A stretch of 64,000 nucleotides of DNA, taken from positions 1-64,000 of the forward strand of contig DYGX01000015.1 of NCBI GenBank assembly GCA_020724465.1, written 5' to 3'. The position numbers and the translations under genes were made by a program. Of this stretch, positions 1-64,000 are shown piece after piece (position 1 is the stretch's first letter; each line of letters begins with the position of its first letter). Below the pieces are notes generated by a model that worked only from the letters and a program-made list of their open reading frames with translations, was not told where the DNA came from and did no database searches. The stretch comes from Thermoflexus sp. GTDB lineage: Bacteria > Chloroflexota > Anaerolineae > Aggregatilineales > Aggregatilineaceae.

Positions 1-342
1 TCGACCGTCTATGGCGGCTCGCCGCTTGATATTGCCTAAAACTTGAAATGCACCCAAGGGGGCGCCACCTATCCCACGCGTTTGCCCCCACATTCGCATG
101 AGCCGGATATCTACAGCGGGCCAAGCAAGCTCGGCCCCTGCGGGTGGCGCAGGCTCTCTATGCCGCCCGATCCCGGCACCGCGCCCGCCGGATCGATACC
201 GCCCCTCATCCCCCGGCCCCCTCAGCCCTCGCACGCGGGGAGAACGGGAGCGCGCAACCCGTGAAAGCCCCTCTCCCCGCGACGCAGTCGCACAGGGAGA
301 GGGGTTTGGGGTGTGGGGGATGATATCCACCAACCCGGCGCC
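1..342. other. Intergenic stretch left of proS, no gene seen
   Basis: No convincing gene is present; the short open frames here are Pro/Arg-rich and lack family resemblance. The left 60 bases are AT-richer and may be the end of an intergenic region of the neighbouring locus. From about 200 onward the strand is extremely C-rich, with several CCCC/GGGG tracts and a long hairpin at 268-304, described separately. The region lies downstream of proS on the minus strand. Confidence 0.5.
268..304 (-). terminator. Long GC-rich hairpin downstream of proS
   Basis: A perfect 10-bp inverted repeat, CCCCTCTCCC (268-277) and GGGAGAGGGG (295-304), encloses a second inverted repeat GCGAC-GCA-GTCGC (279-291). 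On the minus strand it lies about 40 nt after the proS stop and ends in CTTTC, so a classical U-tract is absent. It could act as a transcription or mRNA 3' end, or be a member of a dispersed REP-like intergenic repeat of this genome. Confidence 0.45.
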
Positions 343-2070
343 CTAGACGGCAGCCCGGTCCGGCGCGCGCTCGCGCAGCAGAGCGGCCACCGCGTCCGGC
401 GCAACCACCGAGCGCTCGGCCTCGCCGCGCCGCTTCACTTCGACGCCGCCCCGCTCCAGTGCCTTCTGGCTGACCGTCACCCGCAGCGGCACGCCGATCA
501 GGTCCGCGTCCGCGAACTTGACGCCCGGCGATTCGGCGCGGTCGTCCAGCAGCACGGCGAGCCCGGCAGCGCGCAGCTCATTGTAAAGCCGGGTCGCCAG
601 CGCGCCGATCGTCTCATCCTTGCCCAGCGTGACGAGGTGCACGTCAAACGGCGCGATGCTGGGCGGCCAGATGATGCCCCACTCGTCATGATGCCGCTCG
701 ATGACCGCCGCCATCAACCGCTCCAGCCCGATACCGTAGCTGCCCATGACCACGGGCCGCAGCGCCCCGTCTTCGTCCTGAAAGAGCATGCCCACCGGCT
801 CGCTGTAGCGCGTGCCGAGCTTGAACAGATGCCCAAGCTCAATCGCGCGCCGTACGCGCAGTCGCCCCGCCTCGCACCGTGCGCAGCGCGCCCCATCCGG
901 CGCTTCGGCGATGTCGGTGATGAAGCCCGGCGCCAGGTCGCGCGGGATGTTCAGGCCGCTGACGTGATAGCCTTCCTCGTTGGCCCCGGCCACGAAGTTC
1001 GCCCCCGCCCGCACCGAGCGATCGGCCACCACCGTTACATCGTCCCCCAGGCCAAGCGGGCTGGCATAGCCCGGCACGGCGCCCACCGCGCGGATCTCGT
1101 CGTCGGTGGCCGGGCGCAGCGTCCCGCCGCCGAGCGCGTTGATCAGTTTGACCTCGTTCACCTCCAGGTCGCCGCGAATCAGCGCGAAGACGAACCGATC
1201 GGCCTCGTGCGGGTGCTCGCGCACGAAGAAAACCGCCTTGAGCGTCTGGGTTGTCGGCACGCCGACATACGCGGCGACGTCCTCGATCGTCTTGCAGCCC
1301 GGCGTGGCGATCTTGGTCAGCGGCTGGAGCGCGACACCCGGCGGCGCGTCCAGCGCGAAGGTGGCGACCTCGAGATTCGCCACGTAGCCGCATGCCTCGC
1401 AGGTGACAAACGCGTCTTCCCCGGCGTCGTGCGGCATCAGGAACTCGACACTTCCGCTGCCGCCCATCGCGCCCGAATCGGCCTCGACCGGCACCACATC
1501 CAGCCCGACGCGCTCGAAGATCCGCCGGTAGGCCGCGTGCATTTGCTCGAAGAAGCGGTCGAGGTCGGCTTGGTCGGCGTGCAGCGAGTAGGCGTCCTTC
1601 ATGGTGAACTCGCGCAGGCGCAGCAGGCCCCCGCGCGGGCGCGGCTCGTGGCGGTACTTGGTCTGAATCTGATACACATGCTGCGGAAGCTGCTTGTAGC
1701 TGTCGATCTCGCGCGCGGCCAGCACGGCGAGGACGTCCTCGTGCGTCGGCCCCAGGGCATAGGCGCGCCCGGCGTCGGTGGTGAACTTCTGCAGCACCGC
1801 GCCAAAGGTCTCCCAGCGGCCGGACGCCTGCCAGACTTCCGCCGGCTGCACCACCGGCAACCGTAGCTCCTGACCGCCGAGCGCGTCCATCTCCTCGCGC
1901 AAGATCGCCTCGATGCGCCGCATCACGCGCCAGCCGAGGGGCATCAGCGCGAAGATTCCGGCGGCCACAGGGCGAACCAGCCCGGCGCGCACAGCCAGGC
2001 GGTGGCCCGGCAGTTCGGCGTCTGCCGGCGCGTCGCGCAGAGTGCGGGTGAATAGCTCGCTCAGTCGCAT
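343..2070 (-). CDS. proS: Prolyl-tRNA synthetase (bacterial type, with editing insertion)
   Basis: Class II aminoacyl-tRNA synthetase of 575 residues that charges tRNA-Pro in the cytoplasm. Motif 2 appears as RHEPRPRGGLLRLREF followed by TMKDAYSLH (about residues 135-160). A YbaK-like cis-editing insertion, which removes mischarged Ala, spans about 215-395 and includes VNEVKLINAL. Motif 3 is GIGLERLMAA near 447, and the C-terminal anticodon-binding domain covers about 470-570. The ATG at 2070 is chosen because GGAGG lies 7 nt upstream; an in-frame ATG at 2142 would add 24 low-quality residues. It is the last gene of the minus-strand run but has its own promoter and a 240-nt leader containing a terminator hairpin. 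Confidence 0.97.
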   Translation of the reverse strand: MRLSELFTRTLRDAPADAELPGHRLAVRAGLVRPVAAGIFALMPLGWRVMRRIEAILREEMDALGGQELRLPVVQPAEVWQASGRWETFGAVLQKFTTDAGRAYALGPTHEDVLAVLAAREIDSYKQLPQHVYQIQTKYRHEPRPRGGLLRLREFTMKDAYSLHADQADLDRFFEQMHAAYRRIFERVGLDVVPVEADSGAMGGSGSVEFLMPHDAGEDAFVTCEACGYVANLEVATFALDAPPGVALQPLTKIATPGCKTIEDVAAYVGVPTTQTLKAVFFVREHPHEADRFVFALIRGDLEVNEVKLINALGGGTLRPATDDEIRAVGAVPGYASPLGLGDDVTVVADRSVRAGANFVAGANEEGYHVSGLNIPRDLAPGFITDIAEAPDGARCARCEAGRLRVRRAIELGHLFKLGTRYSEPVGMLFQDEDGALRPVVMGSYGIGLERLMAAVIERHHDEWGIIWPPSIAPFDVHLVTLGKDETIGALATRLYNELRAAGLAVLLDDRAESPGVKFADADLIGVPLRVTVSQKALERGGVEVKRRGEAERSVVAPDAVAALLRERAPDRAAV

Positions 2071-2153
2071 ACAGTCCTCCTTGCGAGTGGGCGGCTGCGC
2101 GGCGGCGCCGCTGAGCGTGGCAGGCGACGCGCCGCACGCCACCTGCCAGAGAC

Positions 2154-2189
2154 AAAAAACCGGCGTTGGGGGAAGTGTCCGAACGCCGG
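2154..2189 (-). terminator. proS: Intrinsic terminator inside the proS leader (attenuator candidate)
   Basis: On the minus strand CCGGCGTT (2189-2182) pairs with AACGCCGG (2167-2160), followed by six T residues (2159-2154). It lies between the proS promoter and the proS start. A competing pairing of CCGGAACG (2206-2199) with CGTTCGG (2185-2179) uses the same 5' arm, so the two helices exclude each other as in an attenuator. Terminating read-through from the preceding giant gene is an alternative role. Confidence 0.7.
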
Positions 2190-2229
2190 CGCGAAACCCG
2201 TTCCGGTGCTGCAGGCCCGGACCCAGGCG

Positions 2230-2307
2230 TCAGCTCACAGACGCTCCCCGCAGGGTGGCGCTGCTATGGACGCGGCTAGGTGTGGGGACCTGCAGAATCG
2301 TCATCAT
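2230..2307 (-). CDS. Possible proS leader peptide, near-leaderless
   Basis: A 25-codon frame begins with ATGATG at 2307, right at the predicted transcription start, and ends in TGA 41 nt before the terminator hairpin. It contains Pro codons in a Val-Pro-Thr-Pro stretch, but no run of Pro codons. It would fit translation-coupled attenuation of proS, yet it has no Shine-Dalgarno and may be fortuitous. Confidence 0.2.
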   Translation of the reverse strand: MMTILQVPTPSRVHSSATLRGASVS

Positions 2308-2314
2308 GGCTTTC

Positions 2315-2343
2315 ATGCTACGCAAAAAGCATGTCGCTGTCAA
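2315..2343 (-). promoter_or_regulatory. proS leader promoter, TTGACA-N17-TAGCAT
   Basis: Read on the minus strand, a perfect TTGACA -35 box (2343-2338) is followed by a 17-nt spacer and TAGCAT (2320-2315). The -35 box begins 10 nt after the stop codon of the upstream giant gene. Transcription would start near 2308, giving a leader of about 238 nt before the proS ATG. Confidence 0.75.
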
Positions 2344-2352
2344 CTACGTCTT

Positions 2353-5300
2353 TCACCCGGCGGCTTCTTCGGTCGCGGCGGGTGACGAACTCTCCGGCGC
2401 CGGCTCGACCGGCAGCACGACGCGGAATCCCACCGTCGCGTAGCCCTCGCGCGGACTGCGCGACGCCCGCGCGGTAGTGCGCATTAGCGCCGGCGGGTCA
2501 TTCCACGATCCGCCCCGCACCACCCGCAACGTGCCGGACGGCGGCCCCGGCGGATCCTGCGCGCCGTCTTCCAGCGCGCTGTAGTAGGTGTCGTCCGCCC
2601 AATCGGCGGTCCATTCCCAGACGTTGCCGGCCATGTCCAGCGCCCCGACCCACGACGCTCCCGCCCGGCGACTGGCGTCACCCGCCGGCTGCAGGCGCCC
2701 GCAGTCGATCAGATTCGCCAGGCCGCAGCCCGGCTCTTCCTCGCCCCAAGGATAGAGCACGCCCGACGGCCCGCGCGCCGCGTATTCCCACTGGGCTTCG
2801 GTCGGCAGCGCGCCGCCCACCCACTCCGCATAGGCCTGCGCGCCGCTCCACGGGACATACACCACCGGCGCATCGGCGTACTGCGGATCGTCGAAATACA
2901 GCCGGTTGGACGGAGCCGGGCACGCCTCCGCCTGGACACAGGCCGCGTACTGCGCGTTGGTCACTTCGGTCTGGCCGATCCAGAACGCGCTCAGGCAGAT
3001 CTCGGTTGTAGCGTCCGTCTCGCCCATCGGGAAGCAGCCTCCCGGCACATACACCGCCGGAACGCCGTTCACCGTCAGGCTGATCGGCAGCCAGTCCTCG
3101 TTGCGGACCGCGTCGAACTCTGGCACCGCGCCGAGCGCGTCGTCATCGGCGGACTCGCCCTGCGGGATCACGACCGGCTCGCCCTCTTCGAGCGCGTCGC
3201 CCTCAGCGGGCGGCGCCTCACGCGCTTCTGCCGGGCCGCTGCCGACCTCACGCGCCGGGAAGACGACCACGCGCGGCTGGCCCTGCTCGGCGTCGACCAC
3301 ATACAGGTTGCCCGCCACATCAAACGCCAGCCCGGCCGGCGAGCGCACTTCCAGCACGCCCGCTTCCAGGTCTTTAGGCAGGTTGAAGGACAGCGCCGGG
3401 ACGCCCTCGGTCGTGTAGGCGACGACGCGGTGCTTGTCGTCCATGTCGGTGACATAGACCAGCGTGCCGGCGGGGTTGATCGCCAGATAGGGCCGGTTGT
3501 ACGACTGGCGGTTGGCAAACCACATGTTGACATCCCACACGCGCAGCGGCAGCCCGTCGATATCGAAGACGTGCACGCGCTTGTTCCAGGTGTCTGCCAC
3601 GTACAGATCGCCGGTGATGGGGTGGAACGCCATTCCCACCGGCTCGTCGAGCTGGCCCAGCCCGGCCCCAGCCCCGCCGATGTCGCGCACGAACTCGCCC
3701 TCAGGCGTGTAGACGCGCACCCGCTTGTTGCCCGTATCCGCGACATACACCAGCCCGTTCGGGCCAATCGCCACGTCGCGCGGGCCCCAGAACGCGTCCG
3801 GCGACGCATCCTGCGAGACAATCCCCTCGTGGCCCCACATACGCAGAAACTCGCCTTCGGGGCTGAAAACCTGGATACGGTGGTTCCACGTGTCGGCCAC
3901 GTAGATCTCGCCGTCCGGCCCCAGCGCGATCCCCCAGGGCTGACGCAGCGTGCCGGGTTCGTTCGAGCCGCCGGGCTGCGCCCCGATCGTCTGGATCACC
4001 GATCCGTCCGGTGCCAGGATCACAACCCGGTTGCGCTCGGTGTCAGCGATGTACATGCGCCCCTCGGCGTCCAGCACGATATCGCGCGGGCCCATCAGGT
4101 CTGCGAACTGGCCCAAGATCGCCTGCGCAGGCACGGCGCGGAACACCCGATCTTCGGGATATTCTGGCTCGCGGATGTCAACCCGGCTGGAGCCAATACC
4201 TGCGTCCCACACCCGCGCTGCGATCTGCTTGTCCACAAAGACGTACATCCGGTCCGAGACTGGCCAGTTGTTCACGGCGAAACGCTTATCGCCCCGGCAT
4301 TCGTTCACCACCGCGGCCAGGCAACTGCTCCGGTAACGCGCCTGTTCCTCGGGTGTCTCGCCCCAATTGGCTTCGGCCTCGCAGCGTGGCTGGCGGTTCT
4401 CGATGCACATCGCCTGCGCATAAGCGCTGTAATCGCGCCGCCACCAGATATCGAACAGGCCCGCGCGATAGTAGCGAGCAGCCACGTTGTCGGCGGACAG
4501 GCTGAAGACGTTGGCGACACGGTCGTAGGTCAGGTTGAAGTATTCCTGCATCGGCCACCACAGGCGGATGTAGTTGAACTCGTAGTAGCCATCGCCCAGG
4601 ATGCGGCGCACATCCCCCGCCTTCTTGCCACCGACGACCACCACGCGCGCACCGTCCAATACGGCCGGGTCCACGCTGCCCGCCTCGCCGCGCAGGTAGC
4701 CATAGTTGCCGTAATGGCGGAAATACCAGGTGTAGGGCCACGAGGACTCGTCGTCGAAGACGATGCGCATGTTGTAGCCCTCGTTCGTGATCGCGGCGAT
4801 GCGGTCGATCTCGTGCAGCACGGTCTTGATCGCCGGCCCGGCGTGCGCGTAGACAAGATACTCCGTGGCGTAGTCGTAGTTGATGTAGCTCGCCATGACC
4901 GCCGTCCGCGCGGTCAGCACGGCCAGCAGCACGAAGCTCACCACCCCAACGGCGCGCGCCAGTTGCCCTCGCCCGACGCGCCGCCCGAAGCGCCCGATCA
5001 CGTACAGCGCGCCCAGGAAGATCAGCAGCGCCGCCAGCCACGTGCCGGTAGCGGCCAGTTCGTCGGGGCGCCGCCCGACAAACGGCGCATCCTTGCCCCA
5101 CAGCCGCAGCACCACATGCGCCAGCGCCACTAGACCGACCGGGATCGCGACCAGAAGAGCCAGCCCGCCGCCCTCGCGCAGCGCCGCCGGGCGCAGCCCG
5201 CTCGCGATCCGGCCAAACCACCAGCCCGCCGCCAGGATCAGCGGGACAGTCAGATGGGTGGTCAGCCAGGGCATCTTCTCGCCGGCGATTGACAGCGCCA

Positions 5301-7602
5301 GCAGAATCATGATCCCCCAATAGCCGACCATGCCCAGGAACGGGAGCGCCCCGATCCACTCGGGATCGTCGCGGCGGTGGCGCGCCTCTTCGCCCGCGTC
5401 GTAGGGGCGCACCAGACGGCCCGGAAAGCCGCTGTAGCGCACGACGCTGGGCGTCTCATATGCCGCAGGCGGGCCGTCCTCAGGCTGCGGAGTGCGGTCC
5501 GGCGCCTGTGTCGCATCCGCGATCGCGGTGCGCTCCGCCTCGGCGCCGGCGAGCGCTTCATCCGGCGCGTTCAGGCTCGCCTCGTCTTCCGCAGCCCACG
5601 CAGCCTCGCGCTCGGCCAGCCGACGGTCGCGCCGCCAGCGCCAGAAGAGCGCGATCCCGCTCACCCCGGCGCCCAGCGCGCCGATCACGGGCAGATATTC
5701 GTAGACGGGAAGCTGCGTCAGCACGTAGTAATATTGGGGCTGGCTGCCGCGCCGGACTTCCTGCTGCTCCAGCCAGTAGCCCAGCGAGCCAATCGCGCCG
5801 GTGACCAGCCCGTTCTGGTTGCTGAACACCGTGGTAAAGAAGAAGGCGAAAACGCCGCCGAAGATCGCCGCCGCGGGCAGCCAGCGCCGCCAGTTCCACG
5901 CCATCCCCACCGCTACCGCAGCGGCCAGGAAGGGGATCACGGTCATGAAGGCGGCGCGCACCGTCTCGCTGCCTTCCTGCGTCTGCGTGTTGTAGTTCTC
6001 CAGGTTATACCCGGCCCAATACAGCGGGAAGGCCGTCAGCCAGGGCAGGATCAATGTTCCGATCACGATCAGCACATCGAACACCGGCTGGCGGTTGAGG
6101 AAATCCCACAGCCCGGTGAAGAAGCGCGTCACCAGCACGACGATCACCAGGACTGCCGCCGCGCCCCAGGCGACCCACAGCGGCAGGTTGTTGTACGCCC
6201 CGTCCTGATGCTCCGCGCTGGCGGTCGGATCGGCGGCGAAAGGCTGCGCGGTCGTCTCGGAGACGAAGCTGCGCCGCTCGAATATGACCAGCACGCCCGC
6301 CACCAGAACCGCGATGAACAGCAGCAGCAGCAATTCGCGCCAGGGCAGCGGCAGCGTGCCGGGGAACGCAAACACGGCGGATAGAAACACCACGAACAGC
6401 ACCAGCAGCGCGGGCAGCATGATCCAGGTCAGCAGACGCACGAAGTTCGACGCGTCAAAGCCGGTGGACACGGCGTACTCTTTGGTCGCGTTCACGCCAT
6501 GCGTCTGATCGTATTCGCTCAAGACGGTGGTCTGCGTCCAGATCGTGTCCGGCTTGATGACGTCAATGGTCACGATCACAACCAACGCCAGCAGCCCGCC
6601 CACGATCGCCCCGGCGACGACCAGCAACAGCGCAGACTGCCCGTGCGCCAGCCCCTGCATGATCGCGCTCGCCACGCCGCCCTGGCGCCCCAGCGCGCGC
6701 CGGATCAACCCGGACGCGGCCAGCGGCACCCACACCGCCACAAACAGCATCGCCTGGAGCGGCAGGGCCGACGGAAACGACCGGACCGGAGACAGAATAA
6801 GCCGCAGCAACGCGCCCAACGTCAGCGCGCCCAGGCCCACCAGCGCCGCTAGGATCAGATGGCCGAGCACAAGCTGCAGCGCCGGCGGATGCCAGGCGGC
6901 GTGATCGTGCGGGCGGCGTTGAATCCCGATGTCCTGCACGATGCGCATCAGCCAGTACAGCGTCAGGAAGCTGCCGAAAAGCGCGATGTAGATGAACGCG
7001 ACCTCTTTCGACGCCAGCATCCCGATCAGCCCTGCCGCCATCACCAGAATCCAGCCGGGGCGCCGCTCCGGGCGACCGTCGATGTACTGCACGATGCCAT
7101 AGAGCAGCACCAGCGCGAAGAAGATCGTCGGGATGTCATGGCGGATGTAGCGGCTGTAGTACAGAAGCTGGGGCGAGATGAGCAGCATGAGCGAGGCAGC
7201 CAGCGCCCCCAGGCGTCCCAGCCAGCGCCGGAACAGCACCGGGAACATGACGATCAACACACCGAGAAAGGCCGGATACAGGCGCGCCGTGAAGTCGTTG
7301 TCGCCAAACAAGAAGTACGACAGGGCGGTCATGTGAAACAGCAGCGGACCGTGCATCAGCGGGGTGTGCTGGAACTCGCCGAACTGGTACAGCCGCCACG
7401 AGTAATAGGTGTGCAGGCTTTCATCGTGGCTCATGACGCGCGTGCCAAGATCGACGAAGCGCGTCACCAGCGCCAGCAGCAGGATCGCGCCGTAGGCAAT
7501 CGCTTCCCAGTTGAGCGCGTACGCCCGGGTCAGCAGGTGGTTCGCAGCCGCTTCGCGCGTGGGAACCTCGGGGACGGAATAGGTCTCTTCGCGTGTCGCC
7601 AT
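2353..7602 (-). CDS. Giant membrane protein: TIGR03663-type GT-C module + NHL propeller + FGE-like domain
   Basis: Protein of 1749 residues from the ATG at 7602 (an in-frame start at 7653 would overlap no useful signal). Residues about 30-950 form a polytopic membrane region with an early SHDESLHTYYS motif typical of GT-C glycosyltransferases, and the overall look of TIGR03663 proteins, partners of the YYY family. About 1165-1450 hold NHL repeats (for example MYIADTERNRVVIL, IYVADTWNHRIQVF), a beta-propeller likely outside the cell. About 1505-1740 resemble the formylglycine-generating-enzyme/SUMF1 fold (PTEAQWEYAARG, NVWEWTADW, RGGSW, GFRV). The FGE Cys-x4-Cys catalytic pair after GGSW is replaced by NDPPALMRTT, so FGE oxidase activity is unlikely. 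Substrate and reaction are unknown. Confidence 0.85.
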   Translation of the reverse strand: MATREETYSVPEVPTREAAANHLLTRAYALNWEAIAYGAILLLALVTRFVDLGTRVMSHDESLHTYYSWRLYQFGEFQHTPLMHGPLLFHMTALSYFLFGDNDFTARLYPAFLGVLIVMFPVLFRRWLGRLGALAASLMLLISPQLLYYSRYIRHDIPTIFFALVLLYGIVQYIDGRPERRPGWILVMAAGLIGMLASKEVAFIYIALFGSFLTLYWLMRIVQDIGIQRRPHDHAAWHPPALQLVLGHLILAALVGLGALTLGALLRLILSPVRSFPSALPLQAMLFVAVWVPLAASGLIRRALGRQGGVASAIMQGLAHGQSALLLVVAGAIVGGLLALVVIVTIDVIKPDTIWTQTTVLSEYDQTHGVNATKEYAVSTGFDASNFVRLLTWIMLPALLVLFVVFLSAVFAFPGTLPLPWRELLLLLFIAVLVAGVLVIFERRSFVSETTAQPFAADPTASAEHQDGAYNNLPLWVAWGAAAVLVIVVLVTRFFTGLWDFLNRQPVFDVLIVIGTLILPWLTAFPLYWAGYNLENYNTQTQEGSETVRAAFMTVIPFLAAAVAVGMAWNWRRWLPAAAIFGGVFAFFFTTVFSNQNGLVTGAIGSLGYWLEQQEVRRGSQPQYYYVLTQLPVYEYLPVIGALGAGVSGIALFWRWRRDRRLAEREAAWAAEDEASLNAPDEALAGAEAERTAIADATQAPDRTPQPEDGPPAAYETPSVVRYSGFPGRLVRPYDAGEEARHRRDDPEWIGALPFLGMVGYWGIMILLALSIAGEKMPWLTTHLTVPLILAAGWWFGRIASGLRPAALREGGGLALLVAIPVGLVALAHVVLRLWGKDAPFVGRRPDELAATGTWLAALLIFLGALYVIGRFGRRVGRGQLARAVGVVSFVLLAVLTARTAVMASYINYDYATEYLVYAHAGPAIKTVLHEIDRIAAITNEGYNMRIVFDDESSWPYTWYFRHYGNYGYLRGEAGSVDPAVLDGARVVVVGGKKAGDVRRILGDGYYEFNYIRLWWPMQEYFNLTYDRVANVFSLSADNVAARYYRAGLFDIWWRRDYSAYAQAMCIENRQPRCEAEANWGETPEEQARYRSSCLAAVVNECRGDKRFAVNNWPVSDRMYVFVDKQIAARVWDAGIGSSRVDIREPEYPEDRVFRAVPAQAILGQFADLMGPRDIVLDAEGRMYIADTERNRVVILAPDGSVIQTIGAQPGGSNEPGTLRQPWGIALGPDGEIYVADTWNHRIQVFSPEGEFLRMWGHEGIVSQDASPDAFWGPRDVAIGPNGLVYVADTGNKRVRVYTPEGEFVRDIGGAGAGLGQLDEPVGMAFHPITGDLYVADTWNKRVHVFDIDGLPLRVWDVNMWFANRQSYNRPYLAINPAGTLVYVTDMDDKHRVVAYTTEGVPALSFNLPKDLEAGVLEVRSPAGLAFDVAGNLYVVDAEQGQPRVVVFPAREVGSGPAEAREAPPAEGDALEEGEPVVIPQGESADDDALGAVPEFDAVRNEDWLPISLTVNGVPAVYVPGGCFPMGETDATTEICLSAFWIGQTEVTNAQYAACVQAEACPAPSNRLYFDDPQYADAPVVYVPWSGAQAYAEWVGGALPTEAQWEYAARGPSGVLYPWGEEEPGCGLANLIDCGRLQPAGDASRRAGASWVGALDMAGNVWEWTADWADDTYYSALEDGAQDPPGPPSGTLRVVRGGSWNDPPALMRTTARASRSPREGYATVGFRVVLPVEPAPESSSPAATEEAAG

Positions 7603-7699
7603 AGAGTCTACTTCTCGCTCACAGCGCGCCCGTCCAGACACGGCAGCCCGCACCGGACGGTCGTTATCAGTTCACATGGCGTGCGTCTCGCGGCACCGC

Positions 7700-8284
7700 T
7701 TACCAGCCAGCCGCGTCGGTGGGCGCGTCCGGCACCAGCGTCGAGGCAGGCATGGGAACCGGGCTGGCCCCCACCGCCGGAACCAGCGCGACCGTTGCCT
7801 GCGGCAGCGCCCGTGCCACACTCCCGCCAGCGCTTGCCAGCGCCTCGTCGGTACTGCCTGGTGTCGGCGACGCGGTGCCACGCACCAGGTTCGATCCGGG
7901 TTCGAACGGCGCCGCCTCGGCGCGCATCCCGCTCTGCGCCAGCAGCGGCAGCGCCAGCGCGATCATCAACAGCGCGGCGAGCGCCATGCCCAGGCCCGGC
8001 ACCCACGACGAACGGCGCGGGCCGGCGGGCCGCGAGGACGTCTGGATATCTGCCCACACGCCCGCCCACACGCGCGCCATCTGGCCGGGTTGGGGCTGGC
8101 CGATGCAGGGCATCTCGCGCCGCAGATCGGCGGCGATCCGCTCTTCGCGGGCCAGCGCCTCGCGGCAGCGGGCGCACGCGCGCACGTGGTTCACCACCTG
8201 GGCGCGCTGCGCCGGGCCAAGCTGCCCCTGGACGTAGCGGGAGATCAAATGCGTGATGTGGCGGTGAAACATGGTCGCCCCCAT
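7700..8284 (-). CDS. Zinc-finger anti-sigma factor, single-pass membrane protein
   Basis: A 194-residue partner of the adjacent ECF sigma factor. The N-terminal domain carries the ZAS motif H-x3-C-x2-C (His33, Cys37, Cys40 in NHVRACARCREAL). One membrane segment lies near residues 105-128 (ALAALLMIALALPLL), followed by an extracytoplasmic Ser/Ala/Pro-rich tail of about 65 residues with no recognised domain. The ATG at 8284 overlaps the sigma stop as TGATG, suggesting translational coupling; a second ATG at 8272 with GGGGG upstream is also plausible. It would hold the sigma factor inactive until an envelope signal arrives. Confidence 0.85.
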   Translation of the reverse strand: MGATMFHRHITHLISRYVQGQLGPAQRAQVVNHVRACARCREALAREERIAADLRREMPCIGQPQPGQMARVWAGVWADIQTSSRPAGPRRSSWVPGLGMALAALLMIALALPLLAQSGMRAEAAPFEPGSNLVRGTASPTPGSTDEALASAGGSVARALPQATVALVPAVGASPVPMPASTLVPDAPTDAAGW

Positions 8285-8919
8285 CAAATGCTCCACAGCT
8301 CTTCCAGCGCGGCCTGATCGGCGGCGCTCATCGCTTTGCGAAGCTGTTCGTGCGCCAGCCGGACCCGGCTTTCGGCGGTTTTCTGCGGACACCCCATGAT
8401 CTCGGCCATCTCGCGGTACGTCAACCCCTGGCCGTAGCGCAGCGCCACCGCCTCGCGCAGCCGGGGCGAGAGCGTGTGCAGCGCCTGGGCCAGCGACGCG
8501 CGCAGCTCCTGCCACGCCGCGCGCACCTCCGGCGACTCGGCCGCCGGAGTCGGCGGCTCGACGCCAAGCGACAGCAGGTGGCCAAGCGTGATCGTCGGCA
8601 GCCACTTGCGCCGGCGGGCGTTGCGGCACCGGCTGATGGTGATGGTGTACAGCCAGGTGCGGAACGCGCCGCGCGCCGGATCGTAGCGGTTCAGATTGCG
8701 AAAGGCGTAGACCAGCGACTCCTGCAGCACGTCTTCGGCGTCCTGTTCCACCAGCAAGACGCTGTACGCCAGCCGGTAGAGTGCCGGCGCGTAGCGCTCA
8801 TACAGCGTCGCGAACGCGCTCTGGTCGCCCGCCTGGCAGCGCGCGATCAGCTCGGGCAAATCCGGGTCGTTGGCGATGCGCTCGGCGGGCGCCTGAGATC
8901 GTGGCTCGATCTTGGTCAT
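8284..8919 (-). CDS. ECF-type RNA polymerase sigma factor
   Basis: 211-residue sigma-70 family protein with only regions 2 and 4. Region 2 is visible as AFATLYERYAPALYRLAYSVL, with QDAEDVLQESLVYAF around residues 60-75 (core binding and -10 recognition). Region 4 is LSPRLREAVALRYGQGLTYREMAEIMGCPQKTAESRVRLAHEQL, a helix-turn-helix for -35 recognition. It sits inside the run of giant membrane protein genes, directly upstream of its anti-sigma partner, so it probably controls this surface-glycan locus or an envelope response. No ECF promoter could be assigned by eye. Confidence 0.92.
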   Translation of the reverse strand: MTKIEPRSQAPAERIANDPDLPELIARCQAGDQSAFATLYERYAPALYRLAYSVLLVEQDAEDVLQESLVYAFRNLNRYDPARGAFRTWLYTITISRCRNARRRKWLPTITLGHLLSLGVEPPTPAAESPEVRAAWQELRASLAQALHTLSPRLREAVALRYGQGLTYREMAEIMGCPQKTAESRVRLAHEQLRKAMSAADQAALEELWSI

Positions 8920-8980
8920 AGTCTCTTTACACCCCGCCCCCCATAATTCCTCATGAAATCGCGTCCTGGTTCTTCTCGCG

Positions 8981-10936
8981 TCACGGCACCACCTCGACGC
9001 CGTACACGTCGCTGCGCACCCAGAGCATCAGCGTTTCGCTCGGCGCCGGCTGGATACGCGTCGCGCCACGATAGAGCCACATAATCATATCACGCCACGA
9101 GAGCGAGTCGAGCGCCCAATCACGCCGGGTGATCAACGTTTTGCCCACGTAGTCCGCACCGAGCACGGGATGCGGCTCAACCGCCGGGGCGATCACGGCT
9201 GCCGTGCGCACTTCTGGCCCCAGGCCGCCGACAAAGGTGGTGTTCGGATAGCGCCGCAGCATCCAGGCCAGCGCGCCATCCCGCGGGACCTGCGCCGTGA
9301 TGTCGATCAGGTGCGGCGTCCCGTTCGCGCGCAGGCTCATCGTCTCCAGTGTCTCGTCCAGCTCGCGGATGTCGTCCGTAACCGGATCGGTGAACCACAG
9401 CATGCGCGGATCGTCCGGCGCCAGCAGAGCTGCGTGCCCACCCGCGCCCGCGCCGAACACCAGCAGCGCGCCCAGCGTTCCCAGCGCCAGACCGTGCCAG
9501 GCCGTGCGCGCGCCCCAGACGCTGCCCACCAGGAAGTAGAGAATGCCGACCAGCAGCGTGAGCAGGATCGTCAGCAGGGCGCGGAGCTGAATGAAGCCCA
9601 GCACATAGCTGAACACCTGCACGCCCTGCACCTCGGCGAGCTCGTTGCTGGCGCTGTTGCGGCTATAGAGGCCGGAGACGATCTGCTCGACCAGCGCGTC
9701 CAGACGGGTGACGCCCGCCGGCAGATCGAGCAGGATCTGCTTGCCCATCAGGACGAGGCTCAGCGCTACCGCCGCCCACAGCGCGAACGTCACCAGCGCG
9801 TGAACCGGCAAACCCCACCGTGGCACGTTCCAGACCACGCCCGGCTCGTCGGTGAGCCAGCGCGTGACGCTCAGCGCGACCAGCGTCGCCAGCGGCAGCG
9901 TCAGCCACAGGGCATGCGCGGCAGTCGCACCGGCATAGCCCAGGCCCCACACGATCCCCGCCAGCAGCCAGCCCACCAGCGCCCGCTCGAAAAAGCTGCC
10001 GTCGCGCACGGCCCGGTAGGCGGCCAGCAACCCAAACAGCGCCAGCCCTGGCTCGTAGCGCAGCGCGATCAGCAGCGGGAACGCCACCGGTGCGCCATCG
10101 GGGCGGGCGATCAGACCGCGCACCGCCCCCTGGACCACATTCCCGATGGACGACAGCCCGGCGGGCAGAAAGAACAACAGCGTGCTCAGCGCCAGCGCGA
10201 TCACGGCCGTCGCCAGCGCGCCCTGCGCCCAGGGCCAGCGCCGTGCCAGATCGCGCAGGCCGGGTCCGATCCCCGCCGCCGGGTCGTCTTCCAGCAGCCA
10301 GGCGAACAGCACGCCGAACGCCAGCCCCGGCAGCATCAGGAACCCGGCCGGCTCGACCAGCAGCGCCATCGCGCCGAAAGCGACCGTCGCCGCCACGGCG
10401 AAGGCCGCGCGCCACGTCTCGACGAAGCGCAGGACCAGCCACGGCCCCACAATCGCCAGCAGCGCCGTCCAGACCACCGGGCTAGACGTGCGCGACGCCA
10501 GCCACGCGACCGGCGAGATCGCCAGCAGAAAGCTCAGGATCAGCGGAGGCAGCGGGTTGAGGTAGCGCCGCCACAACGCAGGCGCCAGCACGAGCAGCAC
10601 GCCGCCAAGCGCGCTGGGGAAGCGTGCCGCCGCGTCCGACATGCCGCCGAAGGTGAAGGTCAGCGCGTGCAGGGCCAGCGTCAGCGGGCTGTCCGGCGTG
10701 TAGACAGGGCCGGGCACCGCTGGGTCGATCAGGCGCAACGTGCCGAGCGCCCGCCACGCCTCGCCGTCGTCGAGCGGCGCGGCACCCAGCGCGGCAAAGC
10801 GCAGCCCAACCGCCACCAGCGCCAGCAGCGCGTAGAGCAGCATTTCCGGCGACACGCGGATACCCAGCGCCGCTTCAACGCCGCCATCCGAGCGATCGCG
10901 CCCCAAAGCCGCCGCCTTGTCAACCGTCATGGTCAT
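8981..10936 (-). CDS. Polytopic membrane protein, GT-C/GT39-like
   Basis: 651-residue, strongly hydrophobic protein. After a short cytoplasmic N-terminus and a first membrane helix (LLYALLALVAVGLRFAAL) comes LDDGEAWRAL, placed like the Asp/Glu catalytic loop of GT-C glycosyltransferases that use polyprenyl-phosphate sugars. Roughly a dozen hydrophobic stretches follow. A soluble C-terminal part of about 130 residues (ADDPRMLWFTDP, YPNTTFVGGLGPEVRTAAVI) resembles the extracytoplasmic tails of archaeal and Chloroflexota GT39-like proteins. The substrate is unknown. The start at 10936 has AGGCAG upstream; an ATG two codons later is also possible. It lies 73 nt after the single-domain YYY gene. 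Confidence 0.7.
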   Translation of the reverse strand: MTMTVDKAAALGRDRSDGGVEAALGIRVSPEMLLYALLALVAVGLRFAALGAAPLDDGEAWRALGTLRLIDPAVPGPVYTPDSPLTLALHALTFTFGGMSDAAARFPSALGGVLLVLAPALWRRYLNPLPPLILSFLLAISPVAWLASRTSSPVVWTALLAIVGPWLVLRFVETWRAAFAVAATVAFGAMALLVEPAGFLMLPGLAFGVLFAWLLEDDPAAGIGPGLRDLARRWPWAQGALATAVIALALSTLLFFLPAGLSSIGNVVQGAVRGLIARPDGAPVAFPLLIALRYEPGLALFGLLAAYRAVRDGSFFERALVGWLLAGIVWGLGYAGATAAHALWLTLPLATLVALSVTRWLTDEPGVVWNVPRWGLPVHALVTFALWAAVALSLVLMGKQILLDLPAGVTRLDALVEQIVSGLYSRNSASNELAEVQGVQVFSYVLGFIQLRALLTILLTLLVGILYFLVGSVWGARTAWHGLALGTLGALLVFGAGAGGHAALLAPDDPRMLWFTDPVTDDIRELDETLETMSLRANGTPHLIDITAQVPRDGALAWMLRRYPNTTFVGGLGPEVRTAAVIAPAVEPHPVLGADYVGKTLITRRDWALDSLSWRDMIMWLYRGATRIQPAPSETLMLWVRSDVYGVEVVP

Positions 10937-11009
10937 CTGCCTTGCCCTCGCCTCATTCCACGTGAACCGGCGTCAAAGGCCGCGATTGGACATGCTGTGG
11001 CACACATGC

Positions 11010-13718
11010 CTAATTCGGCGCCACACGGTAAACGGCAACGCCGCCCCCGGCGCAAACCGGCGTCAGCACCTGCTCGAACTTCGCCAGCCCCAGCTCGTAC
11101 TCGCGCCGCCGGCTGAGGTCATCGCCGGCCAGCCGCGCGATCATCTGCCGCTCTGCCCCGCCGACCGCGATATAGTCGATCCCGTACCGGTCGATGATCG
11201 CCCAGGCGCGATCCCAATCCTGCGTGGTGTACAGCTCCTGCACGTCGAGGATGCGGTCGCGGTACTGGCCGTTTTCGCGGCGCGCGTCGGTCACCTCAGG
11301 ATACGTCGGCCCGCGCCACTGGCCCTCGTGCCCCTGCCAGCCCATCAGCGTCGGCGTGCCGGTCAGCGCGCTAAAGCGGCTGTACGACGGATTATACCCG
11401 CCCGGAAATGGCGCCTCGGCGATGATCGCGTCGCCAGGGCGGTCCAGCGCCGCGAAGCACTCCACAACCTGATACTCGCCGCTGCCCAGAAACCCGGCGA
11501 AGGTCGGGCGCCCGTCGAGCGTCAGCGGCGGAAGGGTCGGACATTCGGCGCCGGGCGTCTCCATGCAGGCGTCGCGCTGCGCCTTGACCTGCCGGCGATC
11601 GAGGTCATCGTCGAGCGCCCGCGTCTGAAACGCCAGCCAGGGGTAAATCATCCCCGCCGCGAACAGCACGAAAATGACCGTGCCCAGCAGCAGGCGGCCG
11701 ATCGACGGCGCCAGCGAGCGCTCGAAGGCAGGCGCACGCCCGGCCAGCAGCGACCACACGGCGAACCCGCCCGCCAGGCTGAACAGCAGCCAGCCCTGAT
11801 AGTAGAGCTTGAAGACGGTGTTGATCCGCACGCCGAAATTGTCGCGCAGATACAGGAAATCCGGCACCAGCGTCAGCACCGCGCCCGCGCCGATCAGCAG
11901 CAGCGCGAAGCCGGTCGCCGGGCTGAAAGGCAGCGACGGCGACTCGACAGGTTCTTCGCCATCCGCTTCCCCGGCGGGCTCGCGCCCGTCCGCCCGCGCG
12001 AACAGCAGCCCCACCACCGCGCCGATCATCGCCAGCAGGAGCAGCTCGCTCGGCACGCCGGGCAGCCGCGCCCGCAGAATATCCGGCAGGTGATCGCCGA
12101 GCGGCAGCGCAAAATCCGCCCCGCGAAAGATCGCCCCCCGGATGGACTGGTTGTCGTAGAACACCACGCCCAGCGCGGCCATCAGCACCAGTAGCCCGAA
12201 CCCGGCCAGAAACGCCGCCAGCAGCCCGGTCTGCCCATCGAAGCGCCACCCCGCGCGCCGCACCTCAACGATCAGGAAGGCGACCAGCACGACCAGGAAG
12301 AAGCCGAACTGCAAGAAATACTGCTGCCACGCGGTCGGATAGATCACGTTCGGTAGCACGCCGCCCGCCTGCGAGGTGAAGCTGATGATCCACGGCAGAT
12401 ACAGCAGCACCGTCAGCGCGCCGATGACCAGCGCAAAGCGGAGCGTCTCCCACAGGTCGCGCGTCGCCAGCCAGCCGCCGCGCCGGATCAGGCGGCGCAG
12501 CGCCTCCGCGCCGACCAGCAGCACCAGATAGACCGCGTCCCACGAGTTGACGAACACCATCCCGCCGACCCAGATCGCGTAGAGCGGATATTCGAGCGGG
12601 TGCAGCGGCGTGCCGCGCAGGACCAGGTTCAGCGCCAGCGCGACCGCCAGCACCGCGAACGGCAGCGCCAGCACGTGCGGATGCATGTCCGCCAGTACGA
12701 AACTGAAGCTGGGAAACTCGGCGATGGGCTGCGCGCCTTCCGGCTGCCCGGCGAGGTCAAGATCGTGGATCACGCGGCTGTAGCGGAACCACCACCAGTT
12801 GCGCGGCGCGTCCCACTGCTGTAGCGGTTGAGAGTCGCCCGCCCATGTCAGCTCGGCGACGGCGGTCGATCCCCCGCGTTCGGGCACGTCCCAGAAGTCG
12901 AAATACCCCGCGCCGACCACGCCCGAAGCGTAGCCGCGATAGGGCAGCTCGACCAGCGCCGTGCCCAGGTTGCCCATCAACACCAGGAAGCACGTCGCCA
13001 GCAGCCCTGTCGCGATCGCCCCGCCCGCGCCGGACGGTCGCAAGCGCCAGCGCGCCGCCGACTGCACGAGGTTATAGACCACGCCCAGCGCGCCGACGCC
13101 CGCCTGCGCGAACAGCGTCGCCAGCATCAGGTTGAACGCCACCCCGCTGTTGACCGCGCTCAGGTCCGCCAGCATCGCGGCGATCAGATAGCCGAAGTAG
13201 TAGTAGCTGATCGCGTACCCGGCCAGCCACGCGTCATGCGGCGGAAAAGTCTCGCTGGCGCGGATGCTGTTGAGGAACATGATCTCCATCGGCTTTTCGG
13301 TGCTGTACATCTCCGGATAGTGCGCCCGGAACAGCGCCCAGCCGAAGAACAGCGCCGCGAACAGCAATTCGCTCACCACGATCAGCGCGGCGTGCTCGCG
13401 CAGCCACGCGCGGAGCGGCGCGCGCTCCGGCCAGCGCAGATACGCCGCCACGCTCAGCACGCCGACCGCCAGCCACGCAAACGCCGCGCTCCCCGGCGTG
13501 TTGTGCAGCAGGCCCAGGCTGCCGAGGAACCAGAAGACGAAGCCGGTCAGCATCAGCCCGGCAGCCCGTGCCAGCGTATAGCCGCGGTCCGGCAGGCCGC
13601 CGAGGATGCGATACAGCAGCGGCCAGGTCAACGCGCCGGCGATCGTGGTCAGCAGCCACCACGCCAGCAGCCCGCCGCCTTCGCGGCCCAACCAGTCGCC
13701 GATCAATGCCAGGTCCAT
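11010..13718 (-). CDS. DUF2298 / Chlor_Arch_YYY membrane protein, single-domain form
   Basis: 902-residue integral membrane protein of the family modelled by TIGR03662, whose function is unknown. The name-giving YYYFGY lies near residue 172 (AISYYYFGYLIAAML). A second conserved block, AEFPSFSFVLADMHPHVLALP near residue 339, has acidic and histidine residues suited to metal or sugar-phosphate binding. A further block GTPTLMGWQGHEGQWRG lies in the soluble C-terminal region, where YGIDYIAVGGAERQ resembles the tail of archaeal glycosyltransferases. The 2365-residue paralogue ends only 32 nt upstream, so the two are likely co-expressed and may act together. The ATG at 13718 is the only sensible start. 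Confidence 0.9.
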   Translation of the reverse strand: MDLALIGDWLGREGGGLLAWWLLTTIAGALTWPLLYRILGGLPDRGYTLARAAGLMLTGFVFWFLGSLGLLHNTPGSAAFAWLAVGVLSVAAYLRWPERAPLRAWLREHAALIVVSELLFAALFFGWALFRAHYPEMYSTEKPMEIMFLNSIRASETFPPHDAWLAGYAISYYYFGYLIAAMLADLSAVNSGVAFNLMLATLFAQAGVGALGVVYNLVQSAARWRLRPSGAGGAIATGLLATCFLVLMGNLGTALVELPYRGYASGVVGAGYFDFWDVPERGGSTAVAELTWAGDSQPLQQWDAPRNWWWFRYSRVIHDLDLAGQPEGAQPIAEFPSFSFVLADMHPHVLALPFAVLAVALALNLVLRGTPLHPLEYPLYAIWVGGMVFVNSWDAVYLVLLVGAEALRRLIRRGGWLATRDLWETLRFALVIGALTVLLYLPWIISFTSQAGGVLPNVIYPTAWQQYFLQFGFFLVVLVAFLIVEVRRAGWRFDGQTGLLAAFLAGFGLLVLMAALGVVFYDNQSIRGAIFRGADFALPLGDHLPDILRARLPGVPSELLLLAMIGAVVGLLFARADGREPAGEADGEEPVESPSLPFSPATGFALLLIGAGAVLTLVPDFLYLRDNFGVRINTVFKLYYQGWLLFSLAGGFAVWSLLAGRAPAFERSLAPSIGRLLLGTVIFVLFAAGMIYPWLAFQTRALDDDLDRRQVKAQRDACMETPGAECPTLPPLTLDGRPTFAGFLGSGEYQVVECFAALDRPGDAIIAEAPFPGGYNPSYSRFSALTGTPTLMGWQGHEGQWRGPTYPEVTDARRENGQYRDRILDVQELYTTQDWDRAWAIIDRYGIDYIAVGGAERQMIARLAGDDLSRRREYELGLAKFEQVLTPVCAGGGVAVYRVAPN

Positions 13719-13750
13719 ACCGTCGTGGGTTTCACTCCCCCTGAGGGCGC

Positions 13751-16700
13751 TCAGCGCGCCGCGAGACTTTCGGGCAGCGCCGCGCCGCGCACCACGCGAT
13801 AAATCCGATCATAATATACCGATTCCGCCGGGCAGTCCTCGACGGCCAGCGTCGCATAGTCGATGCAGCGCGGCGCCTCGTACACGATCTCCAGCAGCCC
13901 CATCTCCGCCATCCGCTCGAACTTCGCCAGCCCTGGCGCGTGCCCGGCGGTCATCATCCCGGTTACCGGATCCGCCTCGAAATCCCCGTACAGCGCGTGT
14001 TCCAGCGTGCCGACGATGATGTATTCAACCTCGTAGTGCCGCAGCAGCTTCCAGGCAGCGCGGATCGCGTCCGCCATCGACGTGTCCTGCGCGGGCACGC
14101 CGACGGCCTGCGGCAGCCCCGTCGCCGGATCGGCGCCCAGCGCCGGCTGCGGCAGGGTATAGATCGCGGCGACGTTGTTCTCGCGCGCCTGGACCAGCAG
14201 CGGCAGGTTGTCCAGGCCGCGCTGCTGCGTCTGGTGCCAGCGCCAGCCGAGGATCGTCGGCAGGCCGGTGTTGATGCTGATGCGCCCGTTCCAGGCGTAT
14301 TCGGACGGGAAGCGCCGCCCTTCGACGATCACCGGCGTCCCCTCGACATTTTCCTGCAACCAGCGGATGATCGCGTAATCGCCCGCCAGGCTGAAAGCGG
14401 CGTTGCCTTCGTAGTGGCGCGCGTGTTTCATATATTCCAGGCCATCGAGCGTCAGGGGCGTCTCGGCCTTGTTGAAGCGGTCCTCGAAGCGCGCCCGCGT
14501 CGCCATGATCGGGTACAGCAGGCCAAGCGCGATCAGCAGGCCCAGCGCCCCCTGCCAGACGGCGCGCAGCGGCGGCGCCCAGCGATAGGTCACCTGCAGC
14601 ATCCACGCCAGCGCGATCCCGCCGGCGATGCTCAGCAGGAACCACACCTGCAAGTAGAACTTGAAGACCGTGTTCTGGCGGCCAATGTCGCCGTCCAGCA
14701 CCACCAGCTCCACCCCCAGCGAGATCGCCAGCGCCAGCACAATCAGCGCGTACACGGCGCGCAACAGCGGCGCCTGGCGCGGCAGGAAGAACAGCAGCGT
14801 CGCCCACGCGATCAGGGGCACGACAAGCTGGGCAACCGGCACCTGGCGCACGCCGAACACTATCGAGAACAGCACGATCGCCACCAGCGCCAGCCCCACC
14901 CCGATCACCGGCACGGCCAGCCCTTCCAGCTCGCGCACGCGGACCCGCCGCAGCCAGCGTGCCGTCTGCCAGACCAGGAACGAGATCGCGATGAAGATGA
15001 AAATGCCGTGGATGTACAGGTACGCCCACAGCGGCGTTGTCTCCGCTTCCCAGGGCTTGATCGAGCTGTAGGGCGTGGCGAAATAGCGCGTGAAGGGCAG
15101 CGCCACCACGAACACGATGGCCACGAAAGCGATCACCTGCCCCAGCCAGCCCAGCAACTGGGGCCGGTCGATCCGCGCCCGCAGCGCGATCAGCAGCGCC
15201 AGATAGACACCCACTACCACTGCCAGCCCGCCCACGATCCACACCAGCACGCTGGTGGCCGTGATCGACGGGTCGATCAGCGTCTCGCCCAGGCGCAGGC
15301 CGCGGCGAAGCTGCTCGTCCGCCCGAATCCGCTGCACCACATAGAGCGCGACACGCGCCGCCCCTGCCAGCGGCACGATCAGCAGCAGCGGCCACAGCTC
15401 GCGCACGCGGCCCGGTCGCAGCAACGCCCACAGACGCCCGGCGGTAGGTGAAGGGGGCTGGTGGCCGGTCGCGCGCACCGCCGCCAGCCAGGCCGCATAC
15501 GTCAGCCCGGCGGCGCCCAGGATCAGGAAGGTGATCCAGTCCCAGGTGTTGGTCGGGCGCAGGATGCCGACTGCCAGCCCGCCGATGGCCAGCGCCAGCC
15601 CGGCTTCCCACCGGCGGCGCAGATGCCACCCGGCCCCGTTGATCTCGGCCAGCAGCCACAGCAGCGCCAGCAGGTAGACGGGCATGGAGATCATGTGCGC
15701 GTGCAGATCGCCGTAGAGGAAAGTGAAATACGGCATCTCGTTGATGGCATTGTGCCCCGCCCCGCCGGGCAGCTCGCTGATGATGCGCGTCGGCCCCCAA
15801 TGCCAGCGGTTGGAGTAGACCGACAGCGGCTCGCCGTCCAGCACGCGGGCCAGCCCTCGCAGAAAAGCGCGAAGCTGCCCGCGCAGGTTGCTCAGGCCAT
15901 AATCCCAGATGCGCGTCAGCGGGGGGTGCTTGGCCCGCTCGGCGATGTAGGCATCCGTGCGCGCCTGTGCCTCGGCCACGAGCGCGCCCAGCTCGAAATC
16001 GGCCGGGTCGCGCCCGGTGTCGTCGCGGAATTCTTCCAGCGCTTCCCGGTAATAGCGGTCGTAGATCGCCGTGCGCTGGCTTTCCAGCTCCGCACGGACC
16101 ACCTGGCTCAGCAGGGGTTGCTGTTGCCAGCCGTCCAGCGCAGCGACCTCGCGCACGAACACCAGCACCGTCCCCAGGTTGCCGATCACGATCGCCAGCA
16201 CCAGCGCCAGGATTCCGGCAACCCAGGCGCTGCCGCGTGGGGCGCGCGCCTCGCTGTGCAGCGCCGGCGGCTCGGCGGGGAGCGCCTCAAGCGCCGCCGA
16301 CGCTTCTGCCGGGGGCAGCGCCGCGTCGTGCGTCGCACCGGTGATCTGCCCTGGCCGGATGGCGCGCGCCCGGACCCAGTTGTAGGCGATGCTAAAGACG
16401 CCCAGGCCGGTCATCGCGTAGAGCGTCGGGATGATCAGGTTGTAGGCGATGGCCGGATCCAGCCCCAGCAGCTTGACCGGCGCGCCGACGATCACATAGC
16501 CGAAGTAGTAGTAATTGATGTAGCCGCCCGCGAACCAGGGGTCAATCGGCGGGAAGATCGTGCTGCGCAGCACGCCGTTGAAATAGGCCAGGTCCATCGG
16601 CTTCTCGCCGCCCAGCCCGCTCTGCCACAGGTCCGGGTTGCCCAGCCGCACGCCCAGGAACGCCAGGAACAACACCAGCCCCAGCATCTCAACCGCCAGC

Positions 16701-19700
16701 AGATGCCGCCAGTTGGCGCGCAGATAGCGGCGCAGGGCGGCACGGCGGCTCCACCCGGCAACCAGCGCCAGCCCCACCAGCCCCAGCACAATCAGCGCCA
16801 GACCGGTGCGCGTCCAGGTTAGCAGCTTGAGCGTGCCGCCCACCCACGCGATCCACGCGACCAGCAGCCACGCCGTGATCCGCGCCGCCGGGAAGGCGCG
16901 GTCAGCCAGGGCCGGGAAGGTCGCGAACAGCAATGGCCAGACCAGCCACCCCACCCCCGCGATCGCCAGCCACCAGAGGATGACGGCAGCGACCTGGTTG
17001 CGGTTGATCAGCGCGTCGAGGTTGAACAGCTCGCGCCACGTCCCGCCCGCGCGCTGGATCGCCCACTGATCCGCGGTGAACTGGAGCAGCGTGGGCGCCT
17101 GCGACGCCTGGACTGCGTCCCACGCGAACAGCCCAACTGGCTCCGGATCGGGTGTGTAGCCGGGCACGGCGGCGGTCACCGGGCGGCGCGAGACGCTGTT
17201 GAGAAGCGCGGCGGTGTTCTCCGGCGAGTAGGCGTCCGTCTTGCGGAAGACCAGCACTGCCGGGTGGTCGTAAACGTGGTAGGCTTCTTCAGCTTCCCAG
17301 TGCTCGTTGAGCCACGCCGGATGATCGTCGGTCGGCAGAATCTGGTCCGGAATGGTGATCGGCCCCAGGCGCGGGTATGACTCAAACGTCTTGACCAGCT
17401 CAAAGCCAAGCCGCCCGTCGAACAGCGCGTCGTAAAACGCCATCGTCATCGGCCAGCGCATAGGGATGCGGCTGAGCGAGTCGTAAAAGCGGTTGCTGGT
17501 GATAACGATGTAATCCGCCTGGTCGAGCGCGTTGGTCATGGCGGCGAACTTCTGGTCGTTGTCCTCGGCCACCATCCACAGCTTGAGGCCCTGGTAATGC
17601 GCGCCGTACATCCCGATCGCGCCGCAGTCGTAGCCGGACAGGCCCGAGGGCAGATCGTCGCGGTAGAAAACATCGCCCGGCAGCGGGCACACCGGCCAGG
17701 GGACCGGGTCATCCCAGTCGCCTTCCCAGGCGATCACCGGGCCCGAGGTGTAGATCGGGTCCTCGGCCTCGATCACCAGCGTGGCAACCTGCGGGATGCC
17801 CGCCTCGTCGAACCTGCGCACCGGCAGCGGCGGGTCGAAGGTCAGCGTGCGGGGCGATCCCAGCCGGTTAGCGCCCGCGCTCAGGTCTTCCTCGATGGTC
17901 ACCGTGCGCGTCTCGCCGTCCGGCCCGATCAGCGTAAAGCGCACGCGTTCCGGCGCGGCGTCGCCCAGCGGATCGCCCAAATGCGGGATCTCGACCGTCT
18001 CGATCACGCCGTCGATTGGGATCGTGAACTGAACCCGATCGCTGCCGCCGACCGTCCAGTGCGTCGGCGTGGCGGGGATGTCGTCGCCGTAACCCCGGAT
18101 CAGCGGCGGCGTGTCGAAGCTGAGGTTCAGGCCGCTCACGGTGTCGTCCAGCACGGACTGGACGCCGATTGTCACCGCGTCGAGCGACGTCCCACCGCCG
18201 TCCAGCACCCCGCTGATGACCGCGATCGGCCCGCCGTCGAGCGCCGTGATCTCCAGCGCGTAGGGCGGAGTCCCCGACGCGCTCGCCGTCGCTGGCGCCA
18301 GCACCACCTCGTCTTCAACGTCGATCCGGTAGCCCGTGCCGTAAGGTGCATCGCTGCGCGACAGGTCGCGTGCCAGCGTGCCTTCCCACTCAAGCTGGCG
18401 CCCGAGGAACAGGTCGTTGCGCCACAGGCGAACGCGCAGCGTCTCCGGTTCAGGGTCGCCATCCGGATCGGTCAGGTGGTGGAAGGTCACGGCAAAGACG
18501 CGCGCCTCGCCGGGCACGCTGAACGCCACCTCTGCCGACTCGCCCTGCTCCAGCCGCAGCACCCGGGGCGCCGGCGCGACCGTCCCGCGCCCGATGTTGA
18601 CCAGCTTGCGCCGGCCATCCGGCGCGTCGATCCAGATGCCAAAATCGCCCGGCACCGTTTCCTGGAACCAGCGCGACGCGGCTACGCGCGTGAGCTGCGT
18701 GCGGTGGATAGTGTGGAAGCCGAAGCCAAACAGCGCGGTATAGCCGTAGACCAGCGCGACCAGCCCAACCGCGCCGCCCAGCGCCCAGCGCCGGGCCGTG
18801 TCCGGCCGGGCGCGATAGCCCCGCCACGCCGCGGCGACGAGTCGGATCAGGCCCCACGCGGCAAGCAGCGCCAGCGGCGGGTAGATGGGCAGGAAATAGC
18901 GCATGGTCGTCACCCAGCGCCCGCCCAGCCACGCGGAGACGATCAGCACCCAGGCGAACGGGATCAGGTGGCGCGTCCACTGCGGGCGGGCGCGCACGAT
19001 GCCCAGCCCGGCCCACGCCCACGCCCCCCACGCCACCAACCCCAGCGGCGGACCAAAGCCCCACAGCACGATATTGCGCCAGGGGAACAGGTACGGCGTG
19101 CGGCTGGCCCATTGGTGATTGGGCGGCCCGTCCCACTGACCCGACGTCAGCACGGCGGACTCGCGAATGTCCTCAAGCCAGCCGGGGTTAAAGCGCAGGC
19201 CCCAGATCTCCGGGCCGAGGAAGGCGTGCGGCTGCAACAGCCGGAAGGTCACCAGGGCCACGACCGCCGCTGCCATCACGCCGCTGAGTGCATGCGCGAC
19301 AATGTGCGATCGCTGCGAGCGGTCCAGGGCGCGATCCAGCACCGGCAGCAAGCGGATCGCCGCGGCCAGCACGATGATCCCGGCCAGCGGCGCGACGTTG
19401 ATGCGGCTGGCGACTGCCCCGCCCAGCGCCGCGCCGAACAGCGCGTAATCGGCCAGATCGGTCACATCGAGGATCAGCAGCGCCACGCCGCCCAGTGCCA
19501 CCAGCAGCGCCGCCCACGGCGCCAGCGCGTCGAGCAGCAGGCCGCCCATCAGCGCCAGCCAGGTGATCCCCAGCGCCGCCGCCACCCACGCCGGGCGCGC
19601 GCCCGGTTCGCCTGCCCATCGCGGCCCGCGCAGCGCGCCCGAAATCAGCTCCAGGGCCAGCGCGGCCAGGGCGTAGAGCAGCGCGGCCAGGCCAAGCGCC

Positions 19701-20848
19701 TGCATCCCCCCCGCGATCGGGAAGGGGCGCGGCGCAATCACATCCAGAGCGGTCACCACCGCCAGATACAACACGGATGCAAGCGCGGCGGAAGCGGCCA
19801 GCCACGAGCGCCTCAGGCGCGGCGGGAACATCCCGCGCAGCAGCGCCATCACCGCCCCGACGATCAGGAACAACCCACCCAGCAGCGCCGCGCCAAGCGC
19901 CGGACGCTCCCAGTAGGCGGCTTCCCAGATCACCGCTCCGGCCCACAGCGCCAGATAGGCCAGCGCGGGTGCGCCGCGCAGGGCGCTCGCGCCGTCCAGC
20001 GCGCGCACGGCGAGGTAAAGGGCGAGCGTCACCCACATCGTGGTGAAGGCGTCGACCGTCCAGAAATGCGCCTGCTGGATCGGGAACGCCGCCACCGCGT
20101 AGAACCCGGCAGCCAGCAGGCCGGTCCAGCGTCCGTAGAGGCGCCGGCCCAGCAGGAACAGCACCACGATCGTCAGCCAGTCGGCGGTGGCGGAGACGGC
20201 CCGCCCGACGAGCTGCGCCCCGGTATAGGTTTCCCAGTGTGTCGTGACGCGGTGTTCGGCGGCGGCCTGGGGATCGAACGTTTCTAGCAAGGCATGCACA
20301 TCGCGCGAGAGATGCGAGCGCGCCACGCCCGCCAGATGAACGGTGAAGAGCGGGAACTCCCCGTAGACGTACAGCCCCTTGCCGAGGTTGTTGGGGTTGA
20401 GCGGCGAGCACTCCGCGTCGAAATATCCACCCCGCCCCACCCGCTGAAGCGCAGCCAGCCGCGCCTGGGGATCGTCCGTGTCCGGGACGTCGGCGGGATA
20501 GCGCGCCTCGCAGCGCAGGCGGTGCTGCTCGGCGGCGTCCGGCGTGGGATCGGTGAACTGCAGCGGCCCGTTGAGCAGACTGACGACGTCCGTCAGAAAG
20601 CGCTCGTCGGGGTGCAGGTGGGTGTAATCGTCCCAGTTTTGCGCGTCGAAGCGCAACCACGCGCCCGCCGCCAGAATCGCGATCAGCAGCGCGTAAAACA
20701 GCACGTCGAGCGGGCGGATGCTCAGCGCCCACCCCCGGCGCGAATGCACCACCTCATCGAGCGCGGCAGGCTCCGGCGCAGAAGGGTGCGGCGCCGGAGC
20801 GTCAGCAAGCATATCGGGGTCGTTCGAAGGCAACCGTGTCTCGGTCAA
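13751..20848 (-). CDS. Giant fusion: GT39-like glycosyltransferase + DUF2298/YYY domain
   Basis: 2365 residues. About 40-720 form a GT-C/PMT_2-like half with LHPDERFL after the first membrane helix and QQAHFWTVDAFTTMWVTLALYLAVRA typical of such enzymes. About 730-1080 are soluble and beta-rich (RVFAVTFHHL, ETLRVRLWRNDLFLG), probably an extracytoplasmic sandwich. About 1270-2365 repeat the YYY domain: INYYYFGYVIVGAPVKLLG near 1444, NEMPYFTFLYGDLHAHMISMP near 1704, TGLPTILGWRWHQTQQRG near the end. The start is uncertain: the open frame begins at TTG 20848, and an ATG at 20812 is the first ATG; neither has a good ribosome site. Fusion suggests that the YYY domain works on the same lipid-linked sugar as the GT39 half. 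Confidence 0.88.
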   Translation of the reverse strand: MTETRLPSNDPDMLADAPAPHPSAPEPAALDEVVHSRRGWALSIRPLDVLFYALLIAILAAGAWLRFDAQNWDDYTHLHPDERFLTDVVSLLNGPLQFTDPTPDAAEQHRLRCEARYPADVPDTDDPQARLAALQRVGRGGYFDAECSPLNPNNLGKGLYVYGEFPLFTVHLAGVARSHLSRDVHALLETFDPQAAAEHRVTTHWETYTGAQLVGRAVSATADWLTIVVLFLLGRRLYGRWTGLLAAGFYAVAAFPIQQAHFWTVDAFTTMWVTLALYLAVRALDGASALRGAPALAYLALWAGAVIWEAAYWERPALGAALLGGLFLIVGAVMALLRGMFPPRLRRSWLAASAALASVLYLAVVTALDVIAPRPFPIAGGMQALGLAALLYALAALALELISGALRGPRWAGEPGARPAWVAAALGITWLALMGGLLLDALAPWAALLVALGGVALLILDVTDLADYALFGAALGGAVASRINVAPLAGIIVLAAAIRLLPVLDRALDRSQRSHIVAHALSGVMAAAVVALVTFRLLQPHAFLGPEIWGLRFNPGWLEDIRESAVLTSGQWDGPPNHQWASRTPYLFPWRNIVLWGFGPPLGLVAWGAWAWAGLGIVRARPQWTRHLIPFAWVLIVSAWLGGRWVTTMRYFLPIYPPLALLAAWGLIRLVAAAWRGYRARPDTARRWALGGAVGLVALVYGYTALFGFGFHTIHRTQLTRVAASRWFQETVPGDFGIWIDAPDGRRKLVNIGRGTVAPAPRVLRLEQGESAEVAFSVPGEARVFAVTFHHLTDPDGDPEPETLRVRLWRNDLFLGRQLEWEGTLARDLSRSDAPYGTGYRIDVEDEVVLAPATASASGTPPYALEITALDGGPIAVISGVLDGGGTSLDAVTIGVQSVLDDTVSGLNLSFDTPPLIRGYGDDIPATPTHWTVGGSDRVQFTIPIDGVIETVEIPHLGDPLGDAAPERVRFTLIGPDGETRTVTIEEDLSAGANRLGSPRTLTFDPPLPVRRFDEAGIPQVATLVIEAEDPIYTSGPVIAWEGDWDDPVPWPVCPLPGDVFYRDDLPSGLSGYDCGAIGMYGAHYQGLKLWMVAEDNDQKFAAMTNALDQADYIVITSNRFYDSLSRIPMRWPMTMAFYDALFDGRLGFELVKTFESYPRLGPITIPDQILPTDDHPAWLNEHWEAEEAYHVYDHPAVLVFRKTDAYSPENTAALLNSVSRRPVTAAVPGYTPDPEPVGLFAWDAVQASQAPTLLQFTADQWAIQRAGGTWRELFNLDALINRNQVAAVILWWLAIAGVGWLVWPLLFATFPALADRAFPAARITAWLLVAWIAWVGGTLKLLTWTRTGLALIVLGLVGLALVAGWSRRAALRRYLRANWRHLLAVEMLGLVLFLAFLGVRLGNPDLWQSGLGGEKPMDLAYFNGVLRSTIFPPIDPWFAGGYINYYYFGYVIVGAPVKLLGLDPAIAYNLIIPTLYAMTGLGVFSIAYNWVRARAIRPGQITGATHDAALPPAEASAALEALPAEPPALHSEARAPRGSAWVAGILALVLAIVIGNLGTVLVFVREVAALDGWQQQPLLSQVVRAELESQRTAIYDRYYREALEEFRDDTGRDPADFELGALVAEAQARTDAYIAERAKHPPLTRIWDYGLSNLRGQLRAFLRGLARVLDGEPLSVYSNRWHWGPTRIISELPGGAGHNAINEMPYFTFLYGDLHAHMISMPVYLLALLWLLAEINGAGWHLRRRWEAGLALAIGGLAVGILRPTNTWDWITFLILGAAGLTYAAWLAAVRATGHQPPSPTAGRLWALLRPGRVRELWPLLLIVPLAGAARVALYVVQRIRADEQLRRGLRLGETLIDPSITATSVLVWIVGGLAVVVGVYLALLIALRARIDRPQLLGWLGQVIAFVAIVFVVALPFTRYFATPYSSIKPWEAETTPLWAYLYIHGIFIFIAISFLVWQTARWLRRVRVRELEGLAVPVIGVGLALVAIVLFSIVFGVRQVPVAQLVVPLIAWATLLFFLPRQAPLLRAVYALIVLALAISLGVELVVLDGDIGRQNTVFKFYLQVWFLLSIAGGIALAWMLQVTYRWAPPLRAVWQGALGLLIALGLLYPIMATRARFEDRFNKAETPLTLDGLEYMKHARHYEGNAAFSLAGDYAIIRWLQENVEGTPVIVEGRRFPSEYAWNGRISINTGLPTILGWRWHQTQQRGLDNLPLLVQARENNVAAIYTLPQPALGADPATGLPQAVGVPAQDTSMADAIRAAWKLLRHYEVEYIIVGTLEHALYGDFEADPVTGMMTAGHAPGLAKFERMAEMGLLEIVYEAPRCIDYATLAVEDCPAESVYYDRIYRVVRGAALPESLAAR

Positions 20849-20971
20849 AGCGTCGTACCGTCGTTTAGAGCAAAATCCGGCGGGCGCTCCCTACGCTATC
20901 CTGATCGCCCGCCGCCGTCAAGGTCCGGTCTCCGGTGATACACGCCCAGGCCGCCCCTGTCTCACTCCATC

Positions 20972-23900
20972 TCACTCCAGCCCGATGAAGCCTGCCATCA
21001 CGCGGTAGATCAGAAACTCGCCGGTTTCTGTGCCCTGGGTGGTCTCGTAGGTGTAGGTGTACCGCTCGATTGTCCCGCCCGGAAACGTGTCTTCCAGGAA
21101 AACAGCAGTGGCATAATCCTGCGGATGAATCATGATGAACAGCGGTTTGGACGGGTCATAGGCGTAGGGCGTGCCCCGGTTGGCGGCGATACGATCGAAG
21201 ATCTGCTCGCGCGTGACCAGCCCGTTCGGCCAGCGCAGGTCCCCGGCGACCGCGCCGAGGATGCGGTGATCGAGCCAGTGCGGATAGGCGACCATAAAGG
21301 CGTTGCCATAGCTGCCCTCGCCCAGCGCGAACGCCTTCATCGGCGCGGCGATAGCGTGATAGGGCTTCCAGCTATGGCTGTAGCTGAGCCGGTAGTCCGT
21401 GAAGTAGTTGCGCCAGTTTGGTCCAATGGCCCCCGCCAGGACGAGCGCGATCGCCGCCAGACCGGCAGCGGCGCCCACCCACGCGCGCCATCGCTCGCGC
21501 GGCGCCTCGTTCAGCCCGGCGCCCAACGCGCCCAGCGGCAGCGCCGCCAGCAGAAAGACGGCCGGGATCGCGCCGCTGGCCCGCGTAAAGCTCGGATTTT
21601 CGATGGTATAGGCCAGGGTCAGCGCGGAAGGCAGGAGCATCACCAGCACCACCGCCGGAACCAGCCAGTCGACCGCCGCCGGGCGCCGTGCCACCCGCAC
21701 GCCCCACAGCACCAGCCCCAGAATCAGCAGGCCGCCGGTCAGCCCGTCAAGCGCCGGGTGCCCCTGAGCGTTGTTGATCCACGCGCTGTCGCCCTGCCAG
21801 TGCGCCATACGCAGCGCATCCGCATAATTGTCGACCAGCACGCCGCGCTGCTCCCAGATGCGCTCGATCTGCTCGGCCAGCGAGGGGTGATAGACGACCG
21901 TCTGCCCGGTGTCGGGATCGATCCGCCAGAACGTCTCTTCGCCGAACAGCCGCCCGCGCGTGCGGTTCCAGAACTCGTCCGGATACAACAGGCTGTAGTG
22001 GTGCATCGGCAGATAGAGCGCCAGGGCGATCACGGCTGCCGCCAGCAAGCCGCCGCCATAGCGCGATGTCGCGCCGCGCCGCGCCCGCGCCGCCAGCGCC
22101 ACGATCGCGAACCACGCCATCGCCGCCAGCGGGATCAGCGCGCCGAGCTGCTCGCCAAACGCGCGCAGGTTGGCGCGCTCGCTTCGTTCCAGCAGCCAGG
22201 CGCCGCCCGCATAGGCCAGCACCGGCAGCACCGCCGCCACGCCCACCACCGACGCTTCCAGCATGATACGCGGCACGTCCCGCCAGCGCCGCGCCGTACC
22301 CAGCGCCGCCAGCGCCACGCCGATCACCGCCAGCACGGGCAGCATGCGGTTGGCCTGGTAGAAATAGACCCCCGCGCCGAGCGTCAGGCCGAGCGCCACA
22401 AAATCGCGCATCCGGTTGTGGCGCATGGCCCGCGCCAGAAAGCCGATCGCCAGCGCGGTGGTCAGCGGCGTCAGCACGATCCGCAGCCCCAGGCGCGAAA
22501 GCATGACGTGCCACGAGCTGATCGCCACCAACCCCGCCAGCGCCAGCCCGACCCAGTTGCCCAGCCGCCGGGCGCGTGCTGTCTCTGTGCCGATTACCTG
22601 GCGCGCCATCCACCACAACGCCGGCAGCGTCAGGATGCCCTCGATCGCGCTGGCAAGCTTGAGCGCCCGGAAATTGAAGCCGACGCCCAGCACATCCGCG
22701 ATGAAGGCGACGACCATCATCTGAAAGCCTTCACGCCCGCCGTTGTTCGGGAAGAAAACCGCCACATGCCCCTCGCTGACGCGCAACGCGTCGAGCAGCT
22801 TTTCAATGTGGTCGCTGGTCATCTCCGGCGGGGTCGAATCGAGATTGTGCAGGCGAAAATAGGCCCCCACGGCAATCATCGCCAGCAGGGCAAGCGCGGT
22901 CGCCAGCACGTCTGGCTGTCGCCACCAGCGGCGCGCCGGGCGGGCTGACTGCGCGCGCGGGCGCGGCCCGGATTGCCGCCGGGCGCGCCAGTTGACGAGC
23001 AGAATCCCCACCCACAACGCAATCGACAGCGCCCACAGGATCACGCCGCCCGACGTCAGCACCACGTCGATCACCCGGCCGTCGGGCGCGCGCTGGACGT
23101 TGGCGCGGTACGCCAGGCCGGAAAGCAGCACCGCCGCCGGGATCAGCGCCAGAGCCGGCGTGTGCACCTGGAGCCAGGACGTCACCGGGGTGCCGCGCTG
23201 CGCCACCGGCTGCGCGGTGGGCGCAGGCATGATCATCGAGCGCACACGGAAGACGGCCTCATCACCACCGTCCGGCTCGTCACCTTCCGGCTGATCCGGC
23301 AGCGCATCCTCGGGCGGCGCCAGGCCGATCAGCAGCCCGGTCCACAGCGCGGCGCTCAGCGCCAGCAGGATCGCGGCGCCCGCTATACCGCCGGGCGCAA
23401 TCAGGGCCAGCGCCAAAGCCAGAAGCGCCGCGCCCGCCCAGGCCGCGCGCCGCCATCGGGCCGCCGGGCCGTCCGCCACAAGCGCGTGGATCGCTGCCGC
23501 CGCGCGCGGGAGACGCCGCGCCCACCAGCCGCGCGCTGCATACAGCTCGACCCCAACCACCAGCGCGCCGCTCAGCACAAACCACATCAGCGCGCCGCGC
23601 GTATCACCGCGCAGCCGGGCCACCGGATCCAGCGCCGCGGCGTGCAGAGTCACGCCGCCTTGCAGCGCCAGCAGGATCGCAGCAGCCAGCGCGCCTGGCC
23701 GCATCCAGCGCGCCGCGTCGCGGGCTGCCGTTTCGCCTTCGCTGACCGGCTCCTCATGCGGGGCAGGCAGCGGCTCGTCTTCGTCCCAGGGTTCCGGCTC
23801 AGGCGGAGCCGCCTCGCGCCCATCGGAGCGCCGGCTCGCCGCGTTTGCGTCCGCGTCCGCCGCCGGATCGTAGGTCAGCACACGCCAGAACAGGCGCGCG

Positions 23901-24082
23901 GTGCGCGCCGGTCGCCAGAACAGATAGCGCAGCGCCTCGGCCAGCGTCAGGTCTTCGAAGATCACCGCCGCCGCCTGGACCGGGCTGCCGTCCTGGGGAA
24001 CCGGCGCCGCCGGAGAATCATCCGGGCCGCGATACCCCGGCGCGCCGGACTCTGGCGCGTGCTCGAAATCCTGCTCGTTCAT
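20972..24082 (-). CDS. Glycosyltransferase family 39-like membrane protein with long N-terminal extension
   Basis: 1036 residues. The first 140 are cytoplasmic, acidic and Pro-rich. A hydrophobic block of several helices (about 150-340) precedes the GT-C core. The core starts near 395 with LAMIAVGAYFRLHNLDS, then PEMTSDHIEKLLDALRVSEG and FFPNNGGREGF, a loop typical of GT39-like enzymes of Chloroflexota that use polyprenyl-phosphate sugars. A C-terminal soluble domain (ITREQIFDRI, HPQDYATAVFLEDTFPGG) covers the last 150 residues. The extra N-terminal membrane block is unusual for the family and unexplained. The gene starts 36 nt after the upstream gene ends and is followed by a 123-nt gap before the giant fusion. 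Confidence 0.82.
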   Translation of the reverse strand: MNEQDFEHAPESGAPGYRGPDDSPAAPVPQDGSPVQAAAVIFEDLTLAEALRYLFWRPARTARLFWRVLTYDPAADADANAASRRSDGREAAPPEPEPWDEDEPLPAPHEEPVSEGETAARDAARWMRPGALAAAILLALQGGVTLHAAALDPVARLRGDTRGALMWFVLSGALVVGVELYAARGWWARRLPRAAAAIHALVADGPAARWRRAAWAGAALLALALALIAPGGIAGAAILLALSAALWTGLLIGLAPPEDALPDQPEGDEPDGGDEAVFRVRSMIMPAPTAQPVAQRGTPVTSWLQVHTPALALIPAAVLLSGLAYRANVQRAPDGRVIDVVLTSGGVILWALSIALWVGILLVNWRARRQSGPRPRAQSARPARRWWRQPDVLATALALLAMIAVGAYFRLHNLDSTPPEMTSDHIEKLLDALRVSEGHVAVFFPNNGGREGFQMMVVAFIADVLGVGFNFRALKLASAIEGILTLPALWWMARQVIGTETARARRLGNWVGLALAGLVAISSWHVMLSRLGLRIVLTPLTTALAIGFLARAMRHNRMRDFVALGLTLGAGVYFYQANRMLPVLAVIGVALAALGTARRWRDVPRIMLEASVVGVAAVLPVLAYAGGAWLLERSERANLRAFGEQLGALIPLAAMAWFAIVALAARARRGATSRYGGGLLAAAVIALALYLPMHHYSLLYPDEFWNRTRGRLFGEETFWRIDPDTGQTVVYHPSLAEQIERIWEQRGVLVDNYADALRMAHWQGDSAWINNAQGHPALDGLTGGLLILGLVLWGVRVARRPAAVDWLVPAVVLVMLLPSALTLAYTIENPSFTRASGAIPAVFLLAALPLGALGAGLNEAPRERWRAWVGAAAGLAAIALVLAGAIGPNWRNYFTDYRLSYSHSWKPYHAIAAPMKAFALGEGSYGNAFMVAYPHWLDHRILGAVAGDLRWPNGLVTREQIFDRIAANRGTPYAYDPSKPLFIMIHPQDYATAVFLEDTFPGGTIERYTYTYETTQGTETGEFLIYRVMAGFIGLE

Positions 24083-24118
24083 GCCTGTCCGCTCGCAATC
24101 CTTCCGGGCGGGCCACTT

Positions 24119-26011
24119 TCAGCCAACCCGCACCGGCCCCAGCCCGATCTGCCGGTCGCGAGAGCCGTCCGGCAGGGTCACGCCGACCGTCTCCAGCGGG
24201 CGTTCGACATCCGCGAACGCCGACAGGCTGATGAACCAGTCGCCGCTCGCCTCCGCCGGAAGCGGCAGCCGCACCGCATCGGACACCGTCTCGCCGGGCC
24301 GCCAGCACGTCACCGGGTAGCGCGTCTCGTCCGGCTGCCAGACGACCGCTTCCCCCGGCGTGCCATCCGGCCCAACCGGCAACGCCGCGAAGTAGTAGGG
24401 CGTGGTCACCTGCCGCTCGCTGCGCCAGTTGAGGTGCAGCACAACCGCGCCGTCGTCCGCCTCAGCCGACCAGCCGACCAGCCGGAAGCCTGGGTCGAAG
24501 CGGGTATCCTGCGGCACGGCGGCAGCGCGCGCCGGCGGCGGATCCGGGTGCGGAGCCAGATCCGGCGCGCCCATCACCGCCCAGGTGCTCGCCAGCGCCA
24601 GCAGCAGAACCCCCTGCGCCGCCCACAGCCCGCGCCAGGCCCGCGCACGCTCCTCAGGCGTGCCCAGCCGCGCGATCCACTGCCCCGCGCTCAGCAGCGC
24701 GAAGGGGATCAGAAACAGCCACACGCGCCCGGTTTCGCCCCGCGCCGTTCCGCTGAGCAGCAGCAACCCCAGCGTGCCAAACAGCGCCAGCGGCAGCACA
24801 TCCTCTCCGCGCCGCCAGCGGACCAGCGCCAGCAGCGCCGCGATCACGACCGGCAAGCCGCCCAGCAGCGCCCATTCCCAGGCGTGCATCCACAGCCAGG
24901 GCACATATGGGCGGTCAAGTTCCAGATGCCGCTCGAACGCCACGTGCGCCATCTCAAACGGCGCGCTGCCAGTCAGCGCCCAGAACACCAGCCACGGCAG
25001 GGCCAGCCCCAGCGCGAACCACGCGCCGACCTGCACCGGGAACCACCACACCCTCGCCTGCCGCTCGTTGAGCGCGTGCCGCAGCAGCGCGTACAGCCCC
25101 AGCAGCCCAACGAGCGGGATCATCGAAAAATTGGCGAAGGTCAGCAGCCCGGCGATCAGCCCGGACGCGGCCCACCAGCCCGCGCCGCGCCGCGCGTCAT
25201 AGCCGCGCAGCAGCAGCCCGAACGCCGCCACGCTCAGCGCCGGGTAGACCGTGTTCCACGATCCGGCGAACATCAGCGCCGCGGGGACCAGCGCCCACAG
25301 CAGCGCCAGCCAGGGCGCATCGAGCGCCATCCGGCGGGCCACCGCCGCCAGCGGCAGGACGGTCAGCGCGGCCCAGACGGGCATCAGCAGCCCGACGAGC
25401 GCCGCCGCCCACTCCGCCGCCGAGAACTGCAGCAGCGTGTAATTGTCGCACTGCAGCGGCACCAGCGCGCGCCGGATCGCCCCCGCCACGCCGGGAAGTT
25501 GCTCGAAGCCCGCCGCCGCGCCCGCGTAGACCAGCGGCAGGCCCGGCGGGCTGAGCGCCACATGCTGGCTCAGCTCGCGGTAATCCACCATCACCGCCGG
25601 CCAGTCGTGCCATGCCGGATCGGACCAGTCGATCAGCCCGGCGGCGGTGTATGGGCCGGTGGCCGTCAGCGATGCGGTCCGGTAGAACAGCTCCGCCAGC
25701 GGGTCCCCTGCGCGCGCCCAGGTCACCAGCAGCGACAGCGCCACCGCGCCCAGCATCCCCCAGGCAAGCGCGCCCCGCGTCCACGCCGCCCGGATCAGCC
25801 ACGCCGCCACCAGCGCGAAGACGGCAACCCCCGCCCCCAGCGCCAGCGCCCGCCCTAATGGGACCGGCTCGTGCGGCCACTGCCAGTGAAACAGCTCCGC
25901 GCCGCGCAGAAACGGCACCAGATCCAGCGCCAAAATCAGCGCCAGCGCGGCACTGGCGGCGACGATGATCACCACCGCCCGCGCCGGGCGGCTACCCTCT
26001 ACCCGCCTCAC
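24119..26011 (-). CDS. Polytopic GT-C-like membrane protein with beta-sandwich tail
   Basis: 630 residues from a GTG at 26011 that overlaps the upstream methyltransferase stop as GTGA, implying translational coupling. Around 11-13 hydrophobic stretches are visible. The extracytoplasmic stretch VDYRELSQHVALSPPGLPLVY (about 142-163) has the acidic plus Pro-Pro-Gly look of GT-C enzymes such as GT87/GT39. The last 130 residues, beginning FRLVGWSAEADDGAVVLHLNW, form a beta-rich tail similar to the one in the separate 659-residue protein at 40 kb. Specific substrate is not predictable. Confidence 0.72.
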   Translation of the reverse strand: MRRVEGSRPARAVVIIVAASAALALILALDLVPFLRGAELFHWQWPHEPVPLGRALALGAGVAVFALVAAWLIRAAWTRGALAWGMLGAVALSLLVTWARAGDPLAELFYRTASLTATGPYTAAGLIDWSDPAWHDWPAVMVDYRELSQHVALSPPGLPLVYAGAAAGFEQLPGVAGAIRRALVPLQCDNYTLLQFSAAEWAAALVGLLMPVWAALTVLPLAAVARRMALDAPWLALLWALVPAALMFAGSWNTVYPALSVAAFGLLLRGYDARRGAGWWAASGLIAGLLTFANFSMIPLVGLLGLYALLRHALNERQARVWWFPVQVGAWFALGLALPWLVFWALTGSAPFEMAHVAFERHLELDRPYVPWLWMHAWEWALLGGLPVVIAALLALVRWRRGEDVLPLALFGTLGLLLLSGTARGETGRVWLFLIPFALLSAGQWIARLGTPEERARAWRGLWAAQGVLLLALASTWAVMGAPDLAPHPDPPPARAAAVPQDTRFDPGFRLVGWSAEADDGAVVLHLNWRSERQVTTPYYFAALPVGPDGTPGEAVVWQPDETRYPVTCWRPGETVSDAVRLPLPAEASGDWFISLSAFADVERPLETVGVTLPDGSRDRQIGLGPVRVG

Positions 26012-26859
26012 GATGCCGCCTTGCGCCCCAGCAGAGCCAGGTTAACCGTGCTCCGGCCCGGTGGCTCGTTCAGCTTGTTGGGCCGGTCGAAGAAGTTCAG
26101 CACCGCCACACCCAGGTTGATCGGATTGAGCAGGCTGCCGTTGTTGCGATCAAACGTCGTGCGGTCGGCGGCGTCGGCCAGCTTGCCCGGCAGCAAGCCA
26201 GACTCCAGCAGCGGCTTGCCCAACCCGTAGACCAGGTTGTGAATGAACGGGAAGCTGTAGTGGGTGAAGGCGCGCTCCGCCTCGACCACCAGCCCCGCCC
26301 CCTCGACCGCCGCGCGCAGTTGCTCGCGGGTGTACAGGCGCACGTGGTTGGCCCAGATGCCCGCCAGCGGCCCGCGCCGGATCTTGGTGTGGAACAGCGT
26401 TTCCAGCGTCTTGTTGATCGGGTCCCACAGGAACGGGTAATTCGCATTGGGCACGGTGATCGCCACCACGCCGCCCGGCTTAAGCACGCGCCGGACCTCG
26501 CGCAGCCCGGCCACATCGTCCTCGATGTGTTCCAGGATCTCGGAGAGGATCACGCCGTCGAACCAGTCGTCGGGAAAGGGCAGCGCGTAGATGTTGCCGC
26601 GCGTCAGCGTGATCCCCGGCAGGTGCCCGACGTTGCGCTGCGCTTTGCGGATGATCTCGTCTTCCAGCTCCAGCCCGACCAGCTCGCACCGGCTGACGTA
26701 GCGGATCATGTTCAGATAATAACCGCGACCGCAGGCGCAGTCGAGCAGGCGCGCGCCGTCGTGCAGCGGGATCCATTCGAAAATAGTCTGCACGCGCTTC
26801 TTGAAGGCCATATCGGCCTCGTTGCGGGTCATATGCCGGATCAGTTCGGGGTCAACCAT
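26008..26859 (-). CDS. SAM-dependent class I methyltransferase
   Basis: 283 residues with a Rossmann-type methyltransferase fold. Motif I is LLDCACGRGYYLN (about 37-49), the acidic residue after beta-2 is in VGLELEDE, motif II/III is WFDGVILSEILEHIEDD, and post-motif RRVLKPGGVVAITVPN follows. This is the Methyltransf_11 class used on sugars, lipids or quinones. Its position between a GT4 enzyme and GT-C proteins, with overlapping or close reading frames, suggests methylation of a glycan or glycolipid intermediate at the inner membrane face. The C-terminal third (HYSFPFIHNLVYGLG) is partly hydrophobic and may touch the membrane. Confidence 0.88.
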   Translation of the reverse strand: MVDPELIRHMTRNEADMAFKKRVQTIFEWIPLHDGARLLDCACGRGYYLNMIRYVSRCELVGLELEDEIIRKAQRNVGHLPGITLTRGNIYALPFPDDWFDGVILSEILEHIEDDVAGLREVRRVLKPGGVVAITVPNANYPFLWDPINKTLETLFHTKIRRGPLAGIWANHVRLYTREQLRAAVEGAGLVVEAERAFTHYSFPFIHNLVYGLGKPLLESGLLPGKLADAADRTTFDRNNGSLLNPINLGVAVLNFFDRPNKLNEPPGRSTVNLALLGRKAAS

Positions 26860-26915
26860 CTTCGGCTCGTCGTGTGCGGATCCGACCGGTCTGCGTTCGG
26901 ACTCAAATCGGTTCT

Positions 26916-26921
26916 ATCATA
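26916..26921 (-). promoter_or_regulatory. Possible internal promoter (-10 TATGAT) before the methyltransferase gene
   Basis: TATGAT on the minus strand (26921-26916) lies about 57 nt upstream of the methyltransferase start, in the 89-nt gap after the GT4 gene. No good -35 box is seen at 17 nt, so this is weak. Confidence 0.25.
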
Positions 26922-26948
26922 CCGCCTGGCGCGGCGTGGTCGAAATGG

Positions 26949-28130
26949 CTAGGGCCGCGCTGCCCGGCGCAAATGCTTCTCATAACGGTCAACCGTTTCT
27001 GTCAGGTTGAAAAGGCGCTCGATCTCCGCCCGCGGCTTAACCAGTTCCGCGCGGTGCCGCAGCACCTCGACGATCGCCTCGCCCAGGGCCTGCCAGTTCC
27101 CGCGCGGGACGATCCGCCCCATGCCGGTCACCGTCACCGGGACGCGCCCGCCGGGGGTGTCGGTCATGACGACCGGCGTCCCGCACAGCATCGCCTCGAC
27201 CTGCACCAGCGCGAAGCACTCCGTGTCGCTTGGCATCGCCAGCACGTCGCACGCCGCGTAGAAGTTCGCCATAGCCTGCATGCTGCTCAAAGTGCCCAGG
27301 AAGATCAACTGGTCCTCGTAGCGCTGGATCAGCGCCTGGTTGCGCTCCCAGGTGTCCTCGTAGCGGATGTCGTACTCCCCCGCGAAGACAACCCGTGCGT
27401 CCGGATAGTGACGGTTGATCACTTCCAGCGCGCGGATCAGCAGGTCGGGCCGTTTCTCCTGCACGAAGCGCCCGGCATAGCCGATCAGGGGACCGCTGTC
27501 CTTCTGCCAGCGCTCGCGCAGCTCGGCGACGCGCTCCGGCTGCGGCTCGGGCACCTCGATCGGCGGGTAGATGACCGACACACGGTCGCGGAACGGCTTG
27601 AGGTAATAGCTGTGGTCGGCGTAATCATGACTATACGCAATCAAGCGCGCCGCGTGCCGCGCCATGTAGGCGTAGTTCTGAAAGGTAAACCAGCGCACGA
27701 ACCGGTTGAACAGCCCCGGCGGCAGGATCAGATCGCCGTGGTGCGTGGCGATCAGCCGTTTGCCCGCCAGCCGGGTCAGCAAGGCCATCAGCGCCGTTTC
27801 GAGCATCGGCGTGTGCAGCCAGACCACATCGTGCAGGCGGATCAGCCCCCAGGCCGCCCAGGGATAGGCCGGCATCACCATCCCCCGGCTGACGCGCAGC
27901 GGTGCCCACAGCCGCACCAGCCGCACTCCGTTGATCGTCTCATCGCGCGGGAGATCGATCGCGTGGCGCGCGGTCAGGATCGTGACCTGGTGCCCGCGCG
28001 CGACGAGCTGCTCCGCCACGCGCTGCACATGAATCGGCACGCCGGTGCGGTGCGGCAGGTAATATTGCAGCGCCACCAGGATTTTCAGCGGCTTGTCGTC
28101 TTCGATACGTTCGCTGTCAGAAGCACTCAT
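26949..28130 (-). CDS. Glycosyltransferase family 4 (GT-B fold)
   Basis: 393 residues, cytoplasmic or membrane-associated retaining glycosyltransferase that moves sugar from a nucleotide sugar to a lipid or glycan acceptor. The N-terminal acceptor domain starts LKILVALQYYLPHRTGVPIHVQRVAEQL with the family's Gly-rich loop. The donor domain begins at PLIGYAGRFVQEKRPDLLIRAL, and the E-x7-E signature is DTECFALVQVEAMLCGTPVV. The ATG at 28130 is preferred over an upstream in-frame start at 28181 that would overlap the preceding gene; its ribosome site is weak. It follows the flippase-like gene by 31 nt, so both probably act on the same lipid-linked intermediate. Confidence 0.9.
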   Translation of the reverse strand: MSASDSERIEDDKPLKILVALQYYLPHRTGVPIHVQRVAEQLVARGHQVTILTARHAIDLPRDETINGVRLVRLWAPLRVSRGMVMPAYPWAAWGLIRLHDVVWLHTPMLETALMALLTRLAGKRLIATHHGDLILPPGLFNRFVRWFTFQNYAYMARHAARLIAYSHDYADHSYYLKPFRDRVSVIYPPIEVPEPQPERVAELRERWQKDSGPLIGYAGRFVQEKRPDLLIRALEVINRHYPDARVVFAGEYDIRYEDTWERNQALIQRYEDQLIFLGTLSSMQAMANFYAACDVLAMPSDTECFALVQVEAMLCGTPVVMTDTPGGRVPVTVTGMGRIVPRGNWQALGEAIVEVLRHRAELVKPRAEIERLFNLTETVDRYEKHLRRAARP

Positions 28131-28161
28131 CGGAATCGCGTTTCTGGAAAGCGCCGCCCGC

Positions 28162-29205
28162 TTAGCCGAGCGGCGCGTCAATCTCTGGCACGGCGGGCGC
28201 TTCCTGCCGGGCGCGCAGCGCCTGCGCTGCGCGGGTAACGTCGCCCAGGCTCACATTTTCCGCCCACAGGCCGATCAACCCCATCAGGATGTACGTCCCC
28301 AGGTTGACCACGTGTAGTAGCAGCGCGAACGCCACCGCCGGAGCCGCCGTCGCGCTCTCGACCAGCCCCGCCCCGGCCAGGCCGAACACCACCGCCGCCT
28401 CAAACGGCCCCAGATTGCCCGGCACAGCGGGAACCGCGATCGCAAACGACGCCAGCGCGATCATCGCCATCGACGCGGCCCAGGTCGGCTGGTCGAAAAT
28501 GGCGAACATCATCACGTAGCCCGCAATGACCGAAGCCGTCCACGCTGCCACCGTCCACCCGATCGCCTGCACCGCCAGCCGGGGCGACCCCAGCGGCACC
28601 AGCCCTTCCAGCACCTGATCGAGCCAGCGGTGCACCCGGGGGCCACGCAGCAGCGGCAGCAGCCGCCCGACGCCGTCGAGCAGGCGGTGCGCCCAGGCGG
28701 GCCGCCGCGCAAACACGGCCAGCACGATCACACCCGCCACCGCGCCGATCCCCAGCGCCGCCCCCACCAGGCCGATCTCCAGCCCAACCGGCAGGATCAG
28801 CAGCGTCAGGCCGATCAGCACGAAGACCGCCAGCGTGTCCAGCAGGCGCTCGACCACGATCGTGCTGAGCGAGGTCAGCGGCGGGACAGGCGGATCGGCG
28901 CGCGCGGCAAGCACGGCCCGCGCCAGCTCGCCCACCCGCAGCGGCAGCACGCCGTTGATGAAATAGCTGACGTTGAGGATATGAAAGCTGCGCACCAGCG
29001 GCAGCCGCCCGTTGAGCAGCACGCGCCAGCGCACCCCGCGCAGCCACAGCCCGACAATCGAGATCGCGACGCAGGGCAGCACGGCCCAGTAGCGGGCGCC
29101 GAGCAGCTCATCGCGCACGCCGGAGAAATCGCGGCGCAGCAGCACCGCCAGCGCGATCGTGCTGACCACAAGTCCCAGGATGATGCTGGACCAGCGTTTT
29201 TTCAT
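28162..29205 (-). CDS. Flippase-like integral membrane protein (LPG synthase TM / AglD2-type, UPF0104)
   Basis: 347 residues with about eight hydrophobic helices. The stretch GVLPLRVGELARAVLAARAD and the late IAVPAVPGNLGPFEAAVVFGLAGAG are typical of the lysylphosphatidylglycerol-synthase membrane domain family (PF03706, flippase-like TIGR00374). Members flip or assist transfer of lipid-linked compounds. Met-Lys-Lys-Arg at 29205 gives a positive-inside first helix and is the best start; upstream in-frame codons are Arg/Cys-rich and non-conserved. It is the first gene of the long minus-strand surface-glycan run. Confidence 0.85.
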   Translation of the reverse strand: MKKRWSSIILGLVVSTIALAVLLRRDFSGVRDELLGARYWAVLPCVAISIVGLWLRGVRWRVLLNGRLPLVRSFHILNVSYFINGVLPLRVGELARAVLAARADPPVPPLTSLSTIVVERLLDTLAVFVLIGLTLLILPVGLEIGLVGAALGIGAVAGVIVLAVFARRPAWAHRLLDGVGRLLPLLRGPRVHRWLDQVLEGLVPLGSPRLAVQAIGWTVAAWTASVIAGYVMMFAIFDQPTWAASMAMIALASFAIAVPAVPGNLGPFEAAVVFGLAGAGLVESATAAPAVAFALLLHVVNLGTYILMGLIGLWAENVSLGDVTRAAQALRARQEAPAVPEIDAPLG

Positions 29206-29248
29206 AAGGGGCGAGGCTGCCTCTGATCTCCAGATGACCCGGCGGGCC

Positions 29249-29254
29249 ATTATA
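29249..29254 (-). promoter_or_regulatory. -10 box TATAAT before the surface-glycan run
   Basis: A perfect TATAAT on the minus strand (29254-29249) lies 44 nt upstream of the flippase-like gene. The expected -35 position holds no good match (ATGGCG). It is the only candidate for the head promoter of the minus-strand run. It could alternatively be the target of an activator or of another sigma factor. Confidence 0.5.
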
Positions 29255-29407
29255 GCCGCTCTCACCTGCCGCGCCATACCCAGTTTACACCGCCCGCCGG
29301 ATGAATCCCCACCCGGCCGGCAGACGCAGTCCCACAGTAGGCGAGGCGTAGCGCAGGCATGTTTTGCGCGGCGTCTTCGCGTCACGTCCGACAGGGTGAA
29401 ACGGGCG

Positions 29408-29413
29408 TATGAT
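29408..29413 (+). promoter_or_regulatory. -10 box TATGAT before the SH3/LysM gene
   Basis: TATGAT lies 39 nt upstream of the ATG at 29453. CCGACA is visible upstream but only 14 nt away, so the -35 box is unclear. The promoter would be divergent from the -10 box at 29249-29254. Confidence 0.4.
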
Positions 29414-29452
29414 GGAATCAGCATACGCCTTGCAAGGCAGAGAGGTGCCTCG

Positions 29453-30433
29453 ATGTACGCGCAACTTCAGTCCCACAAGTTCATCAGCTATCCGGCCATC
29501 GCGCTCGTGCTGGCGCTGGCGCTCGTGGCCGGCCTGTGTCCCGCCGGGGCGGCGCGCGCCGCGACCTGGACATCCGCCCTGGTCACCTGCGATTCGGATG
29601 ACGTCAAAGCGGCGCCGGACATCTACGCGCAGACGCTGGCGACCTATTACCGCAACCAGACCGTGACCGTGACCGGCGAGCGCACCGCCGACGGCATCTG
29701 GTCGCGTGTCGTGCTACCCGACGGCCGCCTCGGCTGGATGAAGTCCGTCTGTGTGGCGGGCGCGGTCCAGGCGCCGGCCCCGTCTCCGGCGCCGGTTGGC
29801 CGCACCGTCATGATCAACACCGGCGCGCTCAACGTGCGCAGCGGCCCCGGCTGGTGGTATCCCATCCTGGGCATGTTCTACCGGGGCACGATCTTGCCGC
29901 TCGGCACCTACCGCAACGCGGACGCCTCGTGGGTTCAGGTTGTGATGCCGAACGGCCAGACGGGCTGGGTCAACGCCAGCTACGTCCGCGCCGGGATCTC
30001 GCTCTGGACGCTGCCCGTCTACGGCGCCCCGACCGGCGCGACCGTCTTCGTCGGCCCCGGCGGGACGGTCTTCAGCGGGCCGGGCTGGGCCTATCCCATC
30101 CTGACAAGCTACCCGCACGGCACGACGCTCACCCTCGGCACGTATCGCACCGCCGATAACCAGTGGGTGCAGGTCGTCCTGCCAGACGGGCGAACCGGCT
30201 GGGTGGCGGTCAGCTACGCGCTGCCGAGCATTCCCATCCACACGCTGCCCATCTACGGCACGACCCCGCCGCCGACCACACCCCCGGCGGTGCGCACGCA
30301 TGTGGTCCAGCCGGGCGAAAACCTGTACCGCATCGGCCTGCGCTACGGCGTGAGCTGGCCGAAGATCGCCGCCGCGAACGGGCTGGTCTACCCCTATCGC
30401 ATCTACGTCGGCCAGACGCTCATCATCCCATAA
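29453..30433 (+). CDS. Exported protein with three SH3-like repeats and a C-terminal LysM
   Basis: 326 residues. A signal or anchor segment (YPAIALVLALALVAGLCPAGAARA, about 13-37, too long to be cytoplasmic) is followed by three SH3_3-like repeats. Each ends in a W-x-x-V-x-x-P(D/N)-G-x-x-G-W pattern (about 45-100, 115-178, 185-248). A Pro-rich linker precedes a LysM domain at about 276-326 (VVQPGENLYRIGLRYGVSW, ending VGQTLIIP). Such proteins bind cell-wall glycans outside the membrane; no catalytic domain is present. The ATG at 29453 follows GAGAGG; the longer open frame upstream is not coding. Confidence 0.9.
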   Translation: MYAQLQSHKFISYPAIALVLALALVAGLCPAGAARAATWTSALVTCDSDDVKAAPDIYAQTLATYYRNQTVTVTGERTADGIWSRVVLPDGRLGWMKSVCVAGAVQAPAPSPAPVGRTVMINTGALNVRSGPGWWYPILGMFYRGTILPLGTYRNADASWVQVVMPNGQTGWVNASYVRAGISLWTLPVYGAPTGATVFVGPGGTVFSGPGWAYPILTSYPHGTTLTLGTYRTADNQWVQVVLPDGRTGWVAVSYALPSIPIHTLPIYGTTPPPTTPPAVRTHVVQPGENLYRIGLRYGVSWPKIAAANGLVYPYRIYVGQTLIIP

Positions 30434-30450
30434 CCCCGATCACTCGCGTG

Positions 30451-30478
30451 CCCAGGGCGGAGCCAGTTCCGCCCTGGG
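30451..30478 (+). terminator. Hairpin after the SH3/LysM gene
   Basis: Perfect 11-bp stem CCCAGGGCGGA / TCCGCCCTGGG with a 6-nt loop, beginning 18 nt after the stop. The downstream T content is poor (GCGTTCTGG), so it may be a weak or factor-assisted terminator or a 3'-stabilising structure. Confidence 0.5.
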
Positions 30479-30519
30479 GCGTTCTGGCCGGGTTGGTCGG
30501 CGTCGCGCCTAACCGCGAC

Positions 30520-30548
30520 TTGACGGCGCGCGGCGTCAACCGTATAAT
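30520..30548 (+). promoter_or_regulatory. tRNA-Gly promoter, TTGACG-N17-TATAAT
   Basis: TTGACG (30520-30525), a 17-nt spacer and a perfect TATAAT (30543-30548) place the transcription start only a few bases before the tRNA at 30561, as is common for strong stable-RNA promoters. Confidence 0.85.
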
Positions 30549-30560
30549 AACGGGCGATCC

Positions 30561-30632
30561 GCGGGTATAGTTCAGTGGTAGAACGTCAGCTTCCCAAGCT
30601 GAATGTCAGGGGTTCGAATCCCCTTACCCGCT
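30561..30632 (+). tRNA. tRNA-Gly, anticodon CCC
   Basis: The cloverleaf is clear: acceptor GCGGGTA/TACCCGC, D arm GTTC-AGTGGTA-GAAC, anticodon stem TCAGC/GCTGA with loop TTCCCAA (anticodon CCC at 30593-30595), 5-nt variable loop, and T arm AGGGG-TTCGAAT-CCCCT. The discriminator is T, as expected for glycine tRNAs. CCA is not encoded. It reads GGG codons. Monocistronic, with its own promoter and terminator. Confidence 0.97.
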
Positions 30633-30637
30633 CTTCC

Positions 30638-30667
30638 AGGCATTCCATCCGCGCGGAATGCCTTTTT
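30638..30667 (+). terminator. tRNA-Gly intrinsic terminator
   Basis: AGGCATTCC (30638-30646) pairs with GGAATGCCT (30655-30663), followed by a run of T residues to 30667. Confidence 0.9.
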
Positions 30668-30712
30668 GTTCCCCGGCGCACCCGGCGCAGCGGGCGCCCG
30701 AAGGAGTGATCC

Positions 30713-31822
30713 GTGCCGCTGTCTACCGTGACCCCGCACCCTAGCCTGGAGATCGTGTGTGACGGGGCGCCCGGCCGGCTCAACGAGGACGCCTGGCTGG
30801 TCATGCAGTCCGGGCACCTGGGCGAGCGGATCCTGTTCGCCGCCATCGACGGCGCGACCACCCGCCTGACCCCGCCCCCGCTCCAGCGCTACCTGAACGC
30901 CCTGCCGCAGAAGTTGACGCCCGCCGCTTACGCCGCGCGCGTCGTGCGCGACGCGCTGACCCGCCTCATCGCCGACGGCGTGGTGACCGACACGCGCGCG
31001 CTGCTACTCGAAGCCAACGCGGTGCTGGGGCGCACGCTGACGGAGCGGTTTGGCGCGCTGACGCTGGAACGCATGGGGTTCCCGGACGAGGTATACGCGA
31101 CGCTCAGCCACGATCCGCGCCTGGTGCGGCTGGCGCTGCCCGCCTGCGTGGCGACACTGGCGGAGTACGATCCGGCGAGCAACAGCCTGCGCTGGGCGCA
31201 CGCCGGCGATACCGCCCTGTTTGTGCTATACGAGGATGGGCGCGTCGAGATGCCGACCGCCGCACACACCGCCGATTTCGACGGCGCTCTGGCGCGCGCC
31301 GCGCTCCGGCTGCGCGAGCAGCATCCCGGGCAGCCGTTCCGCGCGCTGGTCGAGCATCCGGAAGTGCGCAAGCTCAACCTGAACAACGGGCTGCGCCACA
31401 ACTACGTTGATAAGCACGGCCTGCCCCAACCCGGCCAGGGCGTCGGCGTGCTGGATGGCCTCTCCGAACTGCGCTACTTCGTGCAGACCGGCACGCTGTC
31501 GCTGGACCGGGCGCTGTTCGTCTGCGTGCTGACCGATGGCCTGCTCTGGCCCGCCAGCGCGGACGAGGTCTTCGCGTCCGACGCCGACATCGCAACAGCG
31601 CTCATGCACGAGCGGCGCGCCTTCATGGCCGACCAGATCCTGGCGCACGGGCTGGCGGGCTATCTGGCACGGCTGCGCCAGGCCGAGCGCGAGGACGCCG
31701 ATCACGAGCAGTATCCCCGCATCAAAACGCACGACGACGCGACAGGCATCCTGCTGCGCCTGAATCGCGCGCCGGAAGCCGGGCCGGAAAGCGGCGAGCG
31801 CGAGCCGGCTGAGCCAGACTAG
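30713..31822 (+). CDS. PP2C-like protein serine/threonine phosphatase
   Basis: 369 residues from a GTG at 30713 with GGAG 8 nt upstream. PP2C-like signatures are RLNEDAWLV (about 23-31, metal-ligand Asp), FAAIDGATT (about 43-51, Asp-Gly), LRWAHAGDTALFVLYEDG (about 161-178) and VCVLTDGLLWP (about 264-274). It would dephosphorylate Ser/Thr residues in a metal-dependent manner; inserts between the core motifs (about 52-120 and 190-240) make it a divergent member. No kinase gene is nearby. Its stop codon overlaps the stop of the opposite-strand small gene within the palindrome CTAG. Confidence 0.75.
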   Translation: MPLSTVTPHPSLEIVCDGAPGRLNEDAWLVMQSGHLGERILFAAIDGATTRLTPPPLQRYLNALPQKLTPAAYAARVVRDALTRLIADGVVTDTRALLLEANAVLGRTLTERFGALTLERMGFPDEVYATLSHDPRLVRLALPACVATLAEYDPASNSLRWAHAGDTALFVLYEDGRVEMPTAAHTADFDGALARAALRLREQHPGQPFRALVEHPEVRKLNLNNGLRHNYVDKHGLPQPGQGVGVLDGLSELRYFVQTGTLSLDRALFVCVLTDGLLWPASADEVFASDADIATALMHERRAFMADQILAHGLAGYLARLRQAEREDADHEQYPRIKTHDDATGILLRLNRAPEAGPESGEREPAEPD

Positions 31823-32175
31823 CTCTCGCGGCCCTCCTTCTGATCGATCAGTTGCAGCAGTTCGTCGGCTGCCCGCTCGATCTCCGCGTAATCGTACTGC
31901 GCGGCGCGCTGCTTGGCCGCGATCACCCCGTCGCGGTGGACCTGCTTGAAGTCCCCATACGGGAACTTGTAGCGCCCCTTCGTAGCCTCGTTTTCGGACG
32001 TGTCTTCGGCCAGATACCACTCGCCGTACGCGGTCCAGCCGTGCCGCTCGACAAACGCATTTTCTTTCTCGGCGGAAGGCTGGCGCTCGCTCCAGTCGCT
32101 ATCGAACACGTAGTCCCCGGCCTCGATCAGCCGCCGGGCATGCCTGACCGCCGCCTGATTGACCTTAATCGCCAT
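31819..32175 (-). CDS. Conserved small hypothetical protein
   Basis: 118 residues, mostly charged and helical, no membrane segment. The sequence (VNQAAVRHARRLIEAG, DSDWSERQPSAEKENAF, ATKGRYKFPYGDFKQVHRDGVIAAKQRAAQ) belongs to a widespread family of unknown function found in many bacteria and some archaea, as far as I recall. The ATG at 32175 has GGAGG 5 nt upstream and fixes the start; an ATG at 32187 is less likely. It converges on the PP2C-like gene with a 4-bp overlap. Confidence 0.88.
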   Translation of the reverse strand: MAIKVNQAAVRHARRLIEAGDYVFDSDWSERQPSAEKENAFVERHGWTAYGEWYLAEDTSENEATKGRYKFPYGDFKQVHRDGVIAAKQRAAQYDYAEIERAADELLQLIDQKEGRES

Positions 32176-32285
32176 GACAGCCTCCACGTCTGGCTACCTG
32201 GACAGTTGCTCCCATCGTACGCCCGCACGGACGAGCGGTGGAGGGCCAGGCGGCTCATTTCGGACTGGGCCGAAGGTCATGGCAC

Positions 32286-32810
32286 TCATAGATAGGCGGC
32301 GATCTGCGCGACTTCCAGGCAGAACGGCCCCGCTTCCTGCCCGCTGATCATCAGCCCCAGCGCCGTCACGAAGCTGAGATCCGGCTCCGGAGCCAGCGGC
32401 AACACCGAGCCGAGCATCGTGGCTTCCAGACCTTTGAAGGGCAGCTCCAAGACGGTCCAGATATGGGGCGGCAGCTCAAAATGAAGCTGGTAGAGGATCC
32501 CGGCGTGCTTGCGGCAGCTCAGCGTCAGGCCATAGCGCCGCCCGTCGCCGCGCGCCCGCAGCCTTATGCCGGTGTAGGGCGCCAGGTCCAGGCGCAGCGC
32601 GGGCGAGCGCACCGCAGCAAACCCGCCCGCCTCGCCCGGCTCCAGCGAGCCGGTAAACAGCGCAGACTGGCCCGCCTCGTGCGCCACCAGCCGCGCCCGA
32701 GAGCGCCCTCCCAGCATGGCATCGCTGCTCTCGCGCCAGCCGATCAGCGCCTGCGGCTGTGCGAAGTCGAACAGCATCTTACCCACCCCATCTGCCAGTC
32801 TGTGTTCCAT
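32286..32810 (-). CDS. CIA30-family protein (NADH:ubiquinone oxidoreductase intermediate-associated domain)
   Basis: 174 residues with the features of the CIA30 domain (PF08547), a galactose-binding-like beta sandwich. Visible blocks are WRESSDAMLGGRSRARLV, ALFTGSLEPGEAGGFAAVRSP, YTGIRLRARGDGRRYGLTL and a C-terminal IGLMISGQEAGPFCLEVAQIAAY-like block (written here with one uncertain residue). The bacterial role is unknown; the eukaryotic relatives help assemble complex I. The ATG at 32810 has AGGAG upstream; a GTG one codon earlier is also possible. It follows a terminator and is therefore probably transcribed independently of the phosphomannomutase gene. Confidence 0.75.
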   Translation of the reverse strand: MEHRLADGVGKMLFDFAQPQALIGWRESSDAMLGGRSRARLVAHEAGQSALFTGSLEPGEAGGFAAVRSPALRLDLAPYTGIRLRARGDGRRYGLTLSCRKHAGILYQLHFELPPHIWTVLELPFKGLEATMLGSVLPLAPEPDLSFVTALGLMISGQEAGPFCLEVAQIAAYL

Positions 32811-32826
32811 CACCTATCTCCTGCAC

Positions 32827-32863
32827 AACAAAACGCCCGGCTTTCGTTTCGAGGCCGGGCGTT
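32827..32863 (-). terminator. Terminator after the sugar-nucleotide operon
   Basis: On the minus strand AACGCCCGGC (32863-32854 as the complement) pairs with GCCGGGCGTT (32841-32832), followed by TTTGTTG. It lies 26 nt after the phosphomannomutase stop. Confidence 0.85.
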
Positions 32864-32888
32864 CTTTGGGTTGAGGATGTGAAGCGCG

Positions 32889-34256
32889 CTAGAAATCCTC
32901 GATCTCCGGGAACGCCTCGGCCAGGGCAGCACGGACGATCTGCTTGTACGCAAGAGCATGCGCGGCAGTCTCGCCCTCGAAGCGCAGGCTGAGCACCGGC
33001 TCCGTATTAGACGCACGCAGCAGCCCCCAGCCGTGCTCAAATGTGATCCGCAGACCGTCGATCGTGTTGATCGGGTAGTCCGCCGCCAGCCGCTCGCGCA
33101 CAGCGTCGATCACGACCTGCTTTTTGTCCTCAGGACAGCGCGGGCGATATTCCGGCGTGGCGTGCAGCGCCGGGATCGACGCCATCAGCGCGGACAGCGG
33201 CTGATCCTGCCGGGCGATGATCTGCGCGATGCGCCCGGCGACGAATGGCCCGTCGTCGAAACCGTAGTAATCGTCCGCGATGAAGATATGCCCGCTCATC
33301 TCCCCGCCCAGCAGCGCGCCCTCTTCCGCCATCTTGGCCTTGATCAGCGAGTGCCCGCTGATCCAGATCACCGGTCGGCCCCCGGCATGCGCCACCTCGT
33401 CAAACAGCACTTGCGTGCTCAGCACGTCGGCAACCACCGTCGCGCCCGGGTGGCGGGCCAGCGTGTCACGCGCCAGCAGGATCAGCACGCGGTCCGCCGG
33501 GATCGGGTTACCCTGATCGTCCACCACGCCCACCCGGTCGGCGTCCCCGTCGAACGCCAGACCCAGGTCGGCGCGCTCGCGGCGGACCATCTCGCACAGT
33601 TCGCGCAGGTTTTCGGGCACCTGCGGGTCCGGCTGGTGGTTGGGATAGCTGCCGTCCGGCGTGCAATAGAGGCACACCACGTCGTGCCCCAGCGCCTCAA
33701 GCAGCGGCGGACCGTACAGGCCACCCATGCCGTTGCCCGCATCAACCACGATCTTGAGCGCACGGCCCGGCACCAGCTTGCGTTCGGCCATCGTCAGGTA
33801 TCGCTCGCTGGCGCTCTCGTCGGTGCGGACCTCGCCCGCCCCTTCGACCAGCTCGTCCGCCTCGATCAACTCGCGCAGCGTCTGGATCTGCTCGCCATAA
33901 AGGTTGTCTTTGCCGATCGCCAGCTTGAAGCCGTTCATCTCCGGCTTGAGGTGGCTGCCGGTCACCATCAGGCCGCCCACGTTCCCCGCCTCGACCGCGC
34001 ACCAGTACACCAGCGGCGTGGCGACCATGCCGATATCCGTCACGCTGCACCCGGCCCGCACCAGCCCGGCAATTGCCGCGTTTGCCAGCGCCGGCGAGCT
34101 GTGCCGGTTATCGCGCCCGACGATCACCTCGCGCAGGCCGTGCCCGTGCAGAACCGTTCCGAACGCCTGCCCGATCAGCTCGGCGGCGGTCTCGGTCAGC
34201 GCGCTGCCTGCCTTGCCGCGGATGTCGTACTTCTTGAAGATGCCCGGCTCGATCAC
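32889..34256 (-). CDS. Phosphomannomutase/phosphoglucomutase
   Basis: 455 residues of the alpha-D-phosphohexomutase superfamily, interconverting sugar 1- and 6-phosphates for nucleotide-sugar synthesis. It begins IFKKYDIRG; the active-site serine is in MVTGSHLKPEMNGFK (Ser101), metal binding is LAFDGDADRVGV, and sugar binding is GGEMSGH. The GTG at 34256 overlaps the upstream gene's TGA as GTGA and has AGGGGG 4 nt away, so it is translationally coupled to the nucleotidyltransferase. Together they likely make NDP-mannose or NDP-glucose for surface glycans. Which sugar is preferred cannot be read from the sequence. Confidence 0.95.
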   Translation of the reverse strand: MIEPGIFKKYDIRGKAGSALTETAAELIGQAFGTVLHGHGLREVIVGRDNRHSSPALANAAIAGLVRAGCSVTDIGMVATPLVYWCAVEAGNVGGLMVTGSHLKPEMNGFKLAIGKDNLYGEQIQTLRELIEADELVEGAGEVRTDESASERYLTMAERKLVPGRALKIVVDAGNGMGGLYGPPLLEALGHDVVCLYCTPDGSYPNHQPDPQVPENLRELCEMVRRERADLGLAFDGDADRVGVVDDQGNPIPADRVLILLARDTLARHPGATVVADVLSTQVLFDEVAHAGGRPVIWISGHSLIKAKMAEEGALLGGEMSGHIFIADDYYGFDDGPFVAGRIAQIIARQDQPLSALMASIPALHATPEYRPRCPEDKKQVVIDAVRERLAADYPINTIDGLRITFEHGWGLLRASNTEPVLSLRFEGETAAHALAYKQIVRAALAEAFPEIEDF

Positions 34257-35560
34257 GATGCCCCCTGCTCGATGCGCGCCTTGCGGCGAATCGTCTGCTC
34301 GACCCACACGCGCGTTGCGTCGGGCACGTCCTCGCTGACCACCGTCGTCGGCCCGATCTCGCTGTCACGCCCGATTTTGACGCCCGGCATGGTCATCACG
34401 TTAACCCCGATGAACGCTCGCTTGCCCGCGATCAGGCCGAGCTTGTCGCGCCCGCTGCTGATGCGCTCGCCTTTGATGGTGGACTTGACCGGCCCCTGAT
34501 CGATGCGCAGGTTGGCCGTCGTGCAGCTTGCCGAGAGGTTCACGCCGTCGTCCAGGATCGAATCGAGCGCCTGGCAAACGTGGGTGTGCACACCCTCGCC
34601 CAGGTAGCTGCGCGCCACCTCGGTCGCGTAGCCGACCACCGAGCGCGCGCCGATCATCGACTCGCGCACCAGCGCGCCGTTGCCGACAATCGCGCCCGGC
34701 CCGATGTACGCCGGGCCGACGACCGTCGCGCCGTGGAACAGCCGCGCGCCGGATTCGATGACCACGTTCCCCTTGATCAGCACGCCGTCTTCGATCTGCA
34801 CGTCCGGCGCGATCTGCGGCTGGTCGATCTGGGCCAGCATCCACTGCATCACGTCCAGCACATGCCAGGGATATTTGATCGCGCGCCACGGTCCCTCGTA
34901 CGTCACCGCCTGGAAGCGGTGCGATCCCATCAGCCGCGCCATCGCCCGCTCGTAGTGATCGTCGGTCGGCACGTCGCGGGCGTACTCAGCTTCGATCGCG
35001 TCCAGCAGCAGCGCCGCGTCGCCGTGAATGTGCGCCACGATGCTGACCAGGTCGCTCGGCTCGTTGCCCGCGCCCGGCTTCTCGACGATGTCCGTGATCT
35101 GCCCGCCATCTCCCAGAACCATGTACCCGCCGGGGAAGTAGTCCGTCACACGGTAGCCTGCCAGATAGCTCAGCGCCTCACCAGACTGGTACGCCGTAAG
35201 CATCCGCTCGTGGAGCAAGACATCCGTCAGATCGTGCACTTGCGTGATGTACAGCGCCCGGTTTCCGCCGCGCCGCAGCGTGTCGCGAAGCTGCAGCAGA
35301 GCATCGCCCATGCCCTTCGGCTCGGGCTGGACGACGATCTCGACTGCCATCCCTGGCACCGAACCGGCCAGCGTGCGGATCATGCCCTCGTTCTCCGGGT
35401 TGGCAACAATCACGGCTTCGTCCAGGCCAAGCTGGTAGTAGCGCTCGAGCTGGATGCTGAGCAGCGGGCGCCCCATGAACTTGATCAGCGACTTCTCTTC
35501 CAGCGGCCACAGACGCGAACTCGCCCCGCCCGCCAGGATCACTAACAGCGGCGATCGCAC
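34253..35560 (-). CDS. Sugar-phosphate nucleotidyltransferase with left-handed beta-helix domain
   Basis: 435 residues from a GTG at 35560 with GGAGGG upstream. The N-terminal NTP_transferase domain begins LLVILAGGASSRLWPLEEKSLIKFMGRPLL, with the GG-x-x-x-R-L nucleotide loop and downstream Lys. Its middle has GDGGQITDIVEKP. From about 245 the hexapeptide-rich region (VQIEDGVLIKGNVVIESGARLF, GPAYIGPGAIVGNG) forms a left-handed beta helix as in GlmU or bifunctional GDP-mannose/UDP-GlcNAc pyrophosphorylases. Substrate is undetermined. It heads a two-gene operon with the phosphohexomutase and makes the product of that enzyme into an activated donor. Confidence 0.9.
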   Translation of the reverse strand: MRSPLLVILAGGASSRLWPLEEKSLIKFMGRPLLSIQLERYYQLGLDEAVIVANPENEGMIRTLAGSVPGMAVEIVVQPEPKGMGDALLQLRDTLRRGGNRALYITQVHDLTDVLLHERMLTAYQSGEALSYLAGYRVTDYFPGGYMVLGDGGQITDIVEKPGAGNEPSDLVSIVAHIHGDAALLLDAIEAEYARDVPTDDHYERAMARLMGSHRFQAVTYEGPWRAIKYPWHVLDVMQWMLAQIDQPQIAPDVQIEDGVLIKGNVVIESGARLFHGATVVGPAYIGPGAIVGNGALVRESMIGARSVVGYATEVARSYLGEGVHTHVCQALDSILDDGVNLSASCTTANLRIDQGPVKSTIKGERISSGRDKLGLIAGKRAFIGVNVMTMPGVKIGRDSEIGPTTVVSEDVPDATRVWVEQTIRRKARIEQGAS

Positions 35561-35631
35561 GGTTTCCCTCCCTCAGCACCGAGACACACAACCCGGCACG
35601 AGCCGCCCGGCGACGGTCCTGTGCCGGTTCC

Positions 35632-35660
35632 ATTGTAATGTGACAGCCGTGTATCGTCCA
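35632..35660 (-). promoter_or_regulatory. Candidate promoter, TGGACG-N17-TACAAT
   Basis: On the minus strand TGGACG (35660-35655), spacer 17, TACAAT (35637-35632), 72 nt before the nucleotidyltransferase GTG. It would drive the nucleotidyltransferase-phosphohexomutase pair. Confidence 0.6.
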
Positions 35661-35669
35661 CCCATCCGA

Positions 35670-36332
35670 TCAAGCGCGGGCTTCGTCGCTCGTCGCGGCG
35701 CGCAGCGGAACAGCCAGCGCCGCCCCCGCCACAAACCCGCCGATGTGCGCCCAGAACGCCACGCCCGTCGTCTGCACGGTGTCAACGCTCAGCGCCGCCA
35801 CGCCGCTGATCAACTGCTGGATGAACCAGATGCCCAGGAACAGCAGCGCCGGAACCGATACGATCCCCACGCGCAGAATCAGCAGCCGGATGCGGTTGGT
35901 CGGGTACATGACCAGATAGGCGCCCAGCACGCCGGACAGCGCGCCCGAAGCGCCCACGCTGGGGATGGTCGAACCCTGGTTGGTGTAGATGTGCGCCGCG
36001 CTGGCCGCCAGCCCGGTCCCGATGTAGAACAGCAGAAACAGCAGCGGGCCAAGCCGGTGCTCGATGTTGTCGCCGAAAACCCACAAAAACAGCATGTTGC
36101 CGATGATGTGCGCCCAGCCGCCGTGCACAAACATCGACGTGATGAGGGTGTACAGATCGTCTCCACGCTGGATCTCGGCGGGAATCATGCCGTAGGTTGT
36201 CACAAAATCCTGAAGCTGCTGCGGGTCGAGCGTGGCTTCGTAAAGAAAAACGAGCACGTTCAGCACCACAAGCGCCAGCGTGAAAAACGCAAACCCGCGC
36301 CGTGGATAGTTATCGTCGCCAACCGGAAACAT
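35670..36332 (-). CDS. Rhomboid-family intramembrane serine protease (copy 1)
   Basis: 220 residues. The catalytic dyad is visible: Ser129 in VGASGALSG and His196 in FWAHIGGF, in separate membrane helices as in GlpG-type rhomboids. N-terminal PRRGFAFFTLALVVLNVLVFL is helix 1; HGGWAHIIGNMLFLWVFG (70-87) contains the conserved His-rich helix 2. It cleaves transmembrane substrates, not identifiable here. The ATG at 36332 has GGGGG upstream. The next gene upstream encodes a close paralogue whose catalytic residues have identical positions, so a tandem duplication is likely. Confidence 0.93.
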   Translation of the reverse strand: MFPVGDDNYPRRGFAFFTLALVVLNVLVFLYEATLDPQQLQDFVTTYGMIPAEIQRGDDLYTLITSMFVHGGWAHIIGNMLFLWVFGDNIEHRLGPLLFLLFYIGTGLAASAAHIYTNQGSTIPSVGASGALSGVLGAYLVMYPTNRIRLLILRVGIVSVPALLFLGIWFIQQLISGVAALSVDTVQTTGVAFWAHIGGFVAGAALAVPLRAATSDEARA

Positions 36333-36449
36333 GGGTTCCCCCTCGTCTTGTCTATCCCAATACCCACGCGGTGCGGCGCACCGACAATCAGAATGTAGCA
36401 AAGAGCAATGCGCGCCCGGTAATCGCGCCGCGGCGCCGGGTCGGGCGTG

Positions 36450-37169
36450 CTAGCCGAAGGGGAAATCGCGCCGCGAACCGCGCTGCACCCAGATGCCCGT
36501 CTCGAACGGATCGCGTGGCGGCTCGCGGCGCAGCACGCCCAGCACCGCACCGCCGACCAGCCCGCCGACAAACCCGCCGACATGCGCCCAGAACGCGACG
36601 CCGCTCGTCTGCGCGGTGGCTACTTGAAGTTCGATCAGCCCGTTGAACAACTGAGTCAAAAACCAGATGCCCAGGAACATGTAGGCAGGGACGTACATGA
36701 TCCCCCAGTACCAGACCAGCACGCGCACCCGGTTGAACGGATAGAGCAGCACGTAGGCGCCCATCACGCCGGAGATCGCCCCGCTGGCGCCCACGCTGGG
36801 GATGAGTGAACCCTGATTTGTGTAGATGTGCGCCAGGCTGGCCGCCAGCCCGCAGGCCAGGTAGAACAGCAGGTACAGCACCGAGCCGAAGCGTTGCTCG
36901 ATGTTATCACCGAAGATCCACAAAAAGAGCATGTTCCCAAAAATATGCGCGAAGCCGCCGTGCACAAACATGGACGTGAACAGGGTGTACAGGTCGCGCC
37001 CCGCTTCGATCTCGGCCGGGATAACGCCGTACTTAAAGATGAACGCCTGCAGCTCGTCGAGCGGCAGCACACTCTGGTACATGAACACAAGGACGTTCAC
37101 CACCACCAGCGAGACGGTCACCAGCGGGATCCCGCGCGCGCCGTGGTTGTCGTCACCAATTGGGAACAT
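36450..37169 (-). CDS. Rhomboid-family intramembrane serine protease (copy 2)
   Basis: 239 residues, closely similar to the adjacent copy along its whole length. Ser129 (VGASGAISG) and His196 (FWAHVGGF) form the dyad, and HGGFAHIFGNMLFLWIFG is the conserved second helix. It has a C-terminal tail of about 25 residues (RREPPRDPFETGIWVQRGS) missing from copy 1. The ATG at 37169 has AGGAG 4 nt upstream. Retention of catalytic residues in both copies argues that both are active, perhaps with different substrates or expression. Confidence 0.93.
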   Translation of the reverse strand: MFPIGDDNHGARGIPLVTVSLVVVNVLVFMYQSVLPLDELQAFIFKYGVIPAEIEAGRDLYTLFTSMFVHGGFAHIFGNMLFLWIFGDNIEQRFGSVLYLLFYLACGLAASLAHIYTNQGSLIPSVGASGAISGVMGAYVLLYPFNRVRVLVWYWGIMYVPAYMFLGIWFLTQLFNGLIELQVATAQTSGVAFWAHVGGFVGGLVGGAVLGVLRREPPRDPFETGIWVQRGSRRDFPFG

Positions 37170-37241
37170 CGCTCCTGCCTTCTGCTGACCGGCGGGTAGA
37201 TCGCGCCGCTGCGGGCTGCGCGATCGTGACACGCTGAATTG

Positions 37242-37270
37242 ATGTTAGCCGATGCCCACCGGCGCGGCAA
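37242..37270 (-). promoter_or_regulatory. Candidate promoter before the rhomboid pair, TTGCCG-N17-TAACAT
   Basis: On the minus strand TTGCCG (37270-37265), spacer 17, TAACAT (37247-37242), 73 nt before the rhomboid copy 2 ATG and downstream of the response-regulator terminator. Confidence 0.5.
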
Positions 37271-37284
37271 CGCCTGCTGCCAGA

Positions 37285-37323
37285 AAACAAAACCGCGCCG
37301 CTCGCTGGGCAGCGAGAGCGCGG
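37285..37323 (-). terminator. Terminator after the response-regulator gene
   Basis: GC-rich hairpin 37293-37323 (CCGCGC...CTCGCT-GGGC-AGCGAG...GCGCGG with one asymmetric bulge). On the minus strand it is followed by TTTTGTTTTC. Confidence 0.85.
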
Positions 37324-37352
37324 AAAATGATCCGAACAAGAAGACCCGCTAC

Positions 37353-37736
37353 TCAGTCCCGGTTGACCGGATCGAGGTCCAGCATCCGGCGAACTTTCGC
37401 CACCAGGTCGTGATGGAGAATCGGCTTGGGTAGATAGTCGGTCGCCCCGGCATCCATACCGCTCATGACGCTTTTCGCGTCGCCGCGTGCGGATAGAATC
37501 AAAATCGGCAGGTCCCCGGTATCTGACCGCTGGCGCAGCACGCGGCACAACTCGATCCCGTCCATCCCCGGCATCATCACGTCGAGGATGATCAAATCGG
37601 GCGTTTCGAGTTCCAGCACGGCCAGGGCTTGATCGGCGTCCTTGGCTTTTAGCACCTCAAAGCCGCCGCGCTCGAGCATGATGCCAATGAGCGTCAGCGC
37701 GCCAATTTCGTCGTCAACCACGAGAATCCGCTTCAT
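37353..37736 (-). CDS. Single-domain response regulator (CheY-like receiver)
   Basis: 127 residues, one receiver domain and no output domain. Acid pocket Asp8-Asp9, phosphoacceptor Asp52 (IILDVMMPGMDG), Ser82 and Lys104 (YLPKPILHHDLV) are all in place. It must act by protein contact or by phosphotransfer. No histidine kinase gene is nearby, so it is an orphan here. The ATG at 37736 has GGAG about 10 nt upstream. A terminator follows. Confidence 0.93.
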   Translation of the reverse strand: MKRILVVDDEIGALTLIGIMLERGGFEVLKAKDADQALAVLELETPDLIILDVMMPGMDGIELCRVLRQRSDTGDLPILILSARGDAKSVMSGMDAGATDYLPKPILHHDLVAKVRRMLDLDPVNRD

Positions 37737-37763
37737 ACCCGGGTGTCTCCATTCGCATTAGGG

Positions 37764-37788
37764 CAGATAGCCTTCCCTCGACTATCTG
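37764..37788. promoter_or_regulatory. Inverted repeat CAGATAG-N11-CTATCTG
   Basis: Perfect 7-bp arms (37764-37770 and 37782-37788) in the 5' untranslated part of the response-regulator gene, 28 nt before its ATG. It could be an operator or an RNA hairpin near the ribosome site. Confidence 0.4.
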
Positions 37789-37985
37789 TGCCTTAGTGTA
37801 ACATCAAAAGGGGTCGCTGCAACTGGCCCGCTGGAGCTACCGACAGCCGGAGTTCCAGGCCGGCAGCCCGGCGCGCCCGCCGCTACATGGCGATCGGCTC
37901 CTTTTCTTCCCGACACCCCCGAGCACCTGCGGCCCCCTGCTCGCTGCGCAGGCAGCCCTCTTTATACAACGCTTTCAATTCTTGC

Positions 37986-38014
37986 GCCAATCGCCTACAA
38001 CCCCGACGATTGGC
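37986..38014. promoter_or_regulatory. Inverted repeat GCCAATCG-N13-CGATTGGC overlapping the trmI -35 box
   Basis: Perfect 8-bp arms (37986-37993, 38007-38014). The right arm overlaps the -35 hexamer TTGGCT at 38010-38015, so a bound protein would occlude RNA polymerase. Confidence 0.45.
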
Positions 38015-38038
38015 TTTTACGTACAGACTCCCTATAAT
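38010..38038 (+). promoter_or_regulatory. trmI promoter, TTGGCT-N17-TATAAT
   Basis: TTGGCT (38010-38015), spacer 17, perfect TATAAT (38033-38038), 40 nt before the TTG start. Confidence 0.75.
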
Positions 38039-38077
38039 CGCAGCGCTGAAACACTCCCAGGAGGGTGATCAAAACCG

Positions 38078-38986
38078 TTGCCGCTTCCCCAATCCGCCAC
38101 CGTCGCCTACGGCGACATTGTGCTGCTGGTCGGCAAAGACCGCCGCACCTTCATCCGCACGGTGACCGAAGGCAAGCGCTTCGAGTGCCATCTGGGCTAT
38201 CTGGAGTTCGATGCGCTGGTCGGCGTCCCGTTCGGCGCGCAAGTCCCGACGCATCTGGGCCACAAGATGTTCGTGCTGCCGCCCAGCACCAACGACCTGA
38301 TCCTGCACCTGCAGCGCGAGGGGCAGATTATCTTTCCCAAAGACCTGGGGTACATCGCGCTCAAGCTGGGGATCCGACCGGGCGTGCGCGTGATCGAAGC
38401 CGGGACGGGCAGCGGGGCGCTGACGCTGACGCTGGCGCTGCTGGTCGGCGACGAAGGGCACGTCTACAGCTACGAGCGCCGCGCCAAGATGCAGGAACGC
38501 GCCCTGCTCAATGTGCGCCGCGCCGGGCTGCTGCACCGCGTCACCTTCCACCAGCGCGACATCGAGCGCGGCTTCGACGAGCGCGACGCGCACGCCTTGT
38601 TCCTCGATGTACGCGAGCCGTGGGACTATCTGCCGCAGGCGCGCGAGGCTCTGCGCGGCGGGGGGTTCTTTGGGGCTATCGTCCCGACCATGAACCAGGT
38701 GATTCAGTTGACCGAAGCGCTCTATGCCGGGCCGTGGTTCTTGCTGGAGATCGAGGAACTGCTGCTGCGCACATATAAGACCATCCCGGCGCGCATCCGG
38801 CCGGACGAGCAGATGGTCGGCCACACCGGTTATCTGGTCTTTGCCCGCGCCGCCGAGCGTGAAGAACAGGCCGCCTGGGACGCCGCGCTGCTGGCTGAGG
38901 GCGACGACAACGGCGCGGCTGAGGACGGCGATCCCCCTGACGACACGCCAGTCGGGCCGGAAGTCGACGCGGACGAGGACGCCTAG
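38078..38986 (+). CDS. trmI: tRNA (adenine-N1-)-methyltransferase, TrmI family
   Basis: 302 residues; methylates A58 in the tRNA T-loop using SAM. The N-terminal beta domain (VAYGDIVLLVGKDRRTFIRTV) and the GYIALKLGIRPGVRVIEAGTGSGALTLTLA block (SAM motif I at 105-117) are typical, and LFLDVREPWDYLPQA holds the catalytic acid region. The start is TTG at 38078, because a TGA lies four codons upstream in frame; AGGAGG is 13 nt away, longer than usual. The last 40 residues are an acidic tail (EDGDPPDDTPVGPEVDADEDA-like) not seen in characterised TrmI proteins. Confidence 0.93.
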   Translation: MPLPQSATVAYGDIVLLVGKDRRTFIRTVTEGKRFECHLGYLEFDALVGVPFGAQVPTHLGHKMFVLPPSTNDLILHLQREGQIIFPKDLGYIALKLGIRPGVRVIEAGTGSGALTLTLALLVGDEGHVYSYERRAKMQERALLNVRRAGLLHRVTFHQRDIERGFDERDAHALFLDVREPWDYLPQAREALRGGGFFGAIVPTMNQVIQLTEALYAGPWFLLEIEELLLRTYKTIPARIRPDEQMVGHTGYLVFARAAEREEQAAWDAALLAEGDDNGAAEDGDPPDDTPVGPEVDADEDA

Positions 38987-39039
38987 CGCCCGCCATACCC
39001 CCTGACACCGGCCAGCAGGGAGCAACCGGCCAGGCAACG

Positions 39040-39063
39040 AAAAAGGGGCCGGTGTGGCCCCTT
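39040..39063 (-). terminator. rplY terminator
   Basis: On the minus strand AAGGGGCC-ACACC-GGCCCCTT (39063-39043) is followed by a T-run (39044-39040). It lies in the convergent gap between trmI and rplY. Confidence 0.9.
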
Positions 39064-39107
39064 CGAGGTAATGCCCTCAACCTGCTCCGGCACGCTGCCA
39101 GCAGGCG

Positions 39108-39767
39108 CTAAACCTCGTCTTCCTCGTCTTCTTCCTCGCGGCGGCGGATCAGCTCCGGCTCTTCCTCGCCGGCTGCTTCCTCTTCGGCCTCTTCCTCTTC
39201 CGGCGCTGCCGCCTCAAGGTAGGTCGTTGTGACCACCACCGTTTCGGGCGGGTCATGGTACGTCACGCCCGGCAACTGCGGCAGGTCCTCAACCAGGATC
39301 ATCTGGCCGACTTCGGTCAATCCAGAGACATCGACCGTGATCTCCGACGGCAGATCGGCAGGCAGGCACTCGACCGTCACCGCAGTCAATTCGTGCACGA
39401 TCACGCCGTTGTTGTCTTCCAGCGCGTCCGTGCTGCCGGTGAGCACCACCGGCACTTCGGTGCGGATCGCGACGTCCATTTGCACCCGGTAAAAGTCGAC
39501 ATGGAGTACATCACCGCGCAGGGGCGCTCGCTGGACGCTGCGGATCAGAGCGTTGTACTTCTCGCTGTCCACCATCAGCTCGATGATGTGCGATCCGCCA
39601 GCCTGCAGCAGCACAGGGCGCAGCTCGGCCCACGGCACCTGGAGCGAAATCGGCTCGAAATTGGGGCCGTACAACACCCCCGGGATGACCCCTTCGCGGC
39701 GCAGATGCCGGACTTCTTTGCCGGCTACGTCGCGTTTGGCTGCTTTGAGAACGATCGTCTCAGCCAT
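39108..39767 (-). CDS. rplY: 50S ribosomal protein L25 (CTC form)
   Basis: 219 residues. The N-terminal L25 domain (about 1-95) binds 5S rRNA and carries LRREGVIPGVLYGPNFEPISLQV and GDVLHVDFYRV. The C-terminal CTC/TL5 domain (about 96-185) has VVLTGSTDALEDNNGVIVHELTAVTVECLPADLP. The last 35 residues are very acidic and Glu-rich, a disordered tail longer than in E. coli. The ATG at 39767 has GAGGAG upstream, at a long spacing. Its expression as an isolated gene is usual. Confidence 0.96.
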   Translation of the reverse strand: MAETIVLKAAKRDVAGKEVRHLRREGVIPGVLYGPNFEPISLQVPWAELRPVLLQAGGSHIIELMVDSEKYNALIRSVQRAPLRGDVLHVDFYRVQMDVAIRTEVPVVLTGSTDALEDNNGVIVHELTAVTVECLPADLPSEITVDVSGLTEVGQMILVEDLPQLPGVTYHDPPETVVVTTTYLEAAAPEEEEAEEEAAGEEEPELIRRREEEDEEDEV

Positions 39768-39893
39768 GAAAACACTTTCTCCTCAATCTCTCAGGATGGC
39801 CGGCAGCGCACAGCGGCTCGCCGCGTCTCCCGCGTGGTCGTATCAACCCGACGCCCGCACACCACGGGCATCGTCAGTGATCGGCTATGGAAT

Positions 39894-39912
39894 CACCCTG
39901 ACGGACAGGGTG
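39894..39912. promoter_or_regulatory. Inverted repeat CACCCTG-ACGGA-CAGGGTG upstream of rplY
   Basis: Perfect 7-bp arms with a 5-bp centre, about 127 nt upstream of the rplY start and 150 nt upstream of the divergent GT39-like gene. Candidate operator; -10-like CATAGC lies just downstream on the minus strand. Confidence 0.35.
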
Positions 39913-40015
39913 CAAAAACGCTCAGCGGAGCGGGTGCAATTGTAGCCAAGGCGTGCATCAGCGTCAATGGTCGATCGCGGCAGCCCGGCGGTTCGACGGC
40001 GCTGCGCCCGGCCTC

Positions 40016-40021
40016 TATAAT
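40016..40021 (+). promoter_or_regulatory. -10 box TATAAT before the GT39-like gene
   Basis: Perfect TATAAT 40 nt before the ATG at 40062; TTCGAC at 39992-39997 (spacer 18) is a poor -35 candidate. Confidence 0.55.
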
Positions 40022-40061
40022 TGGCCCCTGGCCGGACGCTCACCGCTGACAGGACCGGTAC

Positions 40062-42041
40062 ATGAACCGACTCACGCTGACCGAGCGGCTTACCCTGGCG
40101 CTGATCTTCGGGATCGGCGCCTGGCTGCGCTTCCAGAACTTCGGCGCGATTGAGGTCAACATCGATCAGGTTTACCCGATCTGGCAGGCGCTTCAGATGC
40201 TTGACGCGGGCGCCTTCCCGCTGATCGGCCAGGGTACGTCGGTTCTCTTCGCCAACCCGCCGCTGACAGGCTATCTGTTCGTGCCGGTGCTGGCCGTCGC
40301 GCGGCACCCCGCCGCAGCCTATGTCCTCACCGTGACGCTCAACACCGCGGCGCTCGTGCTGGCCTACCGCGCGCTGCGCCATCTGATCGGCCCGCGCCCG
40401 GCGCTGGTCGGCACGGCACTGCTCGCCGCCAACCCCTGGATCATTGAGGACAGCCGCCGCACCTGGGTGCAAAGCCTGACGCCTTTCTTCGTCTGCCTGG
40501 TTTTCTGGGCGCTGGTCCCGGTGCTGACCGGGCGGACGCGCCGCCCCGGTCGCCGCTTGCTGACCGCGCTTGTCGCCCTGGCGCTGTTCGCGCACACCTA
40601 TCTGCTCGCCTACGCGCTGATCGCGCCGGTCGCCGTGCTGCTGGTCGTCTACCGGCGCCGGGTGCCGCGCCGCGCGCTGCTGGCCGGGGCGGCCGTGTTC
40701 GCGGCGCTGGCGATCCCCTACGGAATCGGGCTGGCGCGCGAGTGGACCGTCACGCAGCAGCGCGTCGAGCAGTTCGCCGGGGGCGATGCGTCGCTCTCGG
40801 ACGAGGCGCTCGGGCACGCGTTGCGGCTGGTCACCGGCGCGGGCTACGCCGGGCAGCGCGGAACTCGCGCCCCGGCAGATGACGCCGCGCTGCGCGCCGA
40901 TCTGAGCCGTCTCACCGGCGCGCTGTGGGCAGCGGTGCTGATCGCGGGCGCGCTCGGCGCGGCATGGGCGCTCGCGGGGCGCCCCTCGCCCGATCCGGCC
41001 CGCCGCGATGCCGCGCTGATCTTGCTGGTGTGGTTTCTCCTGCCGGTCCTGCTGATGAGCTACGTCTCGCAGGTCGTGCACCCGTTTTATCTGCTGCTGA
41101 GCATCCCCGCCGGGCACGGGCTGGCCGCCTGGGGAGTCTCGCCGCTGCTCCGGCGCCGGACGGGGGCGGCCCTGGTTGCCGCGCTGGTGATCGCGGCGGG
41201 GGCGCTCAACGCACTCAATACCGTGCGCTTCGCCCAGCAGTCGGCGGCCCTGCCCGGCGAAGATGCCCCGTACCTCTACCCCCTGGCCGAGTCTGCCGCG
41301 CTGGGCGCGCGCCTGCGGGCCTACCGCGATCCGGAGATGGCCGTCATCAGCCCAATGGACGAGTGGACGCCGGTGGCGCTGGCGGGCCGGGTCTTCCGCA
41401 CCGAGCGGCTGGAAGCCTTCGGATCGGCGGCGCTCGTCCCGGCCGGGGGCGCGCTGTATTTCAACGCGGCGCTGCCCGGCGGTGAGCCACCCGCCCCGCC
41501 GCCGTATGCCCGGCCAGTGGGCGAGCCGCTGACGCTGCGCGACGGGACGGCGATCCTGTTCTGGACTGTGCGTCCGGCAGACCTGGCCATCGCTCACCCG
41601 GCGGATTTCCCGTCTGACATCGATGTGCGCTTTGCCGGGTGGACCCTGCGCGGCGATCTCGCACCCGGAGCCGCCGTCGTGCTAGACACGTTCTGGCGCG
41701 TGGACGGGCTACACCTGGACCGTGGAATCTGGGCATTTATCCCCTTTGCGCACCTGCTCGATGGCAGCGGCGAGCGGCTGGCCGTGGCGGACGGGCAGGC
41801 TATCTCCGCGCTCGATTGGGCTGTGGGCGATCTGATCGTCCAGCGCCACACGATCGCGATTCCGGCTGGCACGCGCGGGCCGTTTACCTTCAACGTGGGG
41901 CTGTTCGACGCCGTGCGCCAGCGCGACGACGGCACAGCGGGCGTCAACGCCATCTTCCGCGTTCCACACGGCGGCGAGACGCTGTTCACGCCCTACATCC
42001 ACCTGGTTCCCCCAGGTGCCGCACCCGCCGATGGAAGTTGA
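40062..42041 (+). CDS. GT39-like membrane glycosyltransferase with beta-rich C-terminal domain
   Basis: 659 residues. The first helix LALIFGIGAWLRFQNF is followed by the loop EVNIDQVYPIWQALQML, with the acidic residues expected for GT-C enzymes that use polyprenyl-phosphate sugars. About ten hydrophobic stretches follow to residue 385. A linker with MDEWTPVALAGRVFRTERLE and a soluble tail from about 515 (DVRFAGWTLRGDLAPGAAVVLDTFWRV, ending HGGETLFTPYIHL) complete the protein. The tail resembles that of the 630-residue protein at 24-26 kb. It stands alone, outside the main surface-glycan run, and is followed after 31 nt by the lytic transglycosylase gene, so the two may share a transcript. Confidence 0.78.
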   Translation: MNRLTLTERLTLALIFGIGAWLRFQNFGAIEVNIDQVYPIWQALQMLDAGAFPLIGQGTSVLFANPPLTGYLFVPVLAVARHPAAAYVLTVTLNTAALVLAYRALRHLIGPRPALVGTALLAANPWIIEDSRRTWVQSLTPFFVCLVFWALVPVLTGRTRRPGRRLLTALVALALFAHTYLLAYALIAPVAVLLVVYRRRVPRRALLAGAAVFAALAIPYGIGLAREWTVTQQRVEQFAGGDASLSDEALGHALRLVTGAGYAGQRGTRAPADDAALRADLSRLTGALWAAVLIAGALGAAWALAGRPSPDPARRDAALILLVWFLLPVLLMSYVSQVVHPFYLLLSIPAGHGLAAWGVSPLLRRRTGAALVAALVIAAGALNALNTVRFAQQSAALPGEDAPYLYPLAESAALGARLRAYRDPEMAVISPMDEWTPVALAGRVFRTERLEAFGSAALVPAGGALYFNAALPGGEPPAPPPYARPVGEPLTLRDGTAILFWTVRPADLAIAHPADFPSDIDVRFAGWTLRGDLAPGAAVVLDTFWRVDGLHLDRGIWAFIPFAHLLDGSGERLAVADGQAISALDWAVGDLIVQRHTIAIPAGTRGPFTFNVGLFDAVRQRDDGTAGVNAIFRVPHGGETLFTPYIHLVPPGAAPADGS

Positions 42042-42072
42042 CAAGGCCAGCGCCCACCGCGATAATCGCCGC

Positions 42073-44505
42073 ATGACCAGACGACACCTGACCCAACGCA
42101 TGACCGCCGCGGCGCTCGCGCTGGTCATGCTGGCCTCGGCCTGCACCATGTCCAGCAAGACCGAGGTGATCCGGATCACGGCCACACCTCAGCCGGTCGA
42201 GACGACTCCCACCCGGCCTTACGTCACACCCACCCCGCCGGCCGTGCCCACGCCAACAGTCGAGCCGCGCGCGGCCATCGACGACGCGCAGCGCGCGCTG
42301 CGCAACGGCGATTTCGTCTCTGCCGTCACGTTCTTCGAGTCGGTCGTCCAGCAGAGCGGCGCGGACCCGGCGCTGCGCGCCTCGGCAGCGTACGGCCTGG
42401 GCGAGGCCAACCTGCGCGAGGGCCTCTACCAGCAAGCGGCCACCGCCCTGACGCGCTTCGTTCAGGAGTTCCCCACCGACGCGCGCGTGCCGCAGGCGTA
42501 CTTCCTGCGTGGCGATGCCTACCTGGGGATGAGCCAGTGGCAGCTTGCCATCGACGACTTCATGACCTATCTGGAGCTGCGCCCCGGCCTGATCGACAGC
42601 TACGCTTACGAGCGCATCGGCGATGCCTACCTGGCGCTGGGCGAGCCGGAGCAATCGCTCGACGCCTACGCCAAAGCCGCCGAGGCCACGCGCGAGCTGA
42701 CCTCGCTGGTCGCGCTGCGCGAGCGGCTCGCCGCCGGCTACCTCAACGCGGGCCAGCCGGCGAAGGCCGTCGAGCAGTACGACGCGATCCTGGCCGAAGC
42801 GCGCAACGGCCCCTACCGCGCCAGCATCATGTACCAGGCCGCGCAGGTCCAGATCAACGCCGGCAGCACCAACGCAGGCTATGCCCGGCTCCAGCAGATC
42901 GTGCAGGACTACCCCGACACGTACCCGGCCTATCAGGCGATGGGCATCCTGCTCGACGCCGGTCTGTCGATCGATCCCTACCGGCGGGCCGTCATCAGCT
43001 TCCACAACAAGGACTACCAGTCCGCCATCCAGCTTTTCAACGAGGCGACCAGCCAGAGCGGCAGCGCCCCGCCAGAGCTGCTGATGATGCTCGGCAAGGC
43101 GTACCGCGAGATCGGCAACTGGCAGGCCGCCGTGACCACCTTCCAGAACGTGATCGACACCTTCCCCACCGACCCCGCTTTTGGGCAGGCGCATCTGGAG
43201 CAGGGCCGCACCCACTTTTTGAGCGGCGACGTTCAGGCGGCCATCGACACCTATCTGGCCTTCGCCACCAATCATACCGACGTGCCCGAAGCCGCCGAGG
43301 CGCTCTGGCGCGCGGGCTATTTGTACAGCACGCAGAACAACGTCGAGCGCGCGCTGGCGACCTTCGACACGCTGGGGCAGAACTACCCCGGCACGTCCTG
43401 GGCGCAGGAAGGGCTGTTCATGGGCGCGACGCTGGCCTACAACCAGGGCAACATCGGCATGGCGGCCCAGCTTTTCAGCCGGCTGGCGACCATCGGCACC
43501 GGGGAATACAAAGCGGCTGCGTTCCTCTGGGTTGGGCGGCTGTACCAGCGCGACGGAAAGGAAGACCTCGCCCGGCAGGCGTTCCAGGCAGCCGCCGCGG
43601 CCGATCCCGGCGGCTATTACAGCCTGCGCGCCGACGATCTGCTGCATGGCCGCGCGCCGTTCCAGCCCCCTGCTGCGATCGACCTGGAAGCGGACGAGGC
43701 GGCGGAGCTGGCCCAGGCCGAAGCGTGGCTGCGCCAGACGTTCGGCATCGAGCACGAAGGCCCGCTCTATCCGCTCAGCGATGAACTGAAAGCCGATCCG
43801 CGCATGGTCCGCGGGCAGGAGCTGATGGCGGTAGCCGATTACGCCGCCGCCGAGGACGAGTTCGAGGCGCTGCGGCTCGATCGGCGCGACGACCCGCTGG
43901 CAACCTACCAACTGGCGCTGTTCTTCCGCGACATCGGGCTGAACAGGCTGTCGATCACCGCCGCCGCCACGCTGCTGACCGACGCCAAGATTGAGGACAC
44001 CGCCGCGCCGCGTCTGCTGGCCCGCCTGCGCTACCCCGTCTATTACAAGGACCTGGTGCTGCCCGAAGCTGAGGCCAACAACCTCGACCCCCTGCTGATG
44101 TTCGCGCTCATCCGCCAGGAAAGCCTGTTCGAGGGGCTGGCCACCTCGCATGCCGCCGCCCAGGGGTTGATGCAGATCATCCCGGACACCGGCGAGTGGA
44201 TCGCGCTGCAGCTTCGCTGGCCAAACTACCACAACAGCGACGTCTACCGCCCGTACATCAACGTCAAGTTCGGCGCGTACTATCTGCGCTGGGTGCTGGA
44301 CCAGGTGGATAATGTGCCGCACGCCGCGCTGGCCGGGTACAACGGCGGCCCCGGCAACGCCATCCAGTGGCTCCGCATCTCCGGGCCGGACCTCGATCTG
44401 TTCGTGCAGACGATCAGCTACGACGAGACGCGCACCTACGTGCGGCGCATCTACGAGCAGTACAGCGTCTACCGCTGGCTGTACGGCGTCGAGTCGGTCG
44501 GCTGA
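42073..44505 (+). CDS. Lipoprotein lytic transglycosylase with TPR repeats
   Basis: 810 residues. A signal peptide ends in LVMLASAC (lipobox, Cys near residue 24), then a Thr/Pro-rich linker. About 65-560 hold many TPR-like helices (PALRASAAYGLGEANLREG, IGDAYLALGEPEQSLDAY). The C-terminal SLT domain (about 660-810) cleaves the MurNAc-GlcNAc bond: catalytic Glu683 in LIRQESLFEG, then AAAQGLMQIIPDTGEWIA, LAGYNGGPGNAIQWL and the YVRRIY end. This matches the Slt70-like family with a TPR superhelix. The ATG at 42073 is chosen because the upstream extension would bury the signal peptide. It acts on the outer face of the membrane in wall remodelling. Confidence 0.93.
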   Translation: MTRRHLTQRMTAAALALVMLASACTMSSKTEVIRITATPQPVETTPTRPYVTPTPPAVPTPTVEPRAAIDDAQRALRNGDFVSAVTFFESVVQQSGADPALRASAAYGLGEANLREGLYQQAATALTRFVQEFPTDARVPQAYFLRGDAYLGMSQWQLAIDDFMTYLELRPGLIDSYAYERIGDAYLALGEPEQSLDAYAKAAEATRELTSLVALRERLAAGYLNAGQPAKAVEQYDAILAEARNGPYRASIMYQAAQVQINAGSTNAGYARLQQIVQDYPDTYPAYQAMGILLDAGLSIDPYRRAVISFHNKDYQSAIQLFNEATSQSGSAPPELLMMLGKAYREIGNWQAAVTTFQNVIDTFPTDPAFGQAHLEQGRTHFLSGDVQAAIDTYLAFATNHTDVPEAAEALWRAGYLYSTQNNVERALATFDTLGQNYPGTSWAQEGLFMGATLAYNQGNIGMAAQLFSRLATIGTGEYKAAAFLWVGRLYQRDGKEDLARQAFQAAAAADPGGYYSLRADDLLHGRAPFQPPAAIDLEADEAAELAQAEAWLRQTFGIEHEGPLYPLSDELKADPRMVRGQELMAVADYAAAEDEFEALRLDRRDDPLATYQLALFFRDIGLNRLSITAAATLLTDAKIEDTAAPRLLARLRYPVYYKDLVLPEAEANNLDPLLMFALIRQESLFEGLATSHAAAQGLMQIIPDTGEWIALQLRWPNYHNSDVYRPYINVKFGAYYLRWVLDQVDNVPHAALAGYNGGPGNAIQWLRISGPDLDLFVQTISYDETRTYVRRIYEQYSVYRWLYGVESVG

Positions 44506-44514
44506 GGGGCAGAC

Positions 44515-46608
<2,094 letters not shown>

Positions 46609-46658
46609 CACCACATCCTCAGTTCCAACCCATCCCATGCAGCGCCATCTCAGCCAAG

Positions 46659-46664
46659 ATTATA
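46659..46664 (-). promoter_or_regulatory. -10 box TATAAT before the DUF255 gene
   Basis: TATAAT on the minus strand (46664-46659), 51 nt before the ATG at 46608. No -35 box at normal spacing. Confidence 0.45.
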
Positions 46665-46698
46665 CGAGATCGCTCCCGCAACTCCCCAGCCGAACGCA

Positions 46699-46725
46699 AA
46701 CGCCGGGCGCGCTGCACCCGGCGTT
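46699..46725 (-). terminator. Hairpin after osmC
   Basis: Perfect 9-bp stem AACGCCGGG / CCCGGCGTT (46699-46707 and 46717-46725), 28 nt after the osmC stop on the minus strand, followed by TTGCGTT. The T-tract is imperfect. Confidence 0.55.
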
Positions 46726-46752
46726 GAACGGCCGCGCTCCGTACCTGGCGCG

Positions 46753-47181
46753 TCAGCTTTCCAGCTCGGCTTCCAGCGTGATCTCGGCGCCCTTGAAAAG
46801 CCTCGAGACAGGGCAGCCTTCCTTCGCCGCCTGCGCCTGCTGCAAGAACGTCTCGCGGTCGATGCCGGGCACGCGCGCCCGTGTCTTCAGATCGATGCGC
46901 GTGATGCTGAAACCGCTCTCGCCGCGCTCGATGTGCACGTCCGCCGTCGTGTGGACGCGCTCCGGCTTGAACCCCGCGCGCTCCAGCCCCAGGGTGAACG
47001 CCATCGAGAAACAGCCGGCGTGCGCCGCTCCGAGCAGTTCTTCGGGGTTGGTCCCGGCGCCTTCTTCAAAGCGCGAGGCGGCAGAATAGCGGCCTTCGTA
47101 CGCGCCGCTGCCAAACGACATCGTGCCTCCGCCTTCGCGAAACGAGCCATCCCACACGGCCTCAGCATGACGAACAGGCAT
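46753..47181 (-). CDS. osmC: OsmC-family peroxiredoxin
   Basis: 142 residues; reduces organic hydroperoxides with two cysteines. The peroxidatic Cys57 lies in LLGAAHAGCFSMAF and the resolving Cys123 in AAKEGCPVSRLF, both in the OsmC rather than Ohr context. The start MPVRHAEAVWDGSFREGGGT is typical of OsmC, and GGAGGG 5 nt upstream of ATG 47181 fixes it. It forms part of the cell's response to peroxide or osmotic stress. It is divergent from the DCC thiol-protein gene. Confidence 0.94.
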   Translation of the reverse strand: MPVRHAEAVWDGSFREGGGTMSFGSGAYEGRYSAASRFEEGAGTNPEELLGAAHAGCFSMAFTLGLERAGFKPERVHTTADVHIERGESGFSITRIDLKTRARVPGIDRETFLQQAQAAKEGCPVSRLFKGAEITLEAELES

Positions 47182-47222
47182 ACTTCCCTCCACAAGTAGT
47201 TTCGTATTATCCGCACAGCCAG

Positions 47223-47228
47223 ATTGTA
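47223..47228 (-). promoter_or_regulatory. osmC extended -10 box TGC-TACAAT
   Basis: On the minus strand GTTGCTACAATCTGG contains a TGn-extended TACAAT, 42 nt before the osmC start; no clear -35 box. Confidence 0.55.
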
Positions 47229-47341
47229 GCAACACTGCCCCTCAACAGCCGACCACCATCTGCCACGAATCAACACAACTGCCGGGCTGTTCTGGCCCGG
47301 CGGCTGCACACGAACGGATATGCTACAAGCCCGCAATCCCA

Positions 47342-47357
47342 ACACGTCACGACGTGT
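47342..47357. promoter_or_regulatory. Palindrome ACACGTC-AC-GACGTGT
   Basis: Perfect 7-bp arms around 2 bp, midway between the osmC and DCC-protein promoters. Palindromes of this size suit dimeric regulators; no specific regulator can be named. Confidence 0.5.
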
Positions 47358-47468
47358 CACTCCCAATCCTAGCAGCACGCGATCAAGCCACCATCAACGG
47401 CGCGCAAAAACCTGTAAACGCAGCCGCTCTGCCCCAGGCCGGAACTGCACACGGGCGCCTGTTGCTGC

Positions 47469-47474
47469 TACAAT
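47469..47474 (+). promoter_or_regulatory. Extended -10 box TGC-TACAAT before the DCC-protein gene
   Basis: TTGCTGCTACAATCTGGG; TACAAT at 47469-47474 with upstream TGC, 38 nt before the ATG. CTGCAC (47445-47450) at 18 nt is a weak -35 candidate. Confidence 0.5.
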
Positions 47475-47511
47475 CTGGGCACGTCGACGCAGACATGAGA
47501 TTGACCCAGCC

Positions 47512-47919
47512 ATGCCTACTTTCCCCTCACCTCTGACTATTGTGTTCGACGGCGACTGCGGTGTCTGCCAGGCGCTGGCCCAGGCGCTGGCCGACCGAGA
47601 CACCGCGCGCCGCCTGCGCTTCAGCGCCTACCAGCGGACCGATCTGGATACGCTCTCGCCCGGCCTCACGCGCGAGATGACGGCCCAGGCCGTGTACGCC
47701 GTCGCACCGGATGGCACGCGCTGGCATGGCGCGCGAGCGGTGTTTGAGGGACTGCGGCGGCTGCCGGGTGTTTGGGGATGGGTGGGGCGCCTGGGCGCTC
47801 TGCCCCCGGTCAGTTTGCTGGCCGAGCCGTTCTACCGGCTGGTGGCGCGCCACCGTACGCGGATCTCGCGCTGGCTTGGCCTGACGCAGTGCCGGCTCGA
47901 TCTCTCGCAGCGCTCCTGA
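47512..47919 (+). CDS. DCC-family thiol protein (DUF393)
   Basis: 135 residues. The defining DGDCGVC motif (Asp13 to Cys19, C-x2-C with the preceding Asp) follows the first beta strand LTIVFDGD, and the thioredoxin-like layout continues with RRLRFSAYQ and DGTRWHGARAVFEGLRRLPG. The C-terminal LLAEPFYRLVARHRTRISRWLG is amphipathic and may sit on the membrane. Function is putatively thiol-disulphide exchange; family members are uncharacterised. The long upstream open frame is rejected as non-coding. The gene is divergent from osmC. Confidence 0.88.
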   Translation: MPTFPSPLTIVFDGDCGVCQALAQALADRDTARRLRFSAYQRTDLDTLSPGLTREMTAQAVYAVAPDGTRWHGARAVFEGLRRLPGVWGWVGRLGALPPVSLLAEPFYRLVARHRTRISRWLGLTQCRLDLSQRS

Positions 47920-47982
47920 TCGCCGGCGTGTGGAAAGCGTAAATTCTGCCCCAGCCTGCTCTTGCGCAGGCCGCGCCGGGTT

Positions 47983-47988
47983 ATAATA
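47983..47988 (+). promoter_or_regulatory. -10 box TATAAT before the SDR gene
   Basis: Perfect TATAAT 37 nt before the SDR ATG at 48026; no good -35 box at 16-18 nt. Confidence 0.55.
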
Positions 47989-48025
47989 CGCGGCGGGATT
48001 GGGTCGCACTGGGAGTCAGCAGCAC

Positions 48026-48907
48026 ATGGCAGTTCAGCACTGGCCCATGCAGGGCCGGGTGTGCGTCGTCACCGGCGCCACCGACGGGATCGGACGCGAG
48101 ACAGCCGCCGGGCTGATGCGCCTGGGCGCGACGGTGTGCGGTGTTGCGCGCGATTGGGACAAAGCCGCTCGTGTTGCCGCCAAGCTGCGCCGCGACGTGC
48201 CGGGCGGCACGGTGGACTTTCTGATCGCCGATCTGTCGGACATGGTCGAGGTGCGGCGGCTGGCCGACGCCATCACCGCCCGCTATCCCCAGGTGCACGT
48301 GCTGATCAACAACGCGGGCGCGCTGTTTCCCACCCGCCGCGTCACGCGCGACGGCTTCGAGATGACCCTGGCGCTGAACTATCTGGCCCCCTTTCTGCTG
48401 ACGCACCGGATCAGCGCGGCGCTGCTGGCCGCCGCGCCCGCCCGCGTGATCAACGTCAGCTCGTCGATGCACGCCGGGGGGCGCATCAACTTTGATGACC
48501 TGCACGCCGAGCGCGGCTACAGCCCCTGGGTGGCCTATGCCAACAGCAAGCTGGCGCTGGTGCTGTTCACTTACGAGCTGGCGCGCTGTCTGGCCGGAAC
48601 CGGCGTCACGGCCAACGCGGTTCACCCGGGCGTCGTTCGCACGGCGTTTTTCGGCAGTTCCAGAGACTACGGGCGGTTGAGCGCCGCCGAGGGGGCGGAG
48701 CCGCTGATCTATCTGGCCGCCTCGCCGGACGTGGCCACCACGACCGGCCGCTACTTCGACCGGCTGCGTGCGGCCCCCTCGGGCGGCCAATCGCAGGACC
48801 GTACCCTGGCCCGCCGCCTGTGGCAGACCACCGCCGCGCTGCTTGGCCTGGAAACTACCCTCTGCAAAGCACATCCCGGCTTGGAATCGGGCCCACCATT
48901 GCGCTAA
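48026..48907 (+). CDS. Short-chain dehydrogenase/reductase
   Basis: 293 residues, NAD(P)-dependent Rossmann oxidoreductase. The cofactor loop is TGATDGIG (16-23), the NNAG motif is VLINNAGALF, the catalytic Ser is in RVINVSSSMHAG and the Tyr-x3-Lys is YANSKLAL. The pattern resembles retinol-dehydrogenase/WW-oxidoreductase-like SDRs (GFEMTLALNYLAPFLLT). Substrate is unknown. The ATG at 48026 has GGGAG upstream. The aldehyde dehydrogenase gene follows after 127 nt, so alcohol-to-acid oxidation in sequence is possible. Confidence 0.92.
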   Translation: MAVQHWPMQGRVCVVTGATDGIGRETAAGLMRLGATVCGVARDWDKAARVAAKLRRDVPGGTVDFLIADLSDMVEVRRLADAITARYPQVHVLINNAGALFPTRRVTRDGFEMTLALNYLAPFLLTHRISAALLAAAPARVINVSSSMHAGGRINFDDLHAERGYSPWVAYANSKLALVLFTYELARCLAGTGVTANAVHPGVVRTAFFGSSRDYGRLSAAEGAEPLIYLAASPDVATTTGRYFDRLRAAPSGGQSQDRTLARRLWQTTAALLGLETTLCKAHPGLESGPPLR

Positions 48908-49034
48908 AATCTCGCCAGACGATTGGCAGCGCACGCGCCGCACGCCGTGCCGTCCACAGCCGGTTGGCGCGCGGCTGCCGGTTCGCCATGTCCTGTATAC
49001 ATTTACCGCAGTAGCTGATCCAAGGAGGCAAGAG

Positions 49035-50510
49035 TTGAAAGACTACGGTCTGTATATTAACGGCGAGTGGGTTGACTCGGAAAGCAGCCGGCGCTTCGAG
49101 ACCCGCAGCCCGATCGATGGCCGCGTCCTGGCGACCTTCCCCCTGGCCACACCGGGGGATGTTGAGCGCGCCATCGACGCCGCCGAGGCCGCCTTCCCGG
49201 CCTGGAAGCGCACGCCCGCGCCCCGCCGGGGCGAGATTCTGCTGCGCGCGGCGCAGATCATGCGCGCCCGCAAGAAAGAGCTGGGCGAGCTGGTCACCAC
49301 CGAGATGGGCAAGGTGATCGCCGAGGGCAAGGGCGACGTCCAGGAAGCGATCGACTTCCTGGAGTACATCGCGGGCGAGGGCCGCCGCATGCTGGGGGAG
49401 ACGACGCCGTCGGAGCTTCCCAACAAGTTCTGCATGACCGTGCGCCAGCCGATCGGCGTCGTCGGTTGCATCACCCCGTGGAACTTCCCGACCGCGATCC
49501 CGATCTGGAAGATCGGCGCGGCGCTGATCACGGGCAACACCATCGTCTTCAAGCCCGCCAGCCTGACCCCGCTGTGCGTCGCGCGGCTGGTCGAGATCTT
49601 CGAGGAAGCGGGTCTGCCGCCGGGCGTGCTCAACTTCGTGACCGGCAGTGGCAGCGCGGTCGGCAACGCGATCGTCGAAAGCCCGCGCGTGCGCGCCATC
49701 TCGTTCACCGGCGGCGTGCCTGCCGGGCGCGAGATTTACCAGAAGGCGGCCAAGTTCCTCAAGTCGGTCGAGCTGGAGCTGGGCGGCAAGAACCCGCAAA
49801 TCGTGATGCCCGACGCCAACCTGGACCTGGCCCTGGAAGGGGTGCTCTTCGGCGCGTTCGGCACCGCCGGGCAGCGCTGCACCGCCACCAGCCGCCTGAT
49901 CCTGCACCAGGACATCTACGACCAGTTCCTGGGCATGCTGGTGGATCGCGTCGAAAAGTTCAAGGTCGGCAACCCGCTTGATCCCGAGACGGACATGGGG
50001 CCGGTGGTCGATCAGGCGGCGGGCGAAGGGATCATGAGCTACATCGAGATCGGCAAGAGCGAGGCCAAGCTGCGCTTTGGCGGCGAGCGCCTGACCGGCG
50101 GTCTGTACGATCAAGGCTTCTATATCCAGCCGACGATCTTCGAGACCGAACACGGCACGCGCATTAGCTGCGAAGAAATTTTCGGCCCGGTGCTGAGCGT
50201 GATCAAGGTCGGCAGCTATGAAGAGGCGATCGAGGTGGCGAACGATGTCGAGTACGGGCTGTCGTCGTCGATCTACACGCGCGATGTCAACCTGGCCTTC
50301 CGCGCCATCGACGATCTGGTGACCGGCATCACCTACATCAACGCGCCGACCATCGGGGCCGAGGTTCACCTGCCCTTCGGCGGTACCAAGAACACCGGCA
50401 ACGGCGGGCGCGAGGCCGGCACCGCGGCCATCGACGAGTTCACCGAGATCAAGACCGTGTTCGTGGACTACAGCAACCGTCTGCAGAAGGCGCAGATCGA
50501 GCACGATTAG
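49035..50510 (+). CDS. NAD(P)-dependent aldehyde dehydrogenase
   Basis: 491 residues. Substrate-pocket and cofactor signatures are intact: VVGCITPWNFPTAIPIWK, FKPASLTPLC, SFTGGVPAGREIYQ, the catalytic Glu in ELELGGKNPQ (near 248) and Cys near 282 in GTAGQRCTATSR. It oxidises an aldehyde to the acid. The sequence resembles the alpha-ketoglutaric-semialdehyde/succinate-semialdehyde group, but exact substrate is not clear. TTG at 49035 is the start because AGGAGG lies 6 nt upstream; the long upstream open frame overlaps the SDR gene and is not coding. A bidirectional terminator follows. Confidence 0.94.
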   Translation: MKDYGLYINGEWVDSESSRRFETRSPIDGRVLATFPLATPGDVERAIDAAEAAFPAWKRTPAPRRGEILLRAAQIMRARKKELGELVTTEMGKVIAEGKGDVQEAIDFLEYIAGEGRRMLGETTPSELPNKFCMTVRQPIGVVGCITPWNFPTAIPIWKIGAALITGNTIVFKPASLTPLCVARLVEIFEEAGLPPGVLNFVTGSGSAVGNAIVESPRVRAISFTGGVPAGREIYQKAAKFLKSVELELGGKNPQIVMPDANLDLALEGVLFGAFGTAGQRCTATSRLILHQDIYDQFLGMLVDRVEKFKVGNPLDPETDMGPVVDQAAGEGIMSYIEIGKSEAKLRFGGERLTGGLYDQGFYIQPTIFETEHGTRISCEEIFGPVLSVIKVGSYEEAIEVANDVEYGLSSSIYTRDVNLAFRAIDDLVTGITYINAPTIGAEVHLPFGGTKNTGNGGREAGTAAIDEFTEIKTVFVDYSNRLQKAQIEHD

Positions 50511-50543
50511 CGCCGGACGCGCGGTGCTCACGCAGCATACAAA

Positions 50544-50578
50544 AAGCCCGCTCTCATTCGAGGGCGGGCTTCGTTTTT
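50544..50578. terminator. Bidirectional terminator between aldehyde dehydrogenase and tRNA-Gln
   Basis: AAGCCCGC (50544-50551) pairs with GCGGGCTT (50564-50571); inner CTC/GAG extends it. Five A residues precede it and TTCGTTTTT follows, so both strands have a U-tract. Confidence 0.9.
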
Positions 50579-50582
50579 CAGG

Positions 50583-50654
50583 CTGGGGGACGTGGATTTG
50601 AACCACGACTGACGGATCCAGAGTCCGCTGTTCTGCCGGTTAAACTATCCCCCA
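50583..50654 (-). tRNA. tRNA-Gln, anticodon CTG
   Basis: On the minus strand the acceptor TGGGGGA/TCCCCCA, anticodon stem GCGGA/TCCGT with loop CTCTGGA (anticodon CTG, 50621-50619) and T arm CGTGG-TTCAAAT-CCACG fold cleanly; discriminator G as expected for tRNA-Gln. CCA is not encoded. Weak U1-A72 pairing is a known identity feature for GlnRS, and a glnS gene is present 6 kb away. Confidence 0.96.
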
Positions 50655-50666
50655 TCGACGAACGGC

Positions 50667-50695
50667 ATTGTAGCATACCGCTCCCTGCTTGGCAA
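50667..50695 (-). promoter_or_regulatory. tRNA-Gln promoter, TTGCCA-N17-TACAAT
   Basis: On the minus strand TTGCCA (50695-50690), spacer 17, TACAAT (50672-50667) preceded by TGC, 12 nt before the tRNA 5' end. Confidence 0.85.
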
Positions 50696-50798
50696 GGGTT
50701 TTTGCCCCGCGCGTGGCGAGGTGATCAGGCGCGGCAGCGGGCCGGCCCGTCAGGGGACTTCCGCTGGTGCGACGGTAGGAAGTCCGCCCGGCGCATGC

Positions 50799-50804
50799 TA
50801 GAAT
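50799..50804 (+). promoter_or_regulatory. Extended -10 box TGC-TAGAAT
   Basis: ATGCTAGAAT with TGn extension, 57 nt before the ATG at 50861; the -35 region is poor. Confidence 0.45.
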
Positions 50805-50860
50805 CAGACACTACTACTCCAGCGCGGCCACCATACCGCCATCCACAGGGGCGACACGAC

Positions 50861-51985
50861 ATGGTCCACAGGCACATAGCACCCTTGAAAACGGGCCTGG
50901 CAATCATTCTCGCAGCGTGCGCGCTGGGTGTGCCCATCGCCACAGCCATCGCGCAGGGCGATAGCATCCATCTGACCCAGACGGCAGAATACAACCTTGG
51001 CGTCGACTGCCCGGTGGCAGCCGCGCTTGACCCGGCAGGGTCCACCCTGTGGGTGCTGGTGGACGACTGTTTCCAGTATGGATACGTCCTGCACGCCTAT
51101 GACATCGCGACCGGGACGCGGGTGAACGTCGACGATCATCGCGCTGCGCTGTCGGCCCTCGATGGCGTCTTCATCGATCACTTCATCATGCCGTTTGGCT
51201 TCACTCCGGCGGGCGATCTGAGCATACGGTACTACGAGTCCGACGAGGCGCACAGCAAGAACCTGCTGATCCCACTGGCCAGCGGTGGCGAGGCGGTCGT
51301 CCAGACGAGCGCCACGTTCGACGCGCTGCTGGCCGCATACAGCGACTACCCGGAGTTCTCCGTGTACAGCCCCGACCACAGGCGGGTCGTGGCGTTTGGC
51401 GCGGCAAGCCTGCATATCCTGGACGTGGAAGCGGAAACTGAGATCGCGCAGATCCCGGTTGAGGGCGGCACAGATTACGTGTACGCGTCCTTTTCGGCAG
51501 ATGGAGAGCGCCTCTACGTCATCCGCATCAATGACCCGGACAGCGCGACCGATCTCTCGTCGACGCTGCTCATCTATAGCCTGCCGGATGGCGAACTGCT
51601 CCGGCAACATGCCCTGCCCTCGTCCGCCGTCTGGCTCAGCCCCGACGAAACGCGGGCTGCCGTCCAGTTGTTCAGCACCAACATTGGCGAGCAGAGCGAC
51701 CTGATCATCATGGCGCTGGACAGCGGCCTTACCAGCGCGGCGTCGTCCCTGCTGGAAGATCCGACCCCGGTGATCACCTGTCTGAACGATGGACGCAACG
51801 TGAGCGGCCTGGGGTATGTCTCCAGCGGGTATCTGAGTCTATCCAGCCTGGACTGGCTGCCCGACGGCTCCGGTCTGGTACTGACGCTGTCCGCCATGGG
51901 GGAAGGCTCGCAGAGCGCGTCGAGCTTCTGCAGCTTCAACTACAGCCGCCTGCGCACCTATACGGTGTCCGGCGCGGGGAACTGA
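50861..51985 (+). CDS. Exported beta-propeller-like protein of unknown function
   Basis: 374 residues with a signal peptide (LKTGLAIILAACALGVPIATAIAQ, residues about 9-32; cleavage probably after an Ala-x-Ala). The mature part is mostly beta with repeated blade-like units: STLWVLVDDC, YSPDHRRVVAFGAASLHILDVE, FSADGERLYVIRI, LSPDETRAAVQLFS, WLPDGSGLVLTL. These look like WD40/YVTN or TolB-type blades, perhaps six to seven. Several Cys residues may form disulphides. No catalytic motif is seen. Base composition is slightly less GC-rich than neighbours. The ATG at 50861 is the best start; the upstream open frame is not coding. Confidence 0.8.
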   Translation: MVHRHIAPLKTGLAIILAACALGVPIATAIAQGDSIHLTQTAEYNLGVDCPVAAALDPAGSTLWVLVDDCFQYGYVLHAYDIATGTRVNVDDHRAALSALDGVFIDHFIMPFGFTPAGDLSIRYYESDEAHSKNLLIPLASGGEAVVQTSATFDALLAAYSDYPEFSVYSPDHRRVVAFGAASLHILDVEAETEIAQIPVEGGTDYVYASFSADGERLYVIRINDPDSATDLSSTLLIYSLPDGELLRQHALPSSAVWLSPDETRAAVQLFSTNIGEQSDLIIMALDSGLTSAASSLLEDPTPVITCLNDGRNVSGLGYVSSGYLSLSSLDWLPDGSGLVLTLSAMGEGSQSASSFCSFNYSRLRTYTVSGAGN

Positions 51986-52018
51986 ATCCGGCGCGCCGTC
52001 TCTGGCCGGGGATGGTAC

Positions 52019-52882
52019 CTAGCCGAGCGGTGCGTCCGGAATGATCGAGATGCCCACCGTTCCGGGGCCGCTGTGCACGCCCAGCGCGGGCGAAAGCTGC
52101 GCGATGACCCATTCCAGGACGGAATAGCGCTCCTCAAGCAGCGCGCGGAACTTCTCCACTTCCTCGCGGGCCGCCACGTGCATCAGCGCGGCGCGGATGG
52201 TGCTGCCTTCGGGGATGCGGTTCAGCGCCAGCGCGACGATGCGCTTGTACGCCGCCGCGCGCGAGCGGGCCACGCCGAGCGGCGCGGGCATCCCCCCGCG
52301 CATCCCGATGATCGGCTTGATGTCAAGCAGATCGCCCACCATGCTCGTCACCTTGCCGATCCGCCCGCCCCGCTGCAAGTATTCGAGCGTGTCGTTGGTG
52401 AAGCCAACGAACGCCTGCTCCGCGATCCGGCGGGCCACAGCGACCACCTCCGACAGCGACAGCCCCTGCAGCGCGGCGCGCGCCGCCTGGATAACGGCCC
52501 AGCCGTGCGCCATCGCCACCTGCTGCGTGTCCACCACCTCGATCGGGAAGCCGGGTAGCTCGGTCTCCGCCAGGCGCCTGGCAAGCAGCGCGGACTGGTA
52601 GCCGCCGCTGCCGGTACCCGTCATGCTGACGGCAACCGCGCCAGTTCCCCGGCGGGCGGCTGCGCGAAACGCTTCCAGATATTCACCGGCGCTGGGGTTG
52701 GCGGTCGTCGGCCATTCGGGCGCGCTCTTCAGCCATTCGTAGAACTCGTCCGCCGGCATATCGATGTTGTCCCGCAGCGTCCCGCGCACGCTGTGCACAT
52801 AGTATGGCACGACCTCGATGCCCAGCTCAGCCGCCATCGCTTCTGGCACGCTTGCGCAGCTATCGGTCACCACAATCACCAC
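52019..52882 (-). CDS. DegV-family fatty-acid-binding protein
   Basis: 287 residues. VIVVTDSCASVP (N-terminal strand with Asp-Ser), TANPSAGEYLEAFRAAARRG and VAVSMTGTGSGGYQSALLA match the DegV fold, and VDTQQVAMAHGW and LEYLQRGGRIGK are family signatures. Relatives bind long-chain fatty acids and can serve as FakB partners of a FakA kinase, which is not in this window. The start is GTG at 52882 with GGAG upstream. It converges on the propeller gene with a 33-nt gap. Confidence 0.93.
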   Translation of the reverse strand: MVIVVTDSCASVPEAMAAELGIEVVPYYVHSVRGTLRDNIDMPADEFYEWLKSAPEWPTTANPSAGEYLEAFRAAARRGTGAVAVSMTGTGSGGYQSALLARRLAETELPGFPIEVVDTQQVAMAHGWAVIQAARAALQGLSLSEVVAVARRIAEQAFVGFTNDTLEYLQRGGRIGKVTSMVGDLLDIKPIIGMRGGMPAPLGVARSRAAAYKRIVALALNRIPEGSTIRAALMHVAAREEVEKFRALLEERYSVLEWVIAQLSPALGVHSGPGTVGISIIPDAPLG

Positions 52883-52981
52883 GATCGGTCTCCCTTGCGA
52901 ACTTCGTCGCCAGAAGGCGCGCCATCAGCGGAGCGCCTGCGTCATCCCCGGTCAAACAACCCGGCGCGCGCCTGCACACTC

Positions 52982-53016
52982 AGTATACAGGCAAGTACGA
53001 GTATACAGGCAAGTAC
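52982..53016. repeat. Two tandem copies of an 18-bp repeat
   Basis: agtatacaggcaagtac occurs at 52982-52998 and again at 53000-53016, exactly 18 bp apart. Each copy contains GTATAC, a palindrome. It lies 60-90 bp upstream of the promoter at 53075 and 115-100 bp upstream of the DegV-like start. Confidence 0.85.
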
Positions 53017-53074
53017 AGGTTTGTGCTGCCCGATGCGACGCATCAGGTTACGCGCGCGGCACAGGCCAGAATTT

Positions 53075-53102
53075 TTGCAATATGCTTCTCACTAACTATA
53101 AT
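53075..53102 (+). promoter_or_regulatory. Promoter TTGCAA-N16-TATAAT
   Basis: TTGCAA (53075-53080) and a perfect TATAAT (53097-53102), spacer 16. Transcription would start near 53109. Confidence 0.7.
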
Positions 53103-53143
53103 GTGGACATTGGCCGATGCGTCCGGCACTCATGGAACTGAAC

Positions 53144-53224
53144 ATGAACACAATCCTTCATCTGGCTTGTCCGTGTCAGTCTGGCAGCCCACCCCCGGTG
53201 GTCTGTACGCGTGCCTATCGCTGA
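53144..53224 (+). CDS. Possible 26-residue leader peptide rich in Cys and Pro
   Basis: ATG at 53144 with GGAA 6-10 nt upstream; an in-frame ATG lies four codons earlier. The peptide ends at TGA 53222-53224, 30 nt before the terminator stem, and contains a Cys-Pro-Cys, a run of three Pro and a third Cys. The layout fits a leader-peptide attenuator, but the frame may be fortuitous. Confidence 0.25.
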   Translation: MNTILHLACPCQSGSPPPVVCTRAYR

Positions 53225-53254
53225 CGCCAGCACGTCCTGTGGTTGGACAAGAAA

Positions 53255-53283
53255 GGCTCGGACCACCGTCCGGGCCTTTTTTT
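53255..53283 (+). terminator. Intrinsic terminator before carbonic anhydrase
   Basis: GGCTCGGAC (53255-53263), loop CACC, GTCCGGGCC (53268-53276) with one mismatch, followed by seven T residues. Confidence 0.85.
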
Positions 53284-53291
53284 GTTCCCGG

Positions 53292-53309
53292 TTGACAGTC
53301 TTGACGGTC
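53292..53309. repeat. Tandem 9-bp repeat TTGACRGTC
   Basis: TTGACAGTC (53292-53300) and TTGACGGTC (53301-53309) are adjacent, 16 nt before the carbonic anhydrase ATG. Each resembles a -35 box, but no -10 box fits downstream. Confidence 0.6.
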
Positions 53310-53324
53310 TGATTGGAGGAAACC

Positions 53325-53906
<582 letters not shown>

Positions 53907-53945
53907 GGAGTGCCGCGCGCCGTCGCGTCCGCACCCGCATCCCGG

Positions 53946-53971
53946 CAGGGCCGCCCGCGCGGGTGGCCCTG
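53946..53971 (+). terminator. GC-rich hairpin after carbonic anhydrase
   Basis: CAGGGCC-G-CCCGCGCGGG-T-GGCCCTG is nearly self-complementary (53946-53971), 40 nt after the stop. No T-run follows, so termination is uncertain. Confidence 0.4.
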
Positions 53972-54018
53972 CCCGCCCGCCCCTGCCCCGCGCATTTCCT
54001 GCGGATCGGAATTCATGC

Positions 54019-54024
54019 CATAAT
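54019..54024 (+). promoter_or_regulatory. Extended -10 box TGC-CATAAT
   Basis: TGCCATAAT, 39 nt before the ATG at 54063; -35 box not clear. Confidence 0.45.
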
Positions 54025-54062
54025 GACGGCGTCTATCCACTGCCCATCTCAGGGGGGCCTCG

Positions 54063-55205
54063 ATGATCGATTCCCTCTTGCAAGACCTTCAAGACCCTGA
54101 TCCCCAGGTGCGCGGCGAGGCGATCATCCGGCTTGCCAACCTGGGCGACCGGAACGCGCTGCCCGCGCTGGCGGCTGTGCACCGCAATGACCCAGACCCG
54201 CGCTTGCGCGAGCTGGCGCTCAAAGCCGGGCGCCACATCCAGCTCAACGCGCCGCAATCCGAGGCCCCAGCCGGAACGCCGCCGCCCGCGCCGAAGACCG
54301 TCGCGCCCCACGAGCGAGCGCGGGCACGCAGCCTGCTCGACGCCGCCGCCGGTTACCATATCGGCGGCGAGCACGCGCGCGCCATCGAAAGCCTGGGCCG
54401 CGCGCTGGACATCGACCCCGCGCTGTCGTCGGACGGCTTCGCCACGAACCTGGCCGCCGCGCTGACCGGCTTGCCGCGCACCGAAGCCGTCGCCGTGGTG
54501 GAAGACCCGGCCCGTCGCGCCGCGCTGATCGAGGAAGCCGGCGGCAAGAAAAAGAAGCGGCGCCCTGCCACACCCGATGCCGACGACACCCAGGATGCGA
54601 CCTGGGGCAGCGTTCTGATCGACGCGCTGCTGTACGCGCTGGTCGCCGCGCTGAGCATGGCAGCGATTTTCGTGCTGTCGCTGGACATGCTCAAGGACCT
54701 GTACACATCCCTGCCGCCGGGCGCCACCACCGGATCGCTGACTGCCGACGAACTGGACCTGCTGACCCACACCGACCTGGCCGTGCTGCTCCCGTTCGCG
54801 CTGATCAGCGGGTTGTACGGCGGCGTAGCCCTGCTCTTCCAGGGCGCGGCAATTCACTTCGCGGCGATCACGTTCTTCGGCGGGATGGCCTCGCTGGTCT
54901 ATTTCTACCGGCGCTTCATCCCGTTCCAGACGGGAGTCACGCTGGCCTACGCGGCAGTGTTCATCGCCATCGCGCTGCTCGGATCCGGGATTGAGCCGTG
55001 GATCATGCTAAGCGCGGCGGGTATGCTCGGCTCGATCATTGTGTTCTACCTGCTGGCCGAGCTGGTTTCGAAGGTCTATCGCTTTAGCTGGTGGTCCGGC
55101 TGCGGCACGATCGTGATCGGCGGGCTGGTCCTGGCGGCGATCTCGTTCGTGGGCACCATGATCCTCACCTGGCTGCTCGGCACGCTGATCGGGGCGGTCG
55201 TCTGA
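54063..55205 (+). CDS. HEAT/TPR-type protein fused to a five-helix membrane domain
   Basis: 380 residues. Residues 1-60 form HEAT-like helices (LLQDLQDPDPQVRGEAIIRLANLGD, RNALPALAAVHRNDPDPRLRELALKAG). About 85-165 hold a TPR-like pair (AAAGYHIGGEHARAIESLGRALDIDPAL). After a Lys-rich linker (GGKKKKRRPATPD) come about five membrane helices to the C-terminus, resembling the Yip1-like superfamily. No enzymatic motif. The ATG at 54063 has GGGGGG upstream. It could anchor or scaffold other proteins at the membrane; function is not known. Confidence 0.8.
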   Translation: MIDSLLQDLQDPDPQVRGEAIIRLANLGDRNALPALAAVHRNDPDPRLRELALKAGRHIQLNAPQSEAPAGTPPPAPKTVAPHERARARSLLDAAAGYHIGGEHARAIESLGRALDIDPALSSDGFATNLAAALTGLPRTEAVAVVEDPARRAALIEEAGGKKKKRRPATPDADDTQDATWGSVLIDALLYALVAALSMAAIFVLSLDMLKDLYTSLPPGATTGSLTADELDLLTHTDLAVLLPFALISGLYGGVALLFQGAAIHFAAITFFGGMASLVYFYRRFIPFQTGVTLAYAAVFIAIALLGSGIEPWIMLSAAGMLGSIIVFYLLAELVSKVYRFSWWSGCGTIVIGGLVLAAISFVGTMILTWLLGTLIGAVV

Positions 55206-55230
55206 GCCGCGACGCCGGATTTCCTGGCCG

Positions 55231-56739
55231 TTAATCCTGCGGCTGAGCGAGCGTCTCCAGGCTGGCGATGGCCAGGTCGATGCGGCGCAGGGATTCGTCG
55301 CGGCCCAGGATCTCCATCGTCTCGAACAGGGGTGGCGCGACCTGCTGCGCTGTAGTCGCCATGCGCAGCACCCCGAACAACTGGCCCGGCTTCAGCCCAA
55401 GCTGCTGCGCCAGCGACCGCAGTGCAGGTTCCTGCGTCGCGGCGCTGAAGTCCGGCAGGGCGGCCAGCGTGTCGCGCGCCTGGCGCAGCGCGTCGAGGGT
55501 CTGCGCGGCGTCCATCTTGGGCTGGATCAGGGCATCCGGCGGGGCCGGCTCGAACTCCTCGGCGAAGAAAAAGCCCGCTACCGGGATCGCGTCGTTCAGC
55601 GTCTTGATGCGCGGCTGGACCAGCGGCACCACGCGCACCAGCCGGTCGAAGTCCACCCGGTACCCCGCGCGCTCGAAAACCGGCAGCAGCAGCTGCGCCA
55701 GACGCTGCGGGTCCATCTCGCGGATATACACGCCGTTGAGCCAGTCCAGCTTCTCGATGGGAAAGACGCTCGCCGCCGGGTTGACGCGGCGCAGATCGAA
55801 GCGCTCAATCGTCTCCTGGACGCTGAACACCTCGCGGTCGTCGCCGAAGCTCCACCCGACATTGGTCAGGAAGTTGACGATCGCTTCCGGCACGTAGCCC
55901 GCTTCCTGGAACTCGTAGAGTAGCACCGGAATCTTGCGCCCGCTCTCGGTGAACCCGGCGCTGCGCTTGGAAAGCTTGCCCTTGCCGCTCGGGTTGAGGA
56001 TCACCGGCAGGTGCGCAATCTGCGGCATCTCCCAGCCAAAAGCATCGTACAGATTGCGGTGCACCGGCGCGGACGAGATCCACTCCTCGGCACGCAGGAT
56101 GTGCGAGATGCGCATGAAGTGATCGTCCACCACGTTCGCCAGATGATAGGTCGGGTAGCCGTCCGACTTGAGCAGCACCAGGTCCTGAAGCTGTCGGTTG
56201 TCGAACGTGATGTCGCCGCGCAGCAGATCGTGGACGGTCGTCGTCCCCTCGACCGGCATCTTGAAGCGGATGACGAAGGGCGCGCCTTCCATCTCCAGCC
56301 GGGCGCGCTCGTCCGGCGAAAGATAGCGACAGTGGCGGTCGTAGCCGGGGTCTTCCTTGCGCGCGCGCTGCTCCTCGCGCAGCGCCGCCAGCCGCTCCGG
56401 CGTGCAATAGCAGCGATAGGCCAGGTCGTGCTCGACCAGCCAGGCCGCCCACTGCTGGTAGAGGGTAATGCGCTGGGACTGCACATACGGCCCGTACTCC
56501 CCGCCGACATCCGGCCCTTCGTCCCAGTCGATCCCCAACCAGCGCAGGCCATCGAGGATCAGTTGCACGGCGTTCTCGACGTAGCGCTTCTGGTCCGTGT
56601 CTTCGATGCGCAGGATCATCGCTCCGCCGTGATGGCGGGCGAAAAACCAGTTGAACAGCGCCGTGCGCACCCCGCCGATGTGCAGGGGGCCGGTCGGGCT
56701 GGGCGCGAAGCGAACGCGAACGGGCGTGTGCGAGGTCAC
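55231..56739 (-). CDS. gltX: Glutamyl-tRNA synthetase
   Basis: 502 residues, class I aminoacyl-tRNA synthetase. The HIGH motif is [11 protein letters not shown] (13-23), the KMSKS equivalent is [11 protein letters not shown] near 256, and RIEDTDQKR and [21 protein letters not shown] are characteristic. The C-terminal anticodon-binding part is all-helical. It charges tRNA-Glu; with a GlnRS gene next door it need not be nondiscriminating. GTG at 56739 is the start: GGAG lies 7 nt upstream and the upstream in-frame extension is non-conserved. It is divergent from glnS. Confidence 0.97.
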
Positions 56740-56779
56740 AGAACGTCTCCTTGAAGCTAGCGGGTCTTGCAGCGCGCCC

Positions 56780-56785
56780 ATTATA
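56780..56785 (-). promoter_or_regulatory. gltX extended -10 box TGG-TATAAT
   Basis: On the minus strand CTGGTATAATGG, 41 nt before the GTG; no good -35, consistent with an extended -10 promoter. Confidence 0.65.
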
Positions 56786-56790
56786 CCAGA

Positions 56791-56803
56791 TGTGCCGGGC
56801 ACA
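56791..56803. promoter_or_regulatory. Palindrome TGTGCC-G-GGCACA in the gltX/glnS gap
   Basis: Perfect 6-bp arms around one base, immediately upstream of the gltX -10 box, where an operator would cover the spacer. Confidence 0.4.
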
Positions 56804-56818
56804 AGGCGGGCCGATACC

Positions 56819-56847
56819 TACACATTCGCCGGACAATCTGTTACACT
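56819..56847 (+). promoter_or_regulatory. Candidate glnS promoter, TACACA-N17-TACACT
   Basis: TACACA (56819-56824) and TACACT (56842-56847), spacer 17, 74 nt before the glnS ATG; both hexamers match consensus at four positions. Confidence 0.45.
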
Positions 56848-56920
56848 CATGCCCTCGAAACACACGCCAGGCAGAACCAGACCGGCACAATCGAACACCC
56901 GCAGCGAGAGAGTAGCGACT

Positions 56921-58660
56921 ATGGCGAGCAGCGAAGAAATTCTCAAGCCCCGCAGCGATGACAGTGCCGCCCCGTCCGACGGCGGCGAGCCGTCCAATTT
57001 CATCTACGACATCATCGACGAGCACAACCGGACCGGGCGGTTCGGTGGGCGGGTGCATACGCGCTTCCCCCCGGAGCCGAACGGCTACCTGCATATCGGC
57101 CATGCCAAAGCGATCCTGATCAACTACCGCACTGCACAGAAGTACGGCGGCAAGTTCAACCTGCGCTTCGACGACACCAACCCCACCAAAGAAGAGCAGG
57201 AGTACATCGACGCCATCATCGAGGATATGCGCTGGCTGGGCGTGGATTGGGAAGATCGCCTGTTTTACGCGTCCGACTACTTCGAGCAGCTCTATGAGTG
57301 GGCGGTGCAGTTAATCAAGGACGGCAAGGCGTATGTGGACGACCTGAGCGCCGAGGAGATCCGCGAATATCGCGGCACGCTGACCGAGCCGGGCCGCGAA
57401 AGCCCCTATCGCAACCGCTCCGTTGAGGAGAATCTCGACCTCTTTGAGCGCATGAAGCGCGGCGAGTTTCCGGACGGCTCGCGCGTGCTGCGCGCCAAAA
57501 TCGACATGGCGTCGCCCAACATGAACCTGCGCGACCCGGTCATGTACCGCATCCTGCATGAGGAGCATCCGCACCGGGGCCGCGACTGGTGCATCTACCC
57601 CATGTACGACTGGGCGCACGGCCAGTCGGATTCGATTGAGGGCATCACGCACTCGCTTTGCTCGCTCGAATTCGAAGATCACCGCCCGCTGTACGACTGG
57701 TTCCTCGACCAGCTTGGCATCCACCACCCGCAGCAGATCGAGTTCGCGCGCCTGAACCTGACGCACACCGTCATGAGCAAGCGCAAGCTGCGGCGGCTGG
57801 TCGAAGAAGGCTACGTTCGCGGCTGGGACGACCCGCGCATGCCGACGCTCTCCGGCCTGCGGCGGCGCGGCTACACGCCCGAAGCGATCTGGAGCTTCAC
57901 CGAGGCGATCGGCGTCTCGAAGAGCAACAGCGTCGTCGAGCTGTCGCTGCTGGAGCATCACGTGCGCCAGGACCTCAACCGTCGCGCTCCGCGTGTGATG
58001 GGCGTGCTGCGCCCGCTGCGCGTGGTGCTGACGAACTATCCTGAGGGCCAGGTCGAGCAGATGGAAGCGATCAATAACCCGGAAGACCCGGCGGCAGGCA
58101 CGCGACCTGTGCCGTTCTCGAAGGTGCTCTACATCGAGCAGGACGACTTCATGGAAAACCCGCCGCCGAAGTTCTTCCGCCTGGCGCCGGGCCGCGAGGT
58201 CCGCCTGCGCTATGCCTACTTCATCACCTGCGATGAAGTGGTCAAGGACGAGGCGGGCAACGTGGTTGAGCTGCGCTGTTCCTACGACCCCGCCACGCGC
58301 GGCGGCGACGCGCCCGACGGCCGCCGCCCCAAGGCGACGTTGCATTGGGTCTCGGCAGAGCACGCCATCGACGCCGAGGTGCGCCTCTACGACACGCTGT
58401 TTACCGTGCCGGATCCGGACAACCCGCCCGAAGGGAAGAGCTTCACCGATCTGATCAACCCGAATTCGCTCGAAGTCATCACAGGCGCCAAGCTGGAGCC
58501 AAGCGTGCGCGGCGCCGCGCCCGGCACCATCTACCAGTTCGAGCGGCAGGGCTACTTCTGCGTCGATCCAGACTCCACACCGGACACGCCCGTCTTCAAC
58601 CGGACGGTCACGCTGCGCGACACCTGGGCCAAGATCCAGCAAAAAGAAGGCGGCGCATAG
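56921..58660 (+). CDS. glnS: Glutaminyl-tRNA synthetase
   Basis: 579 residues, class I synthetase. The HIGH block is [16 protein letters not shown] (about 49-64), [19 protein letters not shown] and [33 protein letters not shown] are GlnRS signatures, and the KMSKS equivalent is [10 protein letters not shown] near 283. The C-terminal beta-barrel anticodon domain is complete. It charges tRNA-Gln directly, so the amidotransferase route is not obligatory. The ATG at 56921 is preceded by AGAGAG; the N-terminal 30 residues are divergent. Lineage-wise GlnRS is thought to have spread by transfer into some bacteria. Confidence 0.97.
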
Positions 58661-58684
58661 CTCGCCGTCTGTCGCTTCGCACCA

Positions 58685-58716
58685 CAACGGGAGTCGCGAG
58701 CGTGCGGCTCCCGTTG
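58685..58716 (+). terminator. Hairpin after glnS
   Basis: CAACGGGAG (58685-58693) pairs with CTCCCGTTG (58708-58716), 25 nt after the stop. No T-run follows. Confidence 0.45.
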
Positions 58717-58750
58717 CACTCCAACGTCGCGCCGGGGCCCGCGCTTGCTG

Positions 58751-58756
58751 TATACT
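58751..58756 (+). promoter_or_regulatory. -10 box TATACT before the DNA methylase gene
   Basis: TATACT 38 nt before the ATG at 58794; no good -35. Confidence 0.35.
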
Positions 58757-58793
58757 CCCTGCCAGACCGGGTTTGTCAGCCTATGAGGCCGCC

Positions 58794-59648
58794 ATGCCAG
58801 ATCGTTCGAACGCGCGCCCGGCCCAGCCATTCCTCAAATGGGCGGGCGGAAAGGGCCAACTGCTGGCCCAGTACGAAGCGTTCTTCCCGACGACCCCCGG
58901 CGGGACCTATTTCGAGCCATTCGTGGGCAGCGGGGCTGTGTTTTTCCATCTTCAGCCGCGCGGCTTGTTCGAGCGCTATGTCCTGTCGGACTCAAACGCC
59001 GAACTGGTAAACCTTTTTCGCATCGTTCGCGATCAGCCTGACGCGCTGCTCGAACACTTGCGACAGCACGCTGAGCGGCACAGCGCCGAATACTACTACG
59101 CCGTGCGCGCCTGCGATCGCTCGCCCGACTGGAGCGCGACTCCCGCGCCGGAACGCGCCGCGCGGATGCTGTACCTCAACCGCACCTGCTACAACGGGCT
59201 GTGGCGCGTCAACAGCCGGGGACACTTCAACGTACCGCTGGGACGCTATCGCAACCCCGACATCTACCGGCCCGAGCGAATCCGCGCGGCGTCGCAGGCG
59301 CTCCAGGCCGCTGAGATCGAGGTCCGCCGCTTCGATGCGGTGTTGGACCATGCACAGGCGGGTGATTTCGTGTACTTCGACCCGCCCTATGTGCCCGTCA
59401 GCGACACGGCCAATTTCACCAGCTACGAGGTCGAAGTCTTTGGCGAACCCGAGCAGCGGCGTCTAGCTGAGGTCTTCGCCGCCCTGGCAGCGCGCGGCTG
59501 CCGGGTGATGCTTAGCAACTCCGACACCCCGCTGGTGCACGATCTCTACGCGGGCTTCCGGATCGAGCGGGTGCTGGCGCGGCGCGCGATCAACTCGAAG
59601 GCCGGACGTCGCGGCCCGGTGTATGAGGTCGTGGTGCTGAGCGGGTGA
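58794..59648 (+). CDS. dam: Dam-type DNA adenine-N6 methyltransferase (D12 class)
   Basis: 284 residues. Motif X/I region FLKWAGGKGQLL (13-24), the catalytic DPPY at 196-199 (VYFDPPYVPVSDTANFTSYEV) and FEPFVGSGAVFFHL place it in the alpha-group Dam/DpnM family that usually methylates adenine in GATC. No restriction endonuclease gene is adjacent, so it appears solitary. The ATG at 58794 has GAGG upstream; a TTG at 58773 would add seven residues. It may serve in DNA marking for repair, replication or gene control. Confidence 0.93.
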   Translation: MPDRSNARPAQPFLKWAGGKGQLLAQYEAFFPTTPGGTYFEPFVGSGAVFFHLQPRGLFERYVLSDSNAELVNLFRIVRDQPDALLEHLRQHAERHSAEYYYAVRACDRSPDWSATPAPERAARMLYLNRTCYNGLWRVNSRGHFNVPLGRYRNPDIYRPERIRAASQALQAAEIEVRRFDAVLDHAQAGDFVYFDPPYVPVSDTANFTSYEVEVFGEPEQRRLAEVFAALAARGCRVMLSNSDTPLVHDLYAGFRIERVLARRAINSKAGRRGPVYEVVVLSG

Positions 59649-59672
59649 TAATGACAGGGCATTGAAAACAGC

Positions 59673-59692
59673 GGGAGCAGCAAGCTGCTCCC
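59673..59692. repeat. Palindrome GGGAGCAGC-AA-GCTGCTCCC
   Basis: Perfect 9-bp arms around AA in the convergent gap between the Dam-type gene and rodA. As RNA it would form an 8-bp hairpin with a CAAG tetraloop. No T-run follows on either strand, so a factor-dependent or non-terminator role is possible. Confidence 0.7.
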
Positions 59693-59698
59693 CCTACA

Positions 59699-59784
59699 CT
59701 GTTCTTCGCAGTTCTTCGCTGCTCTTTGCTGTTTTTGGCTGTTCTTGGCTGCCTTTAGCCGTTCTTGGCCGCTTCTGGCTTCCC
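59699..59784. repeat. Degenerate 10-bp tandem repeat array, consensus CTGTTCTTGG
   Basis: Eight consecutive 10-bp units plus a partial ninth: CTGTTCTTCG, CAGTTCTTCG, CTGCTCTTTG, CTGTTTTTGG, CTGTTCTTGG, CTGCCTTTAG, CCGTTCTTGG, CCGCTTCTGG. The period matches one helical turn. The stretch is T-rich, unlike its surroundings, and contains no gene. Confidence 0.85.
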
Positions 59785-59846
59785 CCAGCCAGACAACTCA
59801 GATCAATCAGATCAAGCGGTGACAGACGGAGCGCCCGCGCCAGGGC

Positions 59847-61031
59847 CTAGATGAACTCGCGCACGCGGCGACGCATGACCACGCTCTCGACCAGCCCGAC
59901 GCCGATCAGCATCGTCAGCAGCGACGACCCGCCCGAGCTGACGAACGGCAGCGTCAGGCCGGTCACCGGCAGAATGCTGAGGTTCATCCCGATCGAGACG
60001 ACCGTTTGGAAGAAGATCATGCCCGCGACGCCATAACAGATCAGGCTCCCGAGCGGATCGGCGGCCCGCGCCGCGCCGACCAGGCAGCGCCAGATGACAA
60101 TGCCCATCAGAATAATGACGCTGGTCGCGCCGACGAACCCCATCTCTTCGGCGATCACGCTGAAGATGAAGTCCGTGTGGCGCACGCGCAGAAAACGCCC
60201 CTGGGTCTGCGAGCCGTTGGCGTAGCCCTTGCCCAGAAAGCCGCCCGACCCAATGCTGATCAGCGCCTGATCGATGTTGTAGCGCCGGTCTTTGTTGTCC
60301 GGGATGCCGTTGCCGTCCTCGTCGACGAAGACACACTCGCCGCTGCGCACCAGCTCCGGGTTGTCGGCGCAGCTTTCGCCCGTGTCGATGAAGGTGATGA
60401 TACGCTGGCGCTGGTATTCTTCCATGTTGACCCACAGCACCGGCAGCATCACCAGCCCGATCAGCACCAGCAGAGCCAGATGGCGCAGGCGCAACCCGGC
60501 CGCCCAGGCCATCACAAACCAGACGAAGACCATCACGGTTGCGGTCCCCAGGTCCGGCTGCAAAAAGACCATCACGGTGGGCACCGCGATGTGAAACAAC
60601 GACACGATCACGGTCCGCAGCCGGTTCATTTCCAGATACCGGTCGGCGAGGTGCTGGGCGAGCGTGATCACCAGCAGCATCTTGCCCAGCTCCGCCGGCT
60701 GGACCTGCAAACCGACGTACAGCCAGCTCTGCGCGCCCGCCTGCCCAACCACACCCAGCACAGCCACCAAGCCGAGGATGAACAGCACGAAACCGTAGAT
60801 GAAACCATGCAGGCTGCCCAAGAGGCGGTAATCCATCGCGGCGACGGCAAAAACCACCCCCACCCCGATGATGCTGTAGCGGATCTGCAAGGGCACGCGC
60901 CGGATCAGTTCGGTATCGATTGCGTCCATGGTCGCGCTGCGGATCATCAGGATGCCGATGATCACCAGCAAGATCGTTGTGCCCAGCAGCACAAAATCGA
61001 AGTCGCGCCAGATCGTCCCTTTAGCCTGCAT
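59847..61031 (-). CDS. rodA: FtsW/RodA/SpoVE-family peptidoglycan glycosyltransferase
   Basis: 394 residues with about ten membrane helices. The SEDS family core is clear: NRLRTVIVSLFHIAVPTVMVFLQPDLGTATVM (Asp of the catalytic loop), ALISIGSGGFLGKGYANGSQTQGRFLRVRHTDFIFSVIAEEMG, and VTGLTLPFVSSGGSSLL. It polymerises lipid II during elongation, working with PBP2, whose gene lies in the same cluster. A loop of about 35 residues near 220-255 contains EDGNGIPDNKD, resembling calcium-binding D-x-D-G-x-G loops; this insert is absent from E. coli RodA. The ATG at 61031 is preferred; upstream in-frame codons are Arg-rich and overlap the promoter. Confidence 0.93.
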   Translation of the reverse strand: MQAKGTIWRDFDFVLLGTTILLVIIGILMIRSATMDAIDTELIRRVPLQIRYSIIGVGVVFAVAAMDYRLLGSLHGFIYGFVLFILGLVAVLGVVGQAGAQSWLYVGLQVQPAELGKMLLVITLAQHLADRYLEMNRLRTVIVSLFHIAVPTVMVFLQPDLGTATVMVFVWFVMAWAAGLRLRHLALLVLIGLVMLPVLWVNMEEYQRQRIITFIDTGESCADNPELVRSGECVFVDEDGNGIPDNKDRRYNIDQALISIGSGGFLGKGYANGSQTQGRFLRVRHTDFIFSVIAEEMGFVGATSVIILMGIVIWRCLVGAARAADPLGSLICYGVAGMIFFQTVVSIGMNLSILPVTGLTLPFVSSGGSSLLTMLIGVGLVESVVMRRRVREFI

Positions 61032-61086
61032 CCATCTGTTCTCGCCAGATCGCCTGGATAACAATCCCAATCGGAAACCGGCGCCC

Positions 61087-61115
61087 ATTATACCGTCCCT
61101 TACTGCGCGTGCCAC
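61087..61115 (-). promoter_or_regulatory. rodA promoter, GTGGCA-N17-TATAAT
   Basis: On the minus strand GTGGCA (61115-61110), spacer 17, perfect TATAAT (61092-61087), 56 nt before the rodA ATG. rodA may thus be transcribed apart from the min genes. Confidence 0.65.
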
Positions 61116-61171
61116 GAATCCATACGCCGCCGGGAAAGGCGGGGCGGGCGCACGGGCGCGCTCCGGGGGCG

Positions 61172-61630
61172 CTAGGGCGCGGGCGGCTCGGCAGGCGGAT
61201 CGGTGTCGGGAACGGCGGCTTTCGTCGAGCGCGAACGGGACTTGCGCGGCGCGGACGCGGAGGGCTTGGCTGGCGATGCGGCGCGGGGTTTGCGGGGTTT
61301 CGTCGCGCGGGCCGGCTCTTCTGGCTCGGGTTCCAGTTCCGGGGGCGCTTCGACCGGGGGCAGCGCGCCGTAGCTGGTGTCGCGGGCCAGAGGGATGTCG
61401 GCGACCAGGTAATTCTCGCGGGCGCGTTGTTCCAGCTTGATGTGAACATGCGCGTCGTCGACGTCGAGATAGCGCTTGATCACGGCGATGATCTCACCCT
61501 GAAGCTGGGCCAGCTTTTCGGGCGAGATGTCGCTCCGGTCGCTGACCAGTACCAGCTTCAGCCGGTCACGGGCTGTATCGGCGCTGGTCGCCTCTTGCCG
61601 CCCCAACAGTCGATTCCAGAACGAAGCCAT
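61172..61630 (-). CDS. minE: Cell division topological specificity factor MinE, with C-terminal extension
   Basis: 152 residues. The first 88 match MinE: N-terminal membrane-targeting FWNRLLG, the MinD-binding ARDRLKLVLVSDRSDISPEKLAQLQGEIIAVIKRYLDVDDAHVHIKLEQ and the topological domain. The last 60 residues are Pro/Ala/Lys/Arg-rich and presumably disordered, not found in ordinary MinE of about 90 residues. It stimulates the MinD ATPase and sets the pole-to-pole pattern. It starts 30 nt after minD ends. Confidence 0.95.
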   Translation of the reverse strand: MASFWNRLLGRQEATSADTARDRLKLVLVSDRSDISPEKLAQLQGEIIAVIKRYLDVDDAHVHIKLEQRARENYLVADIPLARDTSYGALPPVEAPPELEPEPEEPARATKPRKPRAASPAKPSASAPRKSRSRSTKAAVPDTDPPAEPPAP

Positions 61631-61659
61631 GAGTCGCCTCTCGTCATCACTAGGGCGCG

Positions 61660-62466
61660 TTATTTCGACGAGCCGAAGATCCGCGTCAGGCGGCTGAACC
61701 AGCCGTCTTTGCGCTCAAGCTGGATCAACGGCACTTTCTCCCCCATCAAGCGCCGCGCGACGTTCAAGAACGCATCCCCCGCAGGTGTGCGTTCGGAATC
61801 CAGTGCCAACGGCGTCCCCCGGTTGGATGAGATCAAAATGTGTTCGTCTTCAGGCACCACACCCAACAGCCGGGTGGAAAGTATTTCCAGCACGTCGTTG
61901 ACCGAGAGCATATCACCCCGCCGGATCATCTCCGGCTTGATCCGGTTCAGCAGCAGGCTGGTCGGCAGACGTCGCGGATCAGCTTCGATCAGTCCGATAA
62001 TCCGGTCGGCGTCGCGCACGGCTGAGACTTCGGGATTGGTGACGACGATGACCTCGTCGGCGGGCGCCAGCGCGTTGCGGAAGCCCCACTCAATCCCCGC
62101 CGGGCTGTCGATCAGAATAAACTCAAAGTCGGCGCGAAGCTGGCCGGTGAGGGAGACCATATCCTGCGGGCTGATGGCGGTCTTGTCACGGGTCTGCGCC
62201 GCCGGAAGCAGGTAAAGATCGGCCACGCGCTTATCCTTGACCATCGCCTGGCGCAGCTTGCAGCGTCCTTCGACCACATCCACCAGGTCGTAGACGATCC
62301 GGTTTTCCAGGCCCATAACCACGTCAAGGTTGCGCAGGCCGATATCCGCATCCACGCACACCACTTTCTTACCGAGGCTGGCCAGGGCGACTGCGATATT
62401 TGCTGTGGCGGTAGTCTTGCCGACCCCCCCCTTGCCGGACGTAATGGTGATGACTCGGGCAGTCAT
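61660..62466 (-). CDS. minD: Septum-site-determining ATPase MinD
   Basis: 268 residues. Deviant Walker A is SGKGGVGKTT (10-19), Walker B region FILIDSPAGIE, switch VDADIGLRNLDVVMGLENR, and the C-terminal amphipathic membrane-targeting helix is FSRLTRIFG near 255-263. It binds the membrane in its ATP form and recruits MinC to block septa away from midcell. The ATG at 62466 has GGGGGG upstream; an ATG three codons earlier is less well placed. It has its own promoter with a palindromic -10 region. Confidence 0.97.
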   Translation of the reverse strand: MTARVITITSGKGGVGKTTATANIAVALASLGKKVVCVDADIGLRNLDVVMGLENRIVYDLVDVVEGRCKLRQAMVKDKRVADLYLLPAAQTRDKTAISPQDMVSLTGQLRADFEFILIDSPAGIEWGFRNALAPADEVIVVTNPEVSAVRDADRIIGLIEADPRRLPTSLLLNRIKPEMIRRGDMLSVNDVLEILSTRLLGVVPEDEHILISSNRGTPLALDSERTPAGDAFLNVARRLMGEKVPLIQLERKDGWFSRLTRIFGSSK

Positions 62467-62537
62467 TCCCCCCAAACCTTTCGCGATTCTGCCGCCCTAC
62501 CGGATCGGTGATGCACGCCAGCCCGCTATGTTCTCTT

Positions 62538-62550
62538 CATACACTGTATG
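62538..62550. promoter_or_regulatory. Palindrome CATACA-C-TGTATG overlapping the minD -10 box
   Basis: Perfect 6-bp arms around one base. It contains the -10 hexamer of the minD promoter on the minus strand. Confidence 0.5.
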
Positions 62551-62571
62551 CGTTTTCTGACAGCTTGCCAA
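62543..62571 (-). promoter_or_regulatory. minDE promoter, TTGGCA-N17-TACAGT
   Basis: On the minus strand TTGGCA (62571-62566), spacer 17, TACAGT (62548-62543), 77 nt before the minD ATG and 27 nt after the minC stop. Confidence 0.6.
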
Positions 62572-62597
62572 TCACACTCTAGTCATCAGCATTTGCG

Positions 62598-63302
62598 TTA
62601 GGGTTCCCACGCTTCGGCTTCGATGCGGCCGTTGCGCACCAGCGCCATTTCCGGGCGCGCCTTGCGGCGGCTGTCGTCGGGCGAGATGGTGATGTAACTG
62701 GCGATCCGGAGCTGGGTTGGCGCCAGGTTCAGCGCGCACACCACCGCGGACTCATCACCCCCCGCGCCGGCGTGTACCGTCCCGCGCAGCCGCCCCCAGA
62801 CAATCACGTCGCCGCGCGCGACAATCACCGCGCCGGCGTTGACGTCACCCAGCACCACCACGTGCCCGTCGCTGCGCACCACGCGCCCGTTGCGCAGTGT
62901 GCGCTTGATCAACACCCCGCCCGTTCCGTGCTCTTCGGGGTCGATGGGCGGGGGCAGCTCGGCCAGCGCCTCAAATGAACTGTCGGGCGGCTCCAGCTCC
63001 AGCTCGGTCAGGCTGGTCTTCAAGCCCAGCTTGCGCGCCGATCCGATCGTCGCGGCGTCCTCGCTCAGCACGGCCAGCACCGAAACATCGCGCGCCGACA
63101 GCAGCTTGAGCAGATTCGCCAGCTCGTGGCGCCGCACTTCGCGCGGGCCGACCGCGAGCGCAACCCGGGCACCGCGAAAAAACGCGCTCTGCGCGTCGAT
63201 CTGGGCCACCAGGCGCGCGGTCAGGTCCGGCCAGCGCCCTTCCGGCTTCATGGTGACCAACAGGCCCTGCTTGATTCCTTTGAGTGTGATGGAATCGTCC
63301 AT
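62598..63302 (-). CDS. minC: Septum-site-determining protein MinC
   Basis: 234 residues. The N-terminal domain (ITLKGIKQGLLVTMKPEG, WPDLTARLVAQIDAQSAFFRGARVALAVG) inhibits FtsZ; the C-terminal beta-helix (LRNGRVVRSDGHVVVLGDVNAGAVIVARGDVIVWGRLRGTVHAGAGGDESAVVCALNL-type glycine repeats) binds MinD and dimerises. The two halves are joined by a Pro-rich linker near 105-118. It begins 114 nt after the PBP2 gene ends and likely has its own promoter. Confidence 0.95.
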   Translation of the reverse strand: MDDSITLKGIKQGLLVTMKPEGRWPDLTARLVAQIDAQSAFFRGARVALAVGPREVRRHELANLLKLLSARDVSVLAVLSEDAATIGSARKLGLKTSLTELELEPPDSSFEALAELPPPIDPEEHGTGGVLIKRTLRNGRVVRSDGHVVVLGDVNAGAVIVARGDVIVWGRLRGTVHAGAGGDESAVVCALNLAPTQLRIASYITISPDDSRRKARPEMALVRNGRIEAEAWEP

Positions 63303-63375
63303 GTAAGGCGGTCACACCCCTTCATGCCAGACAGCCGAGCAGCACGGAAAATCTGCGCGCTCGCGCTTTGATACA

Positions 63376-63404
63376 ACTATACTCGATTTCGCGCGGTGTG
63401 CTAT
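63376..63404 (-). promoter_or_regulatory. Candidate minC promoter, ATAGCA-N17-TATAGT
   Basis: On the minus strand ATAGCA (63404-63399), spacer 17, TATAGT (63381-63376), 74 nt before the minC ATG. Confidence 0.45.
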
Positions 63405-63416
63405 TTCGGGCTGCGC

Positions 63417-64000
63417 TCAGCCCGCCCGCGCGCGCTGGTTCTTCAGTTGGAAGTACGCGTCGAGCACCTCGCGCACGACCGGTCCGGCGACCAGCGATCC
63501 CTCGCCGCCGTTGTAGACAAACGCGATCACGATCACTTCGGGCGCCTCATACGGCGCATAGCCGACCATCCAGGCATGAGCGGGCCACTGGCCGGGCTTG
63601 CACAACCCCAGCGGATAGGCTATGTCGTCGCAATATTCGGCAGTGCCGGTCTTGGCTGCCACGTTGACATACGGCAGCGCCGCCCGCGATGCCGTGCCCT
63701 CTGTAACAGCCAGACGCATCCCCTGCTGCATCAGCGCCAGAGTCTCATGCGTGGCGAAGGGCGGGATGTAGTGCTTGGTACGCTGCACGCCCTGCTGCTC
63801 CAGCAGATCGCACACGCCATGACGGAAGCGATAGCCTTCTGGAATGTGCACCCGATAGCGCACAATGTCGGTCACGTCGTCGTCCAGGTTCGGATCGCGG
63901 TCGAACTGCGCCGTGTAGTTGCTCAGGTCAACACTGTTGCAGAAGTCCTCGTCGTAGTAGCCGCTGTCCGGCTCGCAGCGGCAGGCCAGGCTGTTTTCGC
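63417..64000 (-). CDS. mrdA: Penicillin-binding protein 2 (elongation transpeptidase), C-terminal part, cut by the window edge
   Basis: The frame is open to the right edge, giving 193 residues of the C-terminus. The transpeptidase KTG motif is present as VAAKTGTAEYCDD, followed by HAWMVGYAPYEAPEVIVIAFVYNGGEGSLVAGPVVREVLDAY, as in PBP2-type D,D-transpeptidases. The SxxK and SxN motifs lie outside the window. The first 45 residues hold an unusual Cys- and Asp-rich segment (LACRCEPDSGYYDED, then FCNSVD). Position next to minCDE and rodA supports the elongation PBP2 rather than FtsI. The name is therefore context-based. Confidence 0.85.
   Translation of the reverse strand, partial: ENSLACRCEPDSGYYDEDFCNSVDLSNYTAQFDRDPNLDDDVTDIVRYRVHIPEGYRFRHGVCDLLEQQGVQRTKHYIPPFATHETLALMQQGMRLAVTEGTASRAALPYVNVAAKTGTAEYCDDIAYPLGLCKPGQWPAHAWMVGYAPYEAPEVIVIAFVYNGGEGSLVAGPVVREVLDAYFQLKNQRARAG

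Follow-up and report, generated by a model that had tools for sequence, protein, structure and literature searches.

We suggest that an island of eleven minus-strand genes, spanning 2353-29205 of the window (the whole 64,000-nucleotide stretch of DNA analysed here), probably constitutes an inducible gene set for making a sugar structure at the external surface of the cytoplasmic membrane. The core of the island recurs over much of the phylum Chloroflexota and, because of this recurrence, the locus probably makes an external sugar coat for these bacteria; its most likely function is to assemble or attach, outside the membrane, a sugar structure carried by a lipid. The initial annotation of the window had proposed a surface-glycan system. 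What holds of that proposal is that extracytoplasmic glycosyltransferase-like proteins are encoded, together with an embedded regulator, at a conserved locus that appears to be co-regulated; a glycan product can reasonably be inferred from this. A literature search found no paper describing the locus.

Gene content of the island

The island, 27 kb long, lies on contig C5 of a 4.42-Mb Anaerolineae (Chloroflexota) genome in 56 contigs. Profile searches combined with the ORF list recover every gene that the initial annotation had named, on the minus strand as given, although its count of ten has to be raised to eleven. In order of transcription the genes are:

28162..29205, minus strand: flippase-like membrane protein, LPG_synthase_TM (PF03706, 143 bits; cut-off 33.4)
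26949..28181, minus strand: cytosolic GT4 glycosyltransferase (PF00534, PF13439; no TM segment)
26008..26859, minus strand: SAM-dependent methyltransferase (PF08241, 69 bits)
24119..26011, minus strand: 630-aa polytopic GT-C-like protein (about 10 TM segments; family-less)
20972..24082, minus strand: 1036-aa PMT_2 (GT-C) protein (PF13231, 29.6 bits; cut-off 26.1), a conserved neighbour
13751..20848, minus strand: YYY-L, 2365 aa (PF10060, 346 bits; TIGR03662, 439 bits)
11010..13718, minus strand: YYY-S, 902 aa (TIGR03662, 421 bits; PF10060, 320 bits)
8981..10936, minus strand: 651-aa GT-C-like protein (TIGR03663, 48.4 bits, under cut-off), the conserved third core gene
8284..8919, minus strand: ECF sigma factor (PF04542, 67.8 bits; PF08281, 47.8 bits)
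7700..8281, minus strand: anti-sigma factor (N-terminal zf-HC2, PF13490; one TM segment)
2353..7602, minus strand: Agl23-NHL-FGE fusion (TIGR03663, 261 bits; PF02366, PF13231, NHL and PF03781 over their cut-offs)

Six of the products are polytopic proteins of the GT-C type (TM segments counted by simple hydropathy), among them two DUF2298/YYY proteins and one Agl23 protein, and the intergenic gaps range from -20 to +123 nt. The prolyl-tRNA synthetase gene at 343-2142 lies past the end of the island and was excluded from it. The first gene, with its ATG start at 29205, encodes the flippase-like protein, which scores under the TIGR00374 cut-off (30.2 against 43.2 bits) and is not assigned to that family; homologues occupy the equivalent position in loci L052, L218-L220, L254 and L255. 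The GT4 and methyltransferase genes are conserved neighbours in related loci. The 630-aa protein had no Pfam or NCBIfam match in the profile searches, and its gene is missing between the methyltransferase and PMT genes in L112 and in other relatives whose sequence covers the slot. Scans of the island for sigma-70 promoters and terminators gave results close to the shuffle level. Genes for sugar nucleotides, for a polyprenyl-P-sugar synthase and for a ligase are absent from the island, and the pathway as read is therefore incomplete.

The YYY proteins and the reaction they may catalyze

Both proteins initially annotated as DUF2298/YYY exceed the curated cut-offs of TIGR03662 (300.25) and PF10060 (27.8). 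YYY-L begins with a GT-C part, continues with a soluble middle (about residues 760-1270) and ends in a DUF2298/YYY domain. Sequence searches with the YYY proteins against solved structures returned spurious matches or none, and the fold was approached with a predicted model of YYY-S (mean pLDDT 91.3, pTM 0.94; alignment of n=75 sequences). In Foldseek the best matches of this model were AglB (1.8e-5) and DPY19 (2.6e-4), and realignment with VIA gave Z values of 14.5 for DPY19, 14.2 for STT3, 13.2 for AglB and 12.9 for ALG12. The model has the STT3-type combination of a GT-C fold with a C-terminal globular domain (STT3/AglB Z 13-14), and the C-terminal domain itself aligns with that of AglB at Z 11.3 (2.5 A over 128 residues). 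Profile search found no PF02516 (STT3) match in the YYY proteins. Given the tied or close Z values and the absent PF02516 match, the model points to a GT-C fold for YYY-S, with a C-terminal domain similar to that of AglB, and not to membership of the STT3 family; this likeness of fold is no proof of catalysis.

Comparing 46 YYY-S with 46 YYY-L sequences, E141, M144, D162, the YYY motif, E334, D344-x-H346-x-H348, R631, N633, K637, E768, H797, R822 and E856 are near-invariant in both paralogues, and a Lachnospiraceae homologue keeps every one of them. A conserved acidic residue that follows the first core helix, together with D-x-H, a motif that AglB also has, would supply what a metal-using GT-C enzyme needs. 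The closest public loci are from Anaerolineae and Chloroflexi MAGs (YYY-S identity 52-62%). YYY homologues on Halarchaeum and Pseudobutyrivibrio plasmids were considered as archaeal synteny and rejected, as no Agl23 gene adjoins them and none is present on the Halarchaeum plasmid.

The product can be read in several ways. Tentatively, the locus could assemble a wall polymer or glycolipid, that is, an extracellular polysaccharide or glycolipid, as Emb, AftA and AftD do for mycobacterial arabinan: YYY-S also matches AftA (next in Foldseek at 1.3e-3; VIA Z 11.8 over 504 residues), AftD and EmbC, and several non-identical GT-C enzymes per locus suggest several different linkages. However, none of a donor synthase, polymerase, ligase, wall-linkage or acceptor gene recurs across the loci of relatives. 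Somewhat less likely, the YYY proteins are OST-like or DPY19/PMT-like enzymes that transfer lipid-linked sugars onto secreted or S-layer proteins and thereby replace STT3. The matches to STT3, AglB and DPY19, including the AglB-like C-terminal domain, are consistent with such a role, as are the action of the Agl23 family in archaeal protein glycosylation and the finding of no STT3 (PF02516) in the window's genome by a search that detects it in archaeal controls. Against it, STT3, DPY19 and ALG12 lie within about 1-2 Z units of each other so that the fold does not single out an acceptor, no S-layer or acceptor gene is linked, and the PF02516 profile does not recognize YYY. A bolder version, in which YYY is a separate OST-like branch that, together with Agl23 and a sigma factor answering to envelope signals, replaces STT3 as the main route of surface-protein glycosylation in Chloroflexota, strikes us as distinctly unlikely.

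The Agl23 fusion and its 651-aa relative

The last gene corresponds to an ORF of 1766 aa, for which the ATG at 7602 is the likelier start. The initial annotation described its product as a TIGR03663-type fusion; the family assignment stands (261 bits against a curated cut-off of 126.25), but the C-terminal FGE/SUMF part had gone unnamed. The protein comprises a TIGR03663/GT39-like membrane part, a six-bladed NHL propeller (about 3274-4101) and the C-terminal FGE/SUMF domain (about 2416-3054), with about 18 predicted TM segments. Its likeness to GT39/PMT proteins is carried by PF02366 and PF13231 (45.1 and 38.5 bits) and, in an alignment of relatives, the membrane part keeps the SHDES and HGP residues with DE invariant. 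As for YYY, searching solved structures by sequence with the membrane part gave spurious matches or none. At 48.4 bits the 651-aa protein stays below the TIGR03663 cut-off, and we file it only as a distant relative of Agl23.

All aligned Agl23 proteins have the form Agl23 plus NHL propeller, which also occurs in several other classes; the fusion is thus general and not peculiar to the window's genome. In the predicted model of a 1020-aa Agl23 relative, the fold search identified a six-bladed NHL domain (Z 43); the search returned NHL propellers only, the propeller having filled the match list. The FGE/SUMF domain on Agl23-NHL was detected in the window and in L115. It lacks the catalytic cysteine pair, with no Cys at the aligned positions, and by its sequence we file it as an FGE fold, not as an enzyme, and read it as a candidate binding module. 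A diversity-generating retroelement behind this domain was considered and rejected, no template copy being present within the window.

TIGR03663 had initially been described as a family without known function. This is contradicted by the Agl23 of Haloarcula hispanica, a putative hexose-P-dolichol flippase that replaces Rft1, suppressing its loss in yeast, and sustains translocation of M5GN2-PP-Dol in vitro (PMC11182771). The same suppression of Rft1 loss and in vitro translocation (PMC11182771) argue for YYY and Agl23 being mainly transporters (flippases) of lipid-linked sugars instead of transferases. We regard this as improbable: the island's Agl23 retains PMT matches over cut-off as well as the invariant DE and HGP, and YYY combines a transferase fold with conserved acidic and histidine residues.

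A predicted autoregulated sigma factor

Of the Sigma70 regions, the sigma factor contains region 2 and region 4_2 alone, and the adjacent anti-sigma gene begins almost at the sigma stop; together with the zf-HC2 domain and single TM segment of the anti-sigma factor this bears out the ECF sigma/anti-sigma pair of the initial annotation. In 43 loci the pair is flanked by the GT-C gene and Agl23. Nine loci from other families carry a different ECF gene, placed between YYY-L and YYY-S; in the loci inspected it is followed by a further short gene, which encodes a zf-HC2 protein in one and, in three others that were scanned, a protein with no known domain. These different sigma factors score far below those of the window's own order against the window's sigma factor, and recruitment of ECF sigma factors therefore looks independent. 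The sigma/anti-sigma pair is lineage-specific.

The motif GGAWT-N13-GTGTAWA, first noticed upstream of the sigma gene in relatives, marks two sites in the window:

8926..8950, minus strand: predicted sigma-dependent promoter before the sigma gene, GGAATTATGGGGGGCGGGGTGTAAA (motif; conserved in relatives)
29284..29308, minus strand: predicted sigma-dependent promoter before the first gene, GGATTCATCCGGCGGGCGGTGTAAA (motif; recurs in L254 and L255)

In its stringent form the motif has 2 exact sites in the window (0.04 expected) and 3 in the genome, where the reversed pattern has 0; the third genomic copy (C55:132137) lies inside an opposite-strand gene and was judged to be chance. A matrix trained on 27 sites, with the tested locus left out and the 99% null as threshold, exceeds this threshold before sigma in 33/43 loci, where sites are partly self-selected since the motif was found there, and before YYY-L in 15/36, where they are not. 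Matches before the other genes appear near background (PMT 0/31, Agl23 1/37, GT-C gene 3/46, YYY-S 3/42). Two close relatives, L254 and L255, share the first-gene site, at 43 and 77 nt ahead of the homologous gene, but it was not found in three more distant members of the order; the matrix gave no strong site before the window's own YYY-L. We conclude that in its own lineage the island is predicted in silico to be an autoregulated ECF regulon, with the motif as the presumed target of its sigma factor.

Conserved neighbourhood and co-occurrence

Gene neighbourhoods were compared in 160 loci of 3-24 kb each, many of them cut by contig ends and with gene starts in the relatives set mechanically. 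YYY-L, YYY-S, the ~600-aa GT-C gene and Agl23-NHL are found together in many Anaerolineae families and in several other classes. In the 40 loci of the class for which a YYY hit was the sole criterion of choice, YYY-L and YYY-S are adjacent in 24/30, the ~600-aa GT-C gene comes next in 22/29 and Agl23 follows in 17/22 with enough sequence; outside the class YYY-L/YYY-S is kept in 12/15 loci and Agl23 in 7/10. Within the window's own order the recurring series is GT4, methyltransferase, PMT, YYY-L, YYY-S, GT-C, sigma, anti-sigma and Agl23-NHL, preceded by LPG_synthase_TM where the sequence extends far enough. Recurrent extra genes are confined to further GT-C, sigma/anti-sigma, methyltransferase and housekeeping-type genes. 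The linkage on which the initial annotation relied is thus conserved in most families, except that Agl23 was not found beside YYY in Anaerolineales and is unlinked from it in G259 (about 1.55 Mb apart) and G274 (about 0.3 Mb apart).

YYY and Agl23 co-occur almost perfectly even where unlinked. The cut-offs of TIGR03662 and TIGR03663 are exceeded in 142/150 and 140/150 genomes of the class, respectively, and each in 129/201 genomes of the phylum. Counting strong matches in the 201 Chloroflexota genomes, 130 have both, 3 have YYY only, 0 have Agl23 only and 68 have neither, most of the genomes compared being MAGs; 130/133 YYY-bearing genomes accordingly have Agl23, and the three YYY-only genomes are of one genus (Fisher test, p = 1e-50, ignoring shared ancestry). 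Genomes lacking both families are spread over several separate families. Only 2/14 control genomes exceeded both cut-offs, those of the archaea Haloferax volcanii and Methanosarcina acetivorans, in line with the co-occurrence in Chloroflexota and some archaea given in the initial annotation. The TIGRFAM entry reportedly notes this co-occurrence already.

Since the gene order is repeated in many genomes, the clustering is not chance; that these are ordinary unrelated membrane glycosyltransferases that became neighbours by chance is, despite the abundance of GT-C genes (12 TIGR03663-like matches in the genome), scarcely credible in view of the order conserved across families and the near-perfect co-occurrence, and the neighbourhood comparison refutes it.

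A model for the island and its significance

Combining these data, we suggest that the island builds its sugar structure as follows: (i) the cytosolic GT4 and methyltransferase would make and then methylate a sugar linked to a polyprenyl lipid, the presumed donor; (ii) the flippase-like protein, and perhaps also Agl23, would move lipid-linked sugars across the membrane, presumably outward; (iii) YYY-L, YYY-S, PMT, the ~600-aa protein and Agl23 would act as transferases outside, with a lipid, glycan or protein as the possible acceptor, while the NHL propeller and the FGE-fold domain would serve as binding modules; and (iv) the ECF sigma factor, restrained by the membrane anti-sigma factor, would drive transcription at two points, the sigma gene and the island's start, and in relatives also at YYY-L. 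In this scheme, a putative envelope signal would turn on the whole gene set.

Little is known of the envelope chemistry of Chloroflexota, a phylum often found in soils, sediments and wastewater; the locus names a few conserved proteins for it. It also yields testable predictions: the YYY fold and residues, the fixed partnership of YYY and Agl23 and the promoter motif of the regulator. As both families occur together in archaea, the function of DUF2298/YYY, once found, would extend to them. Experimental work on Agl23 in archaea is already known. New here are (i) the fold predicted for YYY-S, which is of the GT-C type with a C-terminal domain resembling that of AglB, and the conservation of E141 and D344-x-H-x-H in both paralogues, (ii) the promoter motif with its predicted autoregulated sigma regulon, and (iii) the generality of the Agl23-NHL fusion, of which only the added FGE domain, lacking the catalytic cysteines, is local.

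Relation to known systems

Parts of the island resemble several known systems. With the Agl22/Agl23 system of H. hispanica it has the Agl23 family in common, and YYY and Agl23 co-occur in the archaeal controls; the island's Agl23 differs in that an NHL propeller and a domain of FGE fold are fused to it and in having an ECF regulator and a pair of YYY proteins as neighbours, and flippase activity is known for the archaeal protein only. YYY-S shares the overall GT-C fold with STT3/AglB and DPY19, and the C-terminal domain of AglB is similar, whereas YYY lacks PF02516, has other conserved motifs and possesses three extra N-terminal helices. The Agl23 part shares PF02366, PF13231 and the invariant DE with GT39 PMT proteins, but has about 18 predicted TM segments and an NHL propeller where PMT proteins carry MIR domains. 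The likeness to mycobacterial AftA, AftD and Emb lies in the GT-C fold with a C-terminal extension and in the use of several GT-C proteins for one envelope product; no sequence relationship was found, and the island adds YYY, Agl23 and GT4/methyltransferase. Finally, the regulator resembles other ECF/zf-HC2 pairs in its domain pair, adjacency, one-TM anti-sigma factor and autoregulatory-type site, and differs from them in being embedded inside a GT-C operon.

Gene insertions and neighbours of the island

In other families, YYY-L and YYY-S, the two genes for DUF2298/YYY proteins, are separated by a different, inserted ECF sigma gene (loci L064, L066, L068, L081, L092, L101, L103, L105 and L161), and in those of these loci that were inspected a short gene follows the inserted sigma gene. 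These insertions suggest that the locus has acquired a regulator more than once. The 630-aa GT-C-like gene of the window (24119-26011, minus strand) is absent at the equivalent place in the relatives covering this slot and appears to have been inserted locally into the operon. In the close relatives L112, L113, L114 and L118, a gap of ~500 nt separates the anti-sigma gene from Agl23, the TIGR03663 part of the fusion gene; by eye, this gap apparently holds a short reading frame, which the window lacks and which is perhaps an acetyltransferase-like gene.

Three further genes are listed here:

Window 29453-30433, plus strand: SH3_3/LysM gene, secreted-type product with three SH3_3 domains and one LysM domain
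L058:13270-14445: free-standing FGE-sulfatase-fold, lipoprotein-like gene between the YYY genes of genome G087
L193:14878-17130: plasmid-borne gene for a DUF2298/YYY protein, from the rumen bacterium Pseudobutyrivibrio xylanivorans

The SH3_3/LysM gene lies opposite to and divergent from the first gene of the island, and the intergenic region common to both contains the predicted sigma site. The FGE-sulfatase fold is encoded by a separate gene in G087, whereas in the window it is fused to Agl23. Polysaccharide genes surround the YYY gene on the P. xylanivorans plasmid, and the main invariant YYY residues are kept in its product.

Follow-up and report, generated by a model that had tools for sequence, protein, structure and literature searches.

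Two neighbouring proteins of the YYY/DUF2298 family, encoded by a Chloroflexota genome, are very probably sugar transferases that work at the outer face of the membrane. We make this assignment because they share a block of acidic and histidine residues that is almost never altered among relatives and that sits, according to structure predictions, where oligosaccharyltransferases hold their metal ion and the lipid-phosphate. In our preferred reading, to which we assign a probability of about 0.72, the YYY domain is an oligosaccharyltransferase-like GT-C glycosyltransferase. The block would constitute the EL2/TM4 half of the active site, a glutamate outside the block (E141) would be the base, and a sugar would be transferred on the outer face. 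Conservation, predicted fold, sidedness and a register good to about two residues were computed here; from these we infer the metal binding, the base, the donor and the reaction. The resulting map of candidate active-site residues (E141, E334, D344, H346, H348, R631, K637 and H797) makes DUF2298 a testable glycosyltransferase. The family is mentioned in the literature as an uncharacterised membrane protein (PMC8756737), and our search of the open literature found no published function.

Genes and motifs

The window, i.e. the whole stretch of DNA analysed, comprises 64,000 nt from Thermoflexus sp. (Chloroflexota; Anaerolineae), assembly GCA_020724465.1, contig DYGX01000015.1, positions 1-64,000 of the forward strand, and all window coordinates count from its first letter. 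According to a genome-wide profile search, the genome has two YYY domains in total, both of them within the window. Both proteins belong to DUF2298 (PF10060) and to TIGR03662 (Chlor_Arch_YYY), with scores above the curated cut-offs of 27.8 and 300.25 bits, respectively:

11010-13718, minus strand: stand-alone YYY/DUF2298 protein, 902 aa (PF10060 E 5e-95, 319.7 bits; TIGR03662 E 1.1e-125, 421 bits)
13751-20848, minus strand: fused YYY/DUF2298 protein, 2365 aa (PF10060 E 3.9e-103, 346.5 bits; TIGR03662 E 4.6e-131, 438.8 bits)

In the model, the 902-aa protein starts with three additional TM helices, continues with 13 GT-C TM helices and ends in a domain predicted to be extracytoplasmic. The 2365-aa protein has an N-terminal GT-C-like membrane part, a middle part and the YYY/DUF2298 domain at the C-terminus (approximately residues 1290-2335). 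A Pfam profile search returned zero matches for its N-terminal part. Residues ~1-730 resemble another GT-C enzyme, with NWDDYTHLHPDERFLTDV after the first helix, and in relatives (e.g. G119:C15:15030-15482) the STT3 model weakly matches this part of the fused protein. If it is a GT-C enzyme, two different GT-C modules would be joined in one polypeptide.

The motifs discussed below, all on the minus strand, are the following:

12675-12722: block of the stand-alone copy, AEFPSFSFVLADMHPH, residues 333-348 (E334, D344, H346, H348), end of EL2 / start of TM4; from translation, alignments and model
15695-15742: block of the fused copy, NEMPYFTFLYGDLHAH, residues 1703-1718 (E1704, D1714, H1716, H1718); from translation and alignments
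13284-13298: E141-K-P-M-E145 of the stand-alone copy, N-terminus of the first juxtamembrane helix (142-154), with the proposed catalytic base; from conservation and model
16592-16606: E1415-K-P-M-D1419, the EKPM[D/E] motif of the fused copy; from alignment
13188-13205: YYYFGY (172-177) of the stand-alone copy, end of EL1 / second juxtamembrane helix; Y172 and Y173 conserved in at least 97%
16496-16513: YYYFGY (1446-1451) of the fused copy; from translation
12537-12548: N391-S-W393-D394 of the stand-alone copy, short EL3; from alignment and model
15539-15550: N1767-T-W-D1770 of the fused copy; from alignment
11808-11828: R631-I-N633-T-V-F-K637 of the stand-alone copy, start of TM12 by the model, with a putative lipid-phosphate binding role; R 100%, N 100%, K 98%
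14660-14680: R2057-Q-N2059-T-V-F-K2063 of the fused copy; from alignment
11313-11342: GWQGHEGQWR (H797, R802) of the stand-alone copy, C-terminal extracytoplasmic domain; H 98%, R 98%
14219-14248: GWRWHQTQQR (H2205, R2210) of the fused copy; from alignment

The original prediction, made from the window alone, had described a pattern E-x-P-x-F-x-F-x3-D-x-H-x-H common to both domains, lying about 165 and 260 residues after YYYFGY. The translations and the back-checked coordinates agree with this, and the measured distances from YYYFGY to the Glu are 162 and 258 residues. The EKPM[D/E] motif, whose E141 lies 31 residues before YYYFGY, had not been included in it.

Conservation and distribution

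Between the two window copies the block is identical at 7/16 positions, compared to 28.6% identity overall (pairwise), which is a moderate likeness. Since the pair by itself is only moderately similar at this place, the case for the block is built on the relatives. When 725 columns were ranked by conservation in 89 non-redundant domains, H346 came 1st, H348 3rd, E334 12th and D344 19th. Columns 333-348 make up the second most conserved 16-column stretch, practically level with the RxNTVFK region, and together with the shifted stretch 334-349 they are the sole one holding four polar columns with a conservation of at least 95%. When the 19 polar columns that reach this level were placed at random, 8.5% of the trials showed a cluster of four, and the polar clustering by itself is therefore not used as an argument here.

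The expectation that the block is constant in wider alignments is borne out. E334, D344, H346, H348 and also E141 are all invariant in an alignment of 119 sequences (called A2), and among 238 full-length copies E334 is present in 237, D344 in 234, H346 in 238, H348 in 236 and E141 in 236. At D344, the exceptions are Cys in two copies, Thr in one and a gap in one. The counts for other columns in the same set are 237 for R631, 237 for N633, 235 for K637, 236 for H797, and 238 for both R822 and E856. We also considered 24 additional copies, from 18 genomes chosen mainly for their low-scoring members, and the block is intact in 24/24. The two copies with Cys at D344 are stand-alone ones (L051 and L068, genomes G047 and G279, family f29), in which the remaining acid, His and basic residues of the site are kept.

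A match to the family is found in 213 of the 301 Chloroflexota genomes sampled, and the nearest relatives, judged by the YYY protein, are Anaerolineae MAGs with ~61-64% identity. DUF2298 proteins are also present in Methanosarcina, in haloarchaea, among them Haloferax volcanii, and in one or more Bacillota. Plasmid searches yielded only two members from outside the Chloroflexota, Halarchaeum (Archaea) and Pseudobutyrivibrio (Bacillota); both keep the block, which reads ITEFPFFSYLNGDLHAH in the former and ITETPSYSFVIGDLHAH in the latter. In viral contigs, 66 matches to the pattern were obtained, with 0 relatives of YYY among them.

One degenerate paralogue (genome G159, L045:4276-6501, minus strand) lies beside an intact copy. 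It carries the changes E141D, E334Q, D344T, H348F and H797W, and N250 and R315 are also lost, while R631, N633, K637, R822 and E856 are kept. This joint loss fits one shared site, as a single case. The degenerate copy, which the tree places beside the fused clade, is a candidate for a natural pseudo-enzyme.

Predicted fold and membrane sidedness

A model of the whole stand-alone protein was calculated with AlphaFold2 on the A2 alignment (pLDDT 92.2, pTM 0.94). Its 40 best VIA matches in the PDB are all GT-C chains or domains of GT-C chains. The Z scores are up to 16.2 for Stt3 (yeast and human), 14.8 for ALG12, 14.4 for DPY19, 14.0 for AglB, 13.9 for Pmt4 and 12.8 for ArnT, with AftD, AftA, EmbB and PIG-U also among the best 40, and the first unrelated fold in the list has a Z of 4.8. 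The top Foldseek matches of the same model are AglB, AftA and PglB. A GT-C fold of the YYY domain, with the TM core and the EL1 juxtamembrane helices, is thus supported by the model. In addition, residues 742-900 superimpose on the C-terminal domain of AglB (3vu0) with a Z of 11.1 and an rmsd of 2.6 Å over 129 residues.

The helices in the model are TM1 (110-133), JM1 (142-154), JM2 (175-187), TM2 (191-224) and TM3 (from 231), followed by a long EL2, TM4 (347-368) and, further on, TM13 (671-703) and the outer domain. The numbering, with three extra N-terminal TM helices ahead of GT-C TM1-TM13, is our own reading of the AlphaFold2 model. In the predicted topology there are 29 Lys and Arg at the inside ends of the helices and 9 at the outside ends. 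Of the 26 columns in which 85% or more of the sequences have the same polar residue, 24 are, by the model, extracytoplasmic or in the outer domain. The residues of the block are not expected to fall on opposite membrane faces: the model topology and the positive-inside count both predict them to be extracytoplasmic.

Two traits of GT-C enzymes are found here. The predicted topology puts the active-site residues on the extracytoplasmic face, and a conserved acid, E141, directly precedes the first juxtamembrane helix (142-154) and so occupies its tip. From the predicted fold and topology it follows that the residues of the site would cluster in one pocket.

Register against oligosaccharyltransferases

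In GT-C enzymes, the C-terminal end of EL2, where it runs into TM4, is the half of the site that binds the metal and the phosphate. To place the block relative to this region, we used a model of a fragment (residues 97-372, pLDDT 84, pTM 0.80). According to the VIA end points, residue 372 of this model aligns with residue 187 of AfAglB, 180 of PglB and 247 of STT3B, and an ungapped count back along TM4 brings D344 to about residue 159 of AglB and 152 of PglB. The second DXD motif reads D161-H-H163 in AglB of A. fulgidus and D154-x-D156 in PglB, and Mn2+ is bound by D47, D161 and H163 in AfAglB (PMC8342417; PMC7226087). By this end-point mapping of a model, D344-x-H346 would lie no more than about two residues away from this metal-binding motif. 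As the register is good to about two residues, H346/H348 could match D161/H163 instead of D344/H346.

The fragment gives Z scores of 12.8 for STT3B, 7.5 for PglB and 6.8 for AglB, compared to 7.0 for an unrelated receptor. Since the values for PglB and AglB are no better than those for some receptor bundles, the register leans also on the whole-protein match. With the fragment, Foldseek had no GT-C protein among the matches listed and none at E <= 0.001, and a second look with VIA listed STT3B, PIG-U, PglB and AglB.

Oligosaccharyltransferases of the STT3/AglB type occur in a few Chloroflexota (L168, L200, L201, L202, L213 and L217), one genome (G079) having three. Their second motif is DHH, in one case DTH, a pattern resembling the D-x-H of YYY. 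An hhalign comparison of YYY TM1-TM4 with six of the Chloroflexota STT3 proteins came out in the wrong register with a probability of 0.4%, and gave no valid alignment. A divergent Chloroflexota membrane family (L057-L064) was considered as a guide to which His is the ligand, and was ruled out because its alignment is ambiguous at TM4.

Comparison with known families

The closest likeness is to AglB/STT3/PglB (PF02516). Common to both groups are a GT-C fold, in which 13 TM helices are followed by an extracytoplasmic domain at the C-terminus (for YYY from the model), a conserved acid at the EL1/JM1 tip and a D-x-H at the end of EL2 (D161-H-H163 in AglB). YYY differs in having a Glu as the EL1 acid, an extra His (DxHxH), an upstream Glu, a long insertion in EL2 and three extra N-terminal helices, and it has no sequence homology to these enzymes detectable by hhalign, PDB sequence search or hmmscan. 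PF02516 did not match the YYY proteins in hmmscan, and the window's genome gave no match to it either; a PDB sequence search with the 119-member profile returned chance matches only (chemokine receptor, LMBD1, triosephosphate isomerase). The sequon-binding WWDYG motif is absent from both window proteins, which have a conserved GWxxHxxQxR instead. No Glu of the TIXE/SVSE type was identified by alignment and model, and EL5 (522-539) contains no highly conserved Glu. Judged from sequence and model, the YYY family is a GT-C family that is near the oligosaccharyltransferases in build and outside PF02516 by its sequence and by the WWDYG motif.

The tryptophan C-mannosyltransferase DPY19 has, besides the similar fold, a Glu as the EL1 catalytic residue (PMC10154233), as proposed for YYY. 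DPY19 is metal-independent, and its active site shows no obvious ligands for a metal, whereas YYY keeps the D-x-H-x-H. ArnT, Pmt4, ALG12, AftA/AftD and EmbB have the helix core in common with YYY, at lower or similar Z, and no common sequence signature was found beyond weak PMT_2-type patterns in neighbouring genes. The divergent L057-L064 family mentioned above has an EL1 pattern G..FPPxxPYFAG..YHWF and a DMNKYFQ that can be compared with RMNTVFK, with an hhalign probability of 98%. It is without the E/D-x-H-x-H block, and has a GTGLL.HRAT..GLP motif before the corresponding helix.

Gene neighbourhood

The YYY pair is found inside a minus-strand run of GT-C-like genes (2353-26011). The neighbouring genes, those of the run being identified by profile search, are:

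2353-7653, minus strand: GT-C-like gene, 1766-aa fusion of PMT, NHL repeats and an FGE-sulfatase domain
8981-10936, minus strand: GT-C-like gene, weak match below cut-off to Agl23 (TIGR03663)
20972-24082, minus strand: GT-C-like gene, PMT_2
26008-26859: methyltransferase, following the GT-C-like run
28162-29424: lysylphosphatidylglycerol-synthase-type membrane protein

Genes for a phosphomannomutase/phosphoglucomutase and a nucleotidyltransferase are located further along the window. These neighbours, together with the polysaccharide genes that surround the Pseudobutyrivibrio copy, point to surface glycan assembly as the setting of the YYY pair. The proteins hint at an uncharacterised surface-glycan pathway in a phylum with an unusual cell envelope.

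Proposed mechanism and alternatives

In the mechanism that we propose, the donor would be a polyprenyl-phosphate(-phosphate) sugar, and its sugar would pass to an acceptor on the outer face. Either a divalent cation or the departing lipid-phosphate would be bound by D344 and H346, probably joined by H348, in the manner of D161 and H163 of archaeal AglB, and E334 would have a supporting role in this half-site. E141, or alternatively D/E145, at the tip of the first juxtamembrane helix would be the general base that activates the acceptor, and R631/K637 together with H797 of the outer domain probably contact the (pyro)phosphate or the acceptor. The catalytic base of GT-C enzymes is found at the JM1 tip also in PimE (D58), with equivalents in ArnT, ALG6 and PglB (PMC12041525), and in DPY19 the EL1 catalytic residue is Glu71 (PMC10154233).

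The original prediction had proposed the block as a metal-dependent GT-C active site, an interpretation that is partly supported. That the block belongs to a GT-C active site agrees with its near-invariance, the predicted GT-C fold, its location on the outer side and its place at the second DXD position, but the block would account for only half of that site, and the likely catalytic base is outside it. The Tyr-rich motif, which had been described as not looking catalytic, is probably indeed not catalytic, but Y172 and Y173 are near-invariant in EL1/JM2 and may bind substrate.

Metal dependence of YYY is deduced by analogy, and several GT-C enzymes, among them DPY19 and PimE, are metal-independent (PMC10154233; PMC12041525). 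It is thus possible, if on the unlikely side, that the same GT-C site works without a metal, with D344, H346 and H348 holding the phosphate or sugar of the donor through charge and hydrogen bonding, and with the acid/base work left to E141. In PimE it is a His and a Lys that hold the phosphate (same references), and in YYY the invariant pair R631/K637 is on the same side; YYY also has a Glu at the EL1 position as in DPY19. On the other hand, AglB binds its metal with a D-x-H pattern at this second DXD position (PMC8342417), an Asp beside a leaving phosphate is more sensible with a cation, and the Cys that replaces D344 in two copies would be tolerable in a metal site. The YYY domains are in this respect an independent family for asking why only some GT-C enzymes require metal.

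Three other alternatives were considered. For purified Agl23 of H. hispanica, translocation of a lipid-linked oligosaccharide was seen in liposomes (PMC11182771), and a role as a lipid-linked-sugar flippase, or an accessory role, on the GT-C fold was therefore kept. The gene adjoining the YYY pair is the one that weakly matches the Agl23 model (E 6.8e-13), but positions of catalytic type (E141, D344/H346, R631/K637) are kept in nearly all copies, as in an enzyme, and the C-terminal domain is like that of AglB, so that we consider this role improbable. Even less credit is given to the idea that the residues of the block have no part in the chemistry and are kept for the sake of folding or the packing of helices. 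The neighbouring Pro, Phe and Ile of the block are likewise conserved and, to our knowledge, E334 has no counterpart in other GT-C enzymes, which both speak for packing; yet it is unlikely that packing only would preserve one Asp, one Glu and two His in a span of 15 residues at the membrane surface, and the block is at a known active-site position. Least probable of all is that the GT-C scaffold serves a metal-dependent hydrolase or phosphatase with lipid phosphates as its substrates. The DxHxH by itself would be compatible with hydrolases, and OST/AglB is reported to hydrolyse its own lipid-linked donor too (PMC8342417), but the whole fold, the 13-helix layout and the C-terminal domain follow the transferases, and the Pseudobutyrivibrio relative is part of a polysaccharide gene set.

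Fused and stand-alone forms

Returning to the two YYY proteins, the fused copies are on one side of a branch with an SH-aLRT of 98 in the tree, and by sequence the fused and stand-alone copies are two old clades. The order fused-then-stand-alone, side by side, is seen in 60 of 81 loci, and in the 238-copy set the block is retained in both forms alike. A tentative scenario, to which we give somewhat less than even odds, is that a separate GT-C family gained, or kept from a deep ancestor, an AglB-type D-x-H metal site, a Glu base and an additional His. In the Chloroflexota, one ancient duplication would then have led to the stand-alone and the GT-C-fused forms, both active and acting sequentially on one surface glycan.

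Some genomes depart from the common arrangement. At one locus (L048, G147 contig 2, ~976706-984907), the first YYY domain of the fused protein is degraded and the second is intact, and the stand-alone copy is split in two frames. In G115 and its relatives (family f24), the fused protein has two full-scoring YYY domains.
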